From: Pedobacter arcticus A12
GTDB lineage: Bacteria; Bacteroidota; Bacteroidia; Sphingobacteriales; Sphingobacteriaceae
Length of the DNA: 64,000 nt
NCBI RefSeq assembly: GCF_000302595.1
Contig: NZ_JH947127.1
Span: 372,001 to 436,000, forward strand
Reading direction: 5' to 3'
The translations under genes and the position numbers were made by a program. The notes under the pieces are model-generated. The model saw nothing but the letters and a program-made list of their open reading frames with translations, ran no database searches and was not told the DNA's origin. Position 1 is the first letter of the stretch; the number at the start of each line of letters is the position of its first letter. Positions 1 to 64,000 of this stretch are shown in pieces.

Positions 1-250
1 AAAACCATTGAAAGTTTTCAAGATGGAATTAAATTGAAATTTATGGGGAGTTTGTAGTTTGCCAATCTTTCCACTTCCGCTTTCCGCCTGGCTCTGTGAC
101 CTCTGTGTTCTCTGTGGTTGAAAACATCACACTCAAACCCGCCATTTTACCCGACTACTTATTTGTGAGATGTTTCACTCCGCTCAACATGACGATGTGT
201 TTTATTTCCGGTATCCATCCAGCTAAATCATCACCATTCGCAAATCAGCA
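1..250. other. Intergenic, repeat-like, no gene
   Basis: I see no coding region here. Positions 90-120 hold a stuttering stretch built from 'ctctgtg' and 'ctgtggttgaaa' words. Positions 165-195 hold 'gagatgtttcactccgctcaa' followed by 'catgacg'. Both resemble dispersed intergenic repeats that I know from Bacteroidota genomes (related words recur near 16.8 and 33.9 kb). The reading as dispersed repeats is inference, since no second full copy lies in this window. Confidence 0.4.
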
Positions 251-288
251 AAAATAAAAAAGCCCTCTCGCAACAAACAAGAGGGCTC
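251..288 (-). terminator. Rho-independent terminator of the OmpA/PorP operon
   Basis: On the minus strand an 8-bp stem (AGCCCTCT at 261-268 pairing with AGAGGGCT at 280-287, 11-nt loop) is followed by a T-rich tract (the A-run at 251-260 of the plus strand). It lies 18 bp beyond the stop codon of the OmpA-family gene and ends the minus-strand operon. Confidence 0.85.
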
Positions 289-305
289 CGTTATCAAAAA
301 ATATA

Positions 306-2420
306 TTATTTACAGTCAATCAACGCTAAGTTTATACCGTTGTAAACAACTTCAAACTCCGTTCTTCTGTTCATTTGCTGTTCAGCTTCAGAACATGCTA
401 CACCGTCTGTACAGCCGTTTGTTAAGCGACTTTTTCCGTAGTATTGTACTTTAATTCTTTCAGCAGCAATTCCTTTTTTCACCAAGTACGCTTTCGCTGA
501 TTCTCCCCTACGTAAAGATAAAACTCGGTTATAACTTTCAGATGCTCTGCTATCGCAATGGCTTCTGGTAATGATATCAATGCCAGGATATTTAGTCATT
601 AAGTCTACAACGTGGTTTAAATCGTTAACCGCATCTTCTCTGATGTAATATTTATCTAAATCGTAATAGATATTCTGTAGCGCAAAAACTTTTTTAAGCG
701 AATCGCAATGGTCGACTACAAATTTCTGAACGTCGTTTACACCTTTTAATTTCAGAGGAACAAAAATTACGGAGTCTTTGGTAATTCCATCTGTACCAAC
801 ATATCTTCTATCTGGTAAAAAATCTTTTAGTTTACCAGTAAGCTCGTAGCCGGTATCTTTTAACAAAAGTTTTTTAAACTCCCCTTTATCATTTACCGCT
901 AAAATTTCTTCTTTATCCCCATTTCTTAAGGTTACAATGGCATTTTTAATAGGCAAACCGGTATTGGCATCCGTAACTATACCTTTTAAAATAATACCGA
1001 ACTCTTTTTTAACAAAGGAGTAAATATTGTCGTTTCCTGCTCGGTTCGAGCTTAAAAAACCGGTTAGCTCACTGGTTTTTGCAACTCCAAAGTCGTCGTA
1101 AGAAGAGTTGAACGGTGCACCTAAGTTTAATGGGGTACCAACCGGACGTAAATCTTTAAGTTTTATTGTAAAAACATCAAAGCCTCCTAAACCTGCTAAA
1201 CCATTTGAAGAATAGTACAACAATCCCTCGCTATCTAAATATGGAAATTCTTCATCGCCTTCTGTATTGATTTTCCGCCCCATGTTTACGGGTTTGCCCC
1301 ACTCAGTTTTTTCGTTTAAACGCACAGAATAGTATAAATCTGTACCGCCAGAACCACCGGGCATATCAGATGAAAAAATCAACAGTTTGCCATCTTTACT
1401 CACCGTTGGATGACCGACAGAATACTGATCACTGTTGTACGGGAACGGAACAATTTTTTGATGATCAGGACCTTTAGCGGTATACATTTTCAGTTTTACC
1501 GTACCATCTTTGCTTTTTCCCTTTTTTCCATTGGCATAATTATTACGGGTAAAGATTATTGAACCGTCTGGCATCAAAGCCGATGCGCCCTCGTGGAATT
1601 TTGTATTGATATTACCTTCAAATCGTTTAACAGCTACTTCACCATTGCCCTCGCCTTCAACCGCAGTATAAACCGAGCGATCAAAAACACCTACAATTTT
1701 GCTATCATTACTGGTTGGCGCTGTATTATCATCATTTACCTTACCTAGTGCAGTTTTTGCGCTTGCTTTGGCAGATGAATCTGTAGTGTTTACCTTTGTT
1801 GAGGTAAGTGAATTGATATCCTCTAAATAATACAGTTCAGAAAACGGTGTATTATTCCAAGCAAAAACATGCTTTACTGGCTTTGCCTCGTAACGGTTGC
1901 TGGTAAAAACCAATCCGTTTTTATAAATCATTGGGCTATATTCTGATGCCGGCGTGTTGATATTGAGGTAGGAGATATCCCAACTAAAACCTTTCCCCAA
2001 TTTATCAAAATCTACCTCAGAGAAATATTCACCTCTTTTATCACTAGGTACCATTAACAAATACTTGCGGTACCACAGCTCAGATTTTTCGTATTCTTTA
2101 TTGTTCGCCAATGCTTCTGCATAGCGTAAAACCCATTCGGGTTTACTTACTTCTTTGGTGGTCAATTTTTCATAATAGCTCAAAGCTTCTGGATATTGCT
2201 TGGTTAACCGATAGCTGTTAGCAATCATTTCCAATGCGCTTGTATTATCCTTATCACTTGCTAAAACTGGCTTTAACAGTGCAATAGCATCGTTGTATCT
2301 TAAATTTTTATAAGCGTTTTTTGCTGATACTAAATCAGCTTTCTTCTTTTGAGCCTGTGCAAAAACTGTACAAACCAATAATAAAGAAGTAAGGTATATT
2401 TTTAAGTTAATCTTTTTCAT
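306..2420 (-). CDS. OmpA-family outer-membrane protein with TPR and PD40 repeats
   Basis: A 704-residue envelope protein of the type that accompanies PorP/SprF in Bacteroidota (PorE-like architecture). Visible order: signal peptide ending near AQAQ (about residue 24); a helical TPR region to about 130; a PD40/WD40-like propeller at about 150-470 (IFSSDMPGGSGGTDLYYS and YYSSNGLAGLGGFDVF are typical strands); a carboxypeptidase-regulatory-like domain at about 480-560; and a C-terminal OmpA peptidoglycan-binding domain from about 590 (IYYDLDKYYIREDA, SYNRVLSLRRGESAKAYL). The usual GHTD loop is replaced by RSHCDSRAS, still with Asp. It is last in a three-gene minus-strand operon, 12 bp after the PorP-like gene. 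Likely role, inferred: anchoring a T9SS-associated surface complex to peptidoglycan. Confidence 0.9.
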   Translation of the reverse strand: MKKINLKIYLTSLLLVCTVFAQAQKKKADLVSAKNAYKNLRYNDAIALLKPVLASDKDNTSALEMIANSYRLTKQYPEALSYYEKLTTKEVSKPEWVLRYAEALANNKEYEKSELWYRKYLLMVPSDKRGEYFSEVDFDKLGKGFSWDISYLNINTPASEYSPMIYKNGLVFTSNRYEAKPVKHVFAWNNTPFSELYYLEDINSLTSTKVNTTDSSAKASAKTALGKVNDDNTAPTSNDSKIVGVFDRSVYTAVEGEGNGEVAVKRFEGNINTKFHEGASALMPDGSIIFTRNNYANGKKGKSKDGTVKLKMYTAKGPDHQKIVPFPYNSDQYSVGHPTVSKDGKLLIFSSDMPGGSGGTDLYYSVRLNEKTEWGKPVNMGRKINTEGDEEFPYLDSEGLLYYSSNGLAGLGGFDVFTIKLKDLRPVGTPLNLGAPFNSSYDDFGVAKTSELTGFLSSNRAGNDNIYSFVKKEFGIILKGIVTDANTGLPIKNAIVTLRNGDKEEILAVNDKGEFKKLLLKDTGYELTGKLKDFLPDRRYVGTDGITKDSVIFVPLKLKGVNDVQKFVVDHCDSLKKVFALQNIYYDLDKYYIREDAVNDLNHVVDLMTKYPGIDIITRSHCDSRASESYNRVLSLRRGESAKAYLVKKGIAAERIKVQYYGKSRLTNGCTDGVACSEAEQQMNRRTEFEVVYNGINLALIDCK

Positions 2421-2432
2421 GTTGTTATTGGT

Positions 2433-3353
2433 TTAAAAGAAACGTGGTGAAATGAATTTGTTTTTCTCGTAGCCAAACTCATATCGCAACATAATTTCGT
2501 GGCTTCCACTGTTAAAGCTCTGGAGGGTGGTCAAACTATGATCATATGCATAACCAATCCTAATTTGTGGGCTCGCTTGTATTTCCAACAAACCAGATAC
2601 ATCTGCATTAGAACGATATTGCGCACCTATTCCAATAACATCTTTTATCCAAAACATTGCATTTAAATCCCCTTGAATTGGCGCACCTTTAACCTCCTTA
2701 ATCATAATGGAAGGTTTCAGTTTAAAATCATCACCTAAGTTGAACACCACACCAGCTGTTAAAAACAAATGGATCTCTTGTTTTGAAAGTTTCGTTGTTG
2801 AGAGCTTATTAGGAACCAATTGTGGTGCAGATAAACCGATATAAAACTTATCTGAGTTATAATAAACGCCTGTACCAACATTGAAATTTGTCTTGTTTAC
2901 GTTATCCTGAAACGCGACATCTGTATTGGTACCTGTTTGATCTAGTGCAACATTTTGGTAGTTAGCTCTAAAACTTGAAATACCTCCCTGTAGACCAAAA
3001 GATAATGTTCCCTCGTCCATTCTAATTCGATAAGCGCCAATAGCAACAATGCCGGTGGTGTTGGTGATACCGAGTTGGTCATTAAAAACCTGTAAGCCTA
3101 AACCTATTTTTTTGTCGTTGATGGGTGCGTCAATTGTAAAAGTGGTTGTTTTTGGAGAACCTTTTATTCCTGTCCATCGGTTACGGTACAAAGCTGTTGC
3201 CGATACCACATTACGGCTACCCGCGTAAGCAGGGTTTAATGCCAGCGCATTGAACATGTATTGTGTGTACATTGCATCCTGTTGTGCTTTAGAGCTTTGT
3301 GTAAAAGCAAGCAACATTGCAAAAGAGAGCGTTATATAGATATATTTCTTCAT
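2433..3353 (-). CDS. PorP/SprF family type IX secretion membrane protein
   Basis: A 306-residue outer-membrane protein. It has a signal peptide (cleavage near SKAQ, residue 24) followed by the family hallmark QQDAMYTQYMFNALALNPAYAGSR, then alternating beta-strand segments ending in an aromatic C-terminus (FISPRFF), as expected of a barrel. PorP/SprF proteins are T9SS components or partners of one large surface protein. The gene lies between a protein with a T9SS type B sorting domain (4 bp upstream) and an OmpA/TPR protein (12 bp downstream), which is the usual three-gene arrangement. I therefore infer that it serves secretion or surface anchoring of the upstream gene product and is not the general T9SS PorP. 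Confidence 0.9.
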   Translation of the reverse strand: MKKYIYITLSFAMLLAFTQSSKAQQDAMYTQYMFNALALNPAYAGSRNVVSATALYRNRWTGIKGSPKTTTFTIDAPINDKKIGLGLQVFNDQLGITNTTGIVAIGAYRIRMDEGTLSFGLQGGISSFRANYQNVALDQTGTNTDVAFQDNVNKTNFNVGTGVYYNSDKFYIGLSAPQLVPNKLSTTKLSKQEIHLFLTAGVVFNLGDDFKLKPSIMIKEVKGAPIQGDLNAMFWIKDVIGIGAQYRSNADVSGLLEIQASPQIRIGYAYDHSLTTLQSFNSGSHEIMLRYEFGYEKNKFISPRFF

Positions 3354-3357
3354 GTTC

Positions 3358-5913
3358 TTATCTGTTTAATGTGATAAATCCAACATACTTTTTGCTGTTA
3401 TAATTAACAACATAGTAATAGGTACCTACTGGTAAATCATTACCGATTGTGAGGCCTTTGTTCGACCTTCCGTCCCAGTTGTTTAAATAATTGTTTGATT
3501 TATACACTACATTTCCCCAACGGTTAAAAACTTCTAAAACCAATGGCGTTAAACCTGCATTTGTAATTACAAACGTATCATGGTCACCATCGCCATTCGG
3601 AGAGAAACCTTCGGGAATAAATATTTTATCTGTGATCACTACTATTGGAGTAGGCACATTTGGTGTTACGTCGCCAGGATTATTGGGATCTGGCACTAAG
3701 CCATCAGTTGATTGGTCTCTGGTTACTGTTCCGTCTATAGAAGAAATACCTTCAACGAAAGCAGTATTCTCGAACCTAAAAATTCCTTTATCGGCTTTCA
3801 CGTTAACAAGCAATTCAACTTTAGCTTTTTGGTTAGCTGTTAACTGACTATTTACAGCTAAAAGCTCGGTGTCTGGGTTACCATTGTAGCTGGTATTAAC
3901 CGTTAAATCTAGTGAAGATAAACTGATAACATTATAAGCGGTAGTGTTGAAAGTTGCTAATAAATCATCTTTTAGTGATAAATTCTGCAATAAGATATTT
4001 CCATAGTTCACAATTGTAAACAAAAACTTAGCGTTATAAGAGCCATCAACTTGCTCATCTAAACTTATCAGCGATTTCGCCAATCCTACTTTTGGCGGGA
4101 TGGGAACCGCGATATTTACTACGGCTACGTTAGATTCAGCTCCTTTATTATCTTTCACTGTATAGGTGAAGCTATCTGGACCAGCATAACCCGTGGTTGG
4201 AACATATGTTACTACACCCGTAGTTGGATTAACGGTTGCTGTACCGTGTGTTGGTTGCGTTTTAATAACTACGGTAGTTTTATCTAAAGTGGTATTTCCA
4301 TCTCTATCAGTGTCGTTATTTAGCACATCAATCAGTGATGGCGTATTAACTTTACCCACAGCAGTATCATCTACCGCGACCGGAATTGCGTTAATTAGTA
4401 TACTTACCGCATCAGTTGACAAACATTGGCCGGGTAATGTTAAATTCCAATTAAATACATAAGTACCTAAACCCAAGTTAGTGACATTGGTAGAAGCGCT
4501 GGTTGTACTTGCAATATTTGCTATGGTTGGCCCCGATGTTTGAACCCATTGTCCGCTAAACCCAGCTGGAGAGTTCCCAACAATTGTTGCAGAACCCGTT
4601 GAGGTAGATATAGAGATTAATTGATTTGTTCCGGCATTTGATGGAATCGTTGTAACAGGATCTAAAAGCGTAATTGTTGCAGGAAGAGATTGTGTTCCTA
4701 AATTATCAGCTACTGTATATTTAATGGTTACGGGCCCCGTAACGTTTGGATTAATTGGTGTAAAGGTCACAGTTCCGTTAGCAAGTGCCTCAAACGTACC
4801 CTTGTTTGGAACAGCAACTATTTTTTGAACGCCAGCAAGCACCGGATCTAAATCTATAGAACTGTTATCTATCACTCCACCAGCGTTTGTTGAAGCATCA
4901 TTAGCAACCACATTTATTGTTAACTTTTTTCCGAGACAATCTGTCAACTCATCATCTAACGCAATTGGATTGGTTAAAGGCTTTTCAAAAACATTAATGG
5001 CTACATTTCTGATTTCGTGAAAGTTGGTATAAAGTCCTGTTGAAGAAGAAATTCCATAACTAACTTTAGTGGGAGGCGCATCTGGATAATAATAATTATC
5101 AATAACAGTTGTTGTTTTAGCTGGGCTTCCGCCTACTTGAATCCTCACCGAAACATTATATCCTCCAAGTGGATTCGGTTTTAAATCAATAAATGCTTTT
5201 CTATATCCTAATTCCGAACTTACAGGAAATCTTTCGTTTGCGTCATTTACCAAATCAACACCTTTATCACTCGCTACAACAGATGTCAAAAACCTATAGT
5301 TATTTGGGTCGGTAGCGTTCCCATCTCCTTTTCCTCTCAATACCACCGACTTCTTGGTAACCTTATAGGGGTCACTAGGACTCGTTAGCCCTCCCTGTCT
5401 ACCTTCTCGAGCATAAGGAAAGTTACCATATTCATCTAAAGCAACACCTAGGTAACCTTTGCTCACACCGGGTAAAACGCTTTGACCAGGACCATAAGGG
5501 AGATATTGAGCATAACCCAACGAACCACCGAAACCACCAATATTGAAACTACCTGCAGCAGTTGCATCGAACAAGAAAAAACAGATTCCATCTGCTCCAG
5601 AACCACCATAAGTGTAATATTCAAAAGAAATATTCAGACCTTGATCAGTATCAAAAGTTTCTGTACTATATATATAGCCTCTTTGATCTTGCGAGTTATT
5701 CGTCAAACGAAGATAACCAGATCCATCAGGGTCGATATTTACAGCGGGAGACGCTGTTAGCGCAGCTGTCGGTATTCCGCCAAATTGAATGTCTGGTGCC
5801 GTTGCGTTTTTAAAACTTTGAAAATAGGGCAAATTGGTCTGTGCACTTGCCCAGCTTGTAAACAGCAAAAGCAATGCTAACAAACAGAGATTTGGGATAG
5901 GTTTTAATTTCAT
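3358..5913 (-). CDS. Large secreted lectin/Ig-like protein with gliding-type T9SS C-terminal domain
   Basis: An 851-residue secreted protein. After the signal peptide (ends near SAQTNLPYFQSF, residue 25) comes an L-type-lectin-like region at about 30-310 (ISFEYYTYGGSGADGICFFL, LGVALDEYGNF). Next are cadherin/Ig-like modules, including VAVDDTAVGKVNTPSLIDVL with the NNDTDRDG calcium-type loop and the FTYTVKDNKGAES strand. The C-terminus is a gliding-motility/T9SS type B domain (IFIPEGFSPNGDGDHDTF, LEVFNRWGNVVYKS, DLPVGTYYYVV). Such proteins are exported by T9SS and anchored on the cell surface. It is the first gene of the minus-strand operon with the PorP/SprF and OmpA proteins. A role in adhesion or sugar binding is inferred from the lectin fold. 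Confidence 0.85.
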   Translation of the reverse strand: MKLKPIPNLCLLALLLLFTSWASAQTNLPYFQSFKNATAPDIQFGGIPTAALTASPAVNIDPDGSGYLRLTNNSQDQRGYIYSTETFDTDQGLNISFEYYTYGGSGADGICFFLFDATAAGSFNIGGFGGSLGYAQYLPYGPGQSVLPGVSKGYLGVALDEYGNFPYAREGRQGGLTSPSDPYKVTKKSVVLRGKGDGNATDPNNYRFLTSVVASDKGVDLVNDANERFPVSSELGYRKAFIDLKPNPLGGYNVSVRIQVGGSPAKTTTVIDNYYYPDAPPTKVSYGISSSTGLYTNFHEIRNVAINVFEKPLTNPIALDDELTDCLGKKLTINVVANDASTNAGGVIDNSSIDLDPVLAGVQKIVAVPNKGTFEALANGTVTFTPINPNVTGPVTIKYTVADNLGTQSLPATITLLDPVTTIPSNAGTNQLISISTSTGSATIVGNSPAGFSGQWVQTSGPTIANIASTTSASTNVTNLGLGTYVFNWNLTLPGQCLSTDAVSILINAIPVAVDDTAVGKVNTPSLIDVLNNDTDRDGNTTLDKTTVVIKTQPTHGTATVNPTTGVVTYVPTTGYAGPDSFTYTVKDNKGAESNVAVVNIAVPIPPKVGLAKSLISLDEQVDGSYNAKFLFTIVNYGNILLQNLSLKDDLLATFNTTAYNVISLSSLDLTVNTSYNGNPDTELLAVNSQLTANQKAKVELLVNVKADKGIFRFENTAFVEGISSIDGTVTRDQSTDGLVPDPNNPGDVTPNVPTPIVVITDKIFIPEGFSPNGDGDHDTFVITNAGLTPLVLEVFNRWGNVVYKSNNYLNNWDGRSNKGLTIGNDLPVGTYYYVVNYNSKKYVGFITLNR

Positions 5914-6319
5914 AATTGAGCGTTATTTAGTTTAGTATCTTAAACTAATGCCAGCCATTATCCAAATATCACTCCACATACCTCAAATGCTTATCGCCAC
6001 CCTAAGGATATATAGTTACAAGCATATTCAAGGGTATATTTATTTTTATGTCGATAAAAATATCGGTAACACAAAAAATACAACCACGAATTAACTTCCA
6101 CACTTCGGCATTAAATTCCACAATAATTCCACACTATTTTAAAATCAAAAAATCCACTTAAAACCATCAAAAACAAATATTGTTGCCCTACTTAGGCTTA
6201 ACGGTGCAAAAAAAGATATTTATAAAGCCTATTGGAATTTTGGCATCATATTGCAACATACGTTTCCACTTCATGCTATGAAAAACCCTTAGCATTTGGA
6301 AAATGACTAAACTAAATTT
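5914..6319. other. Divergent intergenic region, no gene seen
   Basis: This 406-bp stretch separates the minus-strand T9SS-type operon from the plus-strand exopolysaccharide cluster and must hold both promoters. I found no convincing ORF and no full TAnnTTTG element in good position. A small hairpin (CGATA-AAAA-TATCG, about 6052-6065) is the only local structure noted. Confidence 0.4.
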
Positions 6320-7012
6320 ATGATACAACCTCTTAACAAATTTTTGTACCTGTTGCTCGCAATCGTCTGCTTAAGCGCAGTTGGCCAGCAGGTGAAAGCT
6401 CAGGAATCTATGGTTCCAGATATTTCGTATCTGTTTTTAGAAAAGTTGATAGCTACTGCGAAAGAGAATTACCCAATCATCAGACAAAACAAAATCAAAG
6501 AAGAAATTGCTGAACTGCAGGTTAAACACCAACAGTTAGACTGGCTTACTCCTTTTAACGTATCCTACGTATCACAACCAAACAATACGGTAAACTTTAT
6601 TGACCCCAGCTATTTTAGCGGTTACCAATTTGGTATAAACGTAAACATTGGCGGTATTTTGCAAAAGCCAAATAATGTAAAAACTACCAAGAAAAATTTA
6701 GAGTTTAGCAAACAGTTAACTGCACAGTTTGACAACAACCTGGAGATGGAAGTAAAAAAACGCTACTTTACTTACATACAGATGCTTAACAACGTTAAAC
6801 TCTACACCAAATCTTTGCAAGACGCACAAGGTTTATTAAACGATATGAGAATAAAGTATGAACGTGGTGAAGTTACCTTCCAGAACTATAGTGAAGGATT
6901 AATCAGTTTCAGTACCATCAGTCAATCAAAAATAGAAGCAGAAGCAGGTCTTCTGATCGCAAAAGCCTCAATAGAAGAATTAACAGTTACCAAGCTAGAA
7001 GATATTAAGTAA
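6320..7012 (+). CDS. Short TolC-like outer-membrane protein of the exopolysaccharide cluster
   Basis: A 230-residue protein with an N-terminal signal peptide (hydrophobic residues 8-24, cleavage near VKAQE). It then shows long amphipathic helices of the outer-membrane efflux type (IIRQNKIKEEIAELQVKH, YTKSLQDAQGLLNDMRIKYE, SKIEAEAGLLIAKASIEEL). A full TolC is about 430-480 residues with two repeats; this has roughly one. Its stop codon overlaps the start of the Wzz-like gene by one base, so the two are probably translationally coupled. I infer a reduced outer-membrane or periplasmic partner in polysaccharide export; whether it forms a channel is uncertain. Confidence 0.7.
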   Translation: MIQPLNKFLYLLLAIVCLSAVGQQVKAQESMVPDISYLFLEKLIATAKENYPIIRQNKIKEEIAELQVKHQQLDWLTPFNVSYVSQPNNTVNFIDPSYFSGYQFGINVNIGGILQKPNNVKTTKKNLEFSKQLTAQFDNNLEMEVKKRYFTYIQMLNNVKLYTKSLQDAQGLLNDMRIKYERGEVTFQNYSEGLISFSTISQSKIEAEAGLLIAKASIEELTVTKLEDIK

Positions 7013-9213
7013 TGGAAGAATTAAAGAAATTTTACAACCTGCTGTACCGATTTAGATTTATCGTTATAGCTGTGCCTTTGGTCACAATAATTATTGCTTA
7101 CTTCTTGGTTCGTAACTTGGCTGATCAATATGTTTCTGAAGGTCAAATTGCAACTGGCATTGTTGATGAAACACAAATTTTAAATAACAGCGCAGATAAG
7201 CAGGAATCTAGTGTTGTAAGAGAGTTTAGTAATTTAATTGAGATTATGAAGCTGGAAAAGATCATGAATTTGGTTTCGTACCAGTTGATGATTCATGATT
7301 TAACAGCCGAAAAGCCTTTTAGAGAACTAAGTCCAAAAATTAAAGATCTGGCTGAAGTTGACAGGCGAAAAATCTTAAATACTTTTAAAAGAAAGTACGT
7401 TAATAGAGAAACGCTAAACAGCTTTAACCCAGAAGATAAAGAGCTTTTCGAGATTCTGAAGTCTATGGACTATAACTCTGATTTTTTAACGGAGCACTTA
7501 AACGCGGAAAGGTTAGAGAATAGTGATTTTATATCGGTAAGGTTTGTATCTGAAAACCCAGAACTATCTGCATTTGTAGTAAACGTAGAATCTAAAGAAT
7601 TTGTTAGCTACTACACCTCTATTTTAAAAGAGAACCAAACCAAAGCGGTTAAGTTTTTATCAGAAAGAGCGAAAGAAAAAAGCGACACGCTTAATAAAAA
7701 TGTAGCCGCACTTAAGCAATACAAAATAAAGAATAGGATCATCAATCTTTTGGAGCAATCCAGAAAAATGTATGAACTTTCTGCAGAATACGAGCGACGT
7801 AAACAAGACGCAGAAAAAAGTATCATTGCTTTAAAAGGTGCTATCGCAAACATTGACAAGCAGTTTGACCCTAATCAGAGAAGATATTTTGAGTCATCAC
7901 TCGAAAAAATCAATCAAAACCTGGTTCAATCTAAAAAAGAACTGAATTTAGTTACAGAAAAGTATATTCAAAGTGGTTTTGACGAAGAGTACAGTAGCAG
8001 GATAGATTCTTTGAAAGAAATTATCAATAAGCAGATTCTTGTTCAATCTAGTAAGTACATTGATAATCCGATGGTGCAAAAGCAAAATCTGATTACGCAG
8101 AAACTAAACCTACAGATTGAGTACGATATCGCCAGATATAGTTTAGCAAGCCTTAAAAGAGAATTATCTGATATGAACTCGAGGTTTGACAAACTTGTTC
8201 CTCATGAAGCAGTAATCCAATCTTTAGAAAGAAAAATTGATATTGCGAGTAGAGAATACCTAGATGTGTTGGAGAAATACAACAGTGCTAGCTTAGAGGC
8301 CAGTTTATCATCGAGATTAAGACAGGTACAGATAGCCAACCCTGGTATAGAGCAACCATCGAAAAAAATGTTGCTGATAATCCTTAGTGGTATCATCAGT
8401 TTTGTGTTCTGTTTGTTGATTTTCTTCATCATCTTTTACTTCGATAATAAAATTGGCACACCAAGAGAACTTGCGCAGATTACGGAAATACCAGTTTTAG
8501 GTAAAATTAACCGTGTTAATTCTGCAAGTCTAGCACTTAAAGAAATATGGAGTAATTTAAACTCTAACCCAGAAATGCAGGAGTTGAAAAAGCAATTGCG
8601 TTCTGCAAGATATGAGATCAGTAGAGAAATGCTACACCAGCCAAGCAACAAAAAAGGTCAAGTGCTGAACATTACCAGCATGAACGATTCTGAAGGTAAA
8701 ACGCTTTTGGTAGCCTGTATTGCGTATTCTTATGTAGTAATTAGCAAAAAGGTTTTATTAATTGATGGCAACTTTGACCATCCAAGTATTACAGAAAACT
8801 CAAACTCTACTTTTTATATTGAAGATTACTTAAAAAGCGGAAATTTAGGTTCGTCTGAGTTTAGTGCCGGAATTATGGTAATGGGAAACCGTGGCGAAGA
8901 CAAATCTTTATTTGAAATTGCCGACGAAGAAACTGTAAAACAGCGTTTTGATCAATTGAGAAATGAATTTGATATTATTTTAGTAGAAACACCATCTTTA
9001 GAAACTTTAGGTAAAGCAAAAGAGTGGAACTTGGTTTCTGACAAAGTAATGGGTGTTTTTGAAGCCAACCAAACCTTGTCTCAAAATAAAAAACAGCACA
9101 TTAATTACCTTAAAGGATTAAACGGTCAGTTTATCGGTTGGGTTTTAAATAAGGTGTCTGTTGATACAGGAAACAAATTATCTAGTAACTTTAACGCAAA
9201 CTTATTAGAGTAA
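7012..9213 (+). CDS. Wzz/GumC-type polysaccharide co-polymerase with BY-kinase-like domain
   Basis: A 733-residue inner-membrane protein controlling polysaccharide export or chain length. TM1 lies at about 15-34 (FIVIAVPLVTIIIAYFLV). A long periplasmic coiled coil spans about 100-440, TM2 is at about 453-478 (LLIILSGIISFVFCLLIFFI), and a cytoplasmic P-loop domain follows from about 540. The P-loop is altered: SMNDSEGKTLL replaces the usual SxxPxEGKS/T, Walker A' reads LLIDGNFDHPS where LLIDxDxRxP is usual, and Walker B reads IILVETPS. The C-terminus ends NKLSSNFNANLLE with no tyrosine cluster. It is therefore Wzc-like in layout but probably not an autophosphorylating tyrosine kinase (inference). 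It directly follows the TolC-like gene. Confidence 0.85.
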   Translation: MEELKKFYNLLYRFRFIVIAVPLVTIIIAYFLVRNLADQYVSEGQIATGIVDETQILNNSADKQESSVVREFSNLIEIMKLEKIMNLVSYQLMIHDLTAEKPFRELSPKIKDLAEVDRRKILNTFKRKYVNRETLNSFNPEDKELFEILKSMDYNSDFLTEHLNAERLENSDFISVRFVSENPELSAFVVNVESKEFVSYYTSILKENQTKAVKFLSERAKEKSDTLNKNVAALKQYKIKNRIINLLEQSRKMYELSAEYERRKQDAEKSIIALKGAIANIDKQFDPNQRRYFESSLEKINQNLVQSKKELNLVTEKYIQSGFDEEYSSRIDSLKEIINKQILVQSSKYIDNPMVQKQNLITQKLNLQIEYDIARYSLASLKRELSDMNSRFDKLVPHEAVIQSLERKIDIASREYLDVLEKYNSASLEASLSSRLRQVQIANPGIEQPSKKMLLIILSGIISFVFCLLIFFIIFYFDNKIGTPRELAQITEIPVLGKINRVNSASLALKEIWSNLNSNPEMQELKKQLRSARYEISREMLHQPSNKKGQVLNITSMNDSEGKTLLVACIAYSYVVISKKVLLIDGNFDHPSITENSNSTFYIEDYLKSGNLGSSEFSAGIMVMGNRGEDKSLFEIADEETVKQRFDQLRNEFDIILVETPSLETLGKAKEWNLVSDKVMGVFEANQTLSQNKKQHINYLKGLNGQFIGWVLNKVSVDTGNKLSSNFNANLLE

Positions 9214-9216
9214 AAA

Positions 9217-10389
9217 ATGCTGAAAGCCGTACATATTGCCTGGATTATATTGCAAATTGTAATTGGCTTTCATTTATTTTTTCCTTTGCTGTTATTATTG
9301 CTTAGCAAGCTAAAATCCAATAAAAAAGCACCAACGTTGAACGATAATCAGGATATTGATTTTGCAATTATCATCACAGCTTATGAGGAAACCATTAATT
9401 TGCCCGACGTTGTTAACGCAATATTAAAGCAAGCCTATCAAAACTATACGGTTTATTTAGTTGCTGATAAATGCGATACAAGTACACTGTTTTTCAACGA
9501 TGAGCGAGTAAATATACTTTTACCGCCTACCGTAATTGGCAGCAATACAGGTTCGCATGCTTATGCCATGGAGCATTTTAAAAAGCAACATGATGTAGTG
9601 ACAATTATTGATAGCGATAACATTATTGACCCAAATTATTTATTAGCTATAAAAAAGTCATTTGACAACGGTTTTACAGCAGTACAGGGTTTAAGAGCAG
9701 CTAAAAATTTGGATACAAACTATGCTTGTTTAGATGCAGCAAGAGATATTTACTACCACTTTTATGATGGCGAGGTATTATTTAAATCTGGTTCATCAGC
9801 AACATTAGCTGGTTCGGCAATGGCATTTAAAACAGAATTATATCGCGAGTTTTTAACCCATTGTAAAGTGAGCGGCGCTGGGTTTGACAAGGTTTTACAA
9901 CATTACATTGTTAAGCAAGATATAAGGATTGCATTCAACAAGGACGCTATACTTTTGGATCAAAAAACAACGCATGCAGACCAATTGGTAAAACAACGGT
10001 CACGCTGGATAAATACTTGGTTTAAATACTTCAATTACGGTTTTGGGGTTATAGCAAAGGGGGTTAAAAATTTGTCGGTTAATCAGTTTGTTTTTGGGAT
10101 AGTACTTTTAAGACCTCCCCTATTCATTTTTTTAATTTTAAGCGTATTTGCTACTTTAATCAACCTTAGCTTGGGTTTAAATTATCAAATCTGGCTTATC
10201 GGCTTCGCTAGTTTTATCATCGGCTTTTTTATATCGTTAAAATCGTCCAAAACAGACCAAAGAATTTACGCTTCACTGGTTAACATACCAAAATTTATGT
10301 TTTTCCAACTGTTATCATTAAGTAAAGTGAGAAACGCAAATAAAATTTCTGTGGCAACAAAACATCAAAAACCTAGTAATGAGATATAA
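9217..10389 (+). CDS. Membrane-associated family 2 glycosyltransferase
   Basis: A 390-residue GT2 enzyme that adds or polymerises sugars on a lipid carrier at the inner membrane. There is an N-terminal membrane helix (about 5-27), then a GT-A domain with FAIIITAYEETINLPDVV, the metal-binding loop TIIDSDNIIDPNY and the QRSRWINTWFKYF motif (QxxRW) typical of processive or cellulose-synthase-like GT2 enzymes. Several C-terminal hydrophobic segments follow (about 290-365). It starts 3 bp after the Wzz-like gene, and its last codons overlap a small membrane-protein gene. The sugar specificity cannot be read from the sequence. Confidence 0.85.
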   Translation: MLKAVHIAWIILQIVIGFHLFFPLLLLLLSKLKSNKKAPTLNDNQDIDFAIIITAYEETINLPDVVNAILKQAYQNYTVYLVADKCDTSTLFFNDERVNILLPPTVIGSNTGSHAYAMEHFKKQHDVVTIIDSDNIIDPNYLLAIKKSFDNGFTAVQGLRAAKNLDTNYACLDAARDIYYHFYDGEVLFKSGSSATLAGSAMAFKTELYREFLTHCKVSGAGFDKVLQHYIVKQDIRIAFNKDAILLDQKTTHADQLVKQRSRWINTWFKYFNYGFGVIAKGVKNLSVNQFVFGIVLLRPPLFIFLILSVFATLINLSLGLNYQIWLIGFASFIIGFFISLKSSKTDQRIYASLVNIPKFMFFQLLSLSKVRNANKISVATKHQKPSNEI

Positions 10390-10510
10390 CCCAGATATAG
10401 TAGCTATCAAGAAAAAAGAATCCTACTTTTTAACTTTTAAAAAGTGGTTAGCAATTATCATTTGCCTTGTTACGGTTTATTTTTTCTTATTTAAAATAGT
10501 CTTTTTTTAA
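10379..10510 (+). CDS. Small single-pass membrane protein (43 aa) in the exopolysaccharide cluster
   Basis: A 43-codon ORF starting MRYNPDIVAIKKKESYFL. A basic N-terminal half (KKKESYFLTFKK) is followed by one strongly hydrophobic helix, WLAIIICLVTVYFFLFKIVFF, running to the C-terminus. Its ATG lies inside the last codons of the glycosyltransferase (11-bp overlap), and its TAA shares the base that begins the ATG of the next gene (TAATG). Both junctions are typical of translational coupling, which is the main evidence that it is real. I do not recognise a family. The orientation inferred from the basic residues is N-terminus in the cytoplasm. It could be a subunit of the flanking glycosyltransferase or polymerase. 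Confidence 0.65.
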   Translation: MRYNPDIVAIKKKESYFLTFKKWLAIIICLVTVYFFLFKIVFF

Positions 10511-11994
10511 TGGAAAACATAGAAATCCAATCTGGAAGCTCCGGGAAACCGAACTATATAATTTTAATTGTATTGCTGGTAATGTCCATTGCAACAGCAG
10601 CAATATTTACTTTTTATGGGTCCAGTATTGGTGTATTTCCTTTATTGGCAACTTTCAGCCTCATCTTCATTTACATCGTGGTTAAAGAGCCAAAATTCGC
10701 CGTGGTATCTATCATGCTCTTGGCTTATTTTATCATGTTTCTGATTGCCGCAATAAATACAACCTTCCCCTTAGGAACGTTGATGGATGGGATGCTACTG
10801 GTGATGATTTTTGGGTTCTTTTTACAACAAAAGTACAACAGAAATTACTGGATTTTAAAAAATCCAATCTCGTACATAATCGCCATTTGGGTGGTTTATA
10901 ACGCTTTACAGCTTTTCAACCCTGCTGCGGCATCAAGGCTTGCATGGCTATATACCATTAGGAGTGTTGCTGCGGTAATGCTTTCTTACTACATATTTAC
11001 CTATTATTTAGATTCAAAAAAGTTTTTACGTACTATCTTGTTCGTTTGGTTAGGTTTATCGTTTCTTGCCGCTTTATACGCGATTAAGCAAGAATATTTT
11101 GGTTTTTTTGCTTTTGAAGAACGTAACCACTACGACCCCTCCACCATCGGGTTGTTATTTATCGATGGAAGCTGGAGAAAAAATTCGATTTTTTCCGACC
11201 CGGTTTCTTTCTCTTTTAATATGGCCGCCAGCGCACTCCTGTGTATTGGCTTGATGACCGGTCCGTACAAAATAAAATATAAACTACTGCTCCTGGCTTT
11301 AGCTTCGCTGTTTGCGGTAGTAATGACTTATTCTGCAACAAGAGCTGCTTATGTATTGATACCTTCTGGCCTATTGATTCTATTTGTGTTGAAATTTAAT
11401 CGCTTGGCGCTGGTTTTATCCATTCCAATTCTATTTGCATTCTTAGTTTTAATCAGAGTCCCTACAAGCAACACAACCTTGGTGAGGTTTCAATCGGCGT
11501 TTAAGCCTAGTGAAGATGCGTCTTTTAACGTTCGGAAGATGAACCAAAAGAAAGTACAGCCGTTTATTCAAAGTCACCCTTTTGGTGGTGGTTTAGGTGG
11601 TTCTGGGATTTGGGGCGTAAGGTTTGCACCGTATTCATTTTTAGCCCAGTTCCCACCAGATAGCGGTTATGTAAGGGTAGCTATGGAATTAGGATGGGTA
11701 GGCCTATTTCTCATCTGTAGCCTAATGTTTACCAGTTTGTACGTCGGGATAAAAAATTATTTCACCATTCGAGACCCCGAACTCAAGGCCTATTGCCTGG
11801 CAATGGTGCTCATTGTTTTTGCCTTAGCCATTGCAAATTATCCGCAAGAGGCAATTGTACAATATCCGTTAAGTATCTATTTTTTCTTGGTACTTGCGAT
11901 CATCACTGTTACAAAAATCTTAGATAATCAGATAGATCATGATGCCGTTGTAGAACCAGAAAAGGCTAAAAAAATTGACGCTAGGGTAGTTTAA
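10510..11994 (+). CDS. O-antigen ligase/Wzy-like polysaccharide polymerase
   Basis: A 494-residue polytopic membrane protein with about 11-12 hydrophobic helices and a large periplasmic loop at about 325-380 (the segment FNVRKMNQKKVQPFIQSHPF, then GGGLGGSGIWG). This layout is that of the O-antigen ligase/polymerase family (Wzy_C-like), which polymerises or transfers undecaprenyl-linked glycans on the outer face of the inner membrane. It is coupled to the small upstream ORF by a TAATG overlap. The cytoplasmic tail is charged (DNQIDHDAVVEPEKAKKIDA). Given its place between glycosyltransferases and a Wzz-like protein, I favour polymerase over ligase. Confidence 0.8.
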   Translation: MENIEIQSGSSGKPNYIILIVLLVMSIATAAIFTFYGSSIGVFPLLATFSLIFIYIVVKEPKFAVVSIMLLAYFIMFLIAAINTTFPLGTLMDGMLLVMIFGFFLQQKYNRNYWILKNPISYIIAIWVVYNALQLFNPAAASRLAWLYTIRSVAAVMLSYYIFTYYLDSKKFLRTILFVWLGLSFLAALYAIKQEYFGFFAFEERNHYDPSTIGLLFIDGSWRKNSIFSDPVSFSFNMAASALLCIGLMTGPYKIKYKLLLLALASLFAVVMTYSATRAAYVLIPSGLLILFVLKFNRLALVLSIPILFAFLVLIRVPTSNTTLVRFQSAFKPSEDASFNVRKMNQKKVQPFIQSHPFGGGLGGSGIWGVRFAPYSFLAQFPPDSGYVRVAMELGWVGLFLICSLMFTSLYVGIKNYFTIRDPELKAYCLAMVLIVFALAIANYPQEAIVQYPLSIYFFLVLAIITVTKILDNQIDHDAVVEPEKAKKIDARVV

Positions 11995-12011
11995 TCTTAT
12001 TTTGATTAAAT

Positions 12012-12032
12012 AAGTAAACATTTTGTTTACTT
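12012..12032. repeat. Inverted repeat between polymerase and glycosyltransferase genes
   Basis: Perfect 8-bp arms (AAGTAAAC and GTTTACTT) around a 5-nt loop in the 68-bp gap after the polymerase gene. There is no T-tract, so it could be a weak terminator/attenuator or a protein-binding dyad dividing the cluster into two transcription segments. Confidence 0.4.
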
Positions 12033-12062
12033 TAGATTCAGATAATAAAGCTTTTATAAAAT

Positions 12063-13274
12063 ATGTTGAAAAATTCGGTAGTATTTATATTAAGTAATGC
12101 AAAATATGATGCTCCTATCGAATCAACAGGATATACAATTGCAAAACATTTAGCAAAGCACAATCAGGTTTTTTATGTAGAATACCCTGCCACATTAAAA
12201 GATTATTATCAACTTAAAAAATCGCCAGAATTTGCCAAAAAGAAAGCGCTTTACAGCAAAGACTCCAATGGAATTTTAGACACCGAAAATCCCAATTTAA
12301 AGATTGTAATTACTTCTTTACTGCTCTCTATCAATTTTTTGCCCGAAGGTTTTTTATACCGAACGTTACTAAACTATAACGAGCATAGAATTGTACGCAG
12401 AATAAAAAGCGTCATCAAACTTTTTGGTATCGATGACTTTATTTTCATCAACTCTTTTAATATCCATTACCCAAATGTGGGCAAATTGCTATCGCCCAAG
12501 CTTAACGTTTACCATTGTGTAGATCCTTTAGTTTCTGGTTATGATACTAAACACGGTTTACTATCTGAACAAACAATCGTAGCAAACAGCGACTTGGTAA
12601 TCTGCACCAGCAAAAAACTGTATGATATTAACTCTGAACGGCATTCGAACACCCGTTTTGTACCCAATGCCGCAGATTTTGAACATAGCCAAAAAGCGAC
12701 TTTAGCTCAAACACCGATATTACCAGGTTTATCTAAAATAAAAAAACCAATTATTGGCTTTTTAGGTAATATTGAAGGTCGTACAGACTTTGAGTTGATT
12801 ACCGCAGTTGCGGAAAAAAATCCGGATAAAAGTTTTGTTTTTGTGGGACCAATAGCAGCCGTTTATGCTGCAAAACTAATAAGTAATAAAAACAATATCC
12901 ATTTAATAGGTGCAGTGCAGTATGCACAGATGCCAGAAGTGCTTAAAGGTTTTGATATTGCAATTATACCATTTAGAAAAGATGAGTTTAGCTCAACCAT
13001 TTTCCCTTTAAAGCTTTTTGAATATTTAGGAAGTGGAAAACCCGTTATTTCAACAAACTTTAACACAGATTTAAACGATCAAACTAAAGACACTGTACCG
13101 TTTTGCGCTACTGCCGATGAGTTTTCGGATGCTATTAACGATGCGCTGGACAATGATAACGAAGAGAAAAAAGCAAAAAGATTGATTGTAGCTCAAAATA
13201 ACACTTGGGAGAAAAGAGGTGACGAGTTTTCTAATTTGTTGGCAGAAAATTTAAAGGCAAAAAATCAAAAATAA
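12063..13274 (+). CDS. Glycosyltransferase, GT-B fold (TuaH/GT1-like)
   Basis: A 403-residue cytoplasmic glycosyltransferase. The N-terminal half has the look of TuaH-type enzymes (VVFILSNAKYDAPIESTGYT, NVYHCVDPLVSGYDT, VICTSKKLYD, RFVPNAADFEHS). The C-terminal donor-binding half shows IIGFLGNIEGRTDFELI, FVFVGPIA and the acidic/loop motif AIIPFRKDEFSSTIFPLKLFEYLGSGKPVIS. No membrane segments are evident. It follows the polymerase by 68 bp and is followed immediately (0 bp) by a second glycosyltransferase. It probably adds one sugar of the repeat unit; the sugar is unknown. Confidence 0.8.
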   Translation: MLKNSVVFILSNAKYDAPIESTGYTIAKHLAKHNQVFYVEYPATLKDYYQLKKSPEFAKKKALYSKDSNGILDTENPNLKIVITSLLLSINFLPEGFLYRTLLNYNEHRIVRRIKSVIKLFGIDDFIFINSFNIHYPNVGKLLSPKLNVYHCVDPLVSGYDTKHGLLSEQTIVANSDLVICTSKKLYDINSERHSNTRFVPNAADFEHSQKATLAQTPILPGLSKIKKPIIGFLGNIEGRTDFELITAVAEKNPDKSFVFVGPIAAVYAAKLISNKNNIHLIGAVQYAQMPEVLKGFDIAIIPFRKDEFSSTIFPLKLFEYLGSGKPVISTNFNTDLNDQTKDTVPFCATADEFSDAINDALDNDNEEKKAKRLIVAQNNTWEKRGDEFSNLLAENLKAKNQK

Positions 13275-14375
13275 ATGCAAAAAATATTCTTCGATCACCA
13301 AAAATTCAGCACCCAAAAGTTTGGCGGAATCAGCCGATACTTTGCAAACATCATCGAAGAAATTAAAAAACACAAGGATTTCGATTACTTATTAGGCGTT
13401 GCCAACTCTCAAAATTTTTATATCAAAAACGAAAAACAGTTTTTGAATAACTCACTTGCAAACTACCTTCTAAAATCCGAATACGGTTATAGAACCTTTA
13501 AAACCAACGAACTGTACTGTAAGTATCTGTTAAAACAGAACAACTTTGATGTTTTTCATCCTACTTATTACGATCCATACTTTATAAAACAGCTTAAGAA
13601 ACCCATGGTTACCACCATCCATGATATGACTTACGAGCGTTTACCAGAGTATTTTTGGGTTCAAGACCCACTAACCTCCCAAAAAAGAATAAGCGCTCAA
13701 AGAGCCGATAAAATTATTGCAATATCCGAGACTACCAAAAGGGATTTATTGACTTATTTAGAAGTTGATGAACGCAAAGTGGAAGTTATTTACCACGGAA
13801 TCGATATTGATAGTCCGCTGGCCTTAGAGGAAGTGAAAAATCTACCGAACGAATACCTGTTTTTTGTGGGTGATAGAGGCGGTTATAAAAACTTTTATTT
13901 GATGTTAGATGCCTTTGCCATCTTATCCAAAAAGCATCCAAACCTCAATTTGGTCTTATCAGGTGGTGGAAAACTGGTTGGTGCTGATGTGGAAATCATC
14001 AATCGCTTAAAGCTGAATACAAAAGTCCATCACCACCAGGTTAACGATGCGCAACTAAATTATTTATATAAAAATGCCTTGCTATTCATCTATCCATCAT
14101 TATATGAAGGCTTTGGTTTACCTATTTTAGAAGCATTTAGAGCGAATTGCCCAATTTTGTTGAGCGATACTGATTGTTTTCTAGAAATTGCGCAAGATGC
14201 TGCAGCTTTCTTCAATAGGTATTCGTTAGAGGATTTAATGCTACAGATTGATGAATTGATAAGCCATGAAAGTTTAAGAAAAAATTTGGTTGAAAAAGGT
14301 AAGGAACGTTTGAAAGATTTCCCGATAGAAAATTCGATGAAACAAACGCTAGAACTTTATAAATCATTAAAATAA
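13275..14375 (+). CDS. Family 4 glycosyltransferase
   Basis: A 366-residue GT-B enzyme. It opens with the N-terminal FGGISRYFANII loop common in mannosyl/rhamnosyl-type GT4 proteins. It then shows VTTIHDMTYERLPEYF, ADKIIAISETTKRDLL, VIYHGIDI, the donor-site strand LFFVGDRGGYKNF and the E-x7-E motif region PSLYEGFGLPILEAF. The gene starts one base after the previous stop and ends 3 bp before the MBOAT gene, in a tight operon. Likely function: transfer of one sugar to the lipid-linked repeat unit in the cytoplasm. Confidence 0.88.
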   Translation: MQKIFFDHQKFSTQKFGGISRYFANIIEEIKKHKDFDYLLGVANSQNFYIKNEKQFLNNSLANYLLKSEYGYRTFKTNELYCKYLLKQNNFDVFHPTYYDPYFIKQLKKPMVTTIHDMTYERLPEYFWVQDPLTSQKRISAQRADKIIAISETTKRDLLTYLEVDERKVEVIYHGIDIDSPLALEEVKNLPNEYLFFVGDRGGYKNFYLMLDAFAILSKKHPNLNLVLSGGGKLVGADVEIINRLKLNTKVHHHQVNDAQLNYLYKNALLFIYPSLYEGFGLPILEAFRANCPILLSDTDCFLEIAQDAAAFFNRYSLEDLMLQIDELISHESLRKNLVEKGKERLKDFPIENSMKQTLELYKSLK

Positions 14376-14378
14376 AGC

Positions 14379-15806
14379 ATGTTATTTAATTCCATCTCAT
14401 TTGCATTTTTCTATGTAATAGTTACCTTACTCTATTATATTTTTCCGCATAAAAACAGATGGTTTTTATTATTAGCTGCCAGTTGCTATTTCTACATGGC
14501 CTTTGTGCCAATCTACATTCTTATCCTTGCCTTCACTATTGTAATCGACTATATAGCGGGCATCTATATTGAGAAAGCACAAGGCAAACAGCGAAAATTA
14601 TTACTGATTATTAGCTTAATCGCCAATATTGGGGTGTTAGCCGTTTTTAAATATTACAATTTCATCAACGATAACATCACGTTTTTGGCAGAAGGCCTAA
14701 ATCTGCACAACAACATTCCGTATTTAAAGATGCTATTGCCTATTGGTTTGTCTTTTCACACTTTCCAAGCAATGAGCTATACCATTGAGGTTTATCGGGG
14801 AAACCAAAAAGCAGAACGACATTTTGGAATTTACAGTTTATATGTGATGTTTTACCCACAATTGGTTGCCGGACCAATTGAACGACCACAGAATATTTTG
14901 GCTCAAATGCATGCCAAACATGAATTCAGCTATGTTAACATGGTCGAAGGATTTAAGCAGATGGCTTGGGGCTTTTTCAAAAAACTGGTAGTTGCAGATC
15001 GGCTTTCTATCTATGTAGATACCGTGTTCCCAAATCCAGAGCTACATAATGGCAGCACCGTAGTAATTAGCGCAGTCTTTTTTGCCATTCAAATTTATTG
15101 CGATTTTTCGGGTTATTCGGATATCGCTATTGGCGCCGCCAGGACTATGGGGTTTAATTTAATGACCAACTTTAGAATTCCTTATTTTTCAACAACCATA
15201 TCGGAGTTTTGGAGCAAATGGCACATCTCTCTTTCCACTTGGTTCAGAGATTATCTTTACATTCCCCTGGGGGGCAGTAGAGTATCAATTCAAAGAACAT
15301 ATTTAAACCTCTTTATTGTTTTTATGATAAGTGGTTTGTGGCATGGCGCAAGTTGGAACTTTATTATCTGGGGCTTTTTACACGGTGTCTATCAGGTTGT
15401 TGGTTTGGTATTAAAACCCTTATTCTCTAGATTCGAGTCGCACTTAAATAGCCTAATTCTTAATTTTTGGTTTTTTATCAAAGGCTTGGGTGTATTTTGT
15501 TTAGTTACTTTTGCATGGATTTTCTTTAGGGCAAATACCATACATGATGCTTTTTTAATGATTAAAAATCTCCGCTCGTTTGGTGAAAGACCATTTTTAG
15601 GAAACGGTATTAACCAATTTGGACATTGTTTAATTGCAATTGCAATGTTGTTTACTATTGAATATTTTATGGCGTTTAAACCTCAGGTGAAACTATTTAG
15701 TAACCCCAACAGTTTTGTTCGCTGGGCTTCTATAGTAGGTTTACTGTTTATAATCCTGATTTTTGGTGTATTTAACGGAGGCCAGTTTATTTATTTCCAG
15801 TTTTAA
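14379..15806 (+). CDS. MBOAT family O-acyltransferase (AlgI/DltB-like)
   Basis: A 475-residue polytopic acyltransferase that moves an acyl group (usually acetyl) across the inner membrane for esterification of exported polysaccharide. Family signatures: LLPIGLSFHTFQAMSYTIEVY, YPQLVAGPIERPQNIL, FCDFSGYSD-like IYCDFSGYSDIAIG, FRIPYFSTTISEFWSKWHIS, RDYLYIPLGGS and the catalytic-histidine segment GLWHGASWNFIIWG. Length matches AlgI. It is followed 2 bp later by a membrane-anchored SGNH-like protein, the usual AlgI/AlgJ or DltB/DltD pairing, which supports polymer acylation as the job of both. Confidence 0.92.
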   Translation: MLFNSISFAFFYVIVTLLYYIFPHKNRWFLLLAASCYFYMAFVPIYILILAFTIVIDYIAGIYIEKAQGKQRKLLLIISLIANIGVLAVFKYYNFINDNITFLAEGLNLHNNIPYLKMLLPIGLSFHTFQAMSYTIEVYRGNQKAERHFGIYSLYVMFYPQLVAGPIERPQNILAQMHAKHEFSYVNMVEGFKQMAWGFFKKLVVADRLSIYVDTVFPNPELHNGSTVVISAVFFAIQIYCDFSGYSDIAIGAARTMGFNLMTNFRIPYFSTTISEFWSKWHISLSTWFRDYLYIPLGGSRVSIQRTYLNLFIVFMISGLWHGASWNFIIWGFLHGVYQVVGLVLKPLFSRFESHLNSLILNFWFFIKGLGVFCLVTFAWIFFRANTIHDAFLMIKNLRSFGERPFLGNGINQFGHCLIAIAMLFTIEYFMAFKPQVKLFSNPNSFVRWASIVGLLFIILIFGVFNGGQFIYFQF

Positions 15807-15808
15807 CC

Positions 15809-16756
15809 ATGTTGAACAGAAACGTAATCTCTTTTTTTAAAAAATTAATTCTGTTCGCAGTGATAATTTTTGCAGTGGATTGGGTTTTAGGTTTGGCACT
15901 AGAAAAACTCTATTTCAGTCTAAAAAAAGGGCAATTTGCTCAAAATACTTATGCCTTAGATGAGGCTTCTCCAGATATTTTAGTTTTTGGAAGTTCGAGA
16001 GCGCAACACCACTATTCTTCTAAAATACTAAGTGAAAATTTAGGTTATAGCATTTACAATGCCGGGCGTGACGGGCAGTTTTTACCTTATTATTGCGCCG
16101 TACAAGCTGTCATTTTAGAACGTAAAACACCTAAAATCATTATTTTAGATGTTAATATTTGGGAGTTGGGACCAAACGAACAAAAGTATATGAAACTGGC
16201 GCAACTACTCCCCTACGTGGCAGAACATCCTGTTTTAAGGAATTACACCGCCAAAATCAGCAAATTCGAAAACCTTAAACTCATCAGTAAAACCTACCCA
16301 TATAATTCAACACTGCTTATTTCTGTTTACGATCATTTATTGACCAATACAGAACCAGAAGATGATAGAGGCTACTTTCCATTGGTTGGCGAGGTGAGTG
16401 AAAAAATGTTCAATAAATATCAAACGGAAAAGAAAACGTACGATGAAAAACGAGCAACCCAAGATATTGAAATAGACCAACAGGCCGTGGCTTATTACCA
16501 TCAGTTTTTGAAGAAAACTAAGGATTTAAACATAAAGACCTACGTGGTAATTTCGCCAACTGTACTTAAAGAGCCAAATACCGAAGAAAAGTCTCTTTTA
16601 GAAAGTATCGCGAAGAAATACAGCAACGTTAAGTTTTTGGATTTTGCTACTGACAGTACTTATAACAACCATTACCAGCTATTTGCTGATGAATTTCACT
16701 TGAACGATAAAGGGGCAGAAAAATTTTCTAAGGAATTAGCCGAGTTAATTAAGTAA
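15809..16756 (+). CDS. Membrane-anchored SGNH/DltD-like protein partnering the MBOAT enzyme
   Basis: A 315-residue protein with one N-terminal membrane anchor (about 12-30, LILFAVIIFAVDWVLGLAL) and an extracytoplasmic alpha/beta domain. SGNH-like features are ILVFGSSRAQHHY (Ser in GSSR, block I), IYNAGRDGQFLPYY (Gly/Asn region) and ADEFHLNDKGAEKFSKEL (the D-x-x-H block V: Asp before FHL, then His). The length and position after an MBOAT gene fit AlgJ/DltD-type partners that receive the acyl group and hand it to the polysaccharide. No catalytic proof is possible here. Last gene of the exopolysaccharide cluster in this window. Confidence 0.78.
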   Translation: MLNRNVISFFKKLILFAVIIFAVDWVLGLALEKLYFSLKKGQFAQNTYALDEASPDILVFGSSRAQHHYSSKILSENLGYSIYNAGRDGQFLPYYCAVQAVILERKTPKIIILDVNIWELGPNEQKYMKLAQLLPYVAEHPVLRNYTAKISKFENLKLISKTYPYNSTLLISVYDHLLTNTEPEDDRGYFPLVGEVSEKMFNKYQTEKKTYDEKRATQDIEIDQQAVAYYHQFLKKTKDLNIKTYVVISPTVLKEPNTEEKSLLESIAKKYSNVKFLDFATDSTYNNHYQLFADEFHLNDKGAEKFSKELAELIK

Positions 16757-16763
16757 TGGTGAT

Positions 16764-16920
16764 AACCAACCTCATTTCGACGATAGGAGAAATCTACAAG
16801 TTACGGAGGGTGAACTTTTCTTAAAGCACAGACGGTAAACTCAGTCTTGTGCAAGGAACATAGGGATTTCTCCTTTGCCCTTACGCACAAGTTCCCATCG
16901 CTCGTCGAAATGACGTGGTT
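16764..16920. repeat. Nested inverted repeat, REP/BIME-like, between convergent genes
   Basis: The outer arms are near-perfect reverse complements: CATTTCGACGA at 16773-16783 and TCGTCGAAATG at 16902-16912, with AACC-type extensions on both sides. A nested inner pair, GGAGAAATC (16786-16794) and GATTTCTCC (16865-16873), lies inside. The core 'cgtcatttcgacga...ggagaaatct' is a dispersed intergenic repeat type I recognise from Bacteroidota genomes. It sits between two convergent transcription units and could form a long cruciform or hairpin. Confidence 0.65.
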
Positions 16921-16946
16921 TAAATCATAAATACTTGTAATTTCTG

Positions 16947-17561
16947 CTAAGAAGTATAGAGATATTGAATTTTAGCATCTTCTATTTCTGCTAGCCTTGG
17001 GATGGCTTTATTAACTGAAGATTGGTTAACTGCTAATTTGAGCTCACAGTTAAGGTCGAATTTCTGATCAAAAACCTCTAAATCCTCTTCCTTAATCAGC
17101 TTCATCACATCGTTCATCTGTAAGTATTGGAATTCAATACGATAAATGTCCTGAACAGTTTTTGTGATAATTTCTGCTTGAGCAAGCGCATCTTCTGTTG
17201 CCATTTTATAGGCGTTAATCAATCCGGGAACACCCAACAAAGTGCCCCCAAAATAACGAACCACAATCACCAAAACATTGGTTACATCTTTAGATAAAAG
17301 TGTATTTAAGATTGGTCTACCTGCTGTTCCAGAAGGTTCTCCGTCATCGCTTATTCTAAAAATGGTTCTGTCTGGCGTTAATCGGTAAGCGAAACAATAG
17401 TGCCTAGCTTTGGGGTGTTCATTCCTTAAAAGTTCAAGTATTTCTTTAAGCTTTATTTCGTTTTTAAAGGGATAGGCATAGGCTAAAAACTTGCTCCCTT
17501 TTTCCCTAAAAACGCCTTGAGATTTGTTTAATATGGTTTGGTAAGTATCGTTAAACAACAT
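16947..17561 (-). CDS. YigZ/IMPACT family protein
   Basis: A 204-residue protein of the conserved IMPACT/YigZ family (UPF0029 fold), linked to nucleotide or RNA binding in other bacteria; the exact role is not established. Family hallmarks: GSKFLAYAYPF, HPKARHYCFAYRL, RISDDGEPSGTAGRPIL, VLVIVVRYFGGTLLGVPGLINAY. It is a full-length two-domain member (the C-terminal DUF1949-like part runs from about 135). Its start overlaps the end of the upstream EamA gene by 11 bp, making it the last gene of a ribD-EamA-YigZ minus-strand operon. Confidence 0.92.
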   Translation of the reverse strand: MLFNDTYQTILNKSQGVFREKGSKFLAYAYPFKNEIKLKEILELLRNEHPKARHYCFAYRLTPDRTIFRISDDGEPSGTAGRPILNTLLSKDVTNVLVIVVRYFGGTLLGVPGLINAYKMATEDALAQAEIITKTVQDIYRIEFQYLQMNDVMKLIKEEDLEVFDQKFDLNCELKLAVNQSSVNKAIPRLAEIEDAKIQYLYTS

Positions 17562-18408
17562 CAGCCAAGTTTAAAATAATAATTGCCACGAGTGCCAATA
17601 TAAAACCGATGATATTTAATTTAGTCAATTTTTCTTTGAATAATAAAATCCCGACCAAAGAACCTAGAAAGATAACACCGATATCTAGCGAAGAAAAAAC
17701 AACGGACGGGCGGTGACTTTCTAGATTTAGGGCTTTGATGTAAAAATAAATAGAACCGAAGTTAAAAAAGCCCAACACTACTCCTGCTAAAGCAGCTTTA
17801 GTTTGAAACTTTAGCATACCTTTCTGGTACTGATACAGTAACGATGAAAAACCAAAGAACGTGGCAATCACAAAGATGTAAAACAACGAACCTGTAAAAC
17901 TTATAAACTGAAGTTTGGTTAGCAAATTGAATAAAATATCCAATACGCCAGTACCTAAAAAAACAATTATTGGGTACCAAGTTGTGGACTGCTGCAAATC
18001 CGTTTTTCCATTTGGTTTAGATGCATATAAAGCCAAGAAACCAATAACCAAACCGAGCAATTTGAGGGTTGTAGTAGTCTCGGAGAATATTAAGAATGCC
18101 GAAAGAACCGGAATTACCAAAGAAAGCCGTTGCGCAATAGCCGTTAAAACAATTCCGCTGGTAGCTATACTTTTTCCGATAAAGTAGAAAATGGAAAGCA
18201 GTAAACCGGCAACAATGGCAAACAAAGCCCATTCATTTAAAGTCGGAGCTATGCTTAAATCTGGCTTAAAACCAAAATAACACAACAGTGCTGCGGTTGG
18301 ATAATTAAAAACAATAGCTTGATAAGCATTGGTATCGTAACGCTTAAACAGCTTAAAGTTAATACTCACGATTACGCTACAAATAACCGCGATAACTATG
18401 TAAATCAT
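17551..18408 (-). CDS. EamA/DMT family transporter
   Basis: A 285-residue inner-membrane protein with about ten hydrophobic helices in two repeats, typical of drug/metabolite transporters (EamA). Repeat-end motifs include GIVLTAIAQRLSLVIPVLSAFLIFSE and PSVVFSSLDIGVIFLGSLVGILLFKEKLTKLNIIGF, the usual place where the family keeps its conserved glutamate-lysine turn. Substrate unknown. It shares one base with the stop codon of ribD upstream and overlaps the YigZ gene downstream. Confidence 0.88.
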   Translation of the reverse strand: MIYIVIAVICSVIVSINFKLFKRYDTNAYQAIVFNYPTAALLCYFGFKPDLSIAPTLNEWALFAIVAGLLLSIFYFIGKSIATSGIVLTAIAQRLSLVIPVLSAFLIFSETTTTLKLLGLVIGFLALYASKPNGKTDLQQSTTWYPIIVFLGTGVLDILFNLLTKLQFISFTGSLFYIFVIATFFGFSSLLYQYQKGMLKFQTKAALAGVVLGFFNFGSIYFYIKALNLESHRPSVVFSSLDIGVIFLGSLVGILLFKEKLTKLNIIGFILALVAIIILNLADVV

Positions 18409-19454
18409 TATTTTAAAGGCTTAATAATGTGTAATTGATTTGATCCAATTGTGGTGCTTTCTACGGTTTTTCCCTTAATTAGCGGTGCTTTAATTCCCTC
18501 ACCCCAAAACTCTGAAGCGGTAAATACACGGGCTTCATCCCACAGATTAACGTCGATAAAAGTCTGTAAAGTTTTTGCACCTCCTTCTATGATCAACGAT
18601 TGTACGTCTTGCAAATAAAGCTGATACAGAATATACTGAGGAAGGAAATGGTCAAAATCCTCTATTTCTACGTAATAGGTATTTCCCTCAATTGCTGTTT
18701 TCTTTTGATTAAAAACAAACGTTTTAATACTTTTATCAAACAAATGATGGCTTGCTGGCAGTTCCAGGTTTTTATCAACCACGGCTCGTAACGGATTTCT
18801 ACCATCAACCAACCTCACATTTAATTGTGGATTATCTGCTAAAGCAGTCCTTTTACCTACCAAAACACAATCCTCCTCACTCCGCCATTGATGTACCAAC
18901 TGTTTGGCAAAATCGTTGCTTATCCAACGTTGTGTTCCATCTGTTGGCGAAAAGAAACCATCTTGGGTTTGTGCCCACTTTAAAATAATATAAGGCCGCT
19001 GTTTTTGAACTTTGGTGAAAAATCGTTGATTAAGTTCCAAACATTCCCGTTCTAAAACGCCCACTGTCACAATTATCCCTGCTTGTTTTAAACGCTCCAC
19101 TCCTTTTCCGTTCACGCTTCCAAAAGGATCTAGACAACCAATTACAACGTTCGGGATTTTGTGTTTGATTATTAAATCTGCACATGGAGGTGTTTTCCCG
19201 AAATGCGCACAAGGCTCAAGCGTTACGTATATCGTGGCTTTTTGTAGTAATTCTTCTGCATTACTAAAGTTGGCGAGCACTTGGTTTACGGCATTTACTT
19301 CTGCATGGGCTTCTCCATATTTTTGATGATAACCTTCGCCAATGATCAATCCGTCATGCACAATTACTGCCCCAACCATTGGGTTCGGACTTACGCTTCC
19401 CAAACCTAACTTTGCCAGTTCTAAAGCTCGCTTAATATATTTCTCGTGTTGCAC
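18408..19454 (-). CDS. ribD: Bifunctional riboflavin biosynthesis deaminase/reductase RibD
   Basis: A 348-residue cytoplasmic enzyme catalysing two steps of riboflavin synthesis: deamination of diaminohydroxyphosphoribosylaminopyrimidine, then NADPH-dependent reduction of the ribosyl chain. The N-terminal deaminase carries zinc motifs HAEVNAVNQV (catalytic His-Ala-Glu) and PCAHFGKTPPC (two Cys). The C-terminal reductase starts at about 150 (PYIILKWAQTQDG, RSEEDCVLVGKRTALADNPQLNVR, LIIEGGAKTLQTFID). The ATG lies almost at the transcription start predicted from the nearby -7 element, so the message may be leaderless. It heads the minus-strand operon with the EamA and YigZ genes. Confidence 0.95.
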   Translation of the reverse strand: MQHEKYIKRALELAKLGLGSVSPNPMVGAVIVHDGLIIGEGYHQKYGEAHAEVNAVNQVLANFSNAEELLQKATIYVTLEPCAHFGKTPPCADLIIKHKIPNVVIGCLDPFGSVNGKGVERLKQAGIIVTVGVLERECLELNQRFFTKVQKQRPYIILKWAQTQDGFFSPTDGTQRWISNDFAKQLVHQWRSEEDCVLVGKRTALADNPQLNVRLVDGRNPLRAVVDKNLELPASHHLFDKSIKTFVFNQKKTAIEGNTYYVEIEDFDHFLPQYILYQLYLQDVQSLIIEGGAKTLQTFIDVNLWDEARVFTASEFWGEGIKAPLIKGKTVESTTIGSNQLHIIKPLK

Positions 19455-19458
19455 AACA

Positions 19459-19466
19459 CAAAGTTA
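19459..19466 (-). promoter_or_regulatory. Candidate -7 element for ribD
   Basis: On the minus strand this reads TAACTTTG, an exact match to the Bacteroidota -7 consensus TAnnTTTG. It ends only 5 bp upstream of the ribD ATG, so initiation about 6-7 nt downstream would fall on the start codon. No clear -33 element was found. Confidence 0.45.
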
Positions 19467-19481
19467 ACAATCTACCTCACG

Positions 19482-19489
19482 TAGCTTTG
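19482..19489 (+). promoter_or_regulatory. Candidate -7 element for prmC
   Basis: TAGCTTTG matches TAnnTTTG on the plus strand, 14-21 bp before the upstream in-frame ATG at 19503. A second match, TAACTTTG, lies at 19543-19550 just before the ATG at 19557. Which is used would decide the translation start of prmC. Confidence 0.4.
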
Positions 19490-19556
19490 CTTCTGCGTTA
19501 AAATGATGGAAATTTTACCCGTGTTGATACAGATTGATTTAATAACTTTGATTTCG

Positions 19557-20393
19557 ATGGAATATAAACAGAAATTCAAAACTGAATTAGCCACACTTTA
19601 CAGAGATGGAGAGCTAGACATCCTATTTAAACTGTTAATCGCTGATCTCAAAAAACAAGAATTCAATCAAGTTTTAACAGATGGTATTGCTTTAGGTGCT
19701 GATGATGAAGTTCTCTTTTACAATGCCATCAATCAGCTGAAAGCCTTAAAACCCATCCAACATATTTTAGGCAAAACAGATTTTTACGGGTTACAGTTTT
19801 GGGTAAGTCCGCAAGTACTCATTCCTCGGCCAGAAACCGAAGAACTTGTTCACCTCATCCTATCAGAACAAAAAAATAAAACTGTTAATATTTTAGACGT
19901 AGGAACAGGGAGTGGTTGCATCGCAATTAGTTTAAAACACCATTTACCAAAGGCGGATGTAAGCGCTTTGGATTTGAGTTTAGATGCCTTAGCTATTGCG
20001 AAAAAGAATGCAGAAAAGCACAAAACCAACATTACTTTCTTTAACGATGATGCTTTGAATCTGGCTGAAAGCAGTTATCCCAATTATGATGTAATTGTAA
20101 GCAACCCGCCATATATCGCTCTGAAAGAAAAGGCGGATATGGAAGATTTGGTTTTAAATAACGAACCTCATCTGGCGCTTTTTGTAGCAGATCATGAAGC
20201 GCTGATTTTCTATGATAAAATCAGTGATTTTGCGTTGAGCAATTTAAAGACCGGGGGAACCTTATATTTCGAGATTAACCAAAACCTGGCTTATGAAACC
20301 AAAGGGTTAATTGAACAAAAAGGCTTTGAAGTAGCGCTGTTTAAAGATTTGAACGATAATTTCAGGATGATTAAAGCTCAACTCCGTGGATGA
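19557..20393 (+). CDS. prmC: Peptide chain release factor N5-glutamine methyltransferase
   Basis: PrmC methylates the glutamine of the GGQ motif in release factors RF1/RF2 using S-adenosylmethionine. An N-terminal helical domain (about 1-75) precedes a class I methyltransferase with ILDVGTGSGCIAISLK (SAM loop), the signature VIVSNPPYI (NPPY) and GTLYFEINQNLA. The frame is open from an ATG pair at 19503, which would add 18 residues (MMEILPVLIQIDLITLIS) that do not look like the family. MEYKQKFKTEL at 19557 is a more natural start, giving 278 residues. The last codons lie inside a 44-bp repeat that recurs at the end of xerD, evidence of an insertion just downstream. Confidence 0.92.
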   Translation: MEYKQKFKTELATLYRDGELDILFKLLIADLKKQEFNQVLTDGIALGADDEVLFYNAINQLKALKPIQHILGKTDFYGLQFWVSPQVLIPRPETEELVHLILSEQKNKTVNILDVGTGSGCIAISLKHHLPKADVSALDLSLDALAIAKKNAEKHKTNITFFNDDALNLAESSYPNYDVIVSNPPYIALKEKADMEDLVLNNEPHLALFVADHEALIFYDKISDFALSNLKTGGTLYFEINQNLAYETKGLIEQKGFEVALFKDLNDNFRMIKAQLRG

Positions 20394-20416
20394 AAAGCTT
20401 GAATAGGCTGTTTTAA
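20373..20416 (+). repeat. Left copy of the 44-bp direct repeat (prmC 3' end plus xerD tail relic)
   Basis: Matches 21140-21183 at 39 of 44 positions (offset 767 bp). It contains the stop codon and last codons of prmC. Read on the minus strand it also encodes LKQPIQAFHPRS followed by a stop, nearly the LKQTIQAFHPRS end of XerD. It looks like the ancestral overlap of two convergent genes, duplicated by an insertion. Confidence 0.75.
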
Positions 20417-20535
20417 TCCACCATATTTACGTACAAATTACAGTTAGTAAAATAAAAAAATCGTACTTTAGTTCTCGAATCTTATTTGGCTTCTAGATTA
20501 AATTACCCAAGTATCCATTAGCATCAAGCGATAAA
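20417..20535. other. Left non-coding part of the inserted segment
   Basis: An A/T-rich 119-bp stretch between the left repeat and the DUF6934-like gene. No ORF was found. It presumably contains the promoter of the two-gene module; no exact TAnnTTTG was identified. Confidence 0.35.
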
Positions 20536-20940
20536 ATGATGACGTTTGAATTTGTTAGTGAAAGCAATAAAAACGTGATCCCAAAGTTAGTAAGATACCA
20601 AGAAACAAATCTTAAAGGTTTATATAATTTAGCTTTCGGCGACAAGAATTTCCAAACGGGAGAAATTGACGATAAAGCAATATCCAATAACGGTGACAGC
20701 GAAAAAGTTTTAGCAACGGTTGTTGCAACTGTATATGCATTCACAGACAAGTATCCTAAATCGTGGATATATGCTACAGGAAGCACAAAAGCGAGAACTC
20801 GATTATACAGAATGGGCATATCAAAATACTTGAAGGAAATACAATCTGATTTTGAGATTTTAGGTGAAACCGCAAGTGAATGGAAAGAATTCGAGATTGG
20901 CAAGGAATATGACGGCTTTTTGGTCAGAAGGAAAATTTAA
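20536..20940 (+). CDS. DUF6934-like protein of a small inserted two-gene module
   Basis: A 134-residue soluble protein that I assign to the DUF6934-type family of Bacteroidota from the pattern YNLAFGDKNFQTGEIDD, ISNNGDSEKVLATVVATVY and the segment IYATGSTKARTRLYRMGI. No biochemical function is known to me. There is no signal peptide or membrane helix. Two ATGs occur in tandem (20536 and 20539). A 53-codon ORF follows 18 bp later. The pair lies in a 723-bp segment bounded by 44-bp direct repeats between prmC and xerD. The compact two-gene layout resembles a toxin-antitoxin or defence-type cassette, but that is inference only. Confidence 0.75.
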   Translation: MMTFEFVSESNKNVIPKLVRYQETNLKGLYNLAFGDKNFQTGEIDDKAISNNGDSEKVLATVVATVYAFTDKYPKSWIYATGSTKARTRLYRMGISKYLKEIQSDFEILGETASEWKEFEIGKEYDGFLVRRKI

Positions 20941-20958
20941 TATTTTTATACCTCACTC

Positions 20959-21120
20959 ATGAAAATAACGGAAGAATTAAAAGAACGTAAAACACCTATA
21001 GTAAAAGTTGACAAGTCTTTAAACAAGCTCGATTCAAAAATTCAGTTTCCAGAGAAACTTGAAAAGGCAAATCAGATGCTTAAGAAAATTGGACTCCCAA
21101 AACAGTGGACTACTAAGTAA
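20959..21120 (+). CDS. Small hydrophilic protein (53 aa) downstream of the DUF6934-like gene
   Basis: A 53-codon ORF, MKITEELKERKTPIVKVDKS...KIGLPKQWTTK, rich in Lys and Glu and without hydrophobic segments. It starts 18 bp after the DUF6934-like stop and ends 19 bp before the right-hand 44-bp repeat, so it fills the rest of the inserted segment. I do not recognise a family. Its size and charge suit an antitoxin-like or adaptor partner of the upstream protein, but nothing in the sequence proves that. Confidence 0.6.
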   Translation: MKITEELKERKTPIVKVDKSLNKLDSKIQFPEKLEKANQMLKKIGLPKQWTTK

Positions 21121-21139
21121 GCAGAACTAATTCTACTGA

Positions 21140-21183
21140 AAACCTCAACTCCGCGGATGAAAAGCTTGAATGGTCTGCTTTAA
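21140..21183 (-). repeat. Right copy of the 44-bp direct repeat (xerD 3' end)
   Basis: Contains the functional xerD stop codon and its last 12 codons on the minus strand. Read on the plus strand it also preserves a prmC-like ending (KPQLRG then a stop, against KAQLRG in the real gene). Five mismatches in 44 bp separate it from the left copy, most of them silent or conservative in one of the two frames. Confidence 0.75.
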
Positions 21184-22044
21184 AAAATCCCGATCTAAAT
21201 GGGTGTAAATTTCTGTTGTGGTAATACTTTCATGTCCCAACATTTCCTGAACTGCTCTTAAGTCTGCACCACCCTCTATCAAATGTGTAGCAAAAGAATG
21301 CCTAAAAGTGTGCGGACTAATGTCTTTTTGCAAACCAATTTTTAGCGCTAAATCTTTAATCAAAGTAAAAACACTTGTTCGGCTAAGCTTGGTTCCTCGC
21401 CGGTTTAAAAAAATAAAATCTTCATTTCCTTTAACAATATCCAGTTTGTTTCTAACCGTGTCTCTATAAATTTCGATATTCTTAATTGCAGTAGATCCTA
21501 TGGGCACCAATCGTTCCTTGTTTCCCTTTCCGGTGATCTTGATAAACTCATCTTCTGGGAAAAAGTTAGATAATCTTAAACCGATAAGCTCACTTACGCG
21601 AAGTCCACAGCTGTACAGTGTTTCCAGCATTGCTTTATTGCGGGTGTTTTCTGGCTTACTTAAATCTAAAGCACCAATCAGCTCTTCAATTTCTAAAACT
21701 GTTAATACATCTGGAAGTTTACGGATGGTTTTTGGGGCTTCAATCAGCTCGGCAGGACTTTGTTTCAAAAAATCCTCCATCACTAAATATTTATAGAAAG
21801 CCTTAACACCGCTAATCAATCTGGCTTGGGTGGTTGCTAACATTCCCAAATTATTTATCCAAACCAACATATCTTTTAAATCTTTGGTTTGCACCTGTAA
21901 GGGCATCAATGGCTTATCATTAGCCTCTAAATACTGACATACTTTATCAATATCATGCAGATAAGCATCAACAGAATGTTTAGCTAAAGAACGCTCGAGT
22001 TTTAGGTAGTTTTTAAACCCTTTTTTTGCTATTTGCCAATCCAC
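21145..22044 (-). CDS. xerD: Site-specific tyrosine recombinase XerD
   Basis: XerD/XerC-type recombinase that resolves chromosome dimers at dif during division. The N-terminal SAM-like core-binding domain (FKNYLKLERSLAKHSVDAYLHDID) is followed by a catalytic domain with all expected residues: Arg in LYSCGLRVSELIGL, Lys in ITGKGNKERLVPI, HTFRHSFATHL (HxxR), LGHESITTTEIYTH and the nucleophile Tyr in EIYTH. The frame is open to an ATG at 22092 (315 residues), but that overlaps the divergent aroQ start by 12 bp and adds an unusual leader (MYLHALKLIIKFLKQK). The GTG at 22044 gives 299 residues, the usual length, so I prefer it. Its 3' end is duplicated near prmC. Confidence 0.92.
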   Translation of the reverse strand: MDWQIAKKGFKNYLKLERSLAKHSVDAYLHDIDKVCQYLEANDKPLMPLQVQTKDLKDMLVWINNLGMLATTQARLISGVKAFYKYLVMEDFLKQSPAELIEAPKTIRKLPDVLTVLEIEELIGALDLSKPENTRNKAMLETLYSCGLRVSELIGLRLSNFFPEDEFIKITGKGNKERLVPIGSTAIKNIEIYRDTVRNKLDIVKGNEDFIFLNRRGTKLSRTSVFTLIKDLALKIGLQKDISPHTFRHSFATHLIEGGADLRAVQEMLGHESITTTEIYTHLDRDFLKQTIQAFHPRS

Positions 22045-22080
22045 TTTTTGTTTTAAAAATTTAATGATAAGTTTGAGCGC

Positions 22081-22494
22081 ATGAAGATACAAATTATCAA
22101 CGGTCCGAATTTGAATTTACTTGGGAAACGTGAACCAGGAATTTACGGCAATGAAGGTTTTGAAAGCTTTTTCGAAAGTTTAAAAACAATGTTTCCAGAG
22201 GTTGAACTTAGCTATTTTCAAAGTAATGTTGAGGGCGAAATCATCAATAAACTTCATGAAGTTGGATTTTTATTTGATGGCGTGGTAATGAACGCAGGTG
22301 CTTATACACATACCTCTGTAGCTATTGCCGATGCCATTGCAGGTATCAAAACTCCAGTTGTGGAAGTGCATATTTCTAACGTTTATAATCGCGAAGAATT
22401 CCGTCACAAAAGTATGATGGCCAAAAACTGTAAAGGAATTATAACTGGTTTCGGACTAAAATCTTACGAGCTAGCGATACGTTCTTTTTTATAA
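22081..22494 (+). CDS. aroQ: Type II 3-dehydroquinate dehydratase
   Basis: A 137-residue enzyme of the shikimate pathway that converts 3-dehydroquinate to 3-dehydroshikimate; the type II family forms dodecamers. Signature IINGPNLNLLGKREPGIYG includes the catalytic Tyr; VMNAGAYTHTSVAIADAI and VVEVHISNVYNREEFRHKS carry the substrate-binding Asn, His and Arg. Full length. It is divergent from xerD with little or no spacer, and its 3' end overlaps the 3' end of the convergent MFS transporter remnant by 31 bp. Confidence 0.95.
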   Translation: MKIQIINGPNLNLLGKREPGIYGNEGFESFFESLKTMFPEVELSYFQSNVEGEIINKLHEVGFLFDGVVMNAGAYTHTSVAIADAIAGIKTPVVEVHISNVYNREEFRHKSMMAKNCKGIITGFGLKSYELAIRSFL

Positions 22495-23635
22495 GTAAAA
22501 AGATAAATAACAAAACCCGAAGCTGCCATTATTGCAGATGCAATGCAAATTGCGCCCCAACCTTTATTGTCCCATAATGCCAAACCAATTGCCGAACCCA
22601 TAGCAGCTCCGATAAAACTCATGGTCATCAAAACAGTATTCAACCTATTACGGGCGGAAGCATCTAGTGCGTATACCCTGGTTTGATTACTCACATGCAC
22701 TGCTTGTTGCCCCATTTCTAACAAGATAATTCCCGCTATAAAAAAGCCGAGCTGTGTACTAAAAAGTAAAATACCACTTGTGCGATAAAAAGTAAGGCTA
22801 AGCCATAGCCCACGGCAATTCTCGGATTACCATTATCGCCCAGTTTCCCTACCAAAGGTGCTGTTAAGGCTCCAGCAACCCCTACCAATCCAAATAAACC
22901 AATTTGATCGCTTTTAAAATCGTACGGATTATTGGCCAATAGCAAAACCATATTGGTCCAAAAGCTTCCAAAGATCATGAATACAAAAAAGTTAATGGCA
23001 GAAGCTTCTCTTAAAACCGGTTCTTGCTTAACTAAGGACGTAATGGAGCCCATCAGCTTTTTATAATTGCCGTTAAAATTCGGAAAGCTCTGGGGGAAGC
23101 GTAATTGCATTAAAAGAATAATGGCAATACAAATTACTGCTGCAATGTAAAACATCACTCGCCAACCATAAATCTCACCAATAAAACCACTTAAAGTACG
23201 TGATGCTAAAATGCCTACCAGCAAACCGCTCATAATAATTCCCACTACTTTTCCCCGTTGCGCTGGCGCAGCTAAGTGAGCAGATAGCGGTAAAATAAGT
23301 TGGGGTACACAAGAACTAAAGCCAATCAAAAAGCAGGCTACCTCTAAAATGATAAAACTTTTGGCTGTTGCTGCCATAAGGAGTGCCAGCACCGCCAGAA
23401 CAGTGGTAAATACAATCTGCTTTTTACGCTCGAACATATCGCCCAAAGGTACCAGAAACAACAGGCCAACGGCATAACCTGCCTGTGTAAGGTAAGATGT
23501 ATGCCCCGCTTGTGCAGCGCTGATGTTGAATTCTTTGGCTATTAAGACAATTAATGGCTGGCAGTAATAAATATTAGCCACGATAAAAGCCGTGGCAATG
23601 GCCATAATTAGTGTATCGGATTTATTTAAAGTCAA
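22464..23635 (-). pseudogene. MFS transporter disrupted by a one-base frameshift
   Basis: Two adjacent minus-strand frames make up one major-facilitator protein: the first 299 residues (22736-23635, MTLNKSDTLIMAIATAFIVANIYYCQPLIV...) and the last 86 or more (22464 to about 22760, FFIAGIILLEMGQQAVHVSN and so on). The total length of 1172 nt is one short of a whole number of codons. Inserting one base near 22758-22766, beside a run of five A (AAAAAGT on the plus strand), would join FYFL directly to STQLGFFIAGIILLEMGQQ, as in intact relatives. As it stands the first frame ends HSSAFL and lacks the last two or three helices. It starts 3 bp after a GT2 gene. Either a real pseudogene or a homopolymer sequencing error. 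Substrate unknown. Confidence 0.8.
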
Positions 23636-23638
23636 TGC

Positions 23639-24658
23639 TTATTTTCTTAATCTATTGAATGTTTTATTGTTAAGGACAAAGTAATCCCAAACAATGCTAT
23701 TTTTATACAAACCAGTGGTGTTTGGCTTTTCAGAAATATCCTTATTAAACGATATCTTATCAGAAAAAAAGCTTAGGATTACATTCCTGTGTGCTTTTGA
23801 TATCGCCATTGCGTTCTTAAACTTCCCAGCAAATAAAAACTTGATCAGCGCCAGAAAATCTAAACAAAACCTAAAAGGTATCACCCAAAAAGCTTTGCTA
23901 GGCTTTAGGTTTTTGCGAATGAGGTAGTAGTTGTTACGAAAGTTAAGATAAGTTTTATGCGGGCTTTCCACAGCTAAGGTTCCACCGCCAACATGCCAAA
24001 CGGTTGATTTGGCGCAATACATCACCTTGTATCCCAAATTTTTAACCCGCCAGCACAAATCAATTTCTTCCATATGGGCAAAAAAGTTTGCATCTAAGCC
24101 ATTTACTCTTTTCCAAATTGCCGATTTAATAAACAGCGCACATCCAGATGCCCAAAAAATCTCGCAATCATCATTATACTGATTGTTATCTTTTTCAACA
24201 GCACCAAAAATTCTTCCTCTACAAAAAGGATACATCAACACATCCAAAAAACCACCAGCGGCTCCAGCGTATTCAAATTCTTTTCTATTGATTATTGATT
24301 TTATTTTAGGCTGTGCGATAGCAATATTGTCATCGCTTTCCATCAAATCTATTACCGGTTTTATCCAATTATAGTGTACCTCTACATCAGAATTTAAAAG
24401 CACAAAATAATCTGCTTCTACTTGTTCTAGAACTTTATTATAACCTTCTGCAAAACCATAATTAGCATCGTTTTGGATAACTTTTACCAAAGGAAAGTTT
24501 TCTTTAAGGTAGGCAATAGAATCATCGGTAGAGTAGTTATCGCCAACCACGACCTGCAGATTATAGTAGGATGAATTGAAAACAGACGGTAAAAATTGCT
24601 CTAAGAACATTTTACCATTCCAATTTAAAATAACGACTGCTACGCTTGGTCCTTTCAT
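23639..24658 (-). CDS. Family 2 glycosyltransferase (rhamnosyltransferase-like)
   Basis: A 339-residue GT2 enzyme. It opens VAVVILNWNGKMFLEQFLPSV, then has VVVGDNYSTDDSIAYLKENF, NYGFAEGYNKVLEQV and the metal-binding LLNSDVEVHYNW, followed by the acceptor-side EEIDLCWRVKNLGYKV (EDxDL-type motif). A hydrophobic stretch near 265-285 may touch the membrane. It shares one base with the upstream acyltransferase gene and precedes the MFS remnant by 3 bp. The pairing with an LpxL-like acyltransferase suggests lipid A/LPS or other surface glycolipid assembly (inference). Confidence 0.88.
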   Translation of the reverse strand: MKGPSVAVVILNWNGKMFLEQFLPSVFNSSYYNLQVVVGDNYSTDDSIAYLKENFPLVKVIQNDANYGFAEGYNKVLEQVEADYFVLLNSDVEVHYNWIKPVIDLMESDDNIAIAQPKIKSIINRKEFEYAGAAGGFLDVLMYPFCRGRIFGAVEKDNNQYNDDCEIFWASGCALFIKSAIWKRVNGLDANFFAHMEEIDLCWRVKNLGYKVMYCAKSTVWHVGGGTLAVESPHKTYLNFRNNYYLIRKNLKPSKAFWVIPFRFCLDFLALIKFLFAGKFKNAMAISKAHRNVILSFFSDKISFNKDISEKPNTTGLYKNSIVWDYFVLNNKTFNRLRK

Positions 24659-25533
24659 TAAAATTCTGGTTTATACTTCCAACGCTTGTGCGACCAAAGC
24701 CAAAAAGTAGGTTCTGTATTTATCCTATCCTCTAAAATCTCCACATGCTTATGTGTAATTTCTAACTCTTTGGTTTCCGATGGTTTATCGCAAACCAGCT
24801 TAAAATCACAATGGTAATATCCCCTTTTAACCCTCGAAATATCACAAAATACAACAGGATAATTTGTGCTTTTCGCAATTTTCTCTAAACCTAAAAAAAT
24901 AGGCGTTGGTTGATTTAAAAAATTCACATATTCCTTTACCTCAACTTTAGCAGGGGTTTGGTCGGCGGCAAAAACAGTAACCGTTAGTTCGTTTTTGTGT
25001 TTGATAATCTCCCGCATGGCCAAACTCATTTTAATCATTTTAGTACCGCTTTTTTCTCTAATTCTGGTAAAAAAACTATTAAAAAACTCATCACTTAAGG
25101 GTTTATAAATAATTAAAGTTTTCGCTTTTACCAATAAGGGCGTTACTACGGTACTCCATTCCCAATTTCCGTAATGCCCTACTGCAAATAAATAGCTTTG
25201 GTTTTTAGCCTCGTATTTTTCTATTAATTCAATATTAGAGGTAGTATACCTGTTTCTCAAATATTGTGGAGATGCCGAAACCATTTTAATAATCTCAAAT
25301 ATCAAATCGGTTAAATAACTAAAGTATTTTTTCTCTATTATCTTTATTTCAGCTAGGGTTTTATCTGGAAAAGAATTCTGCAAATTTTCTCGAACAACCC
25401 CTTTACGATACTTAATTACATAATATAAAAGGTAAAAAAGCACATCGGAAAACAAATACAAAATAGATAAAGGCAATAGCGATAAAGCGTATAAAAAAAA
25501 TACGATTACTTTAGAAAGCCCTTTATTTATCAT
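24658..25533 (-). CDS. LpxL/HtrB-like lipid A acyltransferase
   Basis: A 291-residue inner-membrane acyltransferase of the lysophospholipid/lipid A biosynthesis family. An N-terminal membrane helix (about 8-37) precedes the catalytic HX4E-type motif in VGHYGNWEW. Further matches are KTLIIYKPLSDEFFNSFFTRIR, GTKMIKMSLAMREIIK and the region VFAADQTPAKVEVKEYVNFL (the DQ-x-P block of the family), then NTEPTFWLWSHKRWKYKP, the usual end. It probably adds a secondary acyl chain to the lipid A precursor. It heads a minus-strand operon with the GT2 and MFS genes. A -7-like element lies at 25557-25564. Confidence 0.9.
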   Translation of the reverse strand: MINKGLSKVIVFFLYALSLLPLSILYLFSDVLFYLLYYVIKYRKGVVRENLQNSFPDKTLAEIKIIEKKYFSYLTDLIFEIIKMVSASPQYLRNRYTTSNIELIEKYEAKNQSYLFAVGHYGNWEWSTVVTPLLVKAKTLIIYKPLSDEFFNSFFTRIREKSGTKMIKMSLAMREIIKHKNELTVTVFAADQTPAKVEVKEYVNFLNQPTPIFLGLEKIAKSTNYPVVFCDISRVKRGYYHCDFKLVCDKPSETKELEITHKHVEILEDRINTEPTFWLWSHKRWKYKPEF

Positions 25534-25556
25534 TAATTTCGTTCAATATTTAATTG

Positions 25557-25564
25557 CAAACATA
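25557..25564 (-). promoter_or_regulatory. Candidate -7 element for the LpxL-like operon
   Basis: The minus-strand reading TATGTTTG fits TAnnTTTG and lies 24-31 bp upstream of the acyltransferase start codon in the short divergent spacer with the WbqC gene. No convincing -33 element. Confidence 0.35.
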
Positions 25565-25575
25565 AAAAATTAGAA

Positions 25576-26187
25576 ATGGAAAAAGGCGCAGTCTTTCCTT
25601 TGTTTTATCTTCCAAGTGTAGAATTTTTTAAAAATCTACAAAACCATAAAGAAAACACCATCATCATTGAAAAACACGAAAACTACCCTAAACAAACAAA
25701 CAGGAACCGCACCGTTATTGCTGGCCCAAATGGCAAGTTAAGTCTTACTGTACCTGTTCAAAAAGGAAGCAATAACCATACAGCATTTAAAGATATTAAA
25801 ATCAGTAATGAAGATAATTGGCAACGTATTCACTGGCTTAGTTTAGAAACAAGCTATAGAAGCTCATCTTATTTTGAGTTCTATGAAGATGTTTTCCATC
25901 CTTTCTATCATAAAAAGTACAATTTTTTATTTGATTATAACGTGGAGCTTCTGGAGGTAATTTTAAAAGCTATTAAACTCCCAATAAAATATCAGTTTAC
26001 TGAGGTTTATAAAAAAGAACACGAAAACTTGACTGATCTACGACGATCTTTAAACTGGAAAACAGCTTCAGATTATAAAAACAAACCGTATTTTCAAGTT
26101 TTTGAAGATAAATACGGCTATCAAAAAAATTTAAGTATTGTAGATTTATTATTTAACCAAGGCCCGCAAGCGTCAAAATTCTTTTAA
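25576..26187 (+). CDS. WbqC family protein
   Basis: A 203-residue cytoplasmic protein of the WbqC family, often found in surface-polysaccharide loci and thought to relate to O-antigen sugar biosynthesis, without a settled reaction. Visible pattern: GAVFPLFYLPSVEFFKNLQ, NYPKQTNRNRTVIAGPNGK, LSLTVPVQKGSNNHTAFKDI, NWQRIHWLSLETSYRSSSYFEFYED. Full length. Divergent from the LpxL-like operon and 3 bp upstream of corA, with which it is probably co-transcribed. Confidence 0.82.
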   Translation: MEKGAVFPLFYLPSVEFFKNLQNHKENTIIIEKHENYPKQTNRNRTVIAGPNGKLSLTVPVQKGSNNHTAFKDIKISNEDNWQRIHWLSLETSYRSSSYFEFYEDVFHPFYHKKYNFLFDYNVELLEVILKAIKLPIKYQFTEVYKKEHENLTDLRRSLNWKTASDYKNKPYFQVFEDKYGYQKNLSIVDLLFNQGPQASKFF

Positions 26188-26190
26188 AGA

Positions 26191-27336
26191 ATGATTAAAC
26201 TTCCTTTAAAAAACATCCATTTACCACGAATTAATGTGGTTAGGCGCAAAAGAACGGGTAGTCCGGGGCAAGTTCCAGGAAGTTTTTTGATTAAAGAAAC
26301 CGCTTTACCTAGCAAGATTTATGTGTTTTCTTACAAAGAAGAGCTCTTAGAAGAGTTAGAGACCAATAACATCGCTGAAGCGGTTGCTTTTACCGAAAAA
26401 CGCCCAGAATATCTCCATTGGATTGATATTGAAGGACTTGGAACGCAAGAAGTATTGGATTTTATCCAAAAAAAATATAATGTAAACACTTTGGTGATGG
26501 AGGATGTGGTAAATACGCACCAACGTCCAAAAAACGAGGATTATGGCAATTACAATTTTGTGGTAAGCCGGATGCTAGAGCTCGACAAAGGTTTGCAACT
26601 TAACAATGAGCAACTTTCTTTTTTATTATTTGAGAAATTACTTATCAGTTTTCAGGAAGATTATGACGATATACTTGACCCGGTTAGAAATCGGCTCAGG
26701 AAAAATGCAGGGGGCAACATCCGGAAATTGGGTCCATCTTATATGCTTTACGCTATTATGGACACCGTAATTGATCATTATTTCACCATAGTAAACCGAC
26801 TGGGCGATGAACTTGAAACGGTAGAAGATCATCTTTATCAAAAACCCAGAAAACAGCTGATGTTTAGGATACAAGGCGTAAAAAAGCTAATGATTGCGAT
26901 GCGAAGAGCATCATGGCCCGAACGCGATAAGCTGAACGATCTGATTCGCTCGCCCAATCCTTTGGTTAATGAAGAGACACGTGTTTACCTTAGAGATGCC
27001 TACGATCACAGCATACAGATTATCGACTTAATTGAAAGTATGCGAGAAACTTCTACCAGTTTGCTAGATATCTACCTCTCGTTAATCAGTAATAAAATGA
27101 ATGAGGTGATGAAAACTTTAACCATTATCTCGGCGGTTTTTATCCCAATCACCTTTATAGCTGGTGTTTACGGGATGAACTTCGCCTACCAAGACCCGAA
27201 AACCGGTGCAATATTACAGCATAACATGCCCGAACTTTACATACATAACGGTTATGTATATGTTCTGATTTTAATGGGTTTAATTGCCATTGGACAGATC
27301 TGGTATTTTGCTAAAAAGGGATGGTTTAGGGATTAA
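26191..27336 (+). CDS. corA: CorA family magnesium/cobalt transporter
   Basis: A 381-residue divalent-cation channel of the inner membrane, a pentamer in known members. A large cytoplasmic N-terminal funnel domain (YLHWIDIEGLGTQEVLDFIQ, LVMEDVVNTHQRPKNEDYGNY, RQLMFRIQGVKKLMIAMRR-type helices) leads to two C-terminal membrane helices. The signature YGMNFAY (GMN) closes TM1 and sits before the periplasmic loop NMPELYIHNGY. It follows the WbqC gene by 3 bp. Confidence 0.93.
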   Translation: MIKLPLKNIHLPRINVVRRKRTGSPGQVPGSFLIKETALPSKIYVFSYKEELLEELETNNIAEAVAFTEKRPEYLHWIDIEGLGTQEVLDFIQKKYNVNTLVMEDVVNTHQRPKNEDYGNYNFVVSRMLELDKGLQLNNEQLSFLLFEKLLISFQEDYDDILDPVRNRLRKNAGGNIRKLGPSYMLYAIMDTVIDHYFTIVNRLGDELETVEDHLYQKPRKQLMFRIQGVKKLMIAMRRASWPERDKLNDLIRSPNPLVNEETRVYLRDAYDHSIQIIDLIESMRETSTSLLDIYLSLISNKMNEVMKTLTIISAVFIPITFIAGVYGMNFAYQDPKTGAILQHNMPELYIHNGYVYVLILMGLIAIGQIWYFAKKGWFRD

Positions 27337-27516
27337 GCTTGAAAATAGATTTATTTTTTCGCTCTCTTGGGTTAGATATATTTAAAGAGTGAGAATAACC
27401 ACGCAAATCCCTAACCACCTAACCATCTAAAGCCTACCCAACTAAAAAATGCCAACTAAAAACCTCATTTCCAATTAATACACAACAAAAAGCTTTTTAT
27501 TCAAAATATATATTTA

Positions 27517-27524
27517 TACCTTTG
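27517..27524 (+). promoter_or_regulatory. Candidate -7 element of rpsA
   Basis: TACCTTTG matches TAnnTTTG 38 bp before the rpsA ATG. The predicted leader holds a small hairpin (CCGC-AAAA-GCGG, 27529-27540) and a purine-rich AAAAAGGAG at 27542-27550, 12 bp before the ATG, one of the few Shine-Dalgarno-like sequences in the window. Confidence 0.55.
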
Positions 27525-27562
27525 CAATCCGCAAAAGCGGGAAAAAGGAGACAAATTAATTA

Positions 27563-29509
27563 ATGGCAAAAAAACAAGTAGCAGAGAAGGAGTTAGAAGC
27601 TAAACAAGCAGAACTTCAAGACACTGAGAAAAAAGTAAAAGAGGTATTTGAATCAGAAGCTGATTCTATATCTATCGACGACATTAAGTCAAAGTCGAAA
27701 GTAGCTGACCCTGAGGATTTTGATTGGGATGCAGACGAAAAAATGTTCGGTAATTACAGTAAAGCTGAACGTGAAAAAATGGAAGAAATGTACTCAGGTA
27801 CTTTCAACTCTGTTACAAAAGGAGAAATCGTTTCTGGTGTTGTTGTAACTATCAACAGTAAAGACGTAGTATTAAACATCGGATTTAAATCTGATGGTTT
27901 AGTAGCTGTAAACGAATTCCGTGATATGCCAGACCTTAAAAAAGGTGACAGCGTTGATGTTTTCGTTGAACAAAGAGAAGATGAAAATGGACAATTGGTT
28001 TTATCTCGTAAAAGAGCAAAAACACAGCGTTCATGGGAAATGATTAATGAAGCCTTAGAAAATGACACAATCATTAACGGTTTTGTAAAGAGCAGAACTA
28101 AAGGTGGATTAATTGTAGATATTATTGGTGTTGAAGCTTTCCTTCCAGGATCTCAAATCGACATTAAGCCAATTAGAGATTACGATGTTTACGTTGGTAA
28201 AACAATGGAATTCAAAGTTGTTAAAATCAACCACGAATTCAAAAACGTAGTAGTATCACATAAAGTTCTTATCGAGGACGATTTAGAAAGCCAAAAGGTT
28301 GAAATCGTTTCTAAATTAGAAAAAGGACAAGTATTAGAAGGAACTGTTAAAAACATTACTGATTTCGGTGTATTTATCGATTTAGGTGGAGTTGATGGTT
28401 TATTACACATCACTGATATTTCTTGGGGACGTATTGAGCATCCAAGAGAAGTATTATCTTTAGATGAGAAAGTTAACGTTGTTGTTCTTGACTTTGATGA
28501 CGAGAAAAAACGTATTGCTTTAGGTCTAAAACAACTTTCTGCTCATCCTTGGGAATCTTTAGATACTAATTTAGCGATTGGTTCTAACGTAAAAGGTAAA
28601 ATCGTTACTGTTGCAGATTACGGTGCTTTCTTAGAAATCATCCCTGGAGTAGAAGGATTGATCCACGTATCTGAAATGTCATGGTCTCAAAACTTGCGTA
28701 ACCCACAAGAGTTTATGAAAACTGGCGACGAAGTTAACGCTGTAGTTTTAACTTTAGACAGAGACGACCGTAAGATGTCTTTAGGTATTAAGCAATTAAC
28801 ACCAGATCCTTGGGAGAAGGCAGCTGCAAGCTACCCTATCGGAAGCAAGCACAAAGCTACTGTTAAGAACATGACTAACTTTGGTGTGTTTGTTGAGATT
28901 GAAGAAGGAATTGATGGTTTAATCCATATTTCTGATCTTTCTTGGTCTAAAAAAGTAAACCACCCTAACGAGTTTACTAAAGTTGGCGAAGAGTTAGACG
29001 TTGTAGTTTTAGAATTAGACGTTGAAAACCGCAAGCTAAGCTTAGGTCACAAGCAATTAGAAGAAAACCCATGGGAAACTTTTGAAACAATCTTCACTTT
29101 GGATTCTATCCACGAAGGTACAGTTACTAAAGTAACCGATAAAGGTGCAATTATTGCTTTACCTTACGGTGTTGAAGGATTTGTTCCAACAAAACACTTA
29201 GCTAAGCAAGACGGTACTGTATTAAAAGCAGAAGAAACTGCTGACTTTAAAATCATTGAATTCAACAAAGACTCTAAGCGTATTGTAGTTTCTCATGCTC
29301 GTATTTGGGAAGAAGCAAAAGCGGAAGAAGTTGCTGAAGAAAGAGCATCTAAGAAAAAAGATGCTAGTGCTGCAAGTGCATCAGTGAAAAAAGTGAAGGA
29401 TTCTGTAGAGAAATCTACTTTAGGAGACTTAGACGTATTATCTCAACTTAAAGATAAGTTAGAAGGTGATGCTAAAAAAGCCGCTAAGAAAAAAGAAGAC
29501 GCTAAATAA
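27563..29509 (+). CDS. rpsA: 30S ribosomal protein S1
   Basis: A 648-residue RNA-binding ribosomal protein. Six S1 (OB-fold) repeats can be followed: GEIVSGVVVTINSKDVVLN, TIINGFVKSRTKGGLIVD, VLEGTVKNITDFGVFIDLGG, NVKGKIVTVADYGAFLEI, KHKATVKNMTNFGVFVEIEE and IHEGTVTKVTDKGAIIALPY. The acidic N-terminal extension (about 75 residues) and the Lys/Ala-rich tail (KKAAKKKEDAK) are usual for Bacteroidota. Codon choice is biased toward a few codons, as expected for a highly expressed gene. It has its own promoter-like element and a strong terminator, so it is probably monocistronic. Confidence 0.97.
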   Translation: MAKKQVAEKELEAKQAELQDTEKKVKEVFESEADSISIDDIKSKSKVADPEDFDWDADEKMFGNYSKAEREKMEEMYSGTFNSVTKGEIVSGVVVTINSKDVVLNIGFKSDGLVAVNEFRDMPDLKKGDSVDVFVEQREDENGQLVLSRKRAKTQRSWEMINEALENDTIINGFVKSRTKGGLIVDIIGVEAFLPGSQIDIKPIRDYDVYVGKTMEFKVVKINHEFKNVVVSHKVLIEDDLESQKVEIVSKLEKGQVLEGTVKNITDFGVFIDLGGVDGLLHITDISWGRIEHPREVLSLDEKVNVVVLDFDDEKKRIALGLKQLSAHPWESLDTNLAIGSNVKGKIVTVADYGAFLEIIPGVEGLIHVSEMSWSQNLRNPQEFMKTGDEVNAVVLTLDRDDRKMSLGIKQLTPDPWEKAAASYPIGSKHKATVKNMTNFGVFVEIEEGIDGLIHISDLSWSKKVNHPNEFTKVGEELDVVVLELDVENRKLSLGHKQLEENPWETFETIFTLDSIHEGTVTKVTDKGAIIALPYGVEGFVPTKHLAKQDGTVLKAEETADFKIIEFNKDSKRIVVSHARIWEEAKAEEVAEERASKKKDASAASASVKKVKDSVEKSTLGDLDVLSQLKDKLEGDAKKAAKKKEDAK

Positions 29510-29532
29510 GTTTAACTTATTTTAGAAATACA

Positions 29533-29565
29533 AAGAGCAGGTAATTATTTACCTGCTCTTTTTTT
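29533..29565 (+). terminator. Rho-independent terminator after rpsA
   Basis: A perfect 12-bp stem (AAGAGCAGGTAA at 29533-29544 with TTACCTGCTCTT at 29549-29560) with a 4-nt loop, followed by a T-tract to 29565. Confidence 0.95.
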
Positions 29566-29619
29566 ATGCTTAATATTTTAAAAATAACCCGATATTTCCC
29601 ACACCAAAACTTAAATGTA

Positions 29620-30042
29620 ATGAAGATAATTTCTATAGCTGTGCTCATGTTTATGTGTACACTTACTGTGTTTGCACAGGACGATAATCACACTGACAAA
29701 ATACAAGTAACTAAACTTGCAGAAAGTACCCGGAGCTGGAACGGAGATCAGCTTCCGCCCTACTCAACCGGCCAACCTAAGGTAACCATTCTAAAGATCA
29801 CAATCCCCGTACATGCAAAATTAGATCTGCATAAACATTTGGCAATCAATGCCGGAATATTAACAAAGGGCGTTCTTACCGTACGCGATGATAAGGGAAA
29901 CGTTTTAGAACTTACAGCAGGCGACACCATCATTGAACTGGTAAACACCTATCACTACGGAGAAAACAAAGGCAGTGAACCTGCAGAAATTATTGTTTTT
30001 TATGCGGGAACAGAAGGGAAAGCAATCACCGTTAAGAAATAA
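29620..30042 (+). CDS. Secreted cupin-domain protein
   Basis: A 140-residue protein with a signal peptide (MKIISIAVLMFMCTLTVFAQ) and one cupin barrel. The metal-binding segments are LDLHKHLAINAGILTKG, where the usual HxH is present as HKH, and LELTAGDTIIELVNTYHYGENKG, a GDT-type turn with a His (HYG). The frame is open to an ATG at 29566, but that lies against the T-tract of the rpsA terminator, and the signal peptide begins at 29620, so the later start is chosen. Substrate unknown; small periplasmic cupins can be isomerases, dioxygenase-like or binding proteins. Confidence 0.85.
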   Translation: MKIISIAVLMFMCTLTVFAQDDNHTDKIQVTKLAESTRSWNGDQLPPYSTGQPKVTILKITIPVHAKLDLHKHLAINAGILTKGVLTVRDDKGNVLELTAGDTIIELVNTYHYGENKGSEPAEIIVFYAGTEGKAITVKK

Positions 30043-30098
30043 GGTTCAACTGAAGGGATGGATTCTCCTAACCTTACCTATGTTCGGTTCAAAAAATG

Positions 30099-30794
30099 CT
30101 ATTTAGTAAAAGAAAGCTCCTTATGAAAGTTTTTGGCAAATTTACGTTTATCAAACTTATAAAGCTTTGCCGCCCGATATGATACGCCTTTCTGCTTTTC
30201 ATCCAACTCCTTTAAAATATCATACGATAGCATTTTTTTACGGAAGTTTCGTTTATCTAACTTCTTATTTAAAATAACCTCGTATAAATTCTGCAATTGA
30301 GTTAGGGTAAACTTTTCTGGCAAAAGCTCAAAAGCAATAGGCTGATAGCTTATCTTATTGCGTATTTTCTCAAAACCTTTTCTAAAAATACGGCTGTGGT
30401 CAAACGCCAACTCAGGGATATCCTTTACATTAACCCACACCGCTTGTCTGGCAAAGTCACTAACTGGCTTCACATCTTTTTGCCCGGTCAATCTAATCAT
30501 GGCGTAATATGCAACTGTAATCACACGCCCTTGTGGGTGCCTTCCTAAAGCACCAAAGGTGTAAAATTGCTCCATATAAATACCCTTTAACCCGGTTGAT
30601 TCATATAAAATACGCTGAGCCGCACTTTCAATAGCTTCTGTTTTTTCAACAAAATAGCCTGGCAATGCAAACCAACCCCTAAAAGGATCTTCGTTTCTTT
30701 CTATCAATAGAATCTTGAGTTCGCCCTCATCAAAGCCGAATATGATACAATCTACGGTAAAAAGCGAATCAAAATGTGCTGGTAAGTTTTCCAC
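30099..30794 (-). CDS. NrtR-type Nudix-fold transcriptional regulator
   Basis: A 231-residue protein with an N-terminal Nudix fold (residues 10-145) and a C-terminal winged-helix region (about 155-231, FTLTQLQNLYEVILNKKLDKRNFRKKMLS), the layout of the NrtR/AraR-like regulators. The Nudix box is degenerate: GYFVEKTEAIESAAQRILYESTGL has RILYES where the catalytic REUxEE is required, so hydrolysis is probably lost and the fold serves as a ligand sensor. It is divergent from the glycolytic pfkA operon, with an inverted repeat in the spacer. I infer control of that operon in response to a sugar or nucleotide-sugar signal. Confidence 0.85.
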   Translation of the reverse strand: MENLPAHFDSLFTVDCIIFGFDEGELKILLIERNEDPFRGWFALPGYFVEKTEAIESAAQRILYESTGLKGIYMEQFYTFGALGRHPQGRVITVAYYAMIRLTGQKDVKPVSDFARQAVWVNVKDIPELAFDHSRIFRKGFEKIRNKISYQPIAFELLPEKFTLTQLQNLYEVILNKKLDKRNFRKKMLSYDILKELDEKQKGVSYRAAKLYKFDKRKFAKNFHKELSFTK

Positions 30795-30863
30795 TTTATA
30801 AAGCTATAATTTAAATGCAATTTAATGCAAAGTTGAAAAAAAAAATTGACAAAAAGTTCCTTA

Positions 30864-30878
30864 GTGTAATAAATACAC
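30864..30878. promoter_or_regulatory. Candidate operator (inverted repeat) between regulator and pfkA
   Basis: GTGTA-ATAAA-TACAC: perfect 5-bp arms with a 5-nt centre, 41 bp before the pfkA ATG and 70 bp before the divergent regulator start. Position and symmetry suit a binding site for the NrtR-like protein. Nearby, at about 30813-30830, two AATGCAA words repeat. Inference only. Confidence 0.4.
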
Positions 30879-30918
30879 CTTATATTAGTAAATCCAAATT
30901 TCGAGCCACATTTAGTAT

Positions 30919-31899
30919 ATGTCAAAAATAAAAAAGATAGCTGTTTTTACCTCAGGAGGAGATGCACCAGGAATGAACCCTTGCATTAGAGCTGTAGTAA
31001 GAACAAGCAAATATTTAGGTCTTGAGGTTGCGGGCATAAACCAGGGGTACCAGGGAATGATCGACAATAATATTGTTGACATGGACCACCATTCTGTGAG
31101 TAATATTCTTCAATTAGGAGGCACAATATTAAAAACCGCCCGTTGTTTAGACTTTAAGACCCCAGAAGGAAGAAAATTAGCTTACGATAATCTACAAAAA
31201 AACAATATCGATGGATTGGTTGCAATAGGTGGAGACGGAACTTTTAACGGTATAGAGCTTTTTTCAAGAGAATATGATGTTAAAGTTATCGGCGTACCCG
31301 GCACCATTGATAATGATTTGTACGGCTCTGATTATACTTTAGGCTTTGATACAGCCACAAACACAGTTATTGAGGCAATTGATAAAATCAGAGATACAGC
31401 AGAATCTCATGCCCGCCTGTTCTTTGTTGAAGTAATGGGAAGAGACGCCGGATGCTTAGCATTAAGAGCAGGAATTGCAGCCGGAGCCGAAGCCATTATG
31501 TTACCAGAAAAAGACACCAGTATTGAAGAATTAATTGAAACACTAAAGGCAGGTGCTGCAAAAAACAAATCTTCTGCAATTGTTATTGTATCAGAAGGAG
31601 ACAAAAGCGGAGGCGCTTTCAACGTAGCAAAAAAGGTGAAAGAAGTTTTCAATTTTTACGACACAAAAGTAACTATCTTAGGTCACCTACAAAGAGGTGG
31701 CAGTCCAAGTGCCTTTGATCGTGTTTTAGGAAGCAGAATGGGTTTTGCAGCGGTAAAAGCGCTGGTTGCGGGCGAATCCAGAAAAACAGTAGGGTTAAGA
31801 GGAAACCAAATCGTTTTAACAGACATCAAAGAAGCTTTATGCGGACATGAGTTTAAGTTAGAAGAAGATTTATTAGAAATGTCAGTAGTATTAGCATAG
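30919..31899 (+). CDS. pfkA: 6-phosphofructokinase
   Basis: A 326-residue ATP-dependent phosphofructokinase, the committing step of glycolysis (fructose 6-phosphate to fructose 1,6-bisphosphate). Signatures: TSGGDAPGMNPCIRAVV, GLVAIGGDGTFNG (ATP site GGDGT), GVPGTIDNDLYGSDYTLGFDTA (the PGTIDND active-site motif with catalytic Asp) and LGHLQRGGSPSAFDR (effector/substrate site). Standard length. First gene of an operon with a BadF-type kinase-like gene (3-bp gap) and gap (4 bp further). Confidence 0.96.
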   Translation: MSKIKKIAVFTSGGDAPGMNPCIRAVVRTSKYLGLEVAGINQGYQGMIDNNIVDMDHHSVSNILQLGGTILKTARCLDFKTPEGRKLAYDNLQKNNIDGLVAIGGDGTFNGIELFSREYDVKVIGVPGTIDNDLYGSDYTLGFDTATNTVIEAIDKIRDTAESHARLFFVEVMGRDAGCLALRAGIAAGAEAIMLPEKDTSIEELIETLKAGAAKNKSSAIVIVSEGDKSGGAFNVAKKVKEVFNFYDTKVTILGHLQRGGSPSAFDRVLGSRMGFAAVKALVAGESRKTVGLRGNQIVLTDIKEALCGHEFKLEEDLLEMSVVLA

Positions 31900-31902
31900 T
31901 TA

Positions 31903-33754
<1,852 letters not shown>

Positions 33755-33779
33755 TAAACTGTAATTAATTTATAAAAAG

Positions 33780-33811
33780 GTTGTCTTCATAATATGGAGG
33801 CAACTTTTTTT
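33780..33811 (+). terminator. Rho-independent terminator after gap
   Basis: An 11-bp stem with two G-T pairs (GTTGTCTTCAT at 33780-33790 with ATGGAGGCAAC at 33794-33804) and seven T directly after. Confidence 0.9.
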
Positions 33812-33860
33812 ATGAGCGTTTTTTGGGCATTTTAACACGCTTTTCCGTTATATCTTTTTT

Positions 33861-33887
33861 TGTCATCCTGAGCCGGAATCGAAGGAC
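33861..33887. repeat. Dispersed intergenic repeat-like sequence
   Basis: 'tgtcatcctgag' and '...tcgaaggac' are the two halves of a repeat type that I recognise from Bacteroidota intergenic regions. It is followed at 33893 by 'aaggatgtcactcc', a partial reverse-complement echo of its first half. It lies between the gap terminator and purU. Confidence 0.45.
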
Positions 33888-34015
33888 AAAAAAAGGATGT
33901 CACTCCAATCGTTAATGCGGTAAATTAGGGTTAAAGAATGGACTACGCCCTAGCATAACAAACCTCCAAGTCTTAAATAAATAATATATTAGCAAAAATA
34001 TTAAAAACAACAGCT

Positions 34016-34843
34016 TTGGTAATTGTAATACATTGTACAGATGAGGTAGGTTTAGTTGCCACAATTTCATCTGTTTTAGCAAATGCAGGATATAACATCA
34101 TTTCAATGCGAGAGCATGTAGACGTTGATGAAAATAAATTTTTCGCCAGATTAGTAGTCAACAGTATTTTAAATCCTGTTGAAATCGAAAAACAACTACT
34201 TTCCGTATTGCCAAAAAATGCTTTGGTTAAAGTTAATCCACAGCCAGAAAAAAGCATTGTGGTATTGGTAACCAAAGAATACCATTGCTTAACAGATATT
34301 TTAACGCGTAACCATTTTAAAACTCTAGGTGCTCATGTAAGCTGTGTAATCGGTAATCATCCCGATTTAGAAAATATTACCCAACGTTTTCAAATTCCTT
34401 TCAAACTGGTTTCTCACGAAAACAAAACCAAAGAACAATTTGAAACAGAATTGCAGGACCTGATTAAACCTTATAACCCCGATTATCTGGTTTTAGCCAA
34501 GTTTATGCGCATCCTCTCTCCTACTTTCATTCGTAGTTTTCCTTTACAAATTATCAATATCCATCATTCTTTTTTACCAGCTTTCATTGGTGCTAGTCCG
34601 TATAAACAGGCTTATAAAAGAGGCGTTAAAATTATTGGTGCAACCGCTCATTTTGTCACCAATGATTTGGACGAAGGTCCAATCATCACCCAAAAAATTA
34701 CTCCTGTAAACCATAGTTTTAGTTTGCAAGATTTAATTAAGGCAGGCCGAGAGAACGAAACATCTGCCTTAGCGAAAGCGATGCAACTTGTTTTTGAGGA
34801 TCGGGTTTTTGTTTATAGCAACAAAACGGTTGTTTTTGAGTGA
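34016..34843 (+). CDS. purU: Formyltetrahydrofolate deformylase
   Basis: A 275-residue enzyme that hydrolyses 10-formyltetrahydrofolate to formate and tetrahydrofolate, supplying formate to purine synthesis. The N-terminal ACT-like domain (VIHCTDEVGLVATISSVLANAGYNI) is followed by a formyltransferase fold with YLVLAKFMRILSP, INIHHSFLPAFIGASPYKQAY (catalytic Asn and His) and VTNDLDEGPIITQ (catalytic Asp). No ATG is available: the frame is open back to 33977 but contains only a TTG at 34016 and an ATA at 33998 in the right area (ILKTTALVIVIHC). The start codon is therefore unusual or mutated. Confidence 0.88.
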   Translation: MVIVIHCTDEVGLVATISSVLANAGYNIISMREHVDVDENKFFARLVVNSILNPVEIEKQLLSVLPKNALVKVNPQPEKSIVVLVTKEYHCLTDILTRNHFKTLGAHVSCVIGNHPDLENITQRFQIPFKLVSHENKTKEQFETELQDLIKPYNPDYLVLAKFMRILSPTFIRSFPLQIINIHHSFLPAFIGASPYKQAYKRGVKIIGATAHFVTNDLDEGPIITQKITPVNHSFSLQDLIKAGRENETSALAKAMQLVFEDRVFVYSNKTVVFE

Positions 34844-35318
34844 TAAAGCGAGTTGATTCTTTAATAAAAAGGATGAAGGCCCCAAAATGTAAAGTTTAAT
34901 TAATTATTGAGAAGCAAATTTTATGGCGATGCTAAGTCCACAAAACGATTGCTGATAATGGAATTAAAAAAAGCAAAACTACAGAATTTGAGTCTGCTAT
35001 TAAAAGCAGACTTGAAAAAACATATTGCTGGTATATAATGTTGATAAGACAAAAGTACAGTTCAGAACAGTTTAACAAAGAGATGGGTTTAGCGCTAAAT
35101 TCAAGTGTAATCCTCAATTAAACCTATGCTCGCCCGCAAAACGCATAAACCTTAAAAGGTTACGTAATTCCAAACTCAAAAAAAGCTTACGGCAAGGGCA
35201 ATAGCAAAAAAAACACTAAACCAGCAAAGTCAGAATCCTGCCCGAAATGCCAATCAACAGGCCAAATGAGTTTCTTTTTAGCTATCTTGTTGTGTCAAAG
35301 ATTTACACACAATTTAAT
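34844..35318. other. Decayed coding sequence, no intact gene
   Basis: Short open stretches survive without a complete gene. A frame from about 34945 to 35119 (plus) has no stop for about 57 codons (ADNGIKKSKTTEFESAIK..., LEKTYCWYIMLIRQKYSSEQ) but no start of its own. Further on, LKGYVIPNSKKAYGKGNSKK and ESCPKCQSTGQM (a CPxC zinc-ribbon-like piece) follow a stop codon. These look like remnants of former genes; I cannot name the parents. Confidence 0.45.
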
Positions 35319-35788
35319 ATGCGAACGACAATAGTACTGACCACAATTTTGCAATTTTTAATACTTTCTATCTCAAATGCACAAACTGGTGTAGCAATTT
35401 ATGGACTCATAAAAGATAAAAACACCAAAACAGCTTTACCCTACGTAAATGTCGTTTTGAAAACAGAAACAGACAACTCTTTTGTAACTGGAACGGTTTC
35501 GACGCACAGCTGACGGCTATTTATTTAGCACCAGACATTATTCCGCAAGGGAAAATAAAATCAAGATTTTCATTAGACCTTGGGCTTAAAAAAGCAATTC
35601 AAAAAGGAAAAGGCGAACTATTTTGTAACGCTACAGATTTGCTAAACACCATGATTATCAAAAAAGAAATTAACGGACAAGGTTTTAATTATACAAGTAA
35701 CGATTATTACGAAACCCAAGTAGTAAGACTTGGTTATAGTCATAAATTTAAAAAAAACAGACACAAACGCTTGAAGGCAATTGAGTAG
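35319..35788 (+). pseudogene. TonB-dependent outer-membrane receptor with large internal deletion
   Basis: The first 64 codons (MRTTIVLTTILQFLILSISN, signal peptide, then VAIYGLIKDKNTKTALPYVN) are the start of a carboxypeptidase-regulatory domain of an outer-membrane beta-barrel receptor. After VTGTVST the frame ends at 35511-35513. In another frame the DNA at once continues with the last 90 or so residues of the same family (LTAIYLAPDIIPQGKIKSRF, GKGELFCNATDLLNTMII, YETQVVRLGYSHKFKK) to a stop at 35788. Roughly 600-700 codons of plug and barrel are missing, judging from the 815-residue intact relative just downstream on the other strand. A single deletion joining both ends out of frame is the simplest reading. 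Confidence 0.8.
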
Positions 35789-35928
35789 ACGACTCTGCTA
35801 GCGTATCTGGCAGAGTCTACCTCTCTCACACCGCCCAATGCATTCTTTTCTCTTCTTCGTCCTTTCGAGGCTGACGGATAGAGATTCAACTATAATTTTG
35901 CAGTTTCACAAGCGAACAACCATTAAGC

Positions 35929-35966
35929 AAAAAAAACAGTTGCCTTCAAATAGAAAACAACTGTTT
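35929..35966 (-). terminator. Rho-independent terminator of the outer-membrane receptor gene
   Basis: On the minus strand a 9-bp perfect stem (AAACAGTTG at 35934-35942 with CAACTGTTT at 35958-35966) is followed by a T-tract (A-run 35929-35936 on plus), 34 bp beyond the receptor stop. A further hairpin with GTAGAC/GCAGAGTC-type arms lies at 35785-35821, after the pseudogene. Confidence 0.85.
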
Positions 35967-35999
35967 AAAATTATCACTGTTCAACAGCAAGCATAATAC

Positions 36000-38447
36000 T
36001 TAGAATTCCTTTTCCCCAAACTCGCTGCTAGGCAGTTTCAATTTCTTGGTTAATTTATTAAGGCTAAAGCTCAGGTTTAACATAAACACATCCACTTCAT
36101 AAATATAGTTGGTAGTTGTGTAAAAATCTGGGCCAGAAGTAGTGATTCTTTGCTCGTTAGTTTTTAGCAAGCCTAAATCCATATTCTGCCACTGCACCAA
36201 AGCAGTCAGTCGGCCGTTCATAAAGGTTTTTTTAAGCGAAGTATTCGGAGACAAGAACGCTCCGTCTGTTCCTTGTACAGTTGGTCTCTTAGATAAATAA
36301 TTTACGTTTCCTTGAATGCTAAAAGTTGGTGTAACCTGAAAATTGGTATTTGCATTAATAGAATATACCCATGCAGAATTTTCGACGCTATTTGGGTAGT
36401 TCAATATCACACCATTTAAAGTGCTTTTAAAAATGTTTGTACCAAGGTATGACTGGTTCCACTTTACAGGATTGTAGTTTGCACCAATCTCTAAACCTAA
36501 ACGCTTGCCTTTGTTTGCGTTGGTAAACACACGATTTAAAACGGTGTCAGCAAAAACACTATTTACGCGTTGTATCGGATTTTTTATATCCTGATAATAA
36601 ATTGTGCTAATAAAAGATCCTTTGCCAAACGTTTTGGTAAGACCAGCTTCAGCTAAATATATAAATTCTGGCAAAAGGTTAGCGTCACCTTGTTCTAGGG
36701 TTTCTGAGTGCTCACGTTCTGGAATTGGGTTCAGCTCAAAATTATTCGTCCGTTGCACCCTCCTACTTAGTCCAGCTTTTAATTTCCAACCGTTGGTTAA
36801 ACTGTAAAGCACATTTGCCGAAGGGAAAAGATTGTTTAATTCGAGTTTGTAATCATCAGTTGTGCCAGAGCTTACTGTTAAATCTCTTGTAGCATACTCA
36901 TAACGTAAGCCACCAACATATTCTAAGCGATTGACTTTGCCAGAATATTGACTATACAAAGAATGGATTTGATTTGTAGCTTTTACATCGCCACTAAAAG
37001 TTGGCAAAGTTGTAAAATCTGATTCACCTAAATTTTTAACGCTGTAAATAAACAAACCATCTTGCTTGTCTAAGCGGTACTGATAACCCGTCTCTAGTTT
37101 GCCTTTCCCGATATTTATGGCATAATCTATTTTCCCTCTAAAACCGTCTAATGGATTTTTGTAGGTGCTCAAGGTATTTTGTACGGTGTCTTGCGCCTCT
37201 ATATTTCTATTTTTAGTAGATCCATAAAGATTAGCATGTTCATAAATCGCAGAAAAACTTAATGATGATTTATCCTGAAAACTGTGGATATAATCAAAGT
37301 TCCCAAGTATAAAATCACCTTGTTTATTTTGAAGATTGGAGTTAAAGTATTTCTTCCTACCAATAACATTCCCTGTACTAATTTGCGTGTTGGTATTATC
37401 GTAATTGATATCGGCAAGCCTATCCTGAAACTTATGACCTGCAAAAAAACCGACAGAAAACTGATCATTTTTTGAAGGTGTAAAACCTAAGTTAAACCTC
37501 CCGCCATAGTTGTTTTTATCAAAACTTCTTTCACCAACAGACGGGAAAGTAGTTTTCCTGTTTCCAATAATGGTAAACACATCTCCTTCTCTATAACCTG
37601 CATTATCGTTTCTTAAATAATTTGCACTTGCAGATAAATCCCACTTGTCTTTTTTATAATTTAAAGTAACATCAGCACCGTAACGTTGTTGCTTTTCTTT
37701 ATTCCCGTAATCTTCTATGGACGGAAATCCGCCTTGTAAATTCACAACAAGAGCTAAACCGTCATCCACTCCTTTTTTTGTGGTAATATTGATGATTCCA
37801 CCTTTTCCATCAGCATCGTACTTTGCAGAAGGCGCCGTAATCAACTCAATATTTTCCACCATATTTGCAGGTAGCTGACTCAAAATTGTATTTGCATCTG
37901 TTTGTACTGGCTTTCCGTTAATGAGCACTAAAAAACCCTTGGATCCCCTCACAGATATCTCCCCTTGTCCATCAACGGCTACCGAAGGCATGTTTTTTAT
38001 CACATCTACTGCCGTCCCTCCTTTTGCAGCCACAAATTGGTCTGCTTTATAAATCTGCTTATCTATTTTATTTACGTTTTGAAGAGCTTGCCCGCTCACT
38101 TTCACTTCATTTAAAAAGCGTTGGTTTAAAACAAGCTCTTGCTTACCCACGTTTAATTTTTGATTGGCTAACAGTTTTATCTCAGCAGATTGTAAGGTTT
38201 CGTAGCCTACAAATTGCATTTTAAGGAAATAAGAACCTGCTTTTAGTTGAGTAAACCTAAACTTGCCATCTTTATCTGCAATTTGTCCATTAACTAAGCT
38301 TTTGTCAGCTTGCCGATACAGCGAAATGCTGGCAAACTCTAGCGGAGCTGAAACTGATTTATCATAAGCAATACCTTCAATAGATGCGCTTTGTGCTAAA
38401 AGGTTAAACGATAAAAAACTAAGTAATAGGGTAAAAAAAATCTTCAT
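36000..38447 (-). CDS. TonB-dependent receptor-like outer-membrane beta-barrel protein
   Basis: An 815-residue receptor. Signal peptide MKIFFTLLLSFLSFNLLAQ; carboxypeptidase-regulatory-like domain (about 20-105, SIEGIAYDKSVSAPLEFASI); plug (about 115-220, GGTAVDVIKNMPSVAVDGQG, ISVRGSKGFLVLINGKPVQ, NIELITAPSAKYDADGKGG, IINITTKKG); then a long barrel ending LNLSFSLNKLTKKLKLPSSE. There is no SusD partner. The frame is open to an ATG at 38525, adding 26 residues with no signal-peptide logic, so the start at 38447 is preferred. A 9-bp-arm inverted repeat lies about 107 bp upstream. Ligand unknown; the family (OMP_b-brl_3) is usually for metal or peptide-type uptake or of unknown role. Confidence 0.88.
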   Translation of the reverse strand: MKIFFTLLLSFLSFNLLAQSASIEGIAYDKSVSAPLEFASISLYRQADKSLVNGQIADKDGKFRFTQLKAGSYFLKMQFVGYETLQSAEIKLLANQKLNVGKQELVLNQRFLNEVKVSGQALQNVNKIDKQIYKADQFVAAKGGTAVDVIKNMPSVAVDGQGEISVRGSKGFLVLINGKPVQTDANTILSQLPANMVENIELITAPSAKYDADGKGGIINITTKKGVDDGLALVVNLQGGFPSIEDYGNKEKQQRYGADVTLNYKKDKWDLSASANYLRNDNAGYREGDVFTIIGNRKTTFPSVGERSFDKNNYGGRFNLGFTPSKNDQFSVGFFAGHKFQDRLADINYDNTNTQISTGNVIGRKKYFNSNLQNKQGDFILGNFDYIHSFQDKSSLSFSAIYEHANLYGSTKNRNIEAQDTVQNTLSTYKNPLDGFRGKIDYAINIGKGKLETGYQYRLDKQDGLFIYSVKNLGESDFTTLPTFSGDVKATNQIHSLYSQYSGKVNRLEYVGGLRYEYATRDLTVSSGTTDDYKLELNNLFPSANVLYSLTNGWKLKAGLSRRVQRTNNFELNPIPEREHSETLEQGDANLLPEFIYLAEAGLTKTFGKGSFISTIYYQDIKNPIQRVNSVFADTVLNRVFTNANKGKRLGLEIGANYNPVKWNQSYLGTNIFKSTLNGVILNYPNSVENSAWVYSINANTNFQVTPTFSIQGNVNYLSKRPTVQGTDGAFLSPNTSLKKTFMNGRLTALVQWQNMDLGLLKTNEQRITTSGPDFYTTTNYIYEVDVFMLNLSFSLNKLTKKLKLPSSEFGEKEF

Positions 38448-38553
38448 GTAAAAAATATTTGGAGTTGCTAATATACGGCGGTTACCAACAATTAAATTGA
38501 GTGATTTAAAACTATCGGAAGCCATTTATGTGTTGATTATTTATTTGATTTTA

Positions 38554-38579
38554 GTATAACTGCTATTCATCAGTTATAC
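38554..38579. promoter_or_regulatory. Candidate operator dyad upstream of the receptor gene
   Basis: GTATAACTG and CAGTTATAC, perfect 9-bp arms around an 8-nt centre, in the 324-bp spacer between the receptor (minus) and tgt (plus). Neither arm is followed by a T-tract, so a regulator site is more likely than a terminator. The cognate protein is unknown. The rest of the spacer shows no gene. Confidence 0.45.
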
Positions 38580-38741
38580 CGAAGCGGGTTCGACTATCGC
38601 TTTAAGAAAAGGTTTAATGTATTTATAGGTATAAATTAAAATTAATCAAGGTCTTTAAATTCAACCTCCAAGCAAATTAGCCAACCTTTTACGATTACAA
38701 AACATAGGTTAATAAGAAACCAACATTGCCTCAAATTTTAC

Positions 38742-38749
38742 TATTTTTG
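38742..38749 (+). promoter_or_regulatory. Candidate -7 element of tgt
   Basis: TATTTTTG fits TAnnTTTG, 22 bp before the tgt ATG. A TTG at 38726-38728 is too close for an ideal -33 element. Confidence 0.4.
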
Positions 38750-38771
38750 CGAGCTTATACCTTATTTGTAA

Positions 38772-39902
38772 ATGAAATTTAAATTAGCAGTACAAGATAA
38801 AAACTGTAAAGCAAGAGCAGGAGAAATCACTACCGACCATGGCGTTATTAAAACGCCTATTTTTATGCCCGTGGGTACTGCAGGAACGGTAAAAGCTGTA
38901 CACCAACGCGAACTGGATAAAGATATTGAAGCGCAGATTATCCTTGGAAATACTTATCATTTATATTTAAGACCGGGCTTAGAAACTATAAAACTTGCCG
39001 GCGGATTGCATAAATTCATTGGTTGGGATAAGCCCATTTTAACAGATAGCGGCGGTTACCAAGTTTATTCTTTAACAGAAGTTCGTAAGATTAAAGAGGA
39101 AGGCGTAACCTTTCGGTCGCATATTGACGGCTCAAAGCATTTGTTTACACCAGAAAACGTAATGGATACGCAAAGAGTTATTGGTGCGGATATTATTATG
39201 GCTTTTGACGAGTGTACCCCTTACCCTTGCGATTACAACTACGCCAGACGATCAATCGATATGACGCACCGTTGGTTAAAACGTTGTATCAAGCGTTTCG
39301 ACGAAACTGAAGGACATTATGGTTATAATCAAACATTCTTCCCTATTGTACAAGGTTCTGTTTATAAAGATTTACGTATTAAATCCGCAGAGTTTATAGC
39401 GGCACAAAACAGAGAAGGAAATGCCATAGGCGGACTTTCTGTTGGTGAACCGGCAGAAGAAATGTACGCGATGACAGAGGTAGTTTGTAACGTATTACCG
39501 GTTGAAAAGCCGCGTTATTTAATGGGCGTAGGTACTCCGATAAATCTGTTAGAAAACATCGCCTTAGGTATAGATATGTTCGATTGCGTGATGCCAACCA
39601 GAAACGCCAGAAACGGAATGTTGTTCACCAGACATGGCGTAATCAATATCAAAAACGAAAAGTGGAAAAATGATTTTTCGCCTGTTGACCCAGATAGCGA
39701 TCTGTTTTCTGATTTAAACTATTCAAAAGCTTATTTAAGGCATTTAATACATTCAAAAGAGATTTTAGGTTCGCAGATTGCTACTTTACACAACCTACAT
39801 TTCTATCTTTGGTTGGTAAATGAGGCTCGTGAGAAAATTATTTCGGGCGAATTTTATGATTGGAAAAATAAGATGGTAAAAGTTTTAGGACAAAAGCTCT
39901 AA
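38772..39902 (+). CDS. tgt: Queuine tRNA-ribosyltransferase
   Basis: A 376-residue enzyme that exchanges guanine-34 for a queuosine precursor in GUN-anticodon tRNAs. Signatures: GVIKTPIFMPVGTAGTVKAV, IILGNTYHLYLRPG, ILTDSGGYQVYSL (catalytic Asp), QRVIGADIIMAFDECTPYP, GGLSVGEPAEEMY and MFDCVMPTRNARNG (second catalytic Asp). The usual zinc ligands CxCxxC near the C-terminus are not evident: the region reads DPDSDLFSDLNYSKAYLRHL, so zinc binding is probably lost or altered, which is common in this phylum as far as I recall. One-base overlap with the LptF/G gene. Confidence 0.94.
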   Translation: MKFKLAVQDKNCKARAGEITTDHGVIKTPIFMPVGTAGTVKAVHQRELDKDIEAQIILGNTYHLYLRPGLETIKLAGGLHKFIGWDKPILTDSGGYQVYSLTEVRKIKEEGVTFRSHIDGSKHLFTPENVMDTQRVIGADIIMAFDECTPYPCDYNYARRSIDMTHRWLKRCIKRFDETEGHYGYNQTFFPIVQGSVYKDLRIKSAEFIAAQNREGNAIGGLSVGEPAEEMYAMTEVVCNVLPVEKPRYLMGVGTPINLLENIALGIDMFDCVMPTRNARNGMLFTRHGVINIKNEKWKNDFSPVDPDSDLFSDLNYSKAYLRHLIHSKEILGSQIATLHNLHFYLWLVNEAREKIISGEFYDWKNKMVKVLGQKL

Positions 39903-40996
39903 TGAAATTTTTAGACCGCTACATTAAAATAATCGATTGGTACATCATTAAGAAGTACCTGGGAACTTTTGCATTTACTTTAGCAATTTTTACGGTTATT
40001 TTTGTGGTGTTCGATATCTCAGAAAAACTAGATGATTTTCTGAAGAGCAGTGCAACAATGGGCCAAATCATATTTGAATATTATGGTGGCTTTGTTCCTT
40101 TTTACCTCAACCTACTTTTCCCCTTAATCAACTTTATAGCAGTAATATTTTTTACTGCAAAAATGGCCGACCAAACTGAGATTGTCCCAATTCTATGCGG
40201 AAAAGCAAGCTTTAACCGTTTCTTGCGTCCGTATTTTATCGCTTCAACGCTGGTATTTATCATCAGTATGATATTTAACCAATTGGTTATCCCAGAAACC
40301 AACCGGTTGATGACAACTTTTGAAAACACGTATTTAAAAGACAAATTTACAACCCGGAGCAACGTACATATCCAGCTAGACAAGTCGACCTTTGTTTACA
40401 TGGAGTCTTTTGACAACAAAACGAATAACGGTTACCGCTTTTCGCTCGAAAAATTTGATAAATATGAGCTTAAATCAAAACTTATGGCAGATAGGATTGG
40501 CTGGGATTCTGTTGCAAATAAATGGAAAATCTATAATTACACCATCCGCCACGTAGATGGCTTAAAAGAAAGGATGGAGAGCGGTGTAGAAAAAGACACG
40601 ACTTTAGATATGAAACCCATCGATTTTGACGTCAGGGATAATATCTATTCGGCAATGAACTACGCAGAACTTAATGAGAAGATAGAAAAAGAAAAAATCC
40701 GTGGTTCGGGAATTATGGTGAATTTGGAACTGGAAAGCTACAAGCGTTGGGTCTACCCTTTCTCTACCTACGTTTTAACGCTAATTGGCGTAGCTTTATC
40801 GTCTAGAAAAGTACGTGGAGGTGTAGGTTTGCCTTTGGGTGTGGGCATTGCTATGAGTTTTCTCTATATCTTATTGATTCAGTTCTCCACCGTATTTGCC
40901 CTAAAAGGAGGTTTGCCTCCAATTATTGCTGTGGTTATTCCTAATCTGATTTTTGGAGCGATAGGCGTAGTGTTAGCCATAAAGGCTCCTAAATAA
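39902..40996 (+). CDS. LptF/LptG family permease (YjgP/YjgQ)
   Basis: A 364-residue inner-membrane permease of the lipopolysaccharide transport complex (LptBFG), which extracts LPS from the inner membrane. N-terminal helices (about 12-35 IIKKYLGTFAFTLAIFTVIF; 60-85; 100-120) are followed by a periplasmic beta-jellyroll (about 125-260) and three C-terminal helices (YVLTLIGVALSSRKVRGGVG, then VGIAMSFLYILLIQFS and IIAVVIPNLIFGAIGVVLAI). The motif ELNEKIEKEKIRGSG precedes the last membrane block, as in the family. It overlaps tgt by one base and is followed one base later by an EamA gene. Confidence 0.9.
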   Translation: MKFLDRYIKIIDWYIIKKYLGTFAFTLAIFTVIFVVFDISEKLDDFLKSSATMGQIIFEYYGGFVPFYLNLLFPLINFIAVIFFTAKMADQTEIVPILCGKASFNRFLRPYFIASTLVFIISMIFNQLVIPETNRLMTTFENTYLKDKFTTRSNVHIQLDKSTFVYMESFDNKTNNGYRFSLEKFDKYELKSKLMADRIGWDSVANKWKIYNYTIRHVDGLKERMESGVEKDTTLDMKPIDFDVRDNIYSAMNYAELNEKIEKEKIRGSGIMVNLELESYKRWVYPFSTYVLTLIGVALSSRKVRGGVGLPLGVGIAMSFLYILLIQFSTVFALKGGLPPIIAVVIPNLIFGAIGVVLAIKAPK

Positions 40997-40997
40997 C

Positions 40998-41903
40998 ATG
41001 AAACTAAATTTAAAAAGCAATCTCTTTATCCTCCACCTTACTGTATTGGTATGGGGTTTCACCGGCGTTTTAGGCGCTTTAATCAGTATCGGCGAAGCCC
41101 AATTGGTTTGGTATCGGGTTTTAATTGCAGCGGTTTCCCTGTTCATATATTTTAAATGGAAGAAAACATCTATCAAAGTATCTAAGCAAACTTTCTTTAG
41201 ATTGTTTTTTACAGGAGCTATCGTAGGCTTGCATTGGCTCTTGTTCTTTGGCTCCATTAAAGCATCTACGGTTTCAGTTGCAATGGTCTGTTTATCATCA
41301 CTTACATTGTTTACAGCCATATTAGAGCCTATACTTAACCGTAGCAGAATTTCGAAAATGGAAATCCTTGCCGGTGCATTTATCATCTTTGGTATCTATG
41401 TAATTTTTAAGTTCGAAAGCGACTATACAACCGGTATTATCATGGGCTTGGCGAGCGCCCTTTGCGCTAGCTTGTTCTCTATTATAAATGCTAAACAAGC
41501 AAAAAATAGACCGGCAACAATTATCAGTTTTTACGAGTTGACAGGTGCTTTCTTTTGGATTAGCTTATACTTAGCTGCTACCGGAGGCTTTAACAGCACC
41601 ATGTACCTAAACATTACCGACCTTAGTTATCTGTTATTACTTGGTACTGTTTGCACATCAATTGCTTATGTTGCGGGCGTTTCCGTAATGAAAGAATTAA
41701 GTGCCTTTAAAGTTGCACTCATCACAAATTTAGAACCCATTTACGCAATTATTTTAGCTTTAATCATCTTTGGAAAAGGTGAGCAAATGACCTCTGGATT
41801 TTATATAGGTGCGCTAATTATTTTAAGTACAATATTTCTTTTTCCTATAGTTAAAACTAAAGTAGAGCATCGGAAACTCAAAAAAATACCACCTATTATT
41901 TAA
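40998..41903 (+). CDS. EamA/DMT family transporter
   Basis: A 301-residue inner-membrane protein with about ten helices in two EamA repeats. First repeat: TVLVWGFTGVLGALISIGEAQLVWYR, ending SVAMVCLSSLTLFTAILEPILN. Second: IIMGLASALCASLFSIINAK, ending AFKVALITNLEPIYAIILALIIFGK, both with the conserved ...LEPI turn of the DMT family. Substrate unknown. It starts one base after the LptF/G gene and may be co-transcribed from tgt. Confidence 0.88.
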   Translation: MKLNLKSNLFILHLTVLVWGFTGVLGALISIGEAQLVWYRVLIAAVSLFIYFKWKKTSIKVSKQTFFRLFFTGAIVGLHWLLFFGSIKASTVSVAMVCLSSLTLFTAILEPILNRSRISKMEILAGAFIIFGIYVIFKFESDYTTGIIMGLASALCASLFSIINAKQAKNRPATIISFYELTGAFFWISLYLAATGGFNSTMYLNITDLSYLLLLGTVCTSIAYVAGVSVMKELSAFKVALITNLEPIYAIILALIIFGKGEQMTSGFYIGALIILSTIFLFPIVKTKVEHRKLKKIPPII

Positions 41904-41908
41904 TAAAA

Positions 41909-41932
41909 ACACCGTTTCTTTTTCAATGGTGT
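41909..41932 (+). terminator. Possible terminator after the tgt operon
   Basis: An 8-bp stem with one G-T pair (ACACCGTT at 41909-41916 with AATGGTGT at 41925-41932) right after the EamA stop codon, followed by only a weak T-containing tail (ATCTCT). The remainder of the 289-bp gap to the sigma gene holds no ORF. Confidence 0.4.
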
Positions 41933-42155
41933 ATCTCTAAAGTGCTTTACTTTTAAAAACCATAATAATAAGACAGTGAGGGTCACCGGCACACATTTTA
42001 CATCAAAAATCCACAATTCCCAACTTTATTAGTGAGATTTTAATTCTCTATAGCAACCTATTAATAATGTATTAACATTCCCACAATAGCAACTTAACAC
42101 ACTTATCCTACATTTGAGGCTCAGCTTGATGCACTAACAATGCGTTATTTGATGG

Positions 42156-42186
42156 TTGATATTAATAAGTTAATTTGTTAGTTTTG
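42156..42186 (+). promoter_or_regulatory. Promoter-like -33/-7 pair before the sigma factor gene
   Basis: TTG (42156-42158) and TAGTTTTG (42179-42186) are separated by 20 bp, the best match in the window to a Bacteroidota housekeeping promoter. The predicted transcription start falls on or next to the ATG at 42193, so the message may be leaderless. Confidence 0.5.
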
Positions 42187-42192
42187 ATTTAG

Positions 42193-42753
42193 ATGGAGGA
42201 AATTTCTTGTGAAATAATTATAGAATTAAAAAAAGGCAATCAAGAGGCCTTTAAAAAAGTCTATAAATCCTATGCCAATCCCATTTTTAAAACAGCCAAG
42301 TATATTCTTAAAAACGATAGCTGGGCAGAAGAAATTGTACAGGAGACATTTTTGAAATTATGGTTAGCTAAAGATAACATCGATATTGACCAGCCTCTTT
42401 TAGCTTATATATATGTTATAGCTAAACGGTTATGCTTTAATAAACTGCGAAGTATAAAAACTGATAAAAAAGCAATAGAAGAATTAAGTTATCATATAGA
42501 AGTATATAGACTTGAAGACCAGTTTCAGTCCAGTGAAATTCAAAAATTACTAAAATCTGCGGTCGAAAAACTTACTACTCAACAAAAACTGGTTTGGAGA
42601 TTAAGTAGAGAAGAAGGTTTTACACACAAACAAATAGCTGAGCAATTAGGTATCTCGTTAAATACAGTAAAGAATCATCTTGTACAGGCATTGAAATTAT
42701 TACGAGCCGATTTTTGTAAAGCAGAATATATAACCATAAAAAACAAAGCATAA
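42193..42753 (+). CDS. ECF RNA polymerase sigma factor of the FecI-type
   Basis: A 186-residue sigma-70 family factor with region 2 (about 20-90, FKKVYKSYANPIFKTAKYIL, AEEIVQETFLKLWLAKDNI) and region 4 (about 125-180, LTTQQKLVWRLSREEGFTHK, QIAEQLGISLNTVKNHLVQA). It is followed by a FecR anti-sigma gene and then a SusC with an N-terminal signalling (STN) domain. In this arrangement substrate binding at SusC is passed via FecR to the sigma factor, which then transcribes the locus. The usual Bacteroidota sigma of this class has the same length. Confidence 0.93.
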   Translation: MEEISCEIIIELKKGNQEAFKKVYKSYANPIFKTAKYILKNDSWAEEIVQETFLKLWLAKDNIDIDQPLLAYIYVIAKRLCFNKLRSIKTDKKAIEELSYHIEVYRLEDQFQSSEIQKLLKSAVEKLTTQQKLVWRLSREEGFTHKQIAEQLGISLNTVKNHLVQALKLLRADFCKAEYITIKNKA

Positions 42754-42919
42754 AAAAAGGAAATAACTTTAATTACACAGCTACAGCTCCTCTTTTCCAG
42801 CAGTAACAATTCCGCTCCAATACAAGGAATCGCACATTTCTTTGATTCTGAAAAAAAATCTCACTTTTCTCTAGTCCTATTTACAGGTTTGCGTGTAATT
42901 AGAGTATATAGTTACAAAA
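42754..42919 (+). other. Spacer between sigma and anti-sigma genes
   Basis: A 166-bp non-coding gap, longer than usual for such pairs. No ORF or strong hairpin seen. It may hold the promoter recognised by the sigma factor itself, but I could not identify a defined element. Confidence 0.3.
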
Positions 42920-44107
42920 GTGGATAAAGAAGATTATAAAAAATTATTAGAAAAATATTTAAACAACGAGTTGGTTGAAGACGAGTTGTCTTATTTTTTG
43001 GAGCAAACAGCAACCAATGAAGAGTGGTTTTATGAAAATTTTGATCAAATTGATGAGACAAAATTAGGTGGAATTTTTGACGATGAAACCGGTTTCCAAA
43101 ATATATTGAGCCATACCGAATTTTCAAATGCAGCTAAAGAAAATACCAGATCGCTCATTCCTACAATTTTAAGGTACGCGGCTATATTTATTGTATTTGG
43201 GGCAGTTTCTTTAGTAGCCTATCAGTATTTCTCTAATGATCAAACGCAGAATTTTAAAGACTCAACTACCCTAATCACTAAAAGTAACATTACACTTTCA
43301 GAAAATAGTTCCTTAGAAATTAAACTTGCGGATGGAACGCATTTACAGTTAGATGAGGGAAACTTTAACAAAAGAATCAAAAAAGAGGGCATTACTATCG
43401 ACAAAGACAAAGATGGCTTAGTTGTTTTACAGCTAACTGCTCAGAAACACATTGGCAACCAGCCCGTGGGCTTTCATGAACTCTCTACACCAAGAGGAGA
43501 AGGTTTTACTTTTCAATTACCTGACGGTTCAAAAGTTTGGCTTAATACAACCACCAAAATAAAAATACCTGAAGATTTTAACCTCAAAAACCGAACGGTT
43601 TATTTAGAAGGGGAAGCTTTTTTTGATGTGGCCCATAATGCTTCAAAACCATTTTTAATTCACACAGATAATGATATTGTTAAAGTTTTAGGAACCGCTT
43701 TTAACGTTAAATCATACTCGCAAGATAAAACCAGCTTTGTCACACTTGTACGTGGATCTGTACAAGTAAACTCCGAAAACAAACAAATTTTACTTAGCCC
43801 GGGAGAGCAGTCTGTTTCTAATAAAAGTAGCGGCGACCTAGCCAAGAAAAAAGTAGATGTCGATCAGTTTATTGCATGGAAGAACGGTTATTTCAAATTT
43901 GTTGATCAACCTATTCATGAGATTATAAAAGAATTAATAAAATGGTACGACATTAAAGAGGTAAAATATGAGGTAGATAATAAAGAAAGATTTACAGCAA
44001 GTATCAAACGGTCACGCAACCTCAGTGATGTATTGAGCAATATAGAGAAGATTTCGAATTTACAATTTACTATAAAAGAAGGGAGGCTAATTGTAAAAGA
44101 AAAATAA
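42920..44107 (+). CDS. FecR family anti-sigma factor
   Basis: A 395-residue inner-membrane anti-sigma factor starting at GTG. An N-terminal cytoplasmic segment binds the sigma factor (YKKLLEKYLNNELVEDELSY). One membrane helix lies at about 77-97 (ILRYAAIFIVFGAVSLVAYQ). The periplasmic FecR domain spans about 185-280 (GEGFTFQLPDGSKVWLNTTT, YLEGEAFFDVAHNASKPFLI, VKVLGTAFNVKSY), and a C-terminal secretin/DUF4974-like domain (about 325-393, FKFVDQPIHEIIKELIKWYD, FTIKEGRLIVKEK) touches the STN domain of the receptor. It precedes the STN-bearing SusC by 89 bp, matching the expected signalling partner. Confidence 0.93.
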   Translation: MDKEDYKKLLEKYLNNELVEDELSYFLEQTATNEEWFYENFDQIDETKLGGIFDDETGFQNILSHTEFSNAAKENTRSLIPTILRYAAIFIVFGAVSLVAYQYFSNDQTQNFKDSTTLITKSNITLSENSSLEIKLADGTHLQLDEGNFNKRIKKEGITIDKDKDGLVVLQLTAQKHIGNQPVGFHELSTPRGEGFTFQLPDGSKVWLNTTTKIKIPEDFNLKNRTVYLEGEAFFDVAHNASKPFLIHTDNDIVKVLGTAFNVKSYSQDKTSFVTLVRGSVQVNSENKQILLSPGEQSVSNKSSGDLAKKKVDVDQFIAWKNGYFKFVDQPIHEIIKELIKWYDIKEVKYEVDNKERFTASIKRSRNLSDVLSNIEKISNLQFTIKEGRLIVKEK

Positions 44108-44196
44108 CCAAAACAAAAAGCGAAGGTGCTCTAACACCCCCGCTAAACAAATTTGATTAAGCAATCCAATTATAGCAATCAACCAAATTTATTCAA

Positions 44197-47100
44197 ATGT
44201 ATAAAAATTTATGTAGTTATCCATTAGGCAATTACGCCCTAATCGTCAGAAAAGCTCTGCTCATTATGAAACTAATTACCTGCTGTCTATTTGGCATTTT
44301 AATGCAAGTACACGCAACAGGTTTTGGTCAAAAAATAACACTCGAGGCAAAAAGTGCAAGCTTAAAGCAAGTTCTCAATCAAATTCAACTCCAAACAGAT
44401 TACGACTTTATTTATAATTCATCCTATATCCGCAATCTAAATGTGGATTATCACGTGAAGAACAAAGAGTTAAATCAAGTTCTTGAGGATATTCTGTCTC
44501 CAAAAGGTTTGGTGTTTTTTATTGATAACAACACTGTTTTAATCACTAAAAAATCGGAAGTAAATGCGAATAAAATGCAGGTACAACCAATTTCTGGAGT
44601 AGTAAATGATGATCAAAACAGTCCTATCCCAGGCGCTGTTGTTAAAATCGCAAACTCTAATGTGGGAACCCTTACTGATATAAACGGCAACTTTAAACTG
44701 CTAAGTCCAAGCAATGAAGGTGTACTGATTATATCTATGTTGGGCTACCAAACTATGGAAGTACCCTACAAAGTAGGCGAAGGTGTGTCGATAATTTTAA
44801 AAGAAGAAAAAAAATTATTAAACGAGATTGTTGTAGTAGGTTACGGAAGCCAGAAGCGGGCCAACCTAACTGGTGCTGTTGCGCAGATTAACACCGCCGA
44901 CATAGCGCTTCGTCCAGATGCAAACATTGCAACTGCCCTGCAAGGTTTGTTACCCGGATTAAATATTCAGGTAAACAACGGAGATCCAACAGCAACACCA
45001 GAACTAAATGTTAGAGGGTTTAACTCCATCAATGGTGGAAGTCCATTGGTATTAATTGATGGGATAGAAGGCAATATTGCCAGAGTTAACCCGAATGATA
45101 TTGAGAGTGTAACGGTTTTAAAAGATGCCGCTTCTTCAGCAATTTATGGAGCAAGAGGTTCTTTTGGCGTTATTTTGATAACCACTAAACAAGGTAAAGC
45201 TGGTAAAATGTCGGTAGATTATACAAATAACTTCGCCTGGACACAACCAACCACCAGAACAGATTTCTTATCTGATCCTTACGTTTTTGCGAAAACCGTT
45301 GATGCCGCACTTTACGGCTATAATGGCACAAATTATACTGGCTATAATGATTTAGATTATGAAGCCTTAAAAATGGTGGCAAACGGGGAAATCCCTCCTT
45401 TTAATGAGCTACAGAATAATGGTACGTATAAGTTTTTTGGTAATACCAATTGGTACGATTACATGTTTAAAAAGTTCCAAGCCTCAAACTTCCATAACAT
45501 TGCTATTTCTGGCGGAACAGATAAACTTAGAGGCTATTTATCAGGGCGTGTATACGACCGTGAAACGATTAATAATATACCTAAAGACTCTAATATGGAC
45601 AGGTATAATCTTAAATCTAACTTGGTATTCAATCCAAATCCATGGTTAGAACTGAGTAACAACATCCAGTTTATTAACGAGAAAGACAAAGAATACGGAG
45701 GTTATAGAAGTGGCTACGGAGGTTTATGGAGTACCACAACATGGTATAATTTATTTCCTTTTTACCCAAATTTCGTAAACGGTATACCAACAGACGTAGG
45801 CGTAGGAGGAAGTGGCGGACAAGGCGGAAGCGCTGCAATGGAGGCTGGAAACAATTGGAGATTATTTGGAACAGAGGAGTTTACCAATACATTTAGAGTA
45901 AAAGTTACCCCAATTAAAAACCTTGTTTTAAACTTGGATTATAGTAATCGTTTTGAAAACACATCAACAACTTACAGAACCAACGAATTTGAGTTTTTAT
46001 CCAATAGTAAGTTAGATTATATTACTTCGGGTGTTAACCAATTGGGTGAATATCGCTGGAAAGACAAGTACAACGCACTAAATATATTTGGAACTTATAG
46101 TGTGAACGTAAATAAAGATCATCATGTAAAATTGCTTTTAGGTTATAACCAGGAAGAATTTGATAGAGATCGGATTTTTGCGGAATCAAATGGTTTATTA
46201 ATCAGAGACCTATCCAACTTAGCATTAGGAACATCCTACAGTAGCATCAACGGATCTGCTACTAACTGGGCAGTACAAGGCTTTTTTGGCAGATTTAACT
46301 ACGATTATAAAAATAAATATCTGTTAGAAATCAATTCACGCTATGACGGGTCTTCGAGATTTCCAGAAAACAGTCGCTGGGGATTTTTTCCTTCAGTTTC
46401 AACAGGTTGGCAGGTTGACAGAGAAGATTTTTGGGCACCGATGCAAAAGTATGTGTCTGCCCTTAAAATCAGAGGCTCTTACGGGCAGTTAGGTAACCAA
46501 ACTGTTGGTGTAAATACTTTTAAACAACTGATGAAAGTTGGCCAATCTACTTGGCTTGATAATGGAATGCCCGTTATTTATGCAGGCGCACCCAATCCAT
46601 TACCAAAAGTAGTAACCTGGGAAACAACAAAAAGTTTAGATCTTGGTGTAGATATCGGTTTCTTAGCTAATAAGCTCTTTGTTAATTTTGATCTGTATAA
46701 AAAGATTACAGATGGCATGTATTTGCCAGGAAAACCCCTACCAGCTGTATTTGGTGCTGCAGAGCCTAGGGAGAATTATGCTTCTTTAGAGAACAAAGGT
46801 TTTGAACTTGGACTTAGTTACAGCGATAAATTTAACGTAGCGGGTTCGCCCCTAAATTTCAGTGTTTCGGCCAACGTTTCAAACTTTATCGGTACAATCA
46901 CCAAATATGACAATCCTAACGGCTTAATGAGTACGTATTGGGAAGGCCAGCGTTTAGGTCAAATGTGGGGATATAAAGTTGACGGACAGTTCCAATCTGA
47001 TGCCGACGCTTTAGCTTATCAAAACTCGTTCACTAAACCTTCCAATTCTTTAGGAAATGTATACAATTACATTTTAAACGTAGTGCAAAACAGTGAATGG

Positions 47101-47766
47101 AATCATTTAAAAGCGGGCGACATCAAATATCTTGACACAGATGGTGACGGACGAATCGACAAAGGAGATTACACACTTGCAGACCATGGCGACTTAGTGC
47201 CAATTGGAAATGCCATGCCTCAGTTTCCTTTCGGTGCAAACTTAAATGCAAACTGGAAAATTTTTGATTTCTCAGTTGCAGTTGCGGGCGTTGGTAAACA
47301 AGATTGGTACCCCACTGGTGACATTTATTGGGGTCCGTTCCAAAGACCATATTTATCATTTATAAGAAAAGATTTAATTGATAATGCTTGGACTCCAAAC
47401 AATACCCAAAACACTTATCCACAAATCTACAGAGGGTATGCTTCCTTAAACGGCGGTAGGTCTTTGTATGAAATGAATGATTATTACATGGAAAGTGTGG
47501 CTTATTTAAGGGTTAAAAATCTTAGTCTTGGAATTACCGTTCCCCAAAAATTCACCAAAAAATTTAACATCGAAAAAATGAGGCTGTTCTTTAGTGGCGA
47601 AAACATTCTTACGTGGAGTTTTGGTGGCCTAACCAAGTATATTGATCCAGAGCAGGCTGGTTCTGCGGTAAGTTACTCTAACCCAGCAAATGCTGTTGGC
47701 AGAGCGGATCTTCGCGATTATCCAATGGGTAAAACTTATTCTTTTGGACTCAATATCAATTTATAA
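44197..47766 (+). CDS. SusC/RagA-type TonB-dependent transporter with STN signalling domain
   Basis: An 1189-residue outer-membrane importer. Signal/leader (about 1-45); STN domain at about 50-120 (LEAKSASLKQVLNQIQLQTD, NQVLEDILSPKGLVFFI); carboxypeptidase-regulatory domain at about 130-205 (ISGVVNDDQNSPIPGAVVKI); plug with the SusC signature (LNEIVVVGYGSQKRANLTGA, LNVRGFNSINGGSPLVLIDG, IESVTVLKDAASSAIYGARG); long barrel ending YPMGKTYSFGLNINL. The STN domain links transport to FecR/sigma signalling. It is followed 18 bp later by a SusD lipoprotein, its usual lid and substrate-binding partner. Substrate to be inferred from the enzymes that follow. Confidence 0.95.
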   Translation: MYKNLCSYPLGNYALIVRKALLIMKLITCCLFGILMQVHATGFGQKITLEAKSASLKQVLNQIQLQTDYDFIYNSSYIRNLNVDYHVKNKELNQVLEDILSPKGLVFFIDNNTVLITKKSEVNANKMQVQPISGVVNDDQNSPIPGAVVKIANSNVGTLTDINGNFKLLSPSNEGVLIISMLGYQTMEVPYKVGEGVSIILKEEKKLLNEIVVVGYGSQKRANLTGAVAQINTADIALRPDANIATALQGLLPGLNIQVNNGDPTATPELNVRGFNSINGGSPLVLIDGIEGNIARVNPNDIESVTVLKDAASSAIYGARGSFGVILITTKQGKAGKMSVDYTNNFAWTQPTTRTDFLSDPYVFAKTVDAALYGYNGTNYTGYNDLDYEALKMVANGEIPPFNELQNNGTYKFFGNTNWYDYMFKKFQASNFHNIAISGGTDKLRGYLSGRVYDRETINNIPKDSNMDRYNLKSNLVFNPNPWLELSNNIQFINEKDKEYGGYRSGYGGLWSTTTWYNLFPFYPNFVNGIPTDVGVGGSGGQGGSAAMEAGNNWRLFGTEEFTNTFRVKVTPIKNLVLNLDYSNRFENTSTTYRTNEFEFLSNSKLDYITSGVNQLGEYRWKDKYNALNIFGTYSVNVNKDHHVKLLLGYNQEEFDRDRIFAESNGLLIRDLSNLALGTSYSSINGSATNWAVQGFFGRFNYDYKNKYLLEINSRYDGSSRFPENSRWGFFPSVSTGWQVDREDFWAPMQKYVSALKIRGSYGQLGNQTVGVNTFKQLMKVGQSTWLDNGMPVIYAGAPNPLPKVVTWETTKSLDLGVDIGFLANKLFVNFDLYKKITDGMYLPGKPLPAVFGAAEPRENYASLENKGFELGLSYSDKFNVAGSPLNFSVSANVSNFIGTITKYDNPNGLMSTYWEGQRLGQMWGYKVDGQFQSDADALAYQNSFTKPSNSLGNVYNYILNVVQNSEWNHLKAGDIKYLDTDGDGRIDKGDYTLADHGDLVPIGNAMPQFPFGANLNANWKIFDFSVAVAGVGKQDWYPTGDIYWGPFQRPYLSFIRKDLIDNAWTPNNTQNTYPQIYRGYASLNGGRSLYEMNDYYMESVAYLRVKNLSLGITVPQKFTKKFNIEKMRLFFSGENILTWSFGGLTKYIDPEQAGSAVSYSNPANAVGRADLRDYPMGKTYSFGLNINL

Positions 47767-47784
47767 ACACTTAAAAGATACGAG

Positions 47785-49551
47785 ATGAAACGATATAAAT
47801 TATTGCTTGCCGTTGCAGTAAGCATTAGCACCATACTTACTTCTTGTAATAAGGATTTTTTAGATCGACCTGCTGAAGATCAGGTAGAAGCTGAGTTTTT
47901 CTTTAATACACCAAAGGATTTAGAAGTAGCTACAAATGACTTTTATACCATGCTTGCAACAACAACAGTTTATTCTGATGATGCTGCATCTGACAACATT
48001 GTTCCACTAATTGCTGCTGACCGCGTTAGAGGCAACAGAATTGTACCGACCGCTAGCGGGAGCGGTGGATGGTCTTGGGCTCGATTACGTAGTATAAATT
48101 ATTTTTTAGCTAATTATACCAAAGTAAAAGATGAACAAGCAAGGGCTAAATATAGTGGGATTGCTAAATTCTTTAGAGCTTATTTCTATTATACCAAAGT
48201 AAAAACTTTTGGCGATGTTCCTTGGTACAACAAAGTTTTAACTGCCAATGACCCCGACTTGTACAAAGCAAGAGATTCCAGAATTTTAGTTATGGACTCC
48301 GTTATGGCTGATATAGATTACGCAATAGCAAACATCCCTGCAGATAAGCAGCTCTCTAAAATCACAAAGTACACGGCTTTACTATTAAAAGCAAGAATCG
48401 CTCTTTTTGAAGGCACTTTTAGAAAATACCACGGCATAACTGGCTATCAGCATTTTTTAGAGGAAGCAGCAGCAGCTTCGGAAACTTTGATGAACACTGG
48501 GGCATATACGCTTTTCAAAACAGGTGGTAAAGATAATGCCTATAGGGATTTGTTTGCCCGTAACAATCAAGACGATGTAGAGACGATTCTATCAGCAGAT
48601 TTTGAACCCGCTATACAACAGCACAATTTAGGTTACCTGATGACCTCTCCTACCGCAGGAGCCTGGGGCATTACTAAAGATGTAATCAACAGCTACTTAA
48701 TGACGGACGGAACGCCTTTCACCAATCAAGCAAATTTTAAAACTAAGGGCTATTATGAGGAGTTTCAAAACCGTGACCCTAGGCTAGTACAAACAACAGC
48801 TGGTCCGTCGTTTAGAGTTAAAGGAGCAACAGCTAATGAGCCCGTTACCTTAAATTTAACCACAACGGGTTATAGAGTAATCAAAGCATTACCTACCCGC
48901 GACCAATGGGGAACTGCTGGTTATTTTGATCTTATCCTATTTAGATACGCAGAAGCATTACTGATTTTTGCAGAAGCAAAGGCAGAACTAAATACCCTTA
49001 CCCAAGCAGATTTGAACAAATCGATCAATCTTTTAAGAGCAAGAGTAGAAATGCCTGCGCTAAATCTGGTAACAGCCAACGCAAATCCAGATGCTTATCA
49101 GGAAGCGATGTATGTAAATGTAGAACAGGGAACAAACAAAGGTGTGATATTAGAAATCAGAAGAGAGCGAAGAATAGAAATGTTTAATGAAGGACTTAGA
49201 TGGGATGATTTGATGCGTTGGAAAGCGGGTGCAAAAGTTACGCAGCCTATGGTAGGAATTTATTTCTCAGGTGTTGGAGCATTTGATTTTACAGGAAATG
49301 GAAACGCCGACGTTTTTGTAAGTACAGGTAGTACATCTGGTGCACCTGCGTCTGTAACCTCATTCATCAATATTCAACAAAGAACGCTACGTAATCCACT
49401 TAACGGCTTGCCTAACAGTTCAGCCGGAAACCTGGATCCGTTTTCTCAAGGCGGTGCCTTTGATGAGTTGAAAGACTACTTAGCCCCTCTTCCTTTAGAA
49501 GACTTAAAACTAAATCCAAAGCTGGAACAAAACCCTAAATGGGATAAATAA
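47785..49551 (+). CDS. SusD/RagB-type surface lipoprotein
   Basis: A 588-residue substrate-binding lipoprotein. Lipobox STILTSC with the lipidated Cys at position 21. The N-terminal SusD-like segment FLDRPAEDQVEAEFFFNTPK is followed by the TPR-rich core (KYSGIAKFFRAYFYYTKVKT, TKYTALLLKARIALFEG) and the conserved C-terminal block RRERRIEMFNEGLRWDDLMRWK. It sits over the SusC barrel and captures oligomers at the cell surface. Of usual length for the longer SusD proteins. Partner of the preceding SusC. Confidence 0.95.
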   Translation: MKRYKLLLAVAVSISTILTSCNKDFLDRPAEDQVEAEFFFNTPKDLEVATNDFYTMLATTTVYSDDAASDNIVPLIAADRVRGNRIVPTASGSGGWSWARLRSINYFLANYTKVKDEQARAKYSGIAKFFRAYFYYTKVKTFGDVPWYNKVLTANDPDLYKARDSRILVMDSVMADIDYAIANIPADKQLSKITKYTALLLKARIALFEGTFRKYHGITGYQHFLEEAAAASETLMNTGAYTLFKTGGKDNAYRDLFARNNQDDVETILSADFEPAIQQHNLGYLMTSPTAGAWGITKDVINSYLMTDGTPFTNQANFKTKGYYEEFQNRDPRLVQTTAGPSFRVKGATANEPVTLNLTTTGYRVIKALPTRDQWGTAGYFDLILFRYAEALLIFAEAKAELNTLTQADLNKSINLLRARVEMPALNLVTANANPDAYQEAMYVNVEQGTNKGVILEIRRERRIEMFNEGLRWDDLMRWKAGAKVTQPMVGIYFSGVGAFDFTGNGNADVFVSTGSTSGAPASVTSFINIQQRTLRNPLNGLPNSSAGNLDPFSQGGAFDELKDYLAPLPLEDLKLNPKLEQNPKWDK

Positions 49552-49579
49552 TTAATCTTTCACACATAAATTATAAATT

Positions 49580-51277
49580 ATGGAAAGTCGCAATGTATTA
49601 AAGTTTTTCACACTCATGCTATTAGCAACCATTTTCTTTGGATGCAAGAAATCTGATGAGCAATTTGAAAAAAAATTATTGGTAAATACCGATTATATAG
49701 AAGTAGCTAGCAAAAGTAATTCTTACTCGTTTGAAATATTATCAAACCAAGATATTTCCCTAGCAACCGATGTAGACTGGATTGTATTTGACACCGCTGC
49801 TTTAGCAAAAGGAAAACATACTATCCGTTTTACTGCACAAAAGAACGAAGATGAAGAGCGAAGCGGTACCATATCGGTCAAAATTAGCGACGAGTTAACC
49901 AAAGATATCTTAGTGATTCAGGAAGCTGGATTAGTCAACATCTTTTATGTTAAAAATGGCGCTACAGGTAACGGACGTTCCTGGGATCAGGCAACTGATT
50001 TAGTTACGGCAATAACCAATTCAACCAGCGGTAGTATCATTCATATTGCAGCAGGAACTTACATCCCTTCAAAAACCATAACCAACGGAGAATCTGCAAA
50101 CGCGGGAGACAAAACATTTGAGATTAACAAAAACATTAGTCTTATTGGTGGTTATCCTGCAAATGCAACTGACGGAACTGTTGCTAACCCACAACTGTAC
50201 AAAACTATTTTCTCTGGAAAACAGGCTGATGGATCAGAATCATTCCATGTAGTTACTATTTCGGCACCCATTGCAACCGGCGAAAAAGTAAGTATTGAAG
50301 GCATTATCGTAAAAGAAGGAAATGCTACGGATAGAGGAATAAACATCACCCTTAATGGAAATCAATTTAGCCGAGGAATGGGCGGCGGAATGCTAATTGG
50401 TGGATCAACAGTATTATTAAAAGATGTAGATATTATAGAAAACGTTGCAAGTGCAAAATCAGGCATTGCCGGGCTTTGTGCAGGCTTATATGTGTTTGGT
50501 AATGCAAATTTAGAAATGCAAAGCTGTAAAGTAAATAACAACAGCAACACGGCAAACAATGGAGGTGGTTTATGGGTTTACGGATCTAAAGCATATATCT
50601 ACAACTCACAAGTCAATAATAATTACGCAAAAGGTACTGCTGGCGGTGTTCACTCCTACCCTAATGCAGAAGTTTACATGTATAACTCTGAGGTTAAAGG
50701 CAACAATAATACCTCATTTGGAGCTGGTGTGTATGCTCGTGAAAACTCTAAAATATTTCTAATAAATTGTTTGATTACAAACAACGTTACAACGTCTGCA
50801 AATGGTGGCGCTGGAGTAATGCTGTATGATAATTGTGTGGCAAATATCATCAGCAGTACAATTAGCAAAAATATCACTCCAGGCCCAGGCGGTGGTATAT
50901 TCCGCAGACAGAATAGTAATTCACTTACATTAATCAACAGTATTGTTTCAGGAAATTCTCAGGCCGGTAGCAGTACAGACGTAGATAGTTATGTAGTTGC
51001 TGCAGGTCCATTAGTGACAACAAGCTCTGTTTTGGGAAGTAAAGCTTATAATAGTTCAGGTTCAGAGCTTACAACTACTTTTAACCCAAGCACCATGTTT
51101 GATACGAGTTACAGACCTATCGGAAATAACAATCCAGCCTTACAATCTGGTTTAAATGCTTCTCAGCTCGACTTAATTTCTCAAAGTTATAACCCAGTAT
51201 TAAGTGGGGAAATTCTTAAAGATATCAATGGCGTATCAAGAGAAGGAAAAACCATTATGGGCGCATTAGCAAACTAA
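49580..51277 (+). CDS. BACON-domain/right-handed beta-helix surface lipoprotein
   Basis: A 565-residue lipoprotein (lipobox ATIFFGC, Cys22). A BACON-like beta-sandwich at about 32-117 (YIEVASKSNSYSFEILSNQD, GTISVKISDELTKDILVIQE) is the domain type that often tethers or binds glycans in Sus-like systems. A right-handed parallel beta-helix follows from about 125 (FYVKNGATGNGRSWDQATDL is the usual entry strand; repeated NNNSNTANNGGGLWV, NNYAKGTAGGVHSY and NNNTSFGAGVYARE coils; the end VLSGEILKDINGVSREGKTI). This resembles choice-of-anchor-Q-type proteins. Without recognisable catalytic residues, I prefer a glycan-binding role, though some such helices are lyases. Confidence 0.8.
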   Translation: MESRNVLKFFTLMLLATIFFGCKKSDEQFEKKLLVNTDYIEVASKSNSYSFEILSNQDISLATDVDWIVFDTAALAKGKHTIRFTAQKNEDEERSGTISVKISDELTKDILVIQEAGLVNIFYVKNGATGNGRSWDQATDLVTAITNSTSGSIIHIAAGTYIPSKTITNGESANAGDKTFEINKNISLIGGYPANATDGTVANPQLYKTIFSGKQADGSESFHVVTISAPIATGEKVSIEGIIVKEGNATDRGINITLNGNQFSRGMGGGMLIGGSTVLLKDVDIIENVASAKSGIAGLCAGLYVFGNANLEMQSCKVNNNSNTANNGGGLWVYGSKAYIYNSQVNNNYAKGTAGGVHSYPNAEVYMYNSEVKGNNNTSFGAGVYARENSKIFLINCLITNNVTTSANGGAGVMLYDNCVANIISSTISKNITPGPGGGIFRRQNSNSLTLINSIVSGNSQAGSSTDVDSYVVAAGPLVTTSSVLGSKAYNSSGSELTTTFNPSTMFDTSYRPIGNNNPALQSGLNASQLDLISQSYNPVLSGEILKDINGVSREGKTIMGALAN

Positions 51278-51284
51278 GGAACAC

Positions 51285-52442
51285 ATGAGCAAATTTGTTT
51301 TAACTCTTAGCATCCATTTGTTTTTAGGATTAGCTGGCTATAGCCAGCTAAAACCTAAAAACGTAATGTTGATATTAGGTTCAGATCAAAAACCAATCCT
51401 AACCAACCGTGTAAAAGTTGCTTTAAAGCTTTACCACGCACAACATATCGATAAAATTATTGTTTCTGGAGGTTGCGCCGCACATGCGTCTGCTATTTGT
51501 GAGGCTAGCGAAATGCAACAACAATTAACAGATGGTGGTGTACCAAAAAAAATCATCTATAAAGAAGAAAATTCGAAAACCACTGCGCAGAACTATGTTT
51601 ACAGCAGAGTTTTAAAAGATGAGTTTGGCGAGAAAATCATTCAGAAAAATGATAGCTTGATTGTTGTGTCTGACCATTGGCATGCCATTTCAGTGGCTGC
51701 GAGGTTTAACCAATACGACGGTGTAAAAGCAAAGTTTTTTATAGAAGGGGATTTAACTCCAAAACCCGCAGATTTATTGGATTATGTAGGTATTTACAAT
51801 AAAGTGCGTGACAATAATGAGTTTATCCTAAGAAGTACCTGGCCTACACCCGATGCGGTTTACAATATTAAAGGGAGCACCAATTATATTTTCGCAAACA
51901 GAGTTTATACGGTAACAACTGGAAAGCCTGAGTCGGCCAAGATAGATTCATTATCAAAGCTTTTTCCAAGATTAACGGTTAACGGAGATCAAAGTATCGA
52001 TGCCATTGCCAGGGATTCGAAAAACGGATGTTTGTTGATTTTCAATAACCTCAACTGTCAGACCCAGTTTGATAATCTTAAAAAGAAGTCGATAAACACA
52101 CCCTTAAATAAGCTGGTGAGCAATTTACCTGCAGACGTTAAATGGATAGATGCTGCATTTATCAAAGAAAATCGACTGTATCTATTTACAAAAAACAAAC
52201 TGATTATAGCTTCCAGATCAGGCAGTGGTTTTAAAGTGGTAAATATTGATGATGTGAAGAACTGGATAAGCAACTGGCCATATTCATGGGGTAAAGGAGA
52301 TTTAACAGCTGCAGATTATGATGAACAAACAAAAACTATCTATCTGTATAAAAACCGTGAATCCCTAACGATCAACAATCAACAAAAATCAGAAAACAAG
52401 CCAGAAAAGCTAGTGCTTAAATGGCAGGATTTTAAAAACTAA
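51285..52442 (+). CDS. Exported YdcF (DUF218) domain joined to a hemopexin-like four-repeat domain
   Basis: A 385-residue protein with a signal peptide (ends near GYSQ, residue 21). Residues 22-175 form a YdcF/SanA/ElyC-type domain: NVMLILGSDQ, DKIIVSGGCAAHA, the EENSKTTAQNYVYS motif and VVSDHWHAISVAARF. Residues 188-365 hold four spaced repeats, PDAVYNIKGSTNYIFANRVY (189-208), IDAIARDSKNGCLLIFNN (238-255), IDAAFIKENRLYLFTKNKLI (288-307) and LTAADYDEQTKTIYLYKNRE (340-359). Each starts with D/T-A and is followed by a linker with a W/F-P turn (KLFPRLTVNGD, WISNWPYSWGKGD), as in hemopexin blades. YdcF proteins have unsettled functions, often tied to envelope glycan metabolism. The fusion is unusual; the hemopexin call is inference from the repeats. 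Confidence 0.72.
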   Translation: MSKFVLTLSIHLFLGLAGYSQLKPKNVMLILGSDQKPILTNRVKVALKLYHAQHIDKIIVSGGCAAHASAICEASEMQQQLTDGGVPKKIIYKEENSKTTAQNYVYSRVLKDEFGEKIIQKNDSLIVVSDHWHAISVAARFNQYDGVKAKFFIEGDLTPKPADLLDYVGIYNKVRDNNEFILRSTWPTPDAVYNIKGSTNYIFANRVYTVTTGKPESAKIDSLSKLFPRLTVNGDQSIDAIARDSKNGCLLIFNNLNCQTQFDNLKKKSINTPLNKLVSNLPADVKWIDAAFIKENRLYLFTKNKLIIASRSGSGFKVVNIDDVKNWISNWPYSWGKGDLTAADYDEQTKTIYLYKNRESLTINNQQKSENKPEKLVLKWQDFKN

Positions 52443-52447
52443 AAGAC

Positions 52448-53338
52448 ATGAAAAAAATATTTTTTATATTATTTATTTCTACACTACATATTTTAACAGG
52501 ATGTGCAAAATATGAAGACGGAACCCAACTTCCGTACGTTGTAGGAACCGTTGATGCAGACAAAGACTTAAAGGATTTAATCGACAACACTCCTTGGGTT
52601 AGTAAAAACATTAGTGACGGTATCGTTTGGAAATATTATCAATTTCCAAACATTTTCGATTCTCGCCAATACATCAACGTTTTCGACATCGATTTAAGCA
52701 AAAATTTAAAATTTGAAATCCCCTACACAAGTACCGCAGATCTTTTTACGGCTAGTCAAGCTGGAGAAAGAAACAACGCTGACATTGCAATAAATGGAAG
52801 TTATTTCGGAAATAACTATGGTGGTTCCACAGTTTATTTTAGACACGATGGAACAGTAATTACGCAAACTGTAGCAAATTTTGATTCGTTTAGAGAAAAT
52901 GCGGCTTTCACGCTAAGTGCTTCAGGCAAACCTTCCATTGTAAAAAAACCTTCGGGCGGTTGGGACCAAGTAAATGCATCCTACGTTTTAGCTGGTGGTC
53001 CGCTATTAGTTTATGAAGGGAAGCCCATTGGCCAATTAAACGCTGTTTTTAATACAACCCGCCACCCACGAACTGTATTGGGAACAACCGACGATAATCA
53101 TTTACTAATGGTAGTAATAGATGGAAGATCCTCACAATCACAAGGGTTAACAACTGTTCAATTAACAGAATTAATGATGGCATTAGGCTGTATATATGCT
53201 GTTAACATGGACGGGGGCGGTTCCTCAACAGCTTGGACTAAAGATGATGGAGTTGTTAACCACCCCACCGATAACGGAAAATTTGACCATGATGGACAAA
53301 GACCTTTAGGTACAGCAATTACTGTAACCAAGCAATAA
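52448..53338 (+). CDS. Phosphodiester glycosidase (NAGPA) family lipoprotein
   Basis: A 296-residue lipoprotein (lipobox HILTGC, Cys19) of the NAGPA family, named for the mammalian uncovering enzyme that removes GlcNAc from GlcNAc-1-P-mannose by hydrolysing a sugar-phosphodiester bond. Family residues are present: ADIAINGSYFGNNYGG (about 112-126), TRHPRTVLGTTDDNHLLMVV (204-223), DGRSSQSQGLTTVQLTELM, AVNMDGGGSSTAW (251-263) and the end GQRPLGTAITVT. It lies 5 bp after the YdcF-hemopexin gene in the SusCD operon. Probably displayed in the periplasm or at the surface. It may expose sugars from phosphodiester-linked glycans. Confidence 0.88.
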   Translation: MKKIFFILFISTLHILTGCAKYEDGTQLPYVVGTVDADKDLKDLIDNTPWVSKNISDGIVWKYYQFPNIFDSRQYINVFDIDLSKNLKFEIPYTSTADLFTASQAGERNNADIAINGSYFGNNYGGSTVYFRHDGTVITQTVANFDSFRENAAFTLSASGKPSIVKKPSGGWDQVNASYVLAGGPLLVYEGKPIGQLNAVFNTTRHPRTVLGTTDDNHLLMVVIDGRSSQSQGLTTVQLTELMMALGCIYAVNMDGGGSSTAWTKDDGVVNHPTDNGKFDHDGQRPLGTAITVTKQ

Positions 53339-53517
53339 AACTCAAAACTTTAGGATTTAGGTTGTTTACTACATGCCGATATGTTGGTAATCTGGTAAAC
53401 AACCGAAACCTGATTGATGTATTGAAACATTATGCATCAAGCCACTATGTGCTGTCTTTTAGATTAAGCATCGGGTAATTGCGTGAGATAATTTCAAATA
53501 TTATTCAAATAAACAAG

Positions 53518-53537
53518 GTCATAATTCTAATTATGAC
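53518..53537. promoter_or_regulatory. 20-bp palindrome upstream of the NHL-repeat gene
   Basis: Perfect 9-bp arms (GTCATAATT and AATTATGAC) separated by CT, 54 bp before the NHL gene ATG in a 253-bp gap. The compact centre speaks against a hairpin terminator and for a dimeric regulator site. Another pair, TTGATG...CATCAA with a 15-nt centre, lies at about 53413-53439. The rest of the gap shows no gene. Confidence 0.45.
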
Positions 53538-53591
53538 AGAAAGGATTTAACCAGTTCTAACCATTTCAAATTAAAACTTAAGATTATAATT

Positions 53592-55199
53592 ATGAAAAAA
53601 ATTTACAGTGTATTATTTGTGCTCATTATGATATGCGCAAGCAACATTACAAAGGCTCAAATTTATTATGTTTCAACTTACGGAGGAACTAGCGCCGGAA
53701 ACCCAACAGATGATGTTATCGCTAGTGTGAAATTTAGAAGTCCGGAGCGACTAACTTATGATAATGACAGCAATATGATTGTGGTAGATCGGGGAAACCA
53801 CGTTATTCGGAAAATAACCCCTGCGGGCTTAGTAACTACCATAGCAGGTAGCGGAACAGCAGGATATAAAGACGACAATGGGACCAGCGCTCAATTTTCT
53901 AATCCTTGGGGAGCTGTTGTGGATGCTACTGGAAACATTTATGTTGCTGACCGCGATAATTTCAGAATTCGTAAAATAGCACCAAATGGAGACGTAACTA
54001 CACTTGCTGGTTCGGCGGCTGTTACAGGGGTGGATAACGACAACCCTCTATTGGCAAGTTTTAAACAACCTTTAGATGTAATTTTTGACAACAACGGCAA
54101 CCTACTTGTTGCAGATGGAGTTGGACACAAGATCCGCAAGATAGCAACAGACGGAAAGGTAACTACACTTGCAGGAACTGGCGTTACAGGTTTTAAAGAT
54201 GACAGTAATCCTCTACTTGCTCAATTCGCTTCACCATCTGGTTTGGGTATTGATAAAGATGGAAACATCCTTGTAGCAGACAGAATCAACAATAGGATCA
54301 GAAAAATAAATTCAACAAATAATGTATCTACCATCGTAGGTTCTGGTACAAAAGGAACAGTAGATAATAATTCACCGTTGTTAGCACAACTATCTGAGCC
54401 CTATTATGTAGATGTAGATGCTGATGGAAATATGTATGTCGTAGAATTAGCACATACCATCCGGAAAATAGCAAGTGATGGAAAAGTAAGTGTTATTGCA
54501 GGAATCGGAGGTACTTTAGGTTTCTTAGATGGTAAAGGTAGCGACGCCAAGTTCTATAATCCAGCCGGATTATGTATCGCTAAAGACGGTACAATTTACG
54601 TTGCAGATGTAAGCAACAACAAAATCAGAAAGCTATCCACAATAAATCCGTTACCTGTAAAGCTGGTTTCATTTCAAGGTAAATTAGACAAAGCAAATGG
54701 CATCACACTATCTTGGTCTACCGCTTCAGAACAAAACAATGCTTATTTCGAATTGCAAAAATCTAACGACGGTATTAACTGGTCTTTACTTCAAACCATC
54801 ACAGGTAAAGGAAACAGTGATCAATTACTTATTTATAGCTACGCAGATGTTTCTCCTTTTAACGGAAACAATTATTACCTGCTTAAACAAGTAGACTTTA
54901 ACGGGAAAAGCAGTTTAACGGCACCCATCAACGTAAACTTTAATTTATCCCAAGTCAATAAACTAAGCGCTTATTATAATAATGGTGCACTAGCAATAAC
55001 TGCTCAAGGGTTTACTAACGGAAATGGGCAAATTGTTGTTCGTAACCTAAACGGCCAAGTTATAACTTCACAAGACGTGAACCTAGTAAACGGCGTCAAT
55101 GAATTTGCTGTACCTGTAAATTTGCAAAGTGGCTTATATGTTTTATCACTGCTTTCTACGTCAGGTAATCAGTCGTTGAAATTTGTTGCTAAAAATTAA
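53592..55199 (+). CDS. Secreted NHL-repeat beta-propeller protein with T9SS-type tail
   Basis: A 535-residue secreted protein. The signal peptide ends near TKAQ (about 22). Five to six NHL blades span about 28-350, with the repeating pattern P..(V/L)..D..GN(I/L)(Y/L)VAD...(N/H).IRKI (ATGNIYVADRDNFRIRKIA, NGNLLVADGVGHKIRKIA, DGNILVADRINNRIRKIN, DGTIYVADVSNNKIRKLS). Next is a beta-sandwich linker typical of T9SS cargo (LPVKLVSFQGKLDKANGITL, WSTASEQNNAYFELQKSNDG) and a C-terminal sorting-like domain (GQIVVRNLNGQVI, LQSGLYVLSLLSTSGNQSLK). NHL propellers bind ligands or, in some cases, catalyse. Here a surface binding or enzymatic role in the glycan locus is inferred. It has its own upstream region with a palindrome. 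Confidence 0.85.
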   Translation: MKKIYSVLFVLIMICASNITKAQIYYVSTYGGTSAGNPTDDVIASVKFRSPERLTYDNDSNMIVVDRGNHVIRKITPAGLVTTIAGSGTAGYKDDNGTSAQFSNPWGAVVDATGNIYVADRDNFRIRKIAPNGDVTTLAGSAAVTGVDNDNPLLASFKQPLDVIFDNNGNLLVADGVGHKIRKIATDGKVTTLAGTGVTGFKDDSNPLLAQFASPSGLGIDKDGNILVADRINNRIRKINSTNNVSTIVGSGTKGTVDNNSPLLAQLSEPYYVDVDADGNMYVVELAHTIRKIASDGKVSVIAGIGGTLGFLDGKGSDAKFYNPAGLCIAKDGTIYVADVSNNKIRKLSTINPLPVKLVSFQGKLDKANGITLSWSTASEQNNAYFELQKSNDGINWSLLQTITGKGNSDQLLIYSYADVSPFNGNNYYLLKQVDFNGKSSLTAPINVNFNLSQVNKLSAYYNNGALAITAQGFTNGNGQIVVRNLNGQVITSQDVNLVNGVNEFAVPVNLQSGLYVLSLLSTSGNQSLKFVAKN

Positions 55200-55290
55200 T
55201 GACGGCGTAAAAAAATAATTGCTTTTAAAATAGCTCAAAATGTATCTGTGTTATTTATCGATACTTTAAAATTCATATATTTTTTCAAAA

Positions 55291-55322
55291 ACACCCTGAA
55301 ACGACCAATCGGATCAGGGTGT
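55291..55322 (+). promoter_or_regulatory. Hairpin in the leader of the second NAGPA gene
   Basis: A perfect 9-bp stem (ACACCCTGA at 55291-55299 with TCAGGGTGT at 55314-55322, 14-nt loop) ending 18 bp before the ATG at 55341. No T-tract follows, so it is more likely a leader RNA structure or protein site than a terminator. Confidence 0.45.
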
Positions 55323-55340
55323 ATAAACTCTAAATTAGTT

Positions 55341-57335
55341 ATGAAAAAAAAATATTTATTAAGTATAGCCATGTGTTTCATATGCTTATATTCCTATGCT
55401 CAATACACTTTAGTTTCAACTAAACGGATATCGCCAGGAGCAGTTTACAAACAATATACATCAACAAGTCCAGCGCTAAAAATATCGCTGATGGAAATCT
55501 CACTATCAGAACCTACCATAAAATTACAGGTTGTTAAATCTGCTGGAGTAATTAATGGCGATACCCAAACGGTCTCAACCATGTACTCAACACATGATAA
55601 TATTAAATACCACGATGTTGTGGCCGGAATTAACGGAGATTTTTTTACCAGTACTTCTACCTATCAAAATCCCAGACACATGTTGATAGGCGATGGCGAA
55701 ATATTATGGGATACCGTAAGAAACCAATCTGTGTTTGGTATAACCGAAGGAAATATTCCATTCATTGAAAAACTTACCGAAAACTACAGTGTAAAAGCAG
55801 GAGTGTCCACGTTTCCTTTTAATCAGATCAATCGAAATCGAGGTTTAAACCAAATGGTAATGTATAACCGGTTTTATGGAAACACAACTAAAACCTCAGC
55901 TGGGGGTACAGAAATAAAAATTATTCCAGTTGCAGGTAAAGAAGGTTGGAAAGCCAATGCTATAGTCTCATGTAAAGTATTAGCAAAGTCAAGTGCGGGG
56001 AACATGAGTTTTCTAGACGGAGAAGCTGTTTTATCTGGCCTTGGTGTAGCAAAGAGTTTCTTAGATAATTTAAATGTTAATGATATAATTTCTTTAGATC
56101 TAAACGTTTTATCAGCTTCTAAAGGTATCAGCGATATCAAACAATTAACAGGCGGTTATCCTAAAATTGTTTCCAATGGAACTAATTACGCAACAGCCGG
56201 AATGGCTGATGAAGGCAGCCCTGCGGGCACTGTGGCAGCACCACGTACTGCAATTGGCTACAATCAGGCTAAAAACAAAATTTATTGGGCAGTTATAGAT
56301 GGGCGGGCGCCAGGAGTAAGTGAAGGAGTAACCTTAAGTGAATTGGCAGACTTTATGATTTTTGCGGGTTGTTACCAATCTCTGAATTTAGATGGTGGAG
56401 GATCTTCCTCAATGGTAGCGAATGGAGAAGTAAAAAATAATCCTTCTGATGGTTCAGAAAGACTCATTTCTAACTCCATATTAGCCTACTTAACTACTTT
56501 AACTTTAGATGATTTTGAAGACGGTGTTGGGCACTTTAATAGAGCACCTACATATGACCCCGCTACCGTTGGAGTTTCAACCAGTTCAGTTGCGGTACCA
56601 GCACTCACTGCTCATAGTGGAAACAACTCCTTAATTGTTAAATTATATGATGATCCCACAACAACTGCATCTTGGTATGTAAGATTACTTTCTGGAAGCG
56701 GAAATCCCGCATATAATAGATATTTCAGCGGACAAGGAACTATAAGTTTCTGGTTAAAAACATCTACTGCAGGCACCAATCCTAAAGTAAGAATAAGATT
56801 AGATGATAACGATGGCACAGAAGTTTCCCCAATTTTAAATATCATTAACGATGGCGACTGGCATAAATATACTTGGAGTTTATCCAATTTTAATGGTTCT
56901 TCAACAGATGGAGGAAATGGTATACTCAACAGTACGGGAGCCCGACTAGATGCCATTGAATTTACACAGAATAACACTTCAAACACATGGTTTATCTTTT
57001 TAGATGATATTATGGTCGATAAAAACAGTGTTCAATCCACACAAATTCAGACTATAAAAAACCAACCTCTTACACTTGAAAAGTCTGCTATCTTACCTTC
57101 AAGTATAAGTATTTACCCAAACCCCGCAAAAGATAATATTACAATAGCCCTAAATGACTCCAACATTAAGAAATTTGAGGTCGAAATATTTAATATGATG
57201 GGAGAGTCAGTTTTAAAAGATACCTATATAGGAAGTAAAACAACAATAGCTACCAATAAATTGAACGAAGGAGTATATGTTTTACACCTTAAGTCCAAAA
57301 ATACTACTCAAACTTTTAAATTATTAATTCAATAA
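55341..57335 (+). CDS. Phosphodiester glycosidase (NAGPA) with carbohydrate-binding-like and T9SS sorting domains
   Basis: A 664-residue secreted enzyme. Signal peptide MKKKYLLSIAMCFICLYSYA. The NAGPA catalytic domain spans about 75-390 with VVAGINGDFFTSTSTYQNPR, AAPRTAIGYNQAKNKIYWAV, IDGRAPGVSEGVTLSELADF and NLDGGGSSSMVANGE. A galactose-binding/CBM-like beta-sandwich lies at about 395-570 (LTLDDFEDGVGHFNRAP, GTISFWLKTS, DDGDWHKYTWSL-like INDGDWHKYTWSLSNF). A T9SS type A sorting domain closes it (SISIYPNPAKDNITIAL, NEGVYVLHLKSKNTTQTFKL). The frame is open to an ATG at 55248, but the signal peptide fixes the start at 55341. It is a second NAGPA in the locus, exported to the surface by T9SS, while the first is a lipoprotein. 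Confidence 0.88.
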   Translation: MKKKYLLSIAMCFICLYSYAQYTLVSTKRISPGAVYKQYTSTSPALKISLMEISLSEPTIKLQVVKSAGVINGDTQTVSTMYSTHDNIKYHDVVAGINGDFFTSTSTYQNPRHMLIGDGEILWDTVRNQSVFGITEGNIPFIEKLTENYSVKAGVSTFPFNQINRNRGLNQMVMYNRFYGNTTKTSAGGTEIKIIPVAGKEGWKANAIVSCKVLAKSSAGNMSFLDGEAVLSGLGVAKSFLDNLNVNDIISLDLNVLSASKGISDIKQLTGGYPKIVSNGTNYATAGMADEGSPAGTVAAPRTAIGYNQAKNKIYWAVIDGRAPGVSEGVTLSELADFMIFAGCYQSLNLDGGGSSSMVANGEVKNNPSDGSERLISNSILAYLTTLTLDDFEDGVGHFNRAPTYDPATVGVSTSSVAVPALTAHSGNNSLIVKLYDDPTTTASWYVRLLSGSGNPAYNRYFSGQGTISFWLKTSTAGTNPKVRIRLDDNDGTEVSPILNIINDGDWHKYTWSLSNFNGSSTDGGNGILNSTGARLDAIEFTQNNTSNTWFIFLDDIMVDKNSVQSTQIQTIKNQPLTLEKSAILPSSISIYPNPAKDNITIALNDSNIKKFEVEIFNMMGESVLKDTYIGSKTTIATNKLNEGVYVLHLKSKNTTQTFKLLIQ

Positions 57336-57343
57336 TCTCACCA

Positions 57344-57373
57344 GAACAAGAAGCTTATCAAAGCTTCTTGTTC
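57344..57373 (+). terminator. Strong hairpin between the NAGPA and EEP genes
   Basis: A perfect 13-bp stem (GAACAAGAAGCTT at 57344-57356 with AAGCTTCTTGTTC at 57361-57373) and a 4-nt loop, 8 bp after the stop. The following sequence (ATTCACTT) has few T, so it may be a partial terminator or an RNA-stability element within the operon. Confidence 0.6.
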
Positions 57374-57394
57374 ATTCACTTAAATTATCAAAAA

Positions 57395-58267
57395 ATGAAA
57401 ATTCTATTCAATACTCTTATTTTATTCATATTTATTGGCTTTTCTGCTATTGCTCAAAACAAAAAACTTAAAATCATCAGTTACAACGTATACGTAGGTA
57501 TGTCGTCTGACAAAACGGAAGGAAAAAAAGAGTTTGCTGAATGGTTTAAACAACAAAATCCAGACATTGTAGCTTTACAAGAAGTAACTGGATTTACGCA
57601 AACCAGCCTTGAAAAATTCGCACAAAGCTACGGACATCCCTATGCCGTATTGCTGGTAGAAGGAGAAAAATATCCTGTTGCATTTACCTCTAAATATCCC
57701 ATTACAAACGTAAAAAAGGTAATCGACAACATGGATAGAGGCTTTATCCAGGCCAATATACTCGGTCAAACATTTATAGTGCTCCATTTAAGCCCGTTCG
57801 ATTATCAAACCCGAAGAAATGAGGTAGATTTAGTGTTAGCAACGATTAAAAATAATCCATCGATAAAAAACTGGGTAGTTATGGGCGATTTTAATTCTTT
57901 CGCCGCGATAGATTCCTTAGCTTACACTGATGGAGAGTTAATCGCCAATCTCAAAAAATACGAACAGAAATACGCCCCGATAAGAAAACTGGTAGATAAT
58001 AAAATTGATTATTACGTGATCAACAGGATGAACCAATCAAACTTTTATGATGCGTTAAAGCTATTCCATAAAGATTTTGTTAAAACAGTACATCCAAAAC
58101 ATTTTGCACCCGTTGGTTTGCCAGATGTACCTACAAGAATTGACTTTGTTTTTGTAAGTAAAGGACTAAAAAAGAACGTAAAAAGTGCTGAAGTATTGGT
58201 TGACGAGTTTACCGACTCCCATTCAGACCACTACCCAATGATGATCGAGTTACAACTGAAAAAATAG
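57395..58267 (+). CDS. Exported endonuclease/exonuclease/phosphatase (EEP) family phosphodiesterase
   Basis: A 290-residue protein with a signal peptide (ends near AIAQNKK, residue 21). The complete EEP active-site set is visible: LKIISYNVYVG (Asn), IVALQEVTGF (Glu, metal), VLHLSPFDYQTRRNE (His), VVMGDFNSFAAID (Asp and Asn), RIDFVFVSKG (Asp) and DSHSDHYPMMIE (Asp-His). EEP enzymes cleave phosphodiesters in DNA, phosphoinositides or sphingomyelin. The signal peptide and locus point to an extracellular phospho-glycan or glycolipid substrate (inference). The frame is open to 57368, inside the hairpin; the start at 57395 gives the proper signal peptide. Confidence 0.9.
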   Translation: MKILFNTLILFIFIGFSAIAQNKKLKIISYNVYVGMSSDKTEGKKEFAEWFKQQNPDIVALQEVTGFTQTSLEKFAQSYGHPYAVLLVEGEKYPVAFTSKYPITNVKKVIDNMDRGFIQANILGQTFIVLHLSPFDYQTRRNEVDLVLATIKNNPSIKNWVVMGDFNSFAAIDSLAYTDGELIANLKKYEQKYAPIRKLVDNKIDYYVINRMNQSNFYDALKLFHKDFVKTVHPKHFAPVGLPDVPTRIDFVFVSKGLKKNVKSAEVLVDEFTDSHSDHYPMMIELQLKK

Positions 58268-58288
58268 CCCATAAAACCCAAACTAATC

Positions 58289-59353
58289 ATGAATAAGTAT
58301 TGTATTCTTTTATTTGTCTTATTAACGAGTAGCCAAATTTTTGCCCAAGATGGTTTTAAATACACAGATGGTCATCTTTTAAATTTAAGGGGTAGTTCTT
58401 TCGCTTCCGAGGATGACTACAACAGACTTGATTCGGTGCAAAGGTTACCATTGCCGGCTAGGGTGCAAGAATTAGCACAAAACTCTTCCGGTTTAACTAT
58501 TAATTTCGAAACCAATGCAAAGTCTATCCGGGTAAAATGGGAATTAGAAAAACTCCTAACGATATGGAATATGACTCCTGTAGCTATCAACGGTTTAGAT
58601 TTGTATGCGTTTGAGAACAACAAATGGCAATACGTTGCATCTGCCCGTCCTACTGGCGAAAAAAATCGTGTTTTAATGGTTGATCAATTAGATGGCAGAT
58701 CGCGTAAATATCGGCTACACCTTCCTTTGTATTCCAAATTAAACAAATTGGAAGTAGGTGTCCCAGATTCTTCTACTATTAAAGCATGGACACAATCTTT
58801 TACAGACAAAAGAAAGGTGGTTATTTATGGGTCTAGCATCACACAAGGTGCTTCTGCCTCGCGTCCGGGGATGGCGTATCCATCTATTATTTCCAGAAAA
58901 ATGGGCCTTGAAGTTATTAACCTCGGTTTTAGTGGCAGTGGTAAAATGGAGTTTGACATGGCAAAAACACTGGCAAAAATACCCGCAGCTGTTTATGTTT
59001 TAGATTGCGTACCAAATCCAAGTCCACAACAAATTAAAGAAAGATCGTATGTTTTTATCAAATACTTACGTATTCAAAAGCCTCAAACTCCCATTATAAT
59101 GATAGAAAGTGTTTATAGGGAAACCGCTTATTGGAACAGCAAAACTAAAAGTATGGTTGAGCAGCAAAACCAAGAGTTTAGAAATACTTTTGACAAGCTC
59201 CATGCAGAAAACCCTAAGGGCATCTATTACATCAAATCTGCTAAACTAATGGGCACAGATCACGAAGCTACCGTTGACGGCACTCATTTAACAGACTTAG
59301 GCTTTATGCGGATTTCGGAGACTGTAATGAAATACCTAAAAAAAGCTTTATAG
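58289..59353 (+). CDS. Secreted SGNH/GDSL esterase with N-terminal GxDLY domain
   Basis: A 354-residue secreted hydrolase. Signal peptide MNKYCILLFVLLTSSQIFAQ. An N-terminal beta-sandwich at about 25-165 contains NGLDLYAFENNKW, the GxDLY motif that names this esterase-associated domain. The SGNH domain from about 170 has VVIYGSSITQGASASRPGM (block I Ser), VINLGFSGSGKMEFDMAK (Gly), YVLDCVPNPSPQQI (Asn) and EATVDGTHLTDLGFMRI (block V Asp/His). Such enzymes remove acyl groups from glycans. Last gene of the locus, 21 bp after the EEP gene, followed by an inverted repeat. Confidence 0.92.
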   Translation: MNKYCILLFVLLTSSQIFAQDGFKYTDGHLLNLRGSSFASEDDYNRLDSVQRLPLPARVQELAQNSSGLTINFETNAKSIRVKWELEKLLTIWNMTPVAINGLDLYAFENNKWQYVASARPTGEKNRVLMVDQLDGRSRKYRLHLPLYSKLNKLEVGVPDSSTIKAWTQSFTDKRKVVIYGSSITQGASASRPGMAYPSIISRKMGLEVINLGFSGSGKMEFDMAKTLAKIPAAVYVLDCVPNPSPQQIKERSYVFIKYLRIQKPQTPIIMIESVYRETAYWNSKTKSMVEQQNQEFRNTFDKLHAENPKGIYYIKSAKLMGTDHEATVDGTHLTDLGFMRISETVMKYLKKAL

Positions 59354-59371
59354 CTAGAACTACACTCAAAA

Positions 59372-59413
59372 ACCGTGGAAACATCACTGTTTAGCTAATG
59401 GTTTTTCCACGGT
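59372..59413 (+). terminator. Inverted repeat closing the glycan-utilisation locus
   Basis: Perfect 10-bp arms (ACCGTGGAAA at 59372-59381 with TTTCCACGGT at 59404-59413) with a 22-nt loop, 18 bp after the SGNH stop. There is no T-tract on the plus side, so terminator function is likely but not certain. Confidence 0.55.
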
Positions 59414-60990
59414 AAAAGAGTGTTACAAACCCATTCTCAAACGTTTATTCAACCGCCAAAAAACAACCGATTTTGCACTACGCTAAAAGTAAGATAAAAC
59501 CAAAACGGTTGCATTCCTCTTCGTTTTTATAATGTAATTATCGTTGGATTTCGTCTGATTTCTCCCCAATCAGCAGCGCAAAAACCGAATACCATGAGCT
59601 GAAGAAAAATGCCTTTCTATTTAGCAGAAAACACCTTCCCTATCCGCTATCATTTCTATCTAAAACCCTAACGAAAAAAGAATAAAAAACACCAAGAAAA
59701 CACTAGGTCTAGCGCTTAAATTTTTCTCAAAAACACAAGCTAAAAGCGAACATAAAATAAGCATTTACATTGCACTTAAAGCCTGCAAAAAAAACACGCA
59801 AAATCCCAGTGCAGAAACTGCTTATTTCGGAGGTTTAAGAACCGATAAAACACATCGTACTTGTCCCTTTTTATTACGTCTACAAGAACTTATAAAACAA
59901 TTAACCGAAGTGGTATCATCGGCCTTTGCTTTGGTTAAAATTTAAACCACTTATTGAATTGAGTTAAAAAACCTTTAAACATGGGAATAATAAAATTGAG
60001 AAACAGGTGTATCTTTCTATATTTTCACCAGTAATCAAAACAACTGCATCTCCAAAACAGCATCAAAAAAACGATTAAAAAACTTTAAGTGCATTTCGTT
60101 TTTACTGGGAATTCCCCATTAAATTTAAATAAAAATCTTAGTGTCGTGAGGTCTCTAACGAACCTAAAGAATAAAAAACCAAGAAGATTAGCTCAAAAAC
60201 AAACAGTAAGATGTTCTAAAATTGCCTATTTCTAAAACACACAGTATCAAAAAAACAGAAATAACTGTACAAATTCCGCTTATTGTATTGACAAATCAAC
60301 CTTCAAAAGGGAGTGCTTTTGATTAATAAATTTACTTTTCTTTTGCCTAAAAAATAAAAACATACACTACAAAATCCAAAATAGGGATTAAAGTCAAACA
60401 TAAAATCTCCAGAAAAAAGTCAATTCCAAACAATAAACCTTCTTCTTTTCTGAAGAGCAAACACAAAAAAATCGTAAATAATAGATTAAATAACGCATTT
60501 ATTTAAAAACATAAAACACACTAAGCCATATCTATAATACAACCAATCTAAAACAAAAAAGCGTCCTTAACGTACAAAATAAATATAGTTACAGCGACCA
60601 AAAACCAAGAACTTTTAGCTGATTTATTTATAAAATATATGGAAACTTTTTAGATCTACGCCAGCTTATTAATATTTGACGCCTCAATTCTGTAAACAAA
60701 CTTTAATTATTTCTGGAAATAACTTCAAAAAAAACGTCAATTCACAACTTACTTGGTGTATAAATTATCCATAAAATTGTTTACTTTACAACAGCAATAG
60801 CATTACATAAAACACACTAAATAACAGATAAAAAAGCTAATTATTAGCCTAAAGAACATAAATCACAAACAATTACATTTCATTTAATTAATTGATAATC
60901 AAAATAAAAAGGATTCTATATAAATAATAAGTTTATAATAACTAAATATTACCAGTTGATAATCACTAAAAAAATTAGCAATCAAATTAT
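59414..60990. other. A-rich 1.6-kb region without a convincing gene
   Basis: Strongly A-rich on the plus strand with many AAAAC and AAAAA words. The only long open stretch is a stop-to-stop frame at about 59664-59945 (plus) of over 90 codons without an ATG (LGLALKFFSKTQAKSEHKIS, TAYFGGLRTDKTHRTCPFLL, QELIKQLTEVVSSAFALVKI). It has protein-like composition but no family I recognise and may be a relic. No RNA gene, clear repeat or mobile element was seen in the remainder. Confidence 0.45.
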
Positions 60991-63831
60991 ATGATTCACA
61001 TTATATCAAACAAACTAATAATAATCAGCGTATTAACGACTATATTCTTAACAACAACTTCACTTAATGGTTTTTCGCAGTTTATTGATGGCGGACAAAA
61101 CCCGCCTAGTGTAAAATTTAAGCAAATCAATACACCCAATTTCCAAATCATCTACCCTACCCTATTTGAAAGCGAAGCGCAACGGATGGCAAATACTTTA
61201 GAGATACTAGTTAAGCAGGTGAGCAAAACATTAGGCCATCAGCCTAAGCCAATTTCCATCATCTTCCAAAACCAAGGGGTGGTCTCAAATGGCTTTGTTA
61301 CTATGGCACCACGACACTCAGAATTCTACACTATGCCTGGTCAGGAGTTTGACGCTCAAGACTGGCTAAACAGTTTGGCTGTTCACGAACTTAGGCATGT
61401 GGTACAGTTTGACAAAATAGGTCCAAACCTTGGCGCACCACTTTTTGAAGAATTAAAATTGGCACTTTTCGGAATCAATTTACCAGCTTGGTTTTTTGAG
61501 GGAGACGCCGTTGGAATTGAAACTGCTTTGACACCTGCCGGCCGAGGAAGACAGCCTGCTTTTGAAATGGTTTTACGAACCAATGAACTTTCGGAAAAAA
61601 AATACAGCTACTCCAAAAATCATTTAGGATCTTACAGAAATTTAACACCGGGTTATTATCCCCTCGGATATTTTATGACAACAAAAATCAGAAGAGATAA
61701 CGGTGCTTTAATTTTCGACCAAATTTTAGAGCGTATCAAAAATTTCCCGATCCGCCCTTACAACTTTAGTTCCTCCTTAAAAAAATTCTCAGGCATCCAC
61801 ACCCAAAAATTATACAAAAACACGATGACGGAAATGGACAGTCTCTGGAAAAATCAATCTAATAAATTAAGCATCGAGAATTACGAACCACTGAACAAAA
61901 TCAGCAACAAAAATCCGAGCTCATATCTACTTCCGTATCTTGCAAAAAACAACCAAATAATTTGTCTAAAAACATCGCTCTCCGAACCTACAAAAATCAT
62001 CAGTATTGATGAGCAAAAAAACGAAAAATTAATCCTAAAAATAGGCGCACAAACGGAACCTAACCTGAGTTATGCAAACGGCGTTATTACATGGGATGAA
62101 TACCGAAGCGATAGCCGTTACGAACAAAGAAATTACAGCGTAATTTGCACCTATAATTTGGCAATTAAACAATACAAACAGCTCAGCAAAAAAAGCAGAT
62201 TATTCTCTCCCAGTTTATCGCCTGATGGCAAAAAAATCATCGCGGTAAATGTGACCAGCGCAAGCATTTTTTCTTTAGTTGAACTTGATGCCGAAACCGG
62301 AAAAACTGTTCGCAATTTCCCTAATCCAAAAAACTACACCTTGCAAACACCAACCTACAGCGTAGATGGAAGCGAAATTGTGGTAACTGGGGTTTCACAA
62401 AACGGAAAAACACTGCTTCGCTATTCAGGCAATCATATCGAAGAATTACTAGATCCTCAGCCACAGCTCATCTCTCGCCCATCATTTTACGGTGATCAAA
62501 TTATTTACAAAGCGCATTATAATGGCATCGAGAATATTTACCAGCTAAATCCCAAAACCAAAGTAATTAACCAATTAACCCATGTCCAATTTGGAGCAAA
62601 TTACCCCACCGTTACAAACCAGAAATTATATTTTAGCACTTACACCGCTCAAGGATACAATCTTACCTCAGCTGATTTAAGTAGTACAGAATCGATTTCC
62701 GATAAATTAGAAGAAAACACCTTCGTAAATTACTTTTCGCCTCTTATAACGCAGGAAAACAAGCCAAATATTTTAGAAGAAACCGATTCGATAAAATATG
62801 TGAGTCAAAAATATCGGGAGTTGGATCACTTATTTTATTTCCACAGCGCAAGGCTAACCGTAACAGAAAGCAATTACAATAATGAGTATGATTTTGGACT
62901 CAGCTTAATTTCCAACAACAAATTAAACACCGCATTTGCATCAGTCGGCTATCTTTACAACAACGCTTTAAACACAAGCGAGTTCAACGCAAACTTTACC
63001 TATCAAAAATTTTATCCCAAAATAGTGCTCGGTTATAAAAACAGAGCCCAACTTGCTTATGCAAAAACAGGCGATGCCCAAAACCCTACCCTCGTTCCGT
63101 TTTACTGGAGAGAAAACCGCACCTCGTTAAGTATAAATGTACCGACTTATAAAAACTGGCTCAACAAAAGCTTCTATACAGATTTTACAGTTGCCACTTC
63201 TTACACCAATCGTTACCAAGAAACACTAAAACCTGCAAATTTCTATAGTGATATAAAATTTCCGATGAGCTATACTTTTACCACCGGAATAAACACCAGA
63301 AAAGCCGCCAGAGATTTAGCACCAAAATGGGGTCAAAACATAGAATTCAACTTTGAACATACACCTTTAGATAAAAACCTAAACGGCATTAACTTTAATT
63401 TCAAGTCGGCATTTTATTTTCCTGGTTTTTTACCAAACCATAGCTTTAAAACGAGCATAAACTTTCAAAAAAGTGACGGCATTTACCAATACAGCAACGA
63501 CATCCCCAGGGCAAACGGTTGGGCAAACATGGCTGGAATCGCAGATTTAAAAAACACCTTGCTGTTGAGCTACCGCTTTCCAATTGCATACCCCGACTGG
63601 GAATTGGGTCCAATTGCGTACATTAAAAGAATTAAAGGTGGTGTTTTCACCGATTTTGAAAACATCAATGCCGGAAACGGTTTACGCGGTTACGGAGCTG
63701 GATTAAGTGCAGATATGAACCTACTAAGGTATTACCTACCGATATTCGAAATCGGTAGCAAAATCATAATCCCTAATGAAAGCATCACAAAAAAACCGAT
63801 ATTAGAGTTCAGTTTTACTTTTAATTATTAA
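60991..63831 (+). CDS. Outer-membrane HExxH peptidase-like protein with beta-propeller and barrel domains
   Basis: A 946-residue envelope protein. Signal peptide (ends near GFSQ, residue 30). A gluzincin-like peptidase region at about 45-290 has AVHELRHVVQFDK (HExxH, His132, Glu133, His136) and NLPAWFFEGDAVGIE (WxxEG, Glu170 as likely third zinc ligand). A TolB/WD40-like propeller spans about 310-600 (SPSLSPDGKKIIAVNVTSAS, TPTYSVDGSEIVVTGVSQNG, YPTVTNQKLYFSTYTAQGYN). The C-terminal third has alternating strands and ends ILEFSFTFNY, with the terminal aromatic residue of an outer-membrane barrel. Proteins of this composite type exist in Bacteroidota without known substrate. It stands alone after the A-rich gap and 3 bp before the LapA-like gene. 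Confidence 0.82.
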   Translation: MIHIISNKLIIISVLTTIFLTTTSLNGFSQFIDGGQNPPSVKFKQINTPNFQIIYPTLFESEAQRMANTLEILVKQVSKTLGHQPKPISIIFQNQGVVSNGFVTMAPRHSEFYTMPGQEFDAQDWLNSLAVHELRHVVQFDKIGPNLGAPLFEELKLALFGINLPAWFFEGDAVGIETALTPAGRGRQPAFEMVLRTNELSEKKYSYSKNHLGSYRNLTPGYYPLGYFMTTKIRRDNGALIFDQILERIKNFPIRPYNFSSSLKKFSGIHTQKLYKNTMTEMDSLWKNQSNKLSIENYEPLNKISNKNPSSYLLPYLAKNNQIICLKTSLSEPTKIISIDEQKNEKLILKIGAQTEPNLSYANGVITWDEYRSDSRYEQRNYSVICTYNLAIKQYKQLSKKSRLFSPSLSPDGKKIIAVNVTSASIFSLVELDAETGKTVRNFPNPKNYTLQTPTYSVDGSEIVVTGVSQNGKTLLRYSGNHIEELLDPQPQLISRPSFYGDQIIYKAHYNGIENIYQLNPKTKVINQLTHVQFGANYPTVTNQKLYFSTYTAQGYNLTSADLSSTESISDKLEENTFVNYFSPLITQENKPNILEETDSIKYVSQKYRELDHLFYFHSARLTVTESNYNNEYDFGLSLISNNKLNTAFASVGYLYNNALNTSEFNANFTYQKFYPKIVLGYKNRAQLAYAKTGDAQNPTLVPFYWRENRTSLSINVPTYKNWLNKSFYTDFTVATSYTNRYQETLKPANFYSDIKFPMSYTFTTGINTRKAARDLAPKWGQNIEFNFEHTPLDKNLNGINFNFKSAFYFPGFLPNHSFKTSINFQKSDGIYQYSNDIPRANGWANMAGIADLKNTLLLSYRFPIAYPDWELGPIAYIKRIKGGVFTDFENINAGNGLRGYGAGLSADMNLLRYYLPIFEIGSKIIIPNESITKKPILEFSFTFNY

Positions 63832-63834
63832 CAC

Positions 63835-64000
63835 ATGAGCTTTAAAACCTACTCTATTATATTTCTGTCTGTTGCCATCACTATTATTTTTATGCAGAAT
63901 TTAGACCCCGTTCAGTTTAAAGTTCTGTGGATGGAGTTTACTGTGGCAAAACTGGTAATGATGCTTGTTGTTACTGTATTCGGCTTTATATTAGGTTTAA
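63835..64000 (+). CDS. LapA-like (DUF1049) small membrane protein, cut by the window end
   Basis: The first 55 codons are visible: MSFKTYSIIFLSVAITIIFM, then QNLDPVQFKVLWMEFTVAKL, then a second hydrophobic helix (VMMLVVTVFGFILGL). Two helices around a QN...V.F...W motif fit the LapA/DUF1049 family (lipopolysaccharide assembly protein A-like). The start is an ATG 3 bp after the preceding stop; the end lies outside the window. Confidence 0.7.
   Translation, partial: MSFKTYSIIFLSVAITIIFMQNLDPVQFKVLWMEFTVAKLVMMLVVTVFGFILGL

What the first reader, a model, noticed from the sequence alone, without database searches (positions are those of the whole stretch)
42193..59353. A SusCD locus apparently built for phosphodiester-linked glycans
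Seen: ECF sigma, FecR, STN-SusC, SusD, BACON/beta-helix lipoprotein, YdcF-type protein, two NAGPA-family proteins, an NHL propeller, an EEP phosphodiesterase and a GxDLY-SGNH esterase, with no recognisable glycoside hydrolase or polysaccharide lyase. Known: NAGPA cleaves sugar-phosphodiester bonds and EEP enzymes cleave phosphodiesters. Inference: the locus imports and takes apart a glycan or glycolipid whose units are joined or capped by phosphodiesters (phosphomannan, teichoic-type polymer, phosphoglycan or inositol-phosphate glycolipid). I know of no described locus with this gene set.
Basis: partly seen in the sequence, partly recalled or inferred. Interest (0 to 1): 0.8.

Follow-up and report, generated by a model that had tools for sequence, protein, structure and literature searches.

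The report
SusCD island for phosphodiester-linked glycans
A bacterium of the Sphingobacterium family carries a block of genes that looks built to import and dismantle a sugar polymer held together by phosphate links, using relatives of the human lysosomal 'uncovering enzyme' instead of ordinary sugar-cutting enzymes; what the polymer is has not been tested.

Summary
Window 42193-59353 holds ECF sigma, FecR, STN-SusC, SusD, BACON/beta-helix lipoprotein, DUF218 protein, NAGPA lipoprotein, NHL protein, second NAGPA (T9SS tail), EEP and GxDLY-SGNH esterase; Pfam and NCBIfam find no GH or PL. The block lies between EamA and a TolB-propeller gene that are neighbours in 8 of 8 same-genus relatives fetched, so it is a discrete accessory unit. 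Its core (SusD-betahelix-NAGPA, usually with DUF218) recurs in 29 other distinct records, mostly Sphingobacterium. The tail is not random: EEP and SGNH are closest to those of two loci with sister SusDs, and SusCD-NAGPA-NHL-EEP recurs in two genomes. Other NAGPA-SusCD loci carry alkaline phosphatase, PLD, PHP or calcineurin-type enzymes; several carry none. This favours a phosphodiester substrate. Closest described kind: Flavobacterium 'phosphate utilisation systems' (PMC8115612), so I call it a NAGPA-based variant. Substrate unproven; I favour Gram-positive wall glycopolymers anchored by GlcNAc-1-P-6-MurNAc. New detail: the 'YdcF' protein carries a hemopexin-like propeller.

The parts
42193..42753 (+). 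ECF sigma factor
   Evidence: Sigma70_r2 and Sigma70_r4_2
42920..44107 (+). FecR-type anti-sigma factor (GTG start as called)
   Evidence: FecR 2.1e-19, FecR_C 6.7e-13
44197..47766 (+). SusC-type TonB-dependent transporter with STN domain
   Evidence: TIGR04056 810 bits; STN 1.7e-6, 28.2 bits, just under its 28.4-bit cut-off
47785..49551 (+). SusD lipoprotein
   Evidence: SusD_RagB 6.1e-40
49580..51277 (+). BACON plus right-handed beta-helix lipoprotein; likely surface glycan-binding or depolymerising protein (inference)
51285..52442 (+). secreted DUF218 (YdcF/SanA-type) protein with C-terminal hemopexin-like four-bladed propeller (about residues 181-382)
52448..53338 (+). NAGPA1, lipoprotein of the phosphodiester glycosidase family
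   Evidence: PF09992 127.7 bits, cut-off 25; family profile matches uncovering enzyme 6pki E 6.3e-14 and 3ohg E 1.2e-19
53360..53404 (+). 10-bp perfect inverted repeat (loop 25) after NAGPA1, possible terminator or processing site
   Evidence: read from sequence; not among the consensus terminator hits
53592..55199 (+). NHL beta-propeller protein, possible T9SS substrate
   Evidence: NHL 9.6e-30; TIGR04183 22.9 bits, cut-off 23
55248..57335 (+). NAGPA2, T9SS-type phosphodiester glycosidase family protein
   Evidence: PF09992 109.4 bits; TIGR04183 54.5 bits
57368..58267 (+). secreted EEP-superfamily phosphodiesterase
   Evidence: PF03372 1.9e-16; SYNV, LQEV, GDFN, RIDF, SDH stretches present (their catalytic role is recalled)
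58289..59353 (+). secreted GxDLY-SGNH esterase
   Evidence: PF14607 3.4e-36, PF14606 1.9e-61; 4lhs E 5.1e-82
59372..59413 (+). 10-bp inverted repeat after the last gene, possible terminator closing the block
   Evidence: read from sequence; not among the consensus terminator hits

Best explanation
The block is an accessory, self-regulated SusCD uptake locus for a glycan or glycoconjugate whose sugars are joined, capped or anchored through phosphodiester bonds. Proposed working: ligand in SusC signals through its STN domain to FecR, which frees the ECF sigma (general knowledge of this architecture, inferred here). SusD, the BACON/beta-helix lipoprotein and the NHL and NAGPA2 proteins (T9SS-type tails) bind and cut the polymer outside; SusC imports fragments; at the membrane or in the periplasm NAGPA1 splits sugar-1-phosphate bonds, EEP splits remaining phosphodiesters and the SGNH esterase removes ester groups. 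Shown: gene content, block integrity, conserved core, family motifs, recurring phosphoesterase company. Inferred: activity, location and order of steps. Most likely substrate (about 0.3): a teichoic-acid-like or other Gram-positive wall glycopolymer, whose GlcNAc-1-P-6-MurNAc anchor is the bacterial look-alike of the GlcNAc-1-P-6-mannose cut by the human uncovering enzyme.
For: Block absent at the same site in 8 of 8 relatives fetched. Core in 29 distinct records; of 28 NAGPA1 matches of 350 bits or more in 301 family genomes I saw the context of 24, and 21 have it. The NAGPA1 family keeps the NGxY, RT, DGR/DGQ and DGGGS stretches shared with uncovering enzymes and 3ohg. EEP and SGNH are nearest to those of L193/L194 (EEP 61/55%, SGNH 47/54%), whose SusDs are sister to this clade. 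Other NAGPA-SusCD loci carry alkaline phosphatase (L088, L090, L092), PLDc_2 (L049), calcineurin-type enzyme (L040), PHP protein (L060, L064, L183) or EEP (L203, L208). Wall-polymer hint: L040 has NAGPA-NamZ-SusC-SusD beside NlpC/P60, an MR_MLE enzyme and beta-lactamase-fold genes; L208 adds GH20. GlcNAc-1-P on O6 of MurNAc anchors wall teichoic acid (passages of PMC8807736).
Against: No activity, expression or substrate data. My EEP profile (one seed, weak) found no EEP in the 29 core records and PHP directly follows NAGPA in only 3, so NAGPA may need no local partner or may do something else. NAGPA-SusCD loci with no phosphoesterase that I recognised: L050, L074, L106, L172, L176, L205, L206. 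EEP of this type sits beside SusCD in 13 of 15 fetched regions, mostly without NAGPA, so it says little about NAGPA itself. In three genomes 8 of 146 SusD genes lie within 10 kb of an EEP (hand count). The loci were found by searching for NAGPA or EEP, so their joint presence is partly chosen by me. NAGPA-NamZ adjacency appears in only three genomes of one genus in the listed (capped) rows and NamZ is in 297 of 301 genomes. L173, L174 and L176 have a high-scoring NAGPA1 relative without the core order. The 253-bp gap may split regulation.
Confidence: 0.58

Rival explanations
1. It is a phosphate utilisation system: the locus serves phosphorus scavenging from many organic phosphodiesters (lipid headgroups, nucleic acid fragments, phosphosugars) and is induced by phosphate hunger rather than by a specific glycan.
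For: PUS loci of Flavobacterium johnsoniae join SusCD, an ECF sigma or FecR, and periplasmic PDE or PME; lipoproteins with polygalacturonase homology are induced alongside (passages of PMC8115612). A Sphingobacteriaceae EEP locus, L210, reads SusC-SusD-Metallophos-EEP-Metallophos.
Against: The paper's main text does not contain the word NAGPA. The block's own STN-SusC/FecR/ECF set suggests ligand induction. I did not search for PHO-type promoter elements and could not measure expression.
Confidence: 0.22
2. An ordinary phosphate-free glycan locus: NAGPA-family proteins here act as plain alpha-glycosidases or binding proteins, the beta-helix protein is an unrecognised lyase or hydrolase, and EEP/SGNH only trim decorations.
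Against: Phosphoesterases of five unrelated families beside NAGPA-SusCD in different lineages; the stretches shared with uncovering enzymes are kept.
Confidence: 0.15
3. Extracellular nucleic acid or nucleotide scavenging, with EEP as an exonuclease III-like nuclease.
For: EEP's nearest solved relatives by sequence are exodeoxyribonucleases (E 3.3e-6) and its best NCBIfam match is xth, far under cut-off (44.6 vs 99).
Against: Explains neither NAGPA, SGNH nor the beta-helix protein; similarity to nucleases is weak and the EEP fold is shared by many phosphodiesterases (recalled).
Confidence: 0.05

Closest known systems
Phosphate utilisation systems (PUS) of Flavobacterium johnsoniae, PMC8115612
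   Same: SusCD pair with linked ECF sigma or FecR and phosphodi- or monoesterases in place of CAZymes; lipoproteins with polygalacturonase homology induced alongside (passages seen).
   Different: The word NAGPA does not occur in its main text; DUF218-hemopexin and GxDLY-SGNH were not searched for there. PUS is defined by the phosphate-depletion response, untested here; PUSI is thought by its authors to target lipid headgroups and nucleic acids.
Classical polysaccharide utilisation loci (Sus/PUL)
   Same: SusC, SusD, BACON lipoprotein, sigma/anti-sigma control.
   Different: No GH or PL family hit.
NAGPA / uncovering enzyme family (uncovering enzyme 6pki; Bacteroides DUF2233 protein 3ohg)
   Same: Family profile over cut-off and the shared stretches.
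   Different: Here a lipoprotein and a T9SS-type protein tied to SusCD; activity unknown.
L193/L194-type Sphingobacteriaceae loci
   Same: Sister SusD, with EEP and SGNH closest to the window's; L193 also has NHL and a DUF218 protein.
   Different: No NAGPA and no beta-helix protein recognised.

Membership tests
SusCD uptake locus | adjacent SusC (TIGR04056) and SusD (PF07980) | tested here: met
   810 bits over 368; 138 bits over 23.1; 18 bp apart
SusCD uptake locus | substrate-induced expression and import | not testable with these tools
   needs transcript and uptake data
CAZyme-type PUL | at least one recognised GH or PL in the locus | tested here: not met
   no GH/PL Pfam hit in the 11 genes; no such NCBIfam hit in the 9 of them scanned there. 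An unrecognised beta-helix enzyme is not excluded
Phosphate utilisation system (PUS) | SusCD co-located with PDE or PME genes | tested here: met
   EEP and two NAGPA in the block
Phosphate utilisation system (PUS) | induced by phosphate depletion only | not testable with these tools
   no expression data
NAGPA family (PF09992) | profile score over cut-off and conserved NGxYF/NGxFF, RT, DGR, DGGGS stretches | tested here: met
   127.7 and 109.4 bits over 25; stretches in both proteins. NAGPA2 matches only profile positions 59-167
NAGPA family (PF09992) | hydrolysis of sugar-1-phosphodiesters | not testable with these tools
   needs purified protein
EEP superfamily phosphodiesterase | PF03372 over cut-off with catalytic stretches | tested here: met
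   60.9 bits over 24.5; stretches found; catalytic roles recalled
T9SS substrate (NHL protein) | TIGR04183 sorting domain over cut-off | tested here: inconclusive
   22.9 vs 23
Endonuclease IV-type phosphodiesterase (extra gene in 21 of 29 core relatives, absent from window) | nine-ligand three-zinc site | tested here: inconclusive
   nine candidate ligand positions invariant in 15 of 15 rows, one D to E (ligand list recalled; L034 and L063 are one record); nearest PDB matches are MJ1311 and sugar epimerases

The most novel reading that the evidence does not exclude
A SusCD feeding system for Gram-positive wall glycopolymers in which NAGPA cuts the GlcNAc-1-phosphate-6-MurNAc anchor, the same bond chemistry as the human lysosomal uncovering reaction. 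It would give the large bacterial NAGPA family a physiological role and define a class of loci that open phosphodiester-anchored polymers enzymatically.
Probability: 0.22. Interest if true: 0.78.

Novelty: new variant of a known kind. Interest (0 to 1): 0.56.

Why it matters
Bacterial NAGPA proteins are widespread (141 of 392 genomes of the window's phylum at E 1e-15), yet as far as I know their role is nearly unexplored. A conserved SusCD-NAGPA operon ties the family to import of a specific ligand and so makes substrate discovery practical: SusD, SusC and NAGPA proteins can be tested against a short list of phosphodiester glycans. It would extend phosphodiester-targeting SusCD systems beyond the Flavobacterium PUS loci.

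Tried and rejected
Phosphomannan as first choice: no alpha-mannosidase family appeared among the neighbour proteins of NAGPA loci that I scanned with Pfam (selected proteins only); GH20, GH97, GH3, GH109, GHL10, NAGLU and, by my reading without a Pfam run, GH43 did. Not excluded.

Reading the beta-helix protein as a known lyase: fold matches share the helix only. W332 (nearly invariant) and the invariant H358, Y385, R387, Y416, R442 and D469 fall on equivalent strands of successive coils, which suggests a binding or active groove; this is inference. A PDB sequence search found nothing for this protein, nor for the DUF218 protein.

Reading the extra TIM-barrel gene of relatives as endonuclease IV: left inconclusive.

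Mobile-element origin of the block: no exact direct repeat of 10 bp or more between its two flanking gaps, GC 0.369 against 0.364 upstream, no tRNA in the window, no Rfam hit in 36000-64000. Bacteroidetes-type promoter pattern: 6 matches in the window against 6.4 expected. Consensus promoters 55 against 63, terminators 11 against 13.5.

Phosphoesterase rule: not every NAGPA-SusCD locus has one (see the Against line). The PHP protein scored in Pfam (L182, a repeat record of L070, where PHP follows a second SusCD and is not counted among the 3) is under the PHP cut-off, 24.3 vs 26.4, with DUF5001; L060's was placed by its PDB match 3e38, itself only a predicted phosphoesterase.

Literature: in the listings I saw no title or abstract that describes a NAGPA-containing SusCD locus; the papers themselves were mostly not opened. 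One search returned diet and gut-microbiota papers and probably matched longer words that begin with 'nagpa' (my guess). The library lacks most subscription journals, so absence is weak.
Full report
1. What is there. Spacing from SusC to NAGPA1 is 5-28 bp and from NHL to SGNH 21-48 bp; 253 bp separate the two runs, and 166 and 89 bp separate sigma from FecR and FecR from SusC. Lipobox-like cysteines are visible in SusD (LTSC), the beta-helix protein (FFGC) and NAGPA1 (LTGC); DUF218, EEP and SGNH begin with signal-peptide-like stretches (read; no predictor was run). NAGPA2 has a T9SS sorting domain and the NHL protein a borderline one.

2. The block is a unit. In 8 of 8 same-genus relatives whose region I fetched (of 16 other genomes with an EamA hit), EamA is followed directly by the TolB-propeller gene that here lies at 60991; only the window has the 17 kb between them. 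GC content is like the surroundings and there are no flanking direct repeats, so the mode of arrival is unknown, and one insertion or two cannot be told apart.

3. The core is conserved. Named ones are Sphingobacterium, Desertivirga and Rhinopithecimicrobium. Some records are close relatives, so 29 is not a count of independent events. Of 28 matches of 350 bits or more in 301 family genomes I saw the context of 24, the window included: 21 have this arrangement and L173, L174 and L176 do not. L173 instead has EEP and a calcineurin-type phosphoesterase before NAGPA.

4. The tail is not random either. The window EEP searched in 151 family genomes hit 23, the window's own included, at E 1e-30. Of the 18 regions fetched, 15 hold EEP hits (16 of the 32 places other than the window's), one a NAGPA2-type hit and two NAGPA-SusD neighbours. 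SusC-SusD stands before EEP in 13 of the 15, with none to two genes between; L200 and L202 are the exceptions. L193 reads sigma-FecR-SusC-SusD-NHL-EEP-DUF218-SGNH and L194 SusC-SusD-EEP-SGNH. In a 67-sequence SusD tree these two SusDs are sister to the window's NAGPA clade (FastTree, midpoint root, no support values read; labels cover a 10.5-kb radius). The window's EEP and SGNH are closest to theirs. L203 and L208 (the latter of the window's genus) read sigma-FecR-SusC-SusD-NAGPA-NHL-EEP with distant SusDs. NAGPA2 is not conserved: 3 of 151 genomes match at E 1e-20, the window's own included.

5. Is the company telling? NAGPA beside SusCD is rare outside the family: of 59 NAGPA regions from 46 genomes of the phylum, picked by me from listed hits, 2 had SusD in about 20 kb and 5 a SusC-like gene. 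EEP beside SusD is a minority event: 8 of 146 SusD genes in three genomes lie within 10 kb of an EEP, one of them this locus; seen the other way, 9 of 26 EEP genes lie within 10 kb of a SusD (hand counts). Where NAGPA and SusCD do meet, phosphoesterases of unrelated folds recur: alkaline phosphatase in Bacteroides gallinarum and two Bacteroidales MAGs (L088, L090, L092), PLDc_2 in L049, calcineurin-type in L040, PHP in L060, L064 and L183, EEP in the window, L203 and L208. I recognised none in L050, L074, L106, L172, L176, L205 and L206, where not every neighbour was scanned. The loci were found through NAGPA or EEP, so this is a pattern and not a test.

6. Chemistry. The NAGPA1 family profile aligns with uncovering enzymes (6pki E 6.3e-14) and the Bacteroides DUF2233 protein 3ohg (1.2e-19) through the shared stretches. 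From memory, Das et al. 2013 (not held) found about 1% of the human activity on GlcNAc-P-mannose for the 3ohg protein. The wall-teichoic-acid anchor is GlcNAc-1-P on MurNAc (passages of PMC8807736), close to the uncovering enzyme's substrate. L040 looks like a murein-use locus (SH3-NlpC/P60, MR_MLE enzyme, beta-lactamase-fold proteins, NamZ exo-muramidase) with NAGPA directly before NamZ-SusC-SusD, and L206 has NAGPA-NamZ-SusC-SusD. That adjacency is confined to three genomes of one genus among the listed, capped rows. PMC12419801 reports NAGPA joined with a prok-TelC domain, sometimes with NlpC/p60, in Bacillota (passage). This is why I rank wall glycopolymers first, at about 0.3.

8. Against the literature. 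PUS loci of Flavobacterium are the closest described kind I found (passages). This locus shares SusCD, sigma/FecR control and phosphodiesterase company, and differs at least in NAGPA. Whether it answers to phosphate or to a glycan cannot be told from sequence. Verdict: real, well conserved, probably a phosphodiester-glycan system, and a variant of a known kind.

Noticed in passing
window 51285-52442: DUF218 domain fused to a hemopexin-like propeller in a SusCD locus; aligned full length with 17 relatives; the propeller was modelled on the window protein only.
   Followed up: partly
L193:10434-11666 and L175:11408-12667: Other SusCD loci of this group carry a DUF218 domain towards the C-terminal end of a longer protein, so DUF218 recurs here in a second architecture.
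   Followed up: no
L040 and L206: NAGPA-NamZ-SusC-SusD; in L040 inside what looks like a murein-use locus with NlpC/P60 and beta-lactamase-fold genes.
   Followed up: partly
L168:1295-3849: Two PHP-type proteins side by side directly before NAGPA in a genome of the family of Bacteroides gallinarum (the first scanned).
   Followed up: no
G033 C1 about 3.20 Mb and G102 C1 about 4.355 Mb: Pairs of EEP genes next to a SusD.
   Followed up: no
window 59354-60990: 1.6 kb AT-rich stretch (GC 0.294) without ORFs of 120 aa or more between the block and the TolB-propeller gene.
   Followed up: partly
L052 (own genome C3 about 329.8 kb): Third NAGPA gene of the genome (541-aa frame), outside the window; no SusC or SusD recognised in its 20-kb region.
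   Followed up: no
L059, L062: Protein that looks like an FAD-dependent oxidoreductase (by reading, no Pfam run) after NAGPA1 in the Candidatus Sphingobacterium stercorigallinarum MAG.
   Followed up: no
L171:6220-11534: GxDLY-SGNH-like gene next to a NAGPA gene without SusCD nearby, in genome G705.
   Followed up: no
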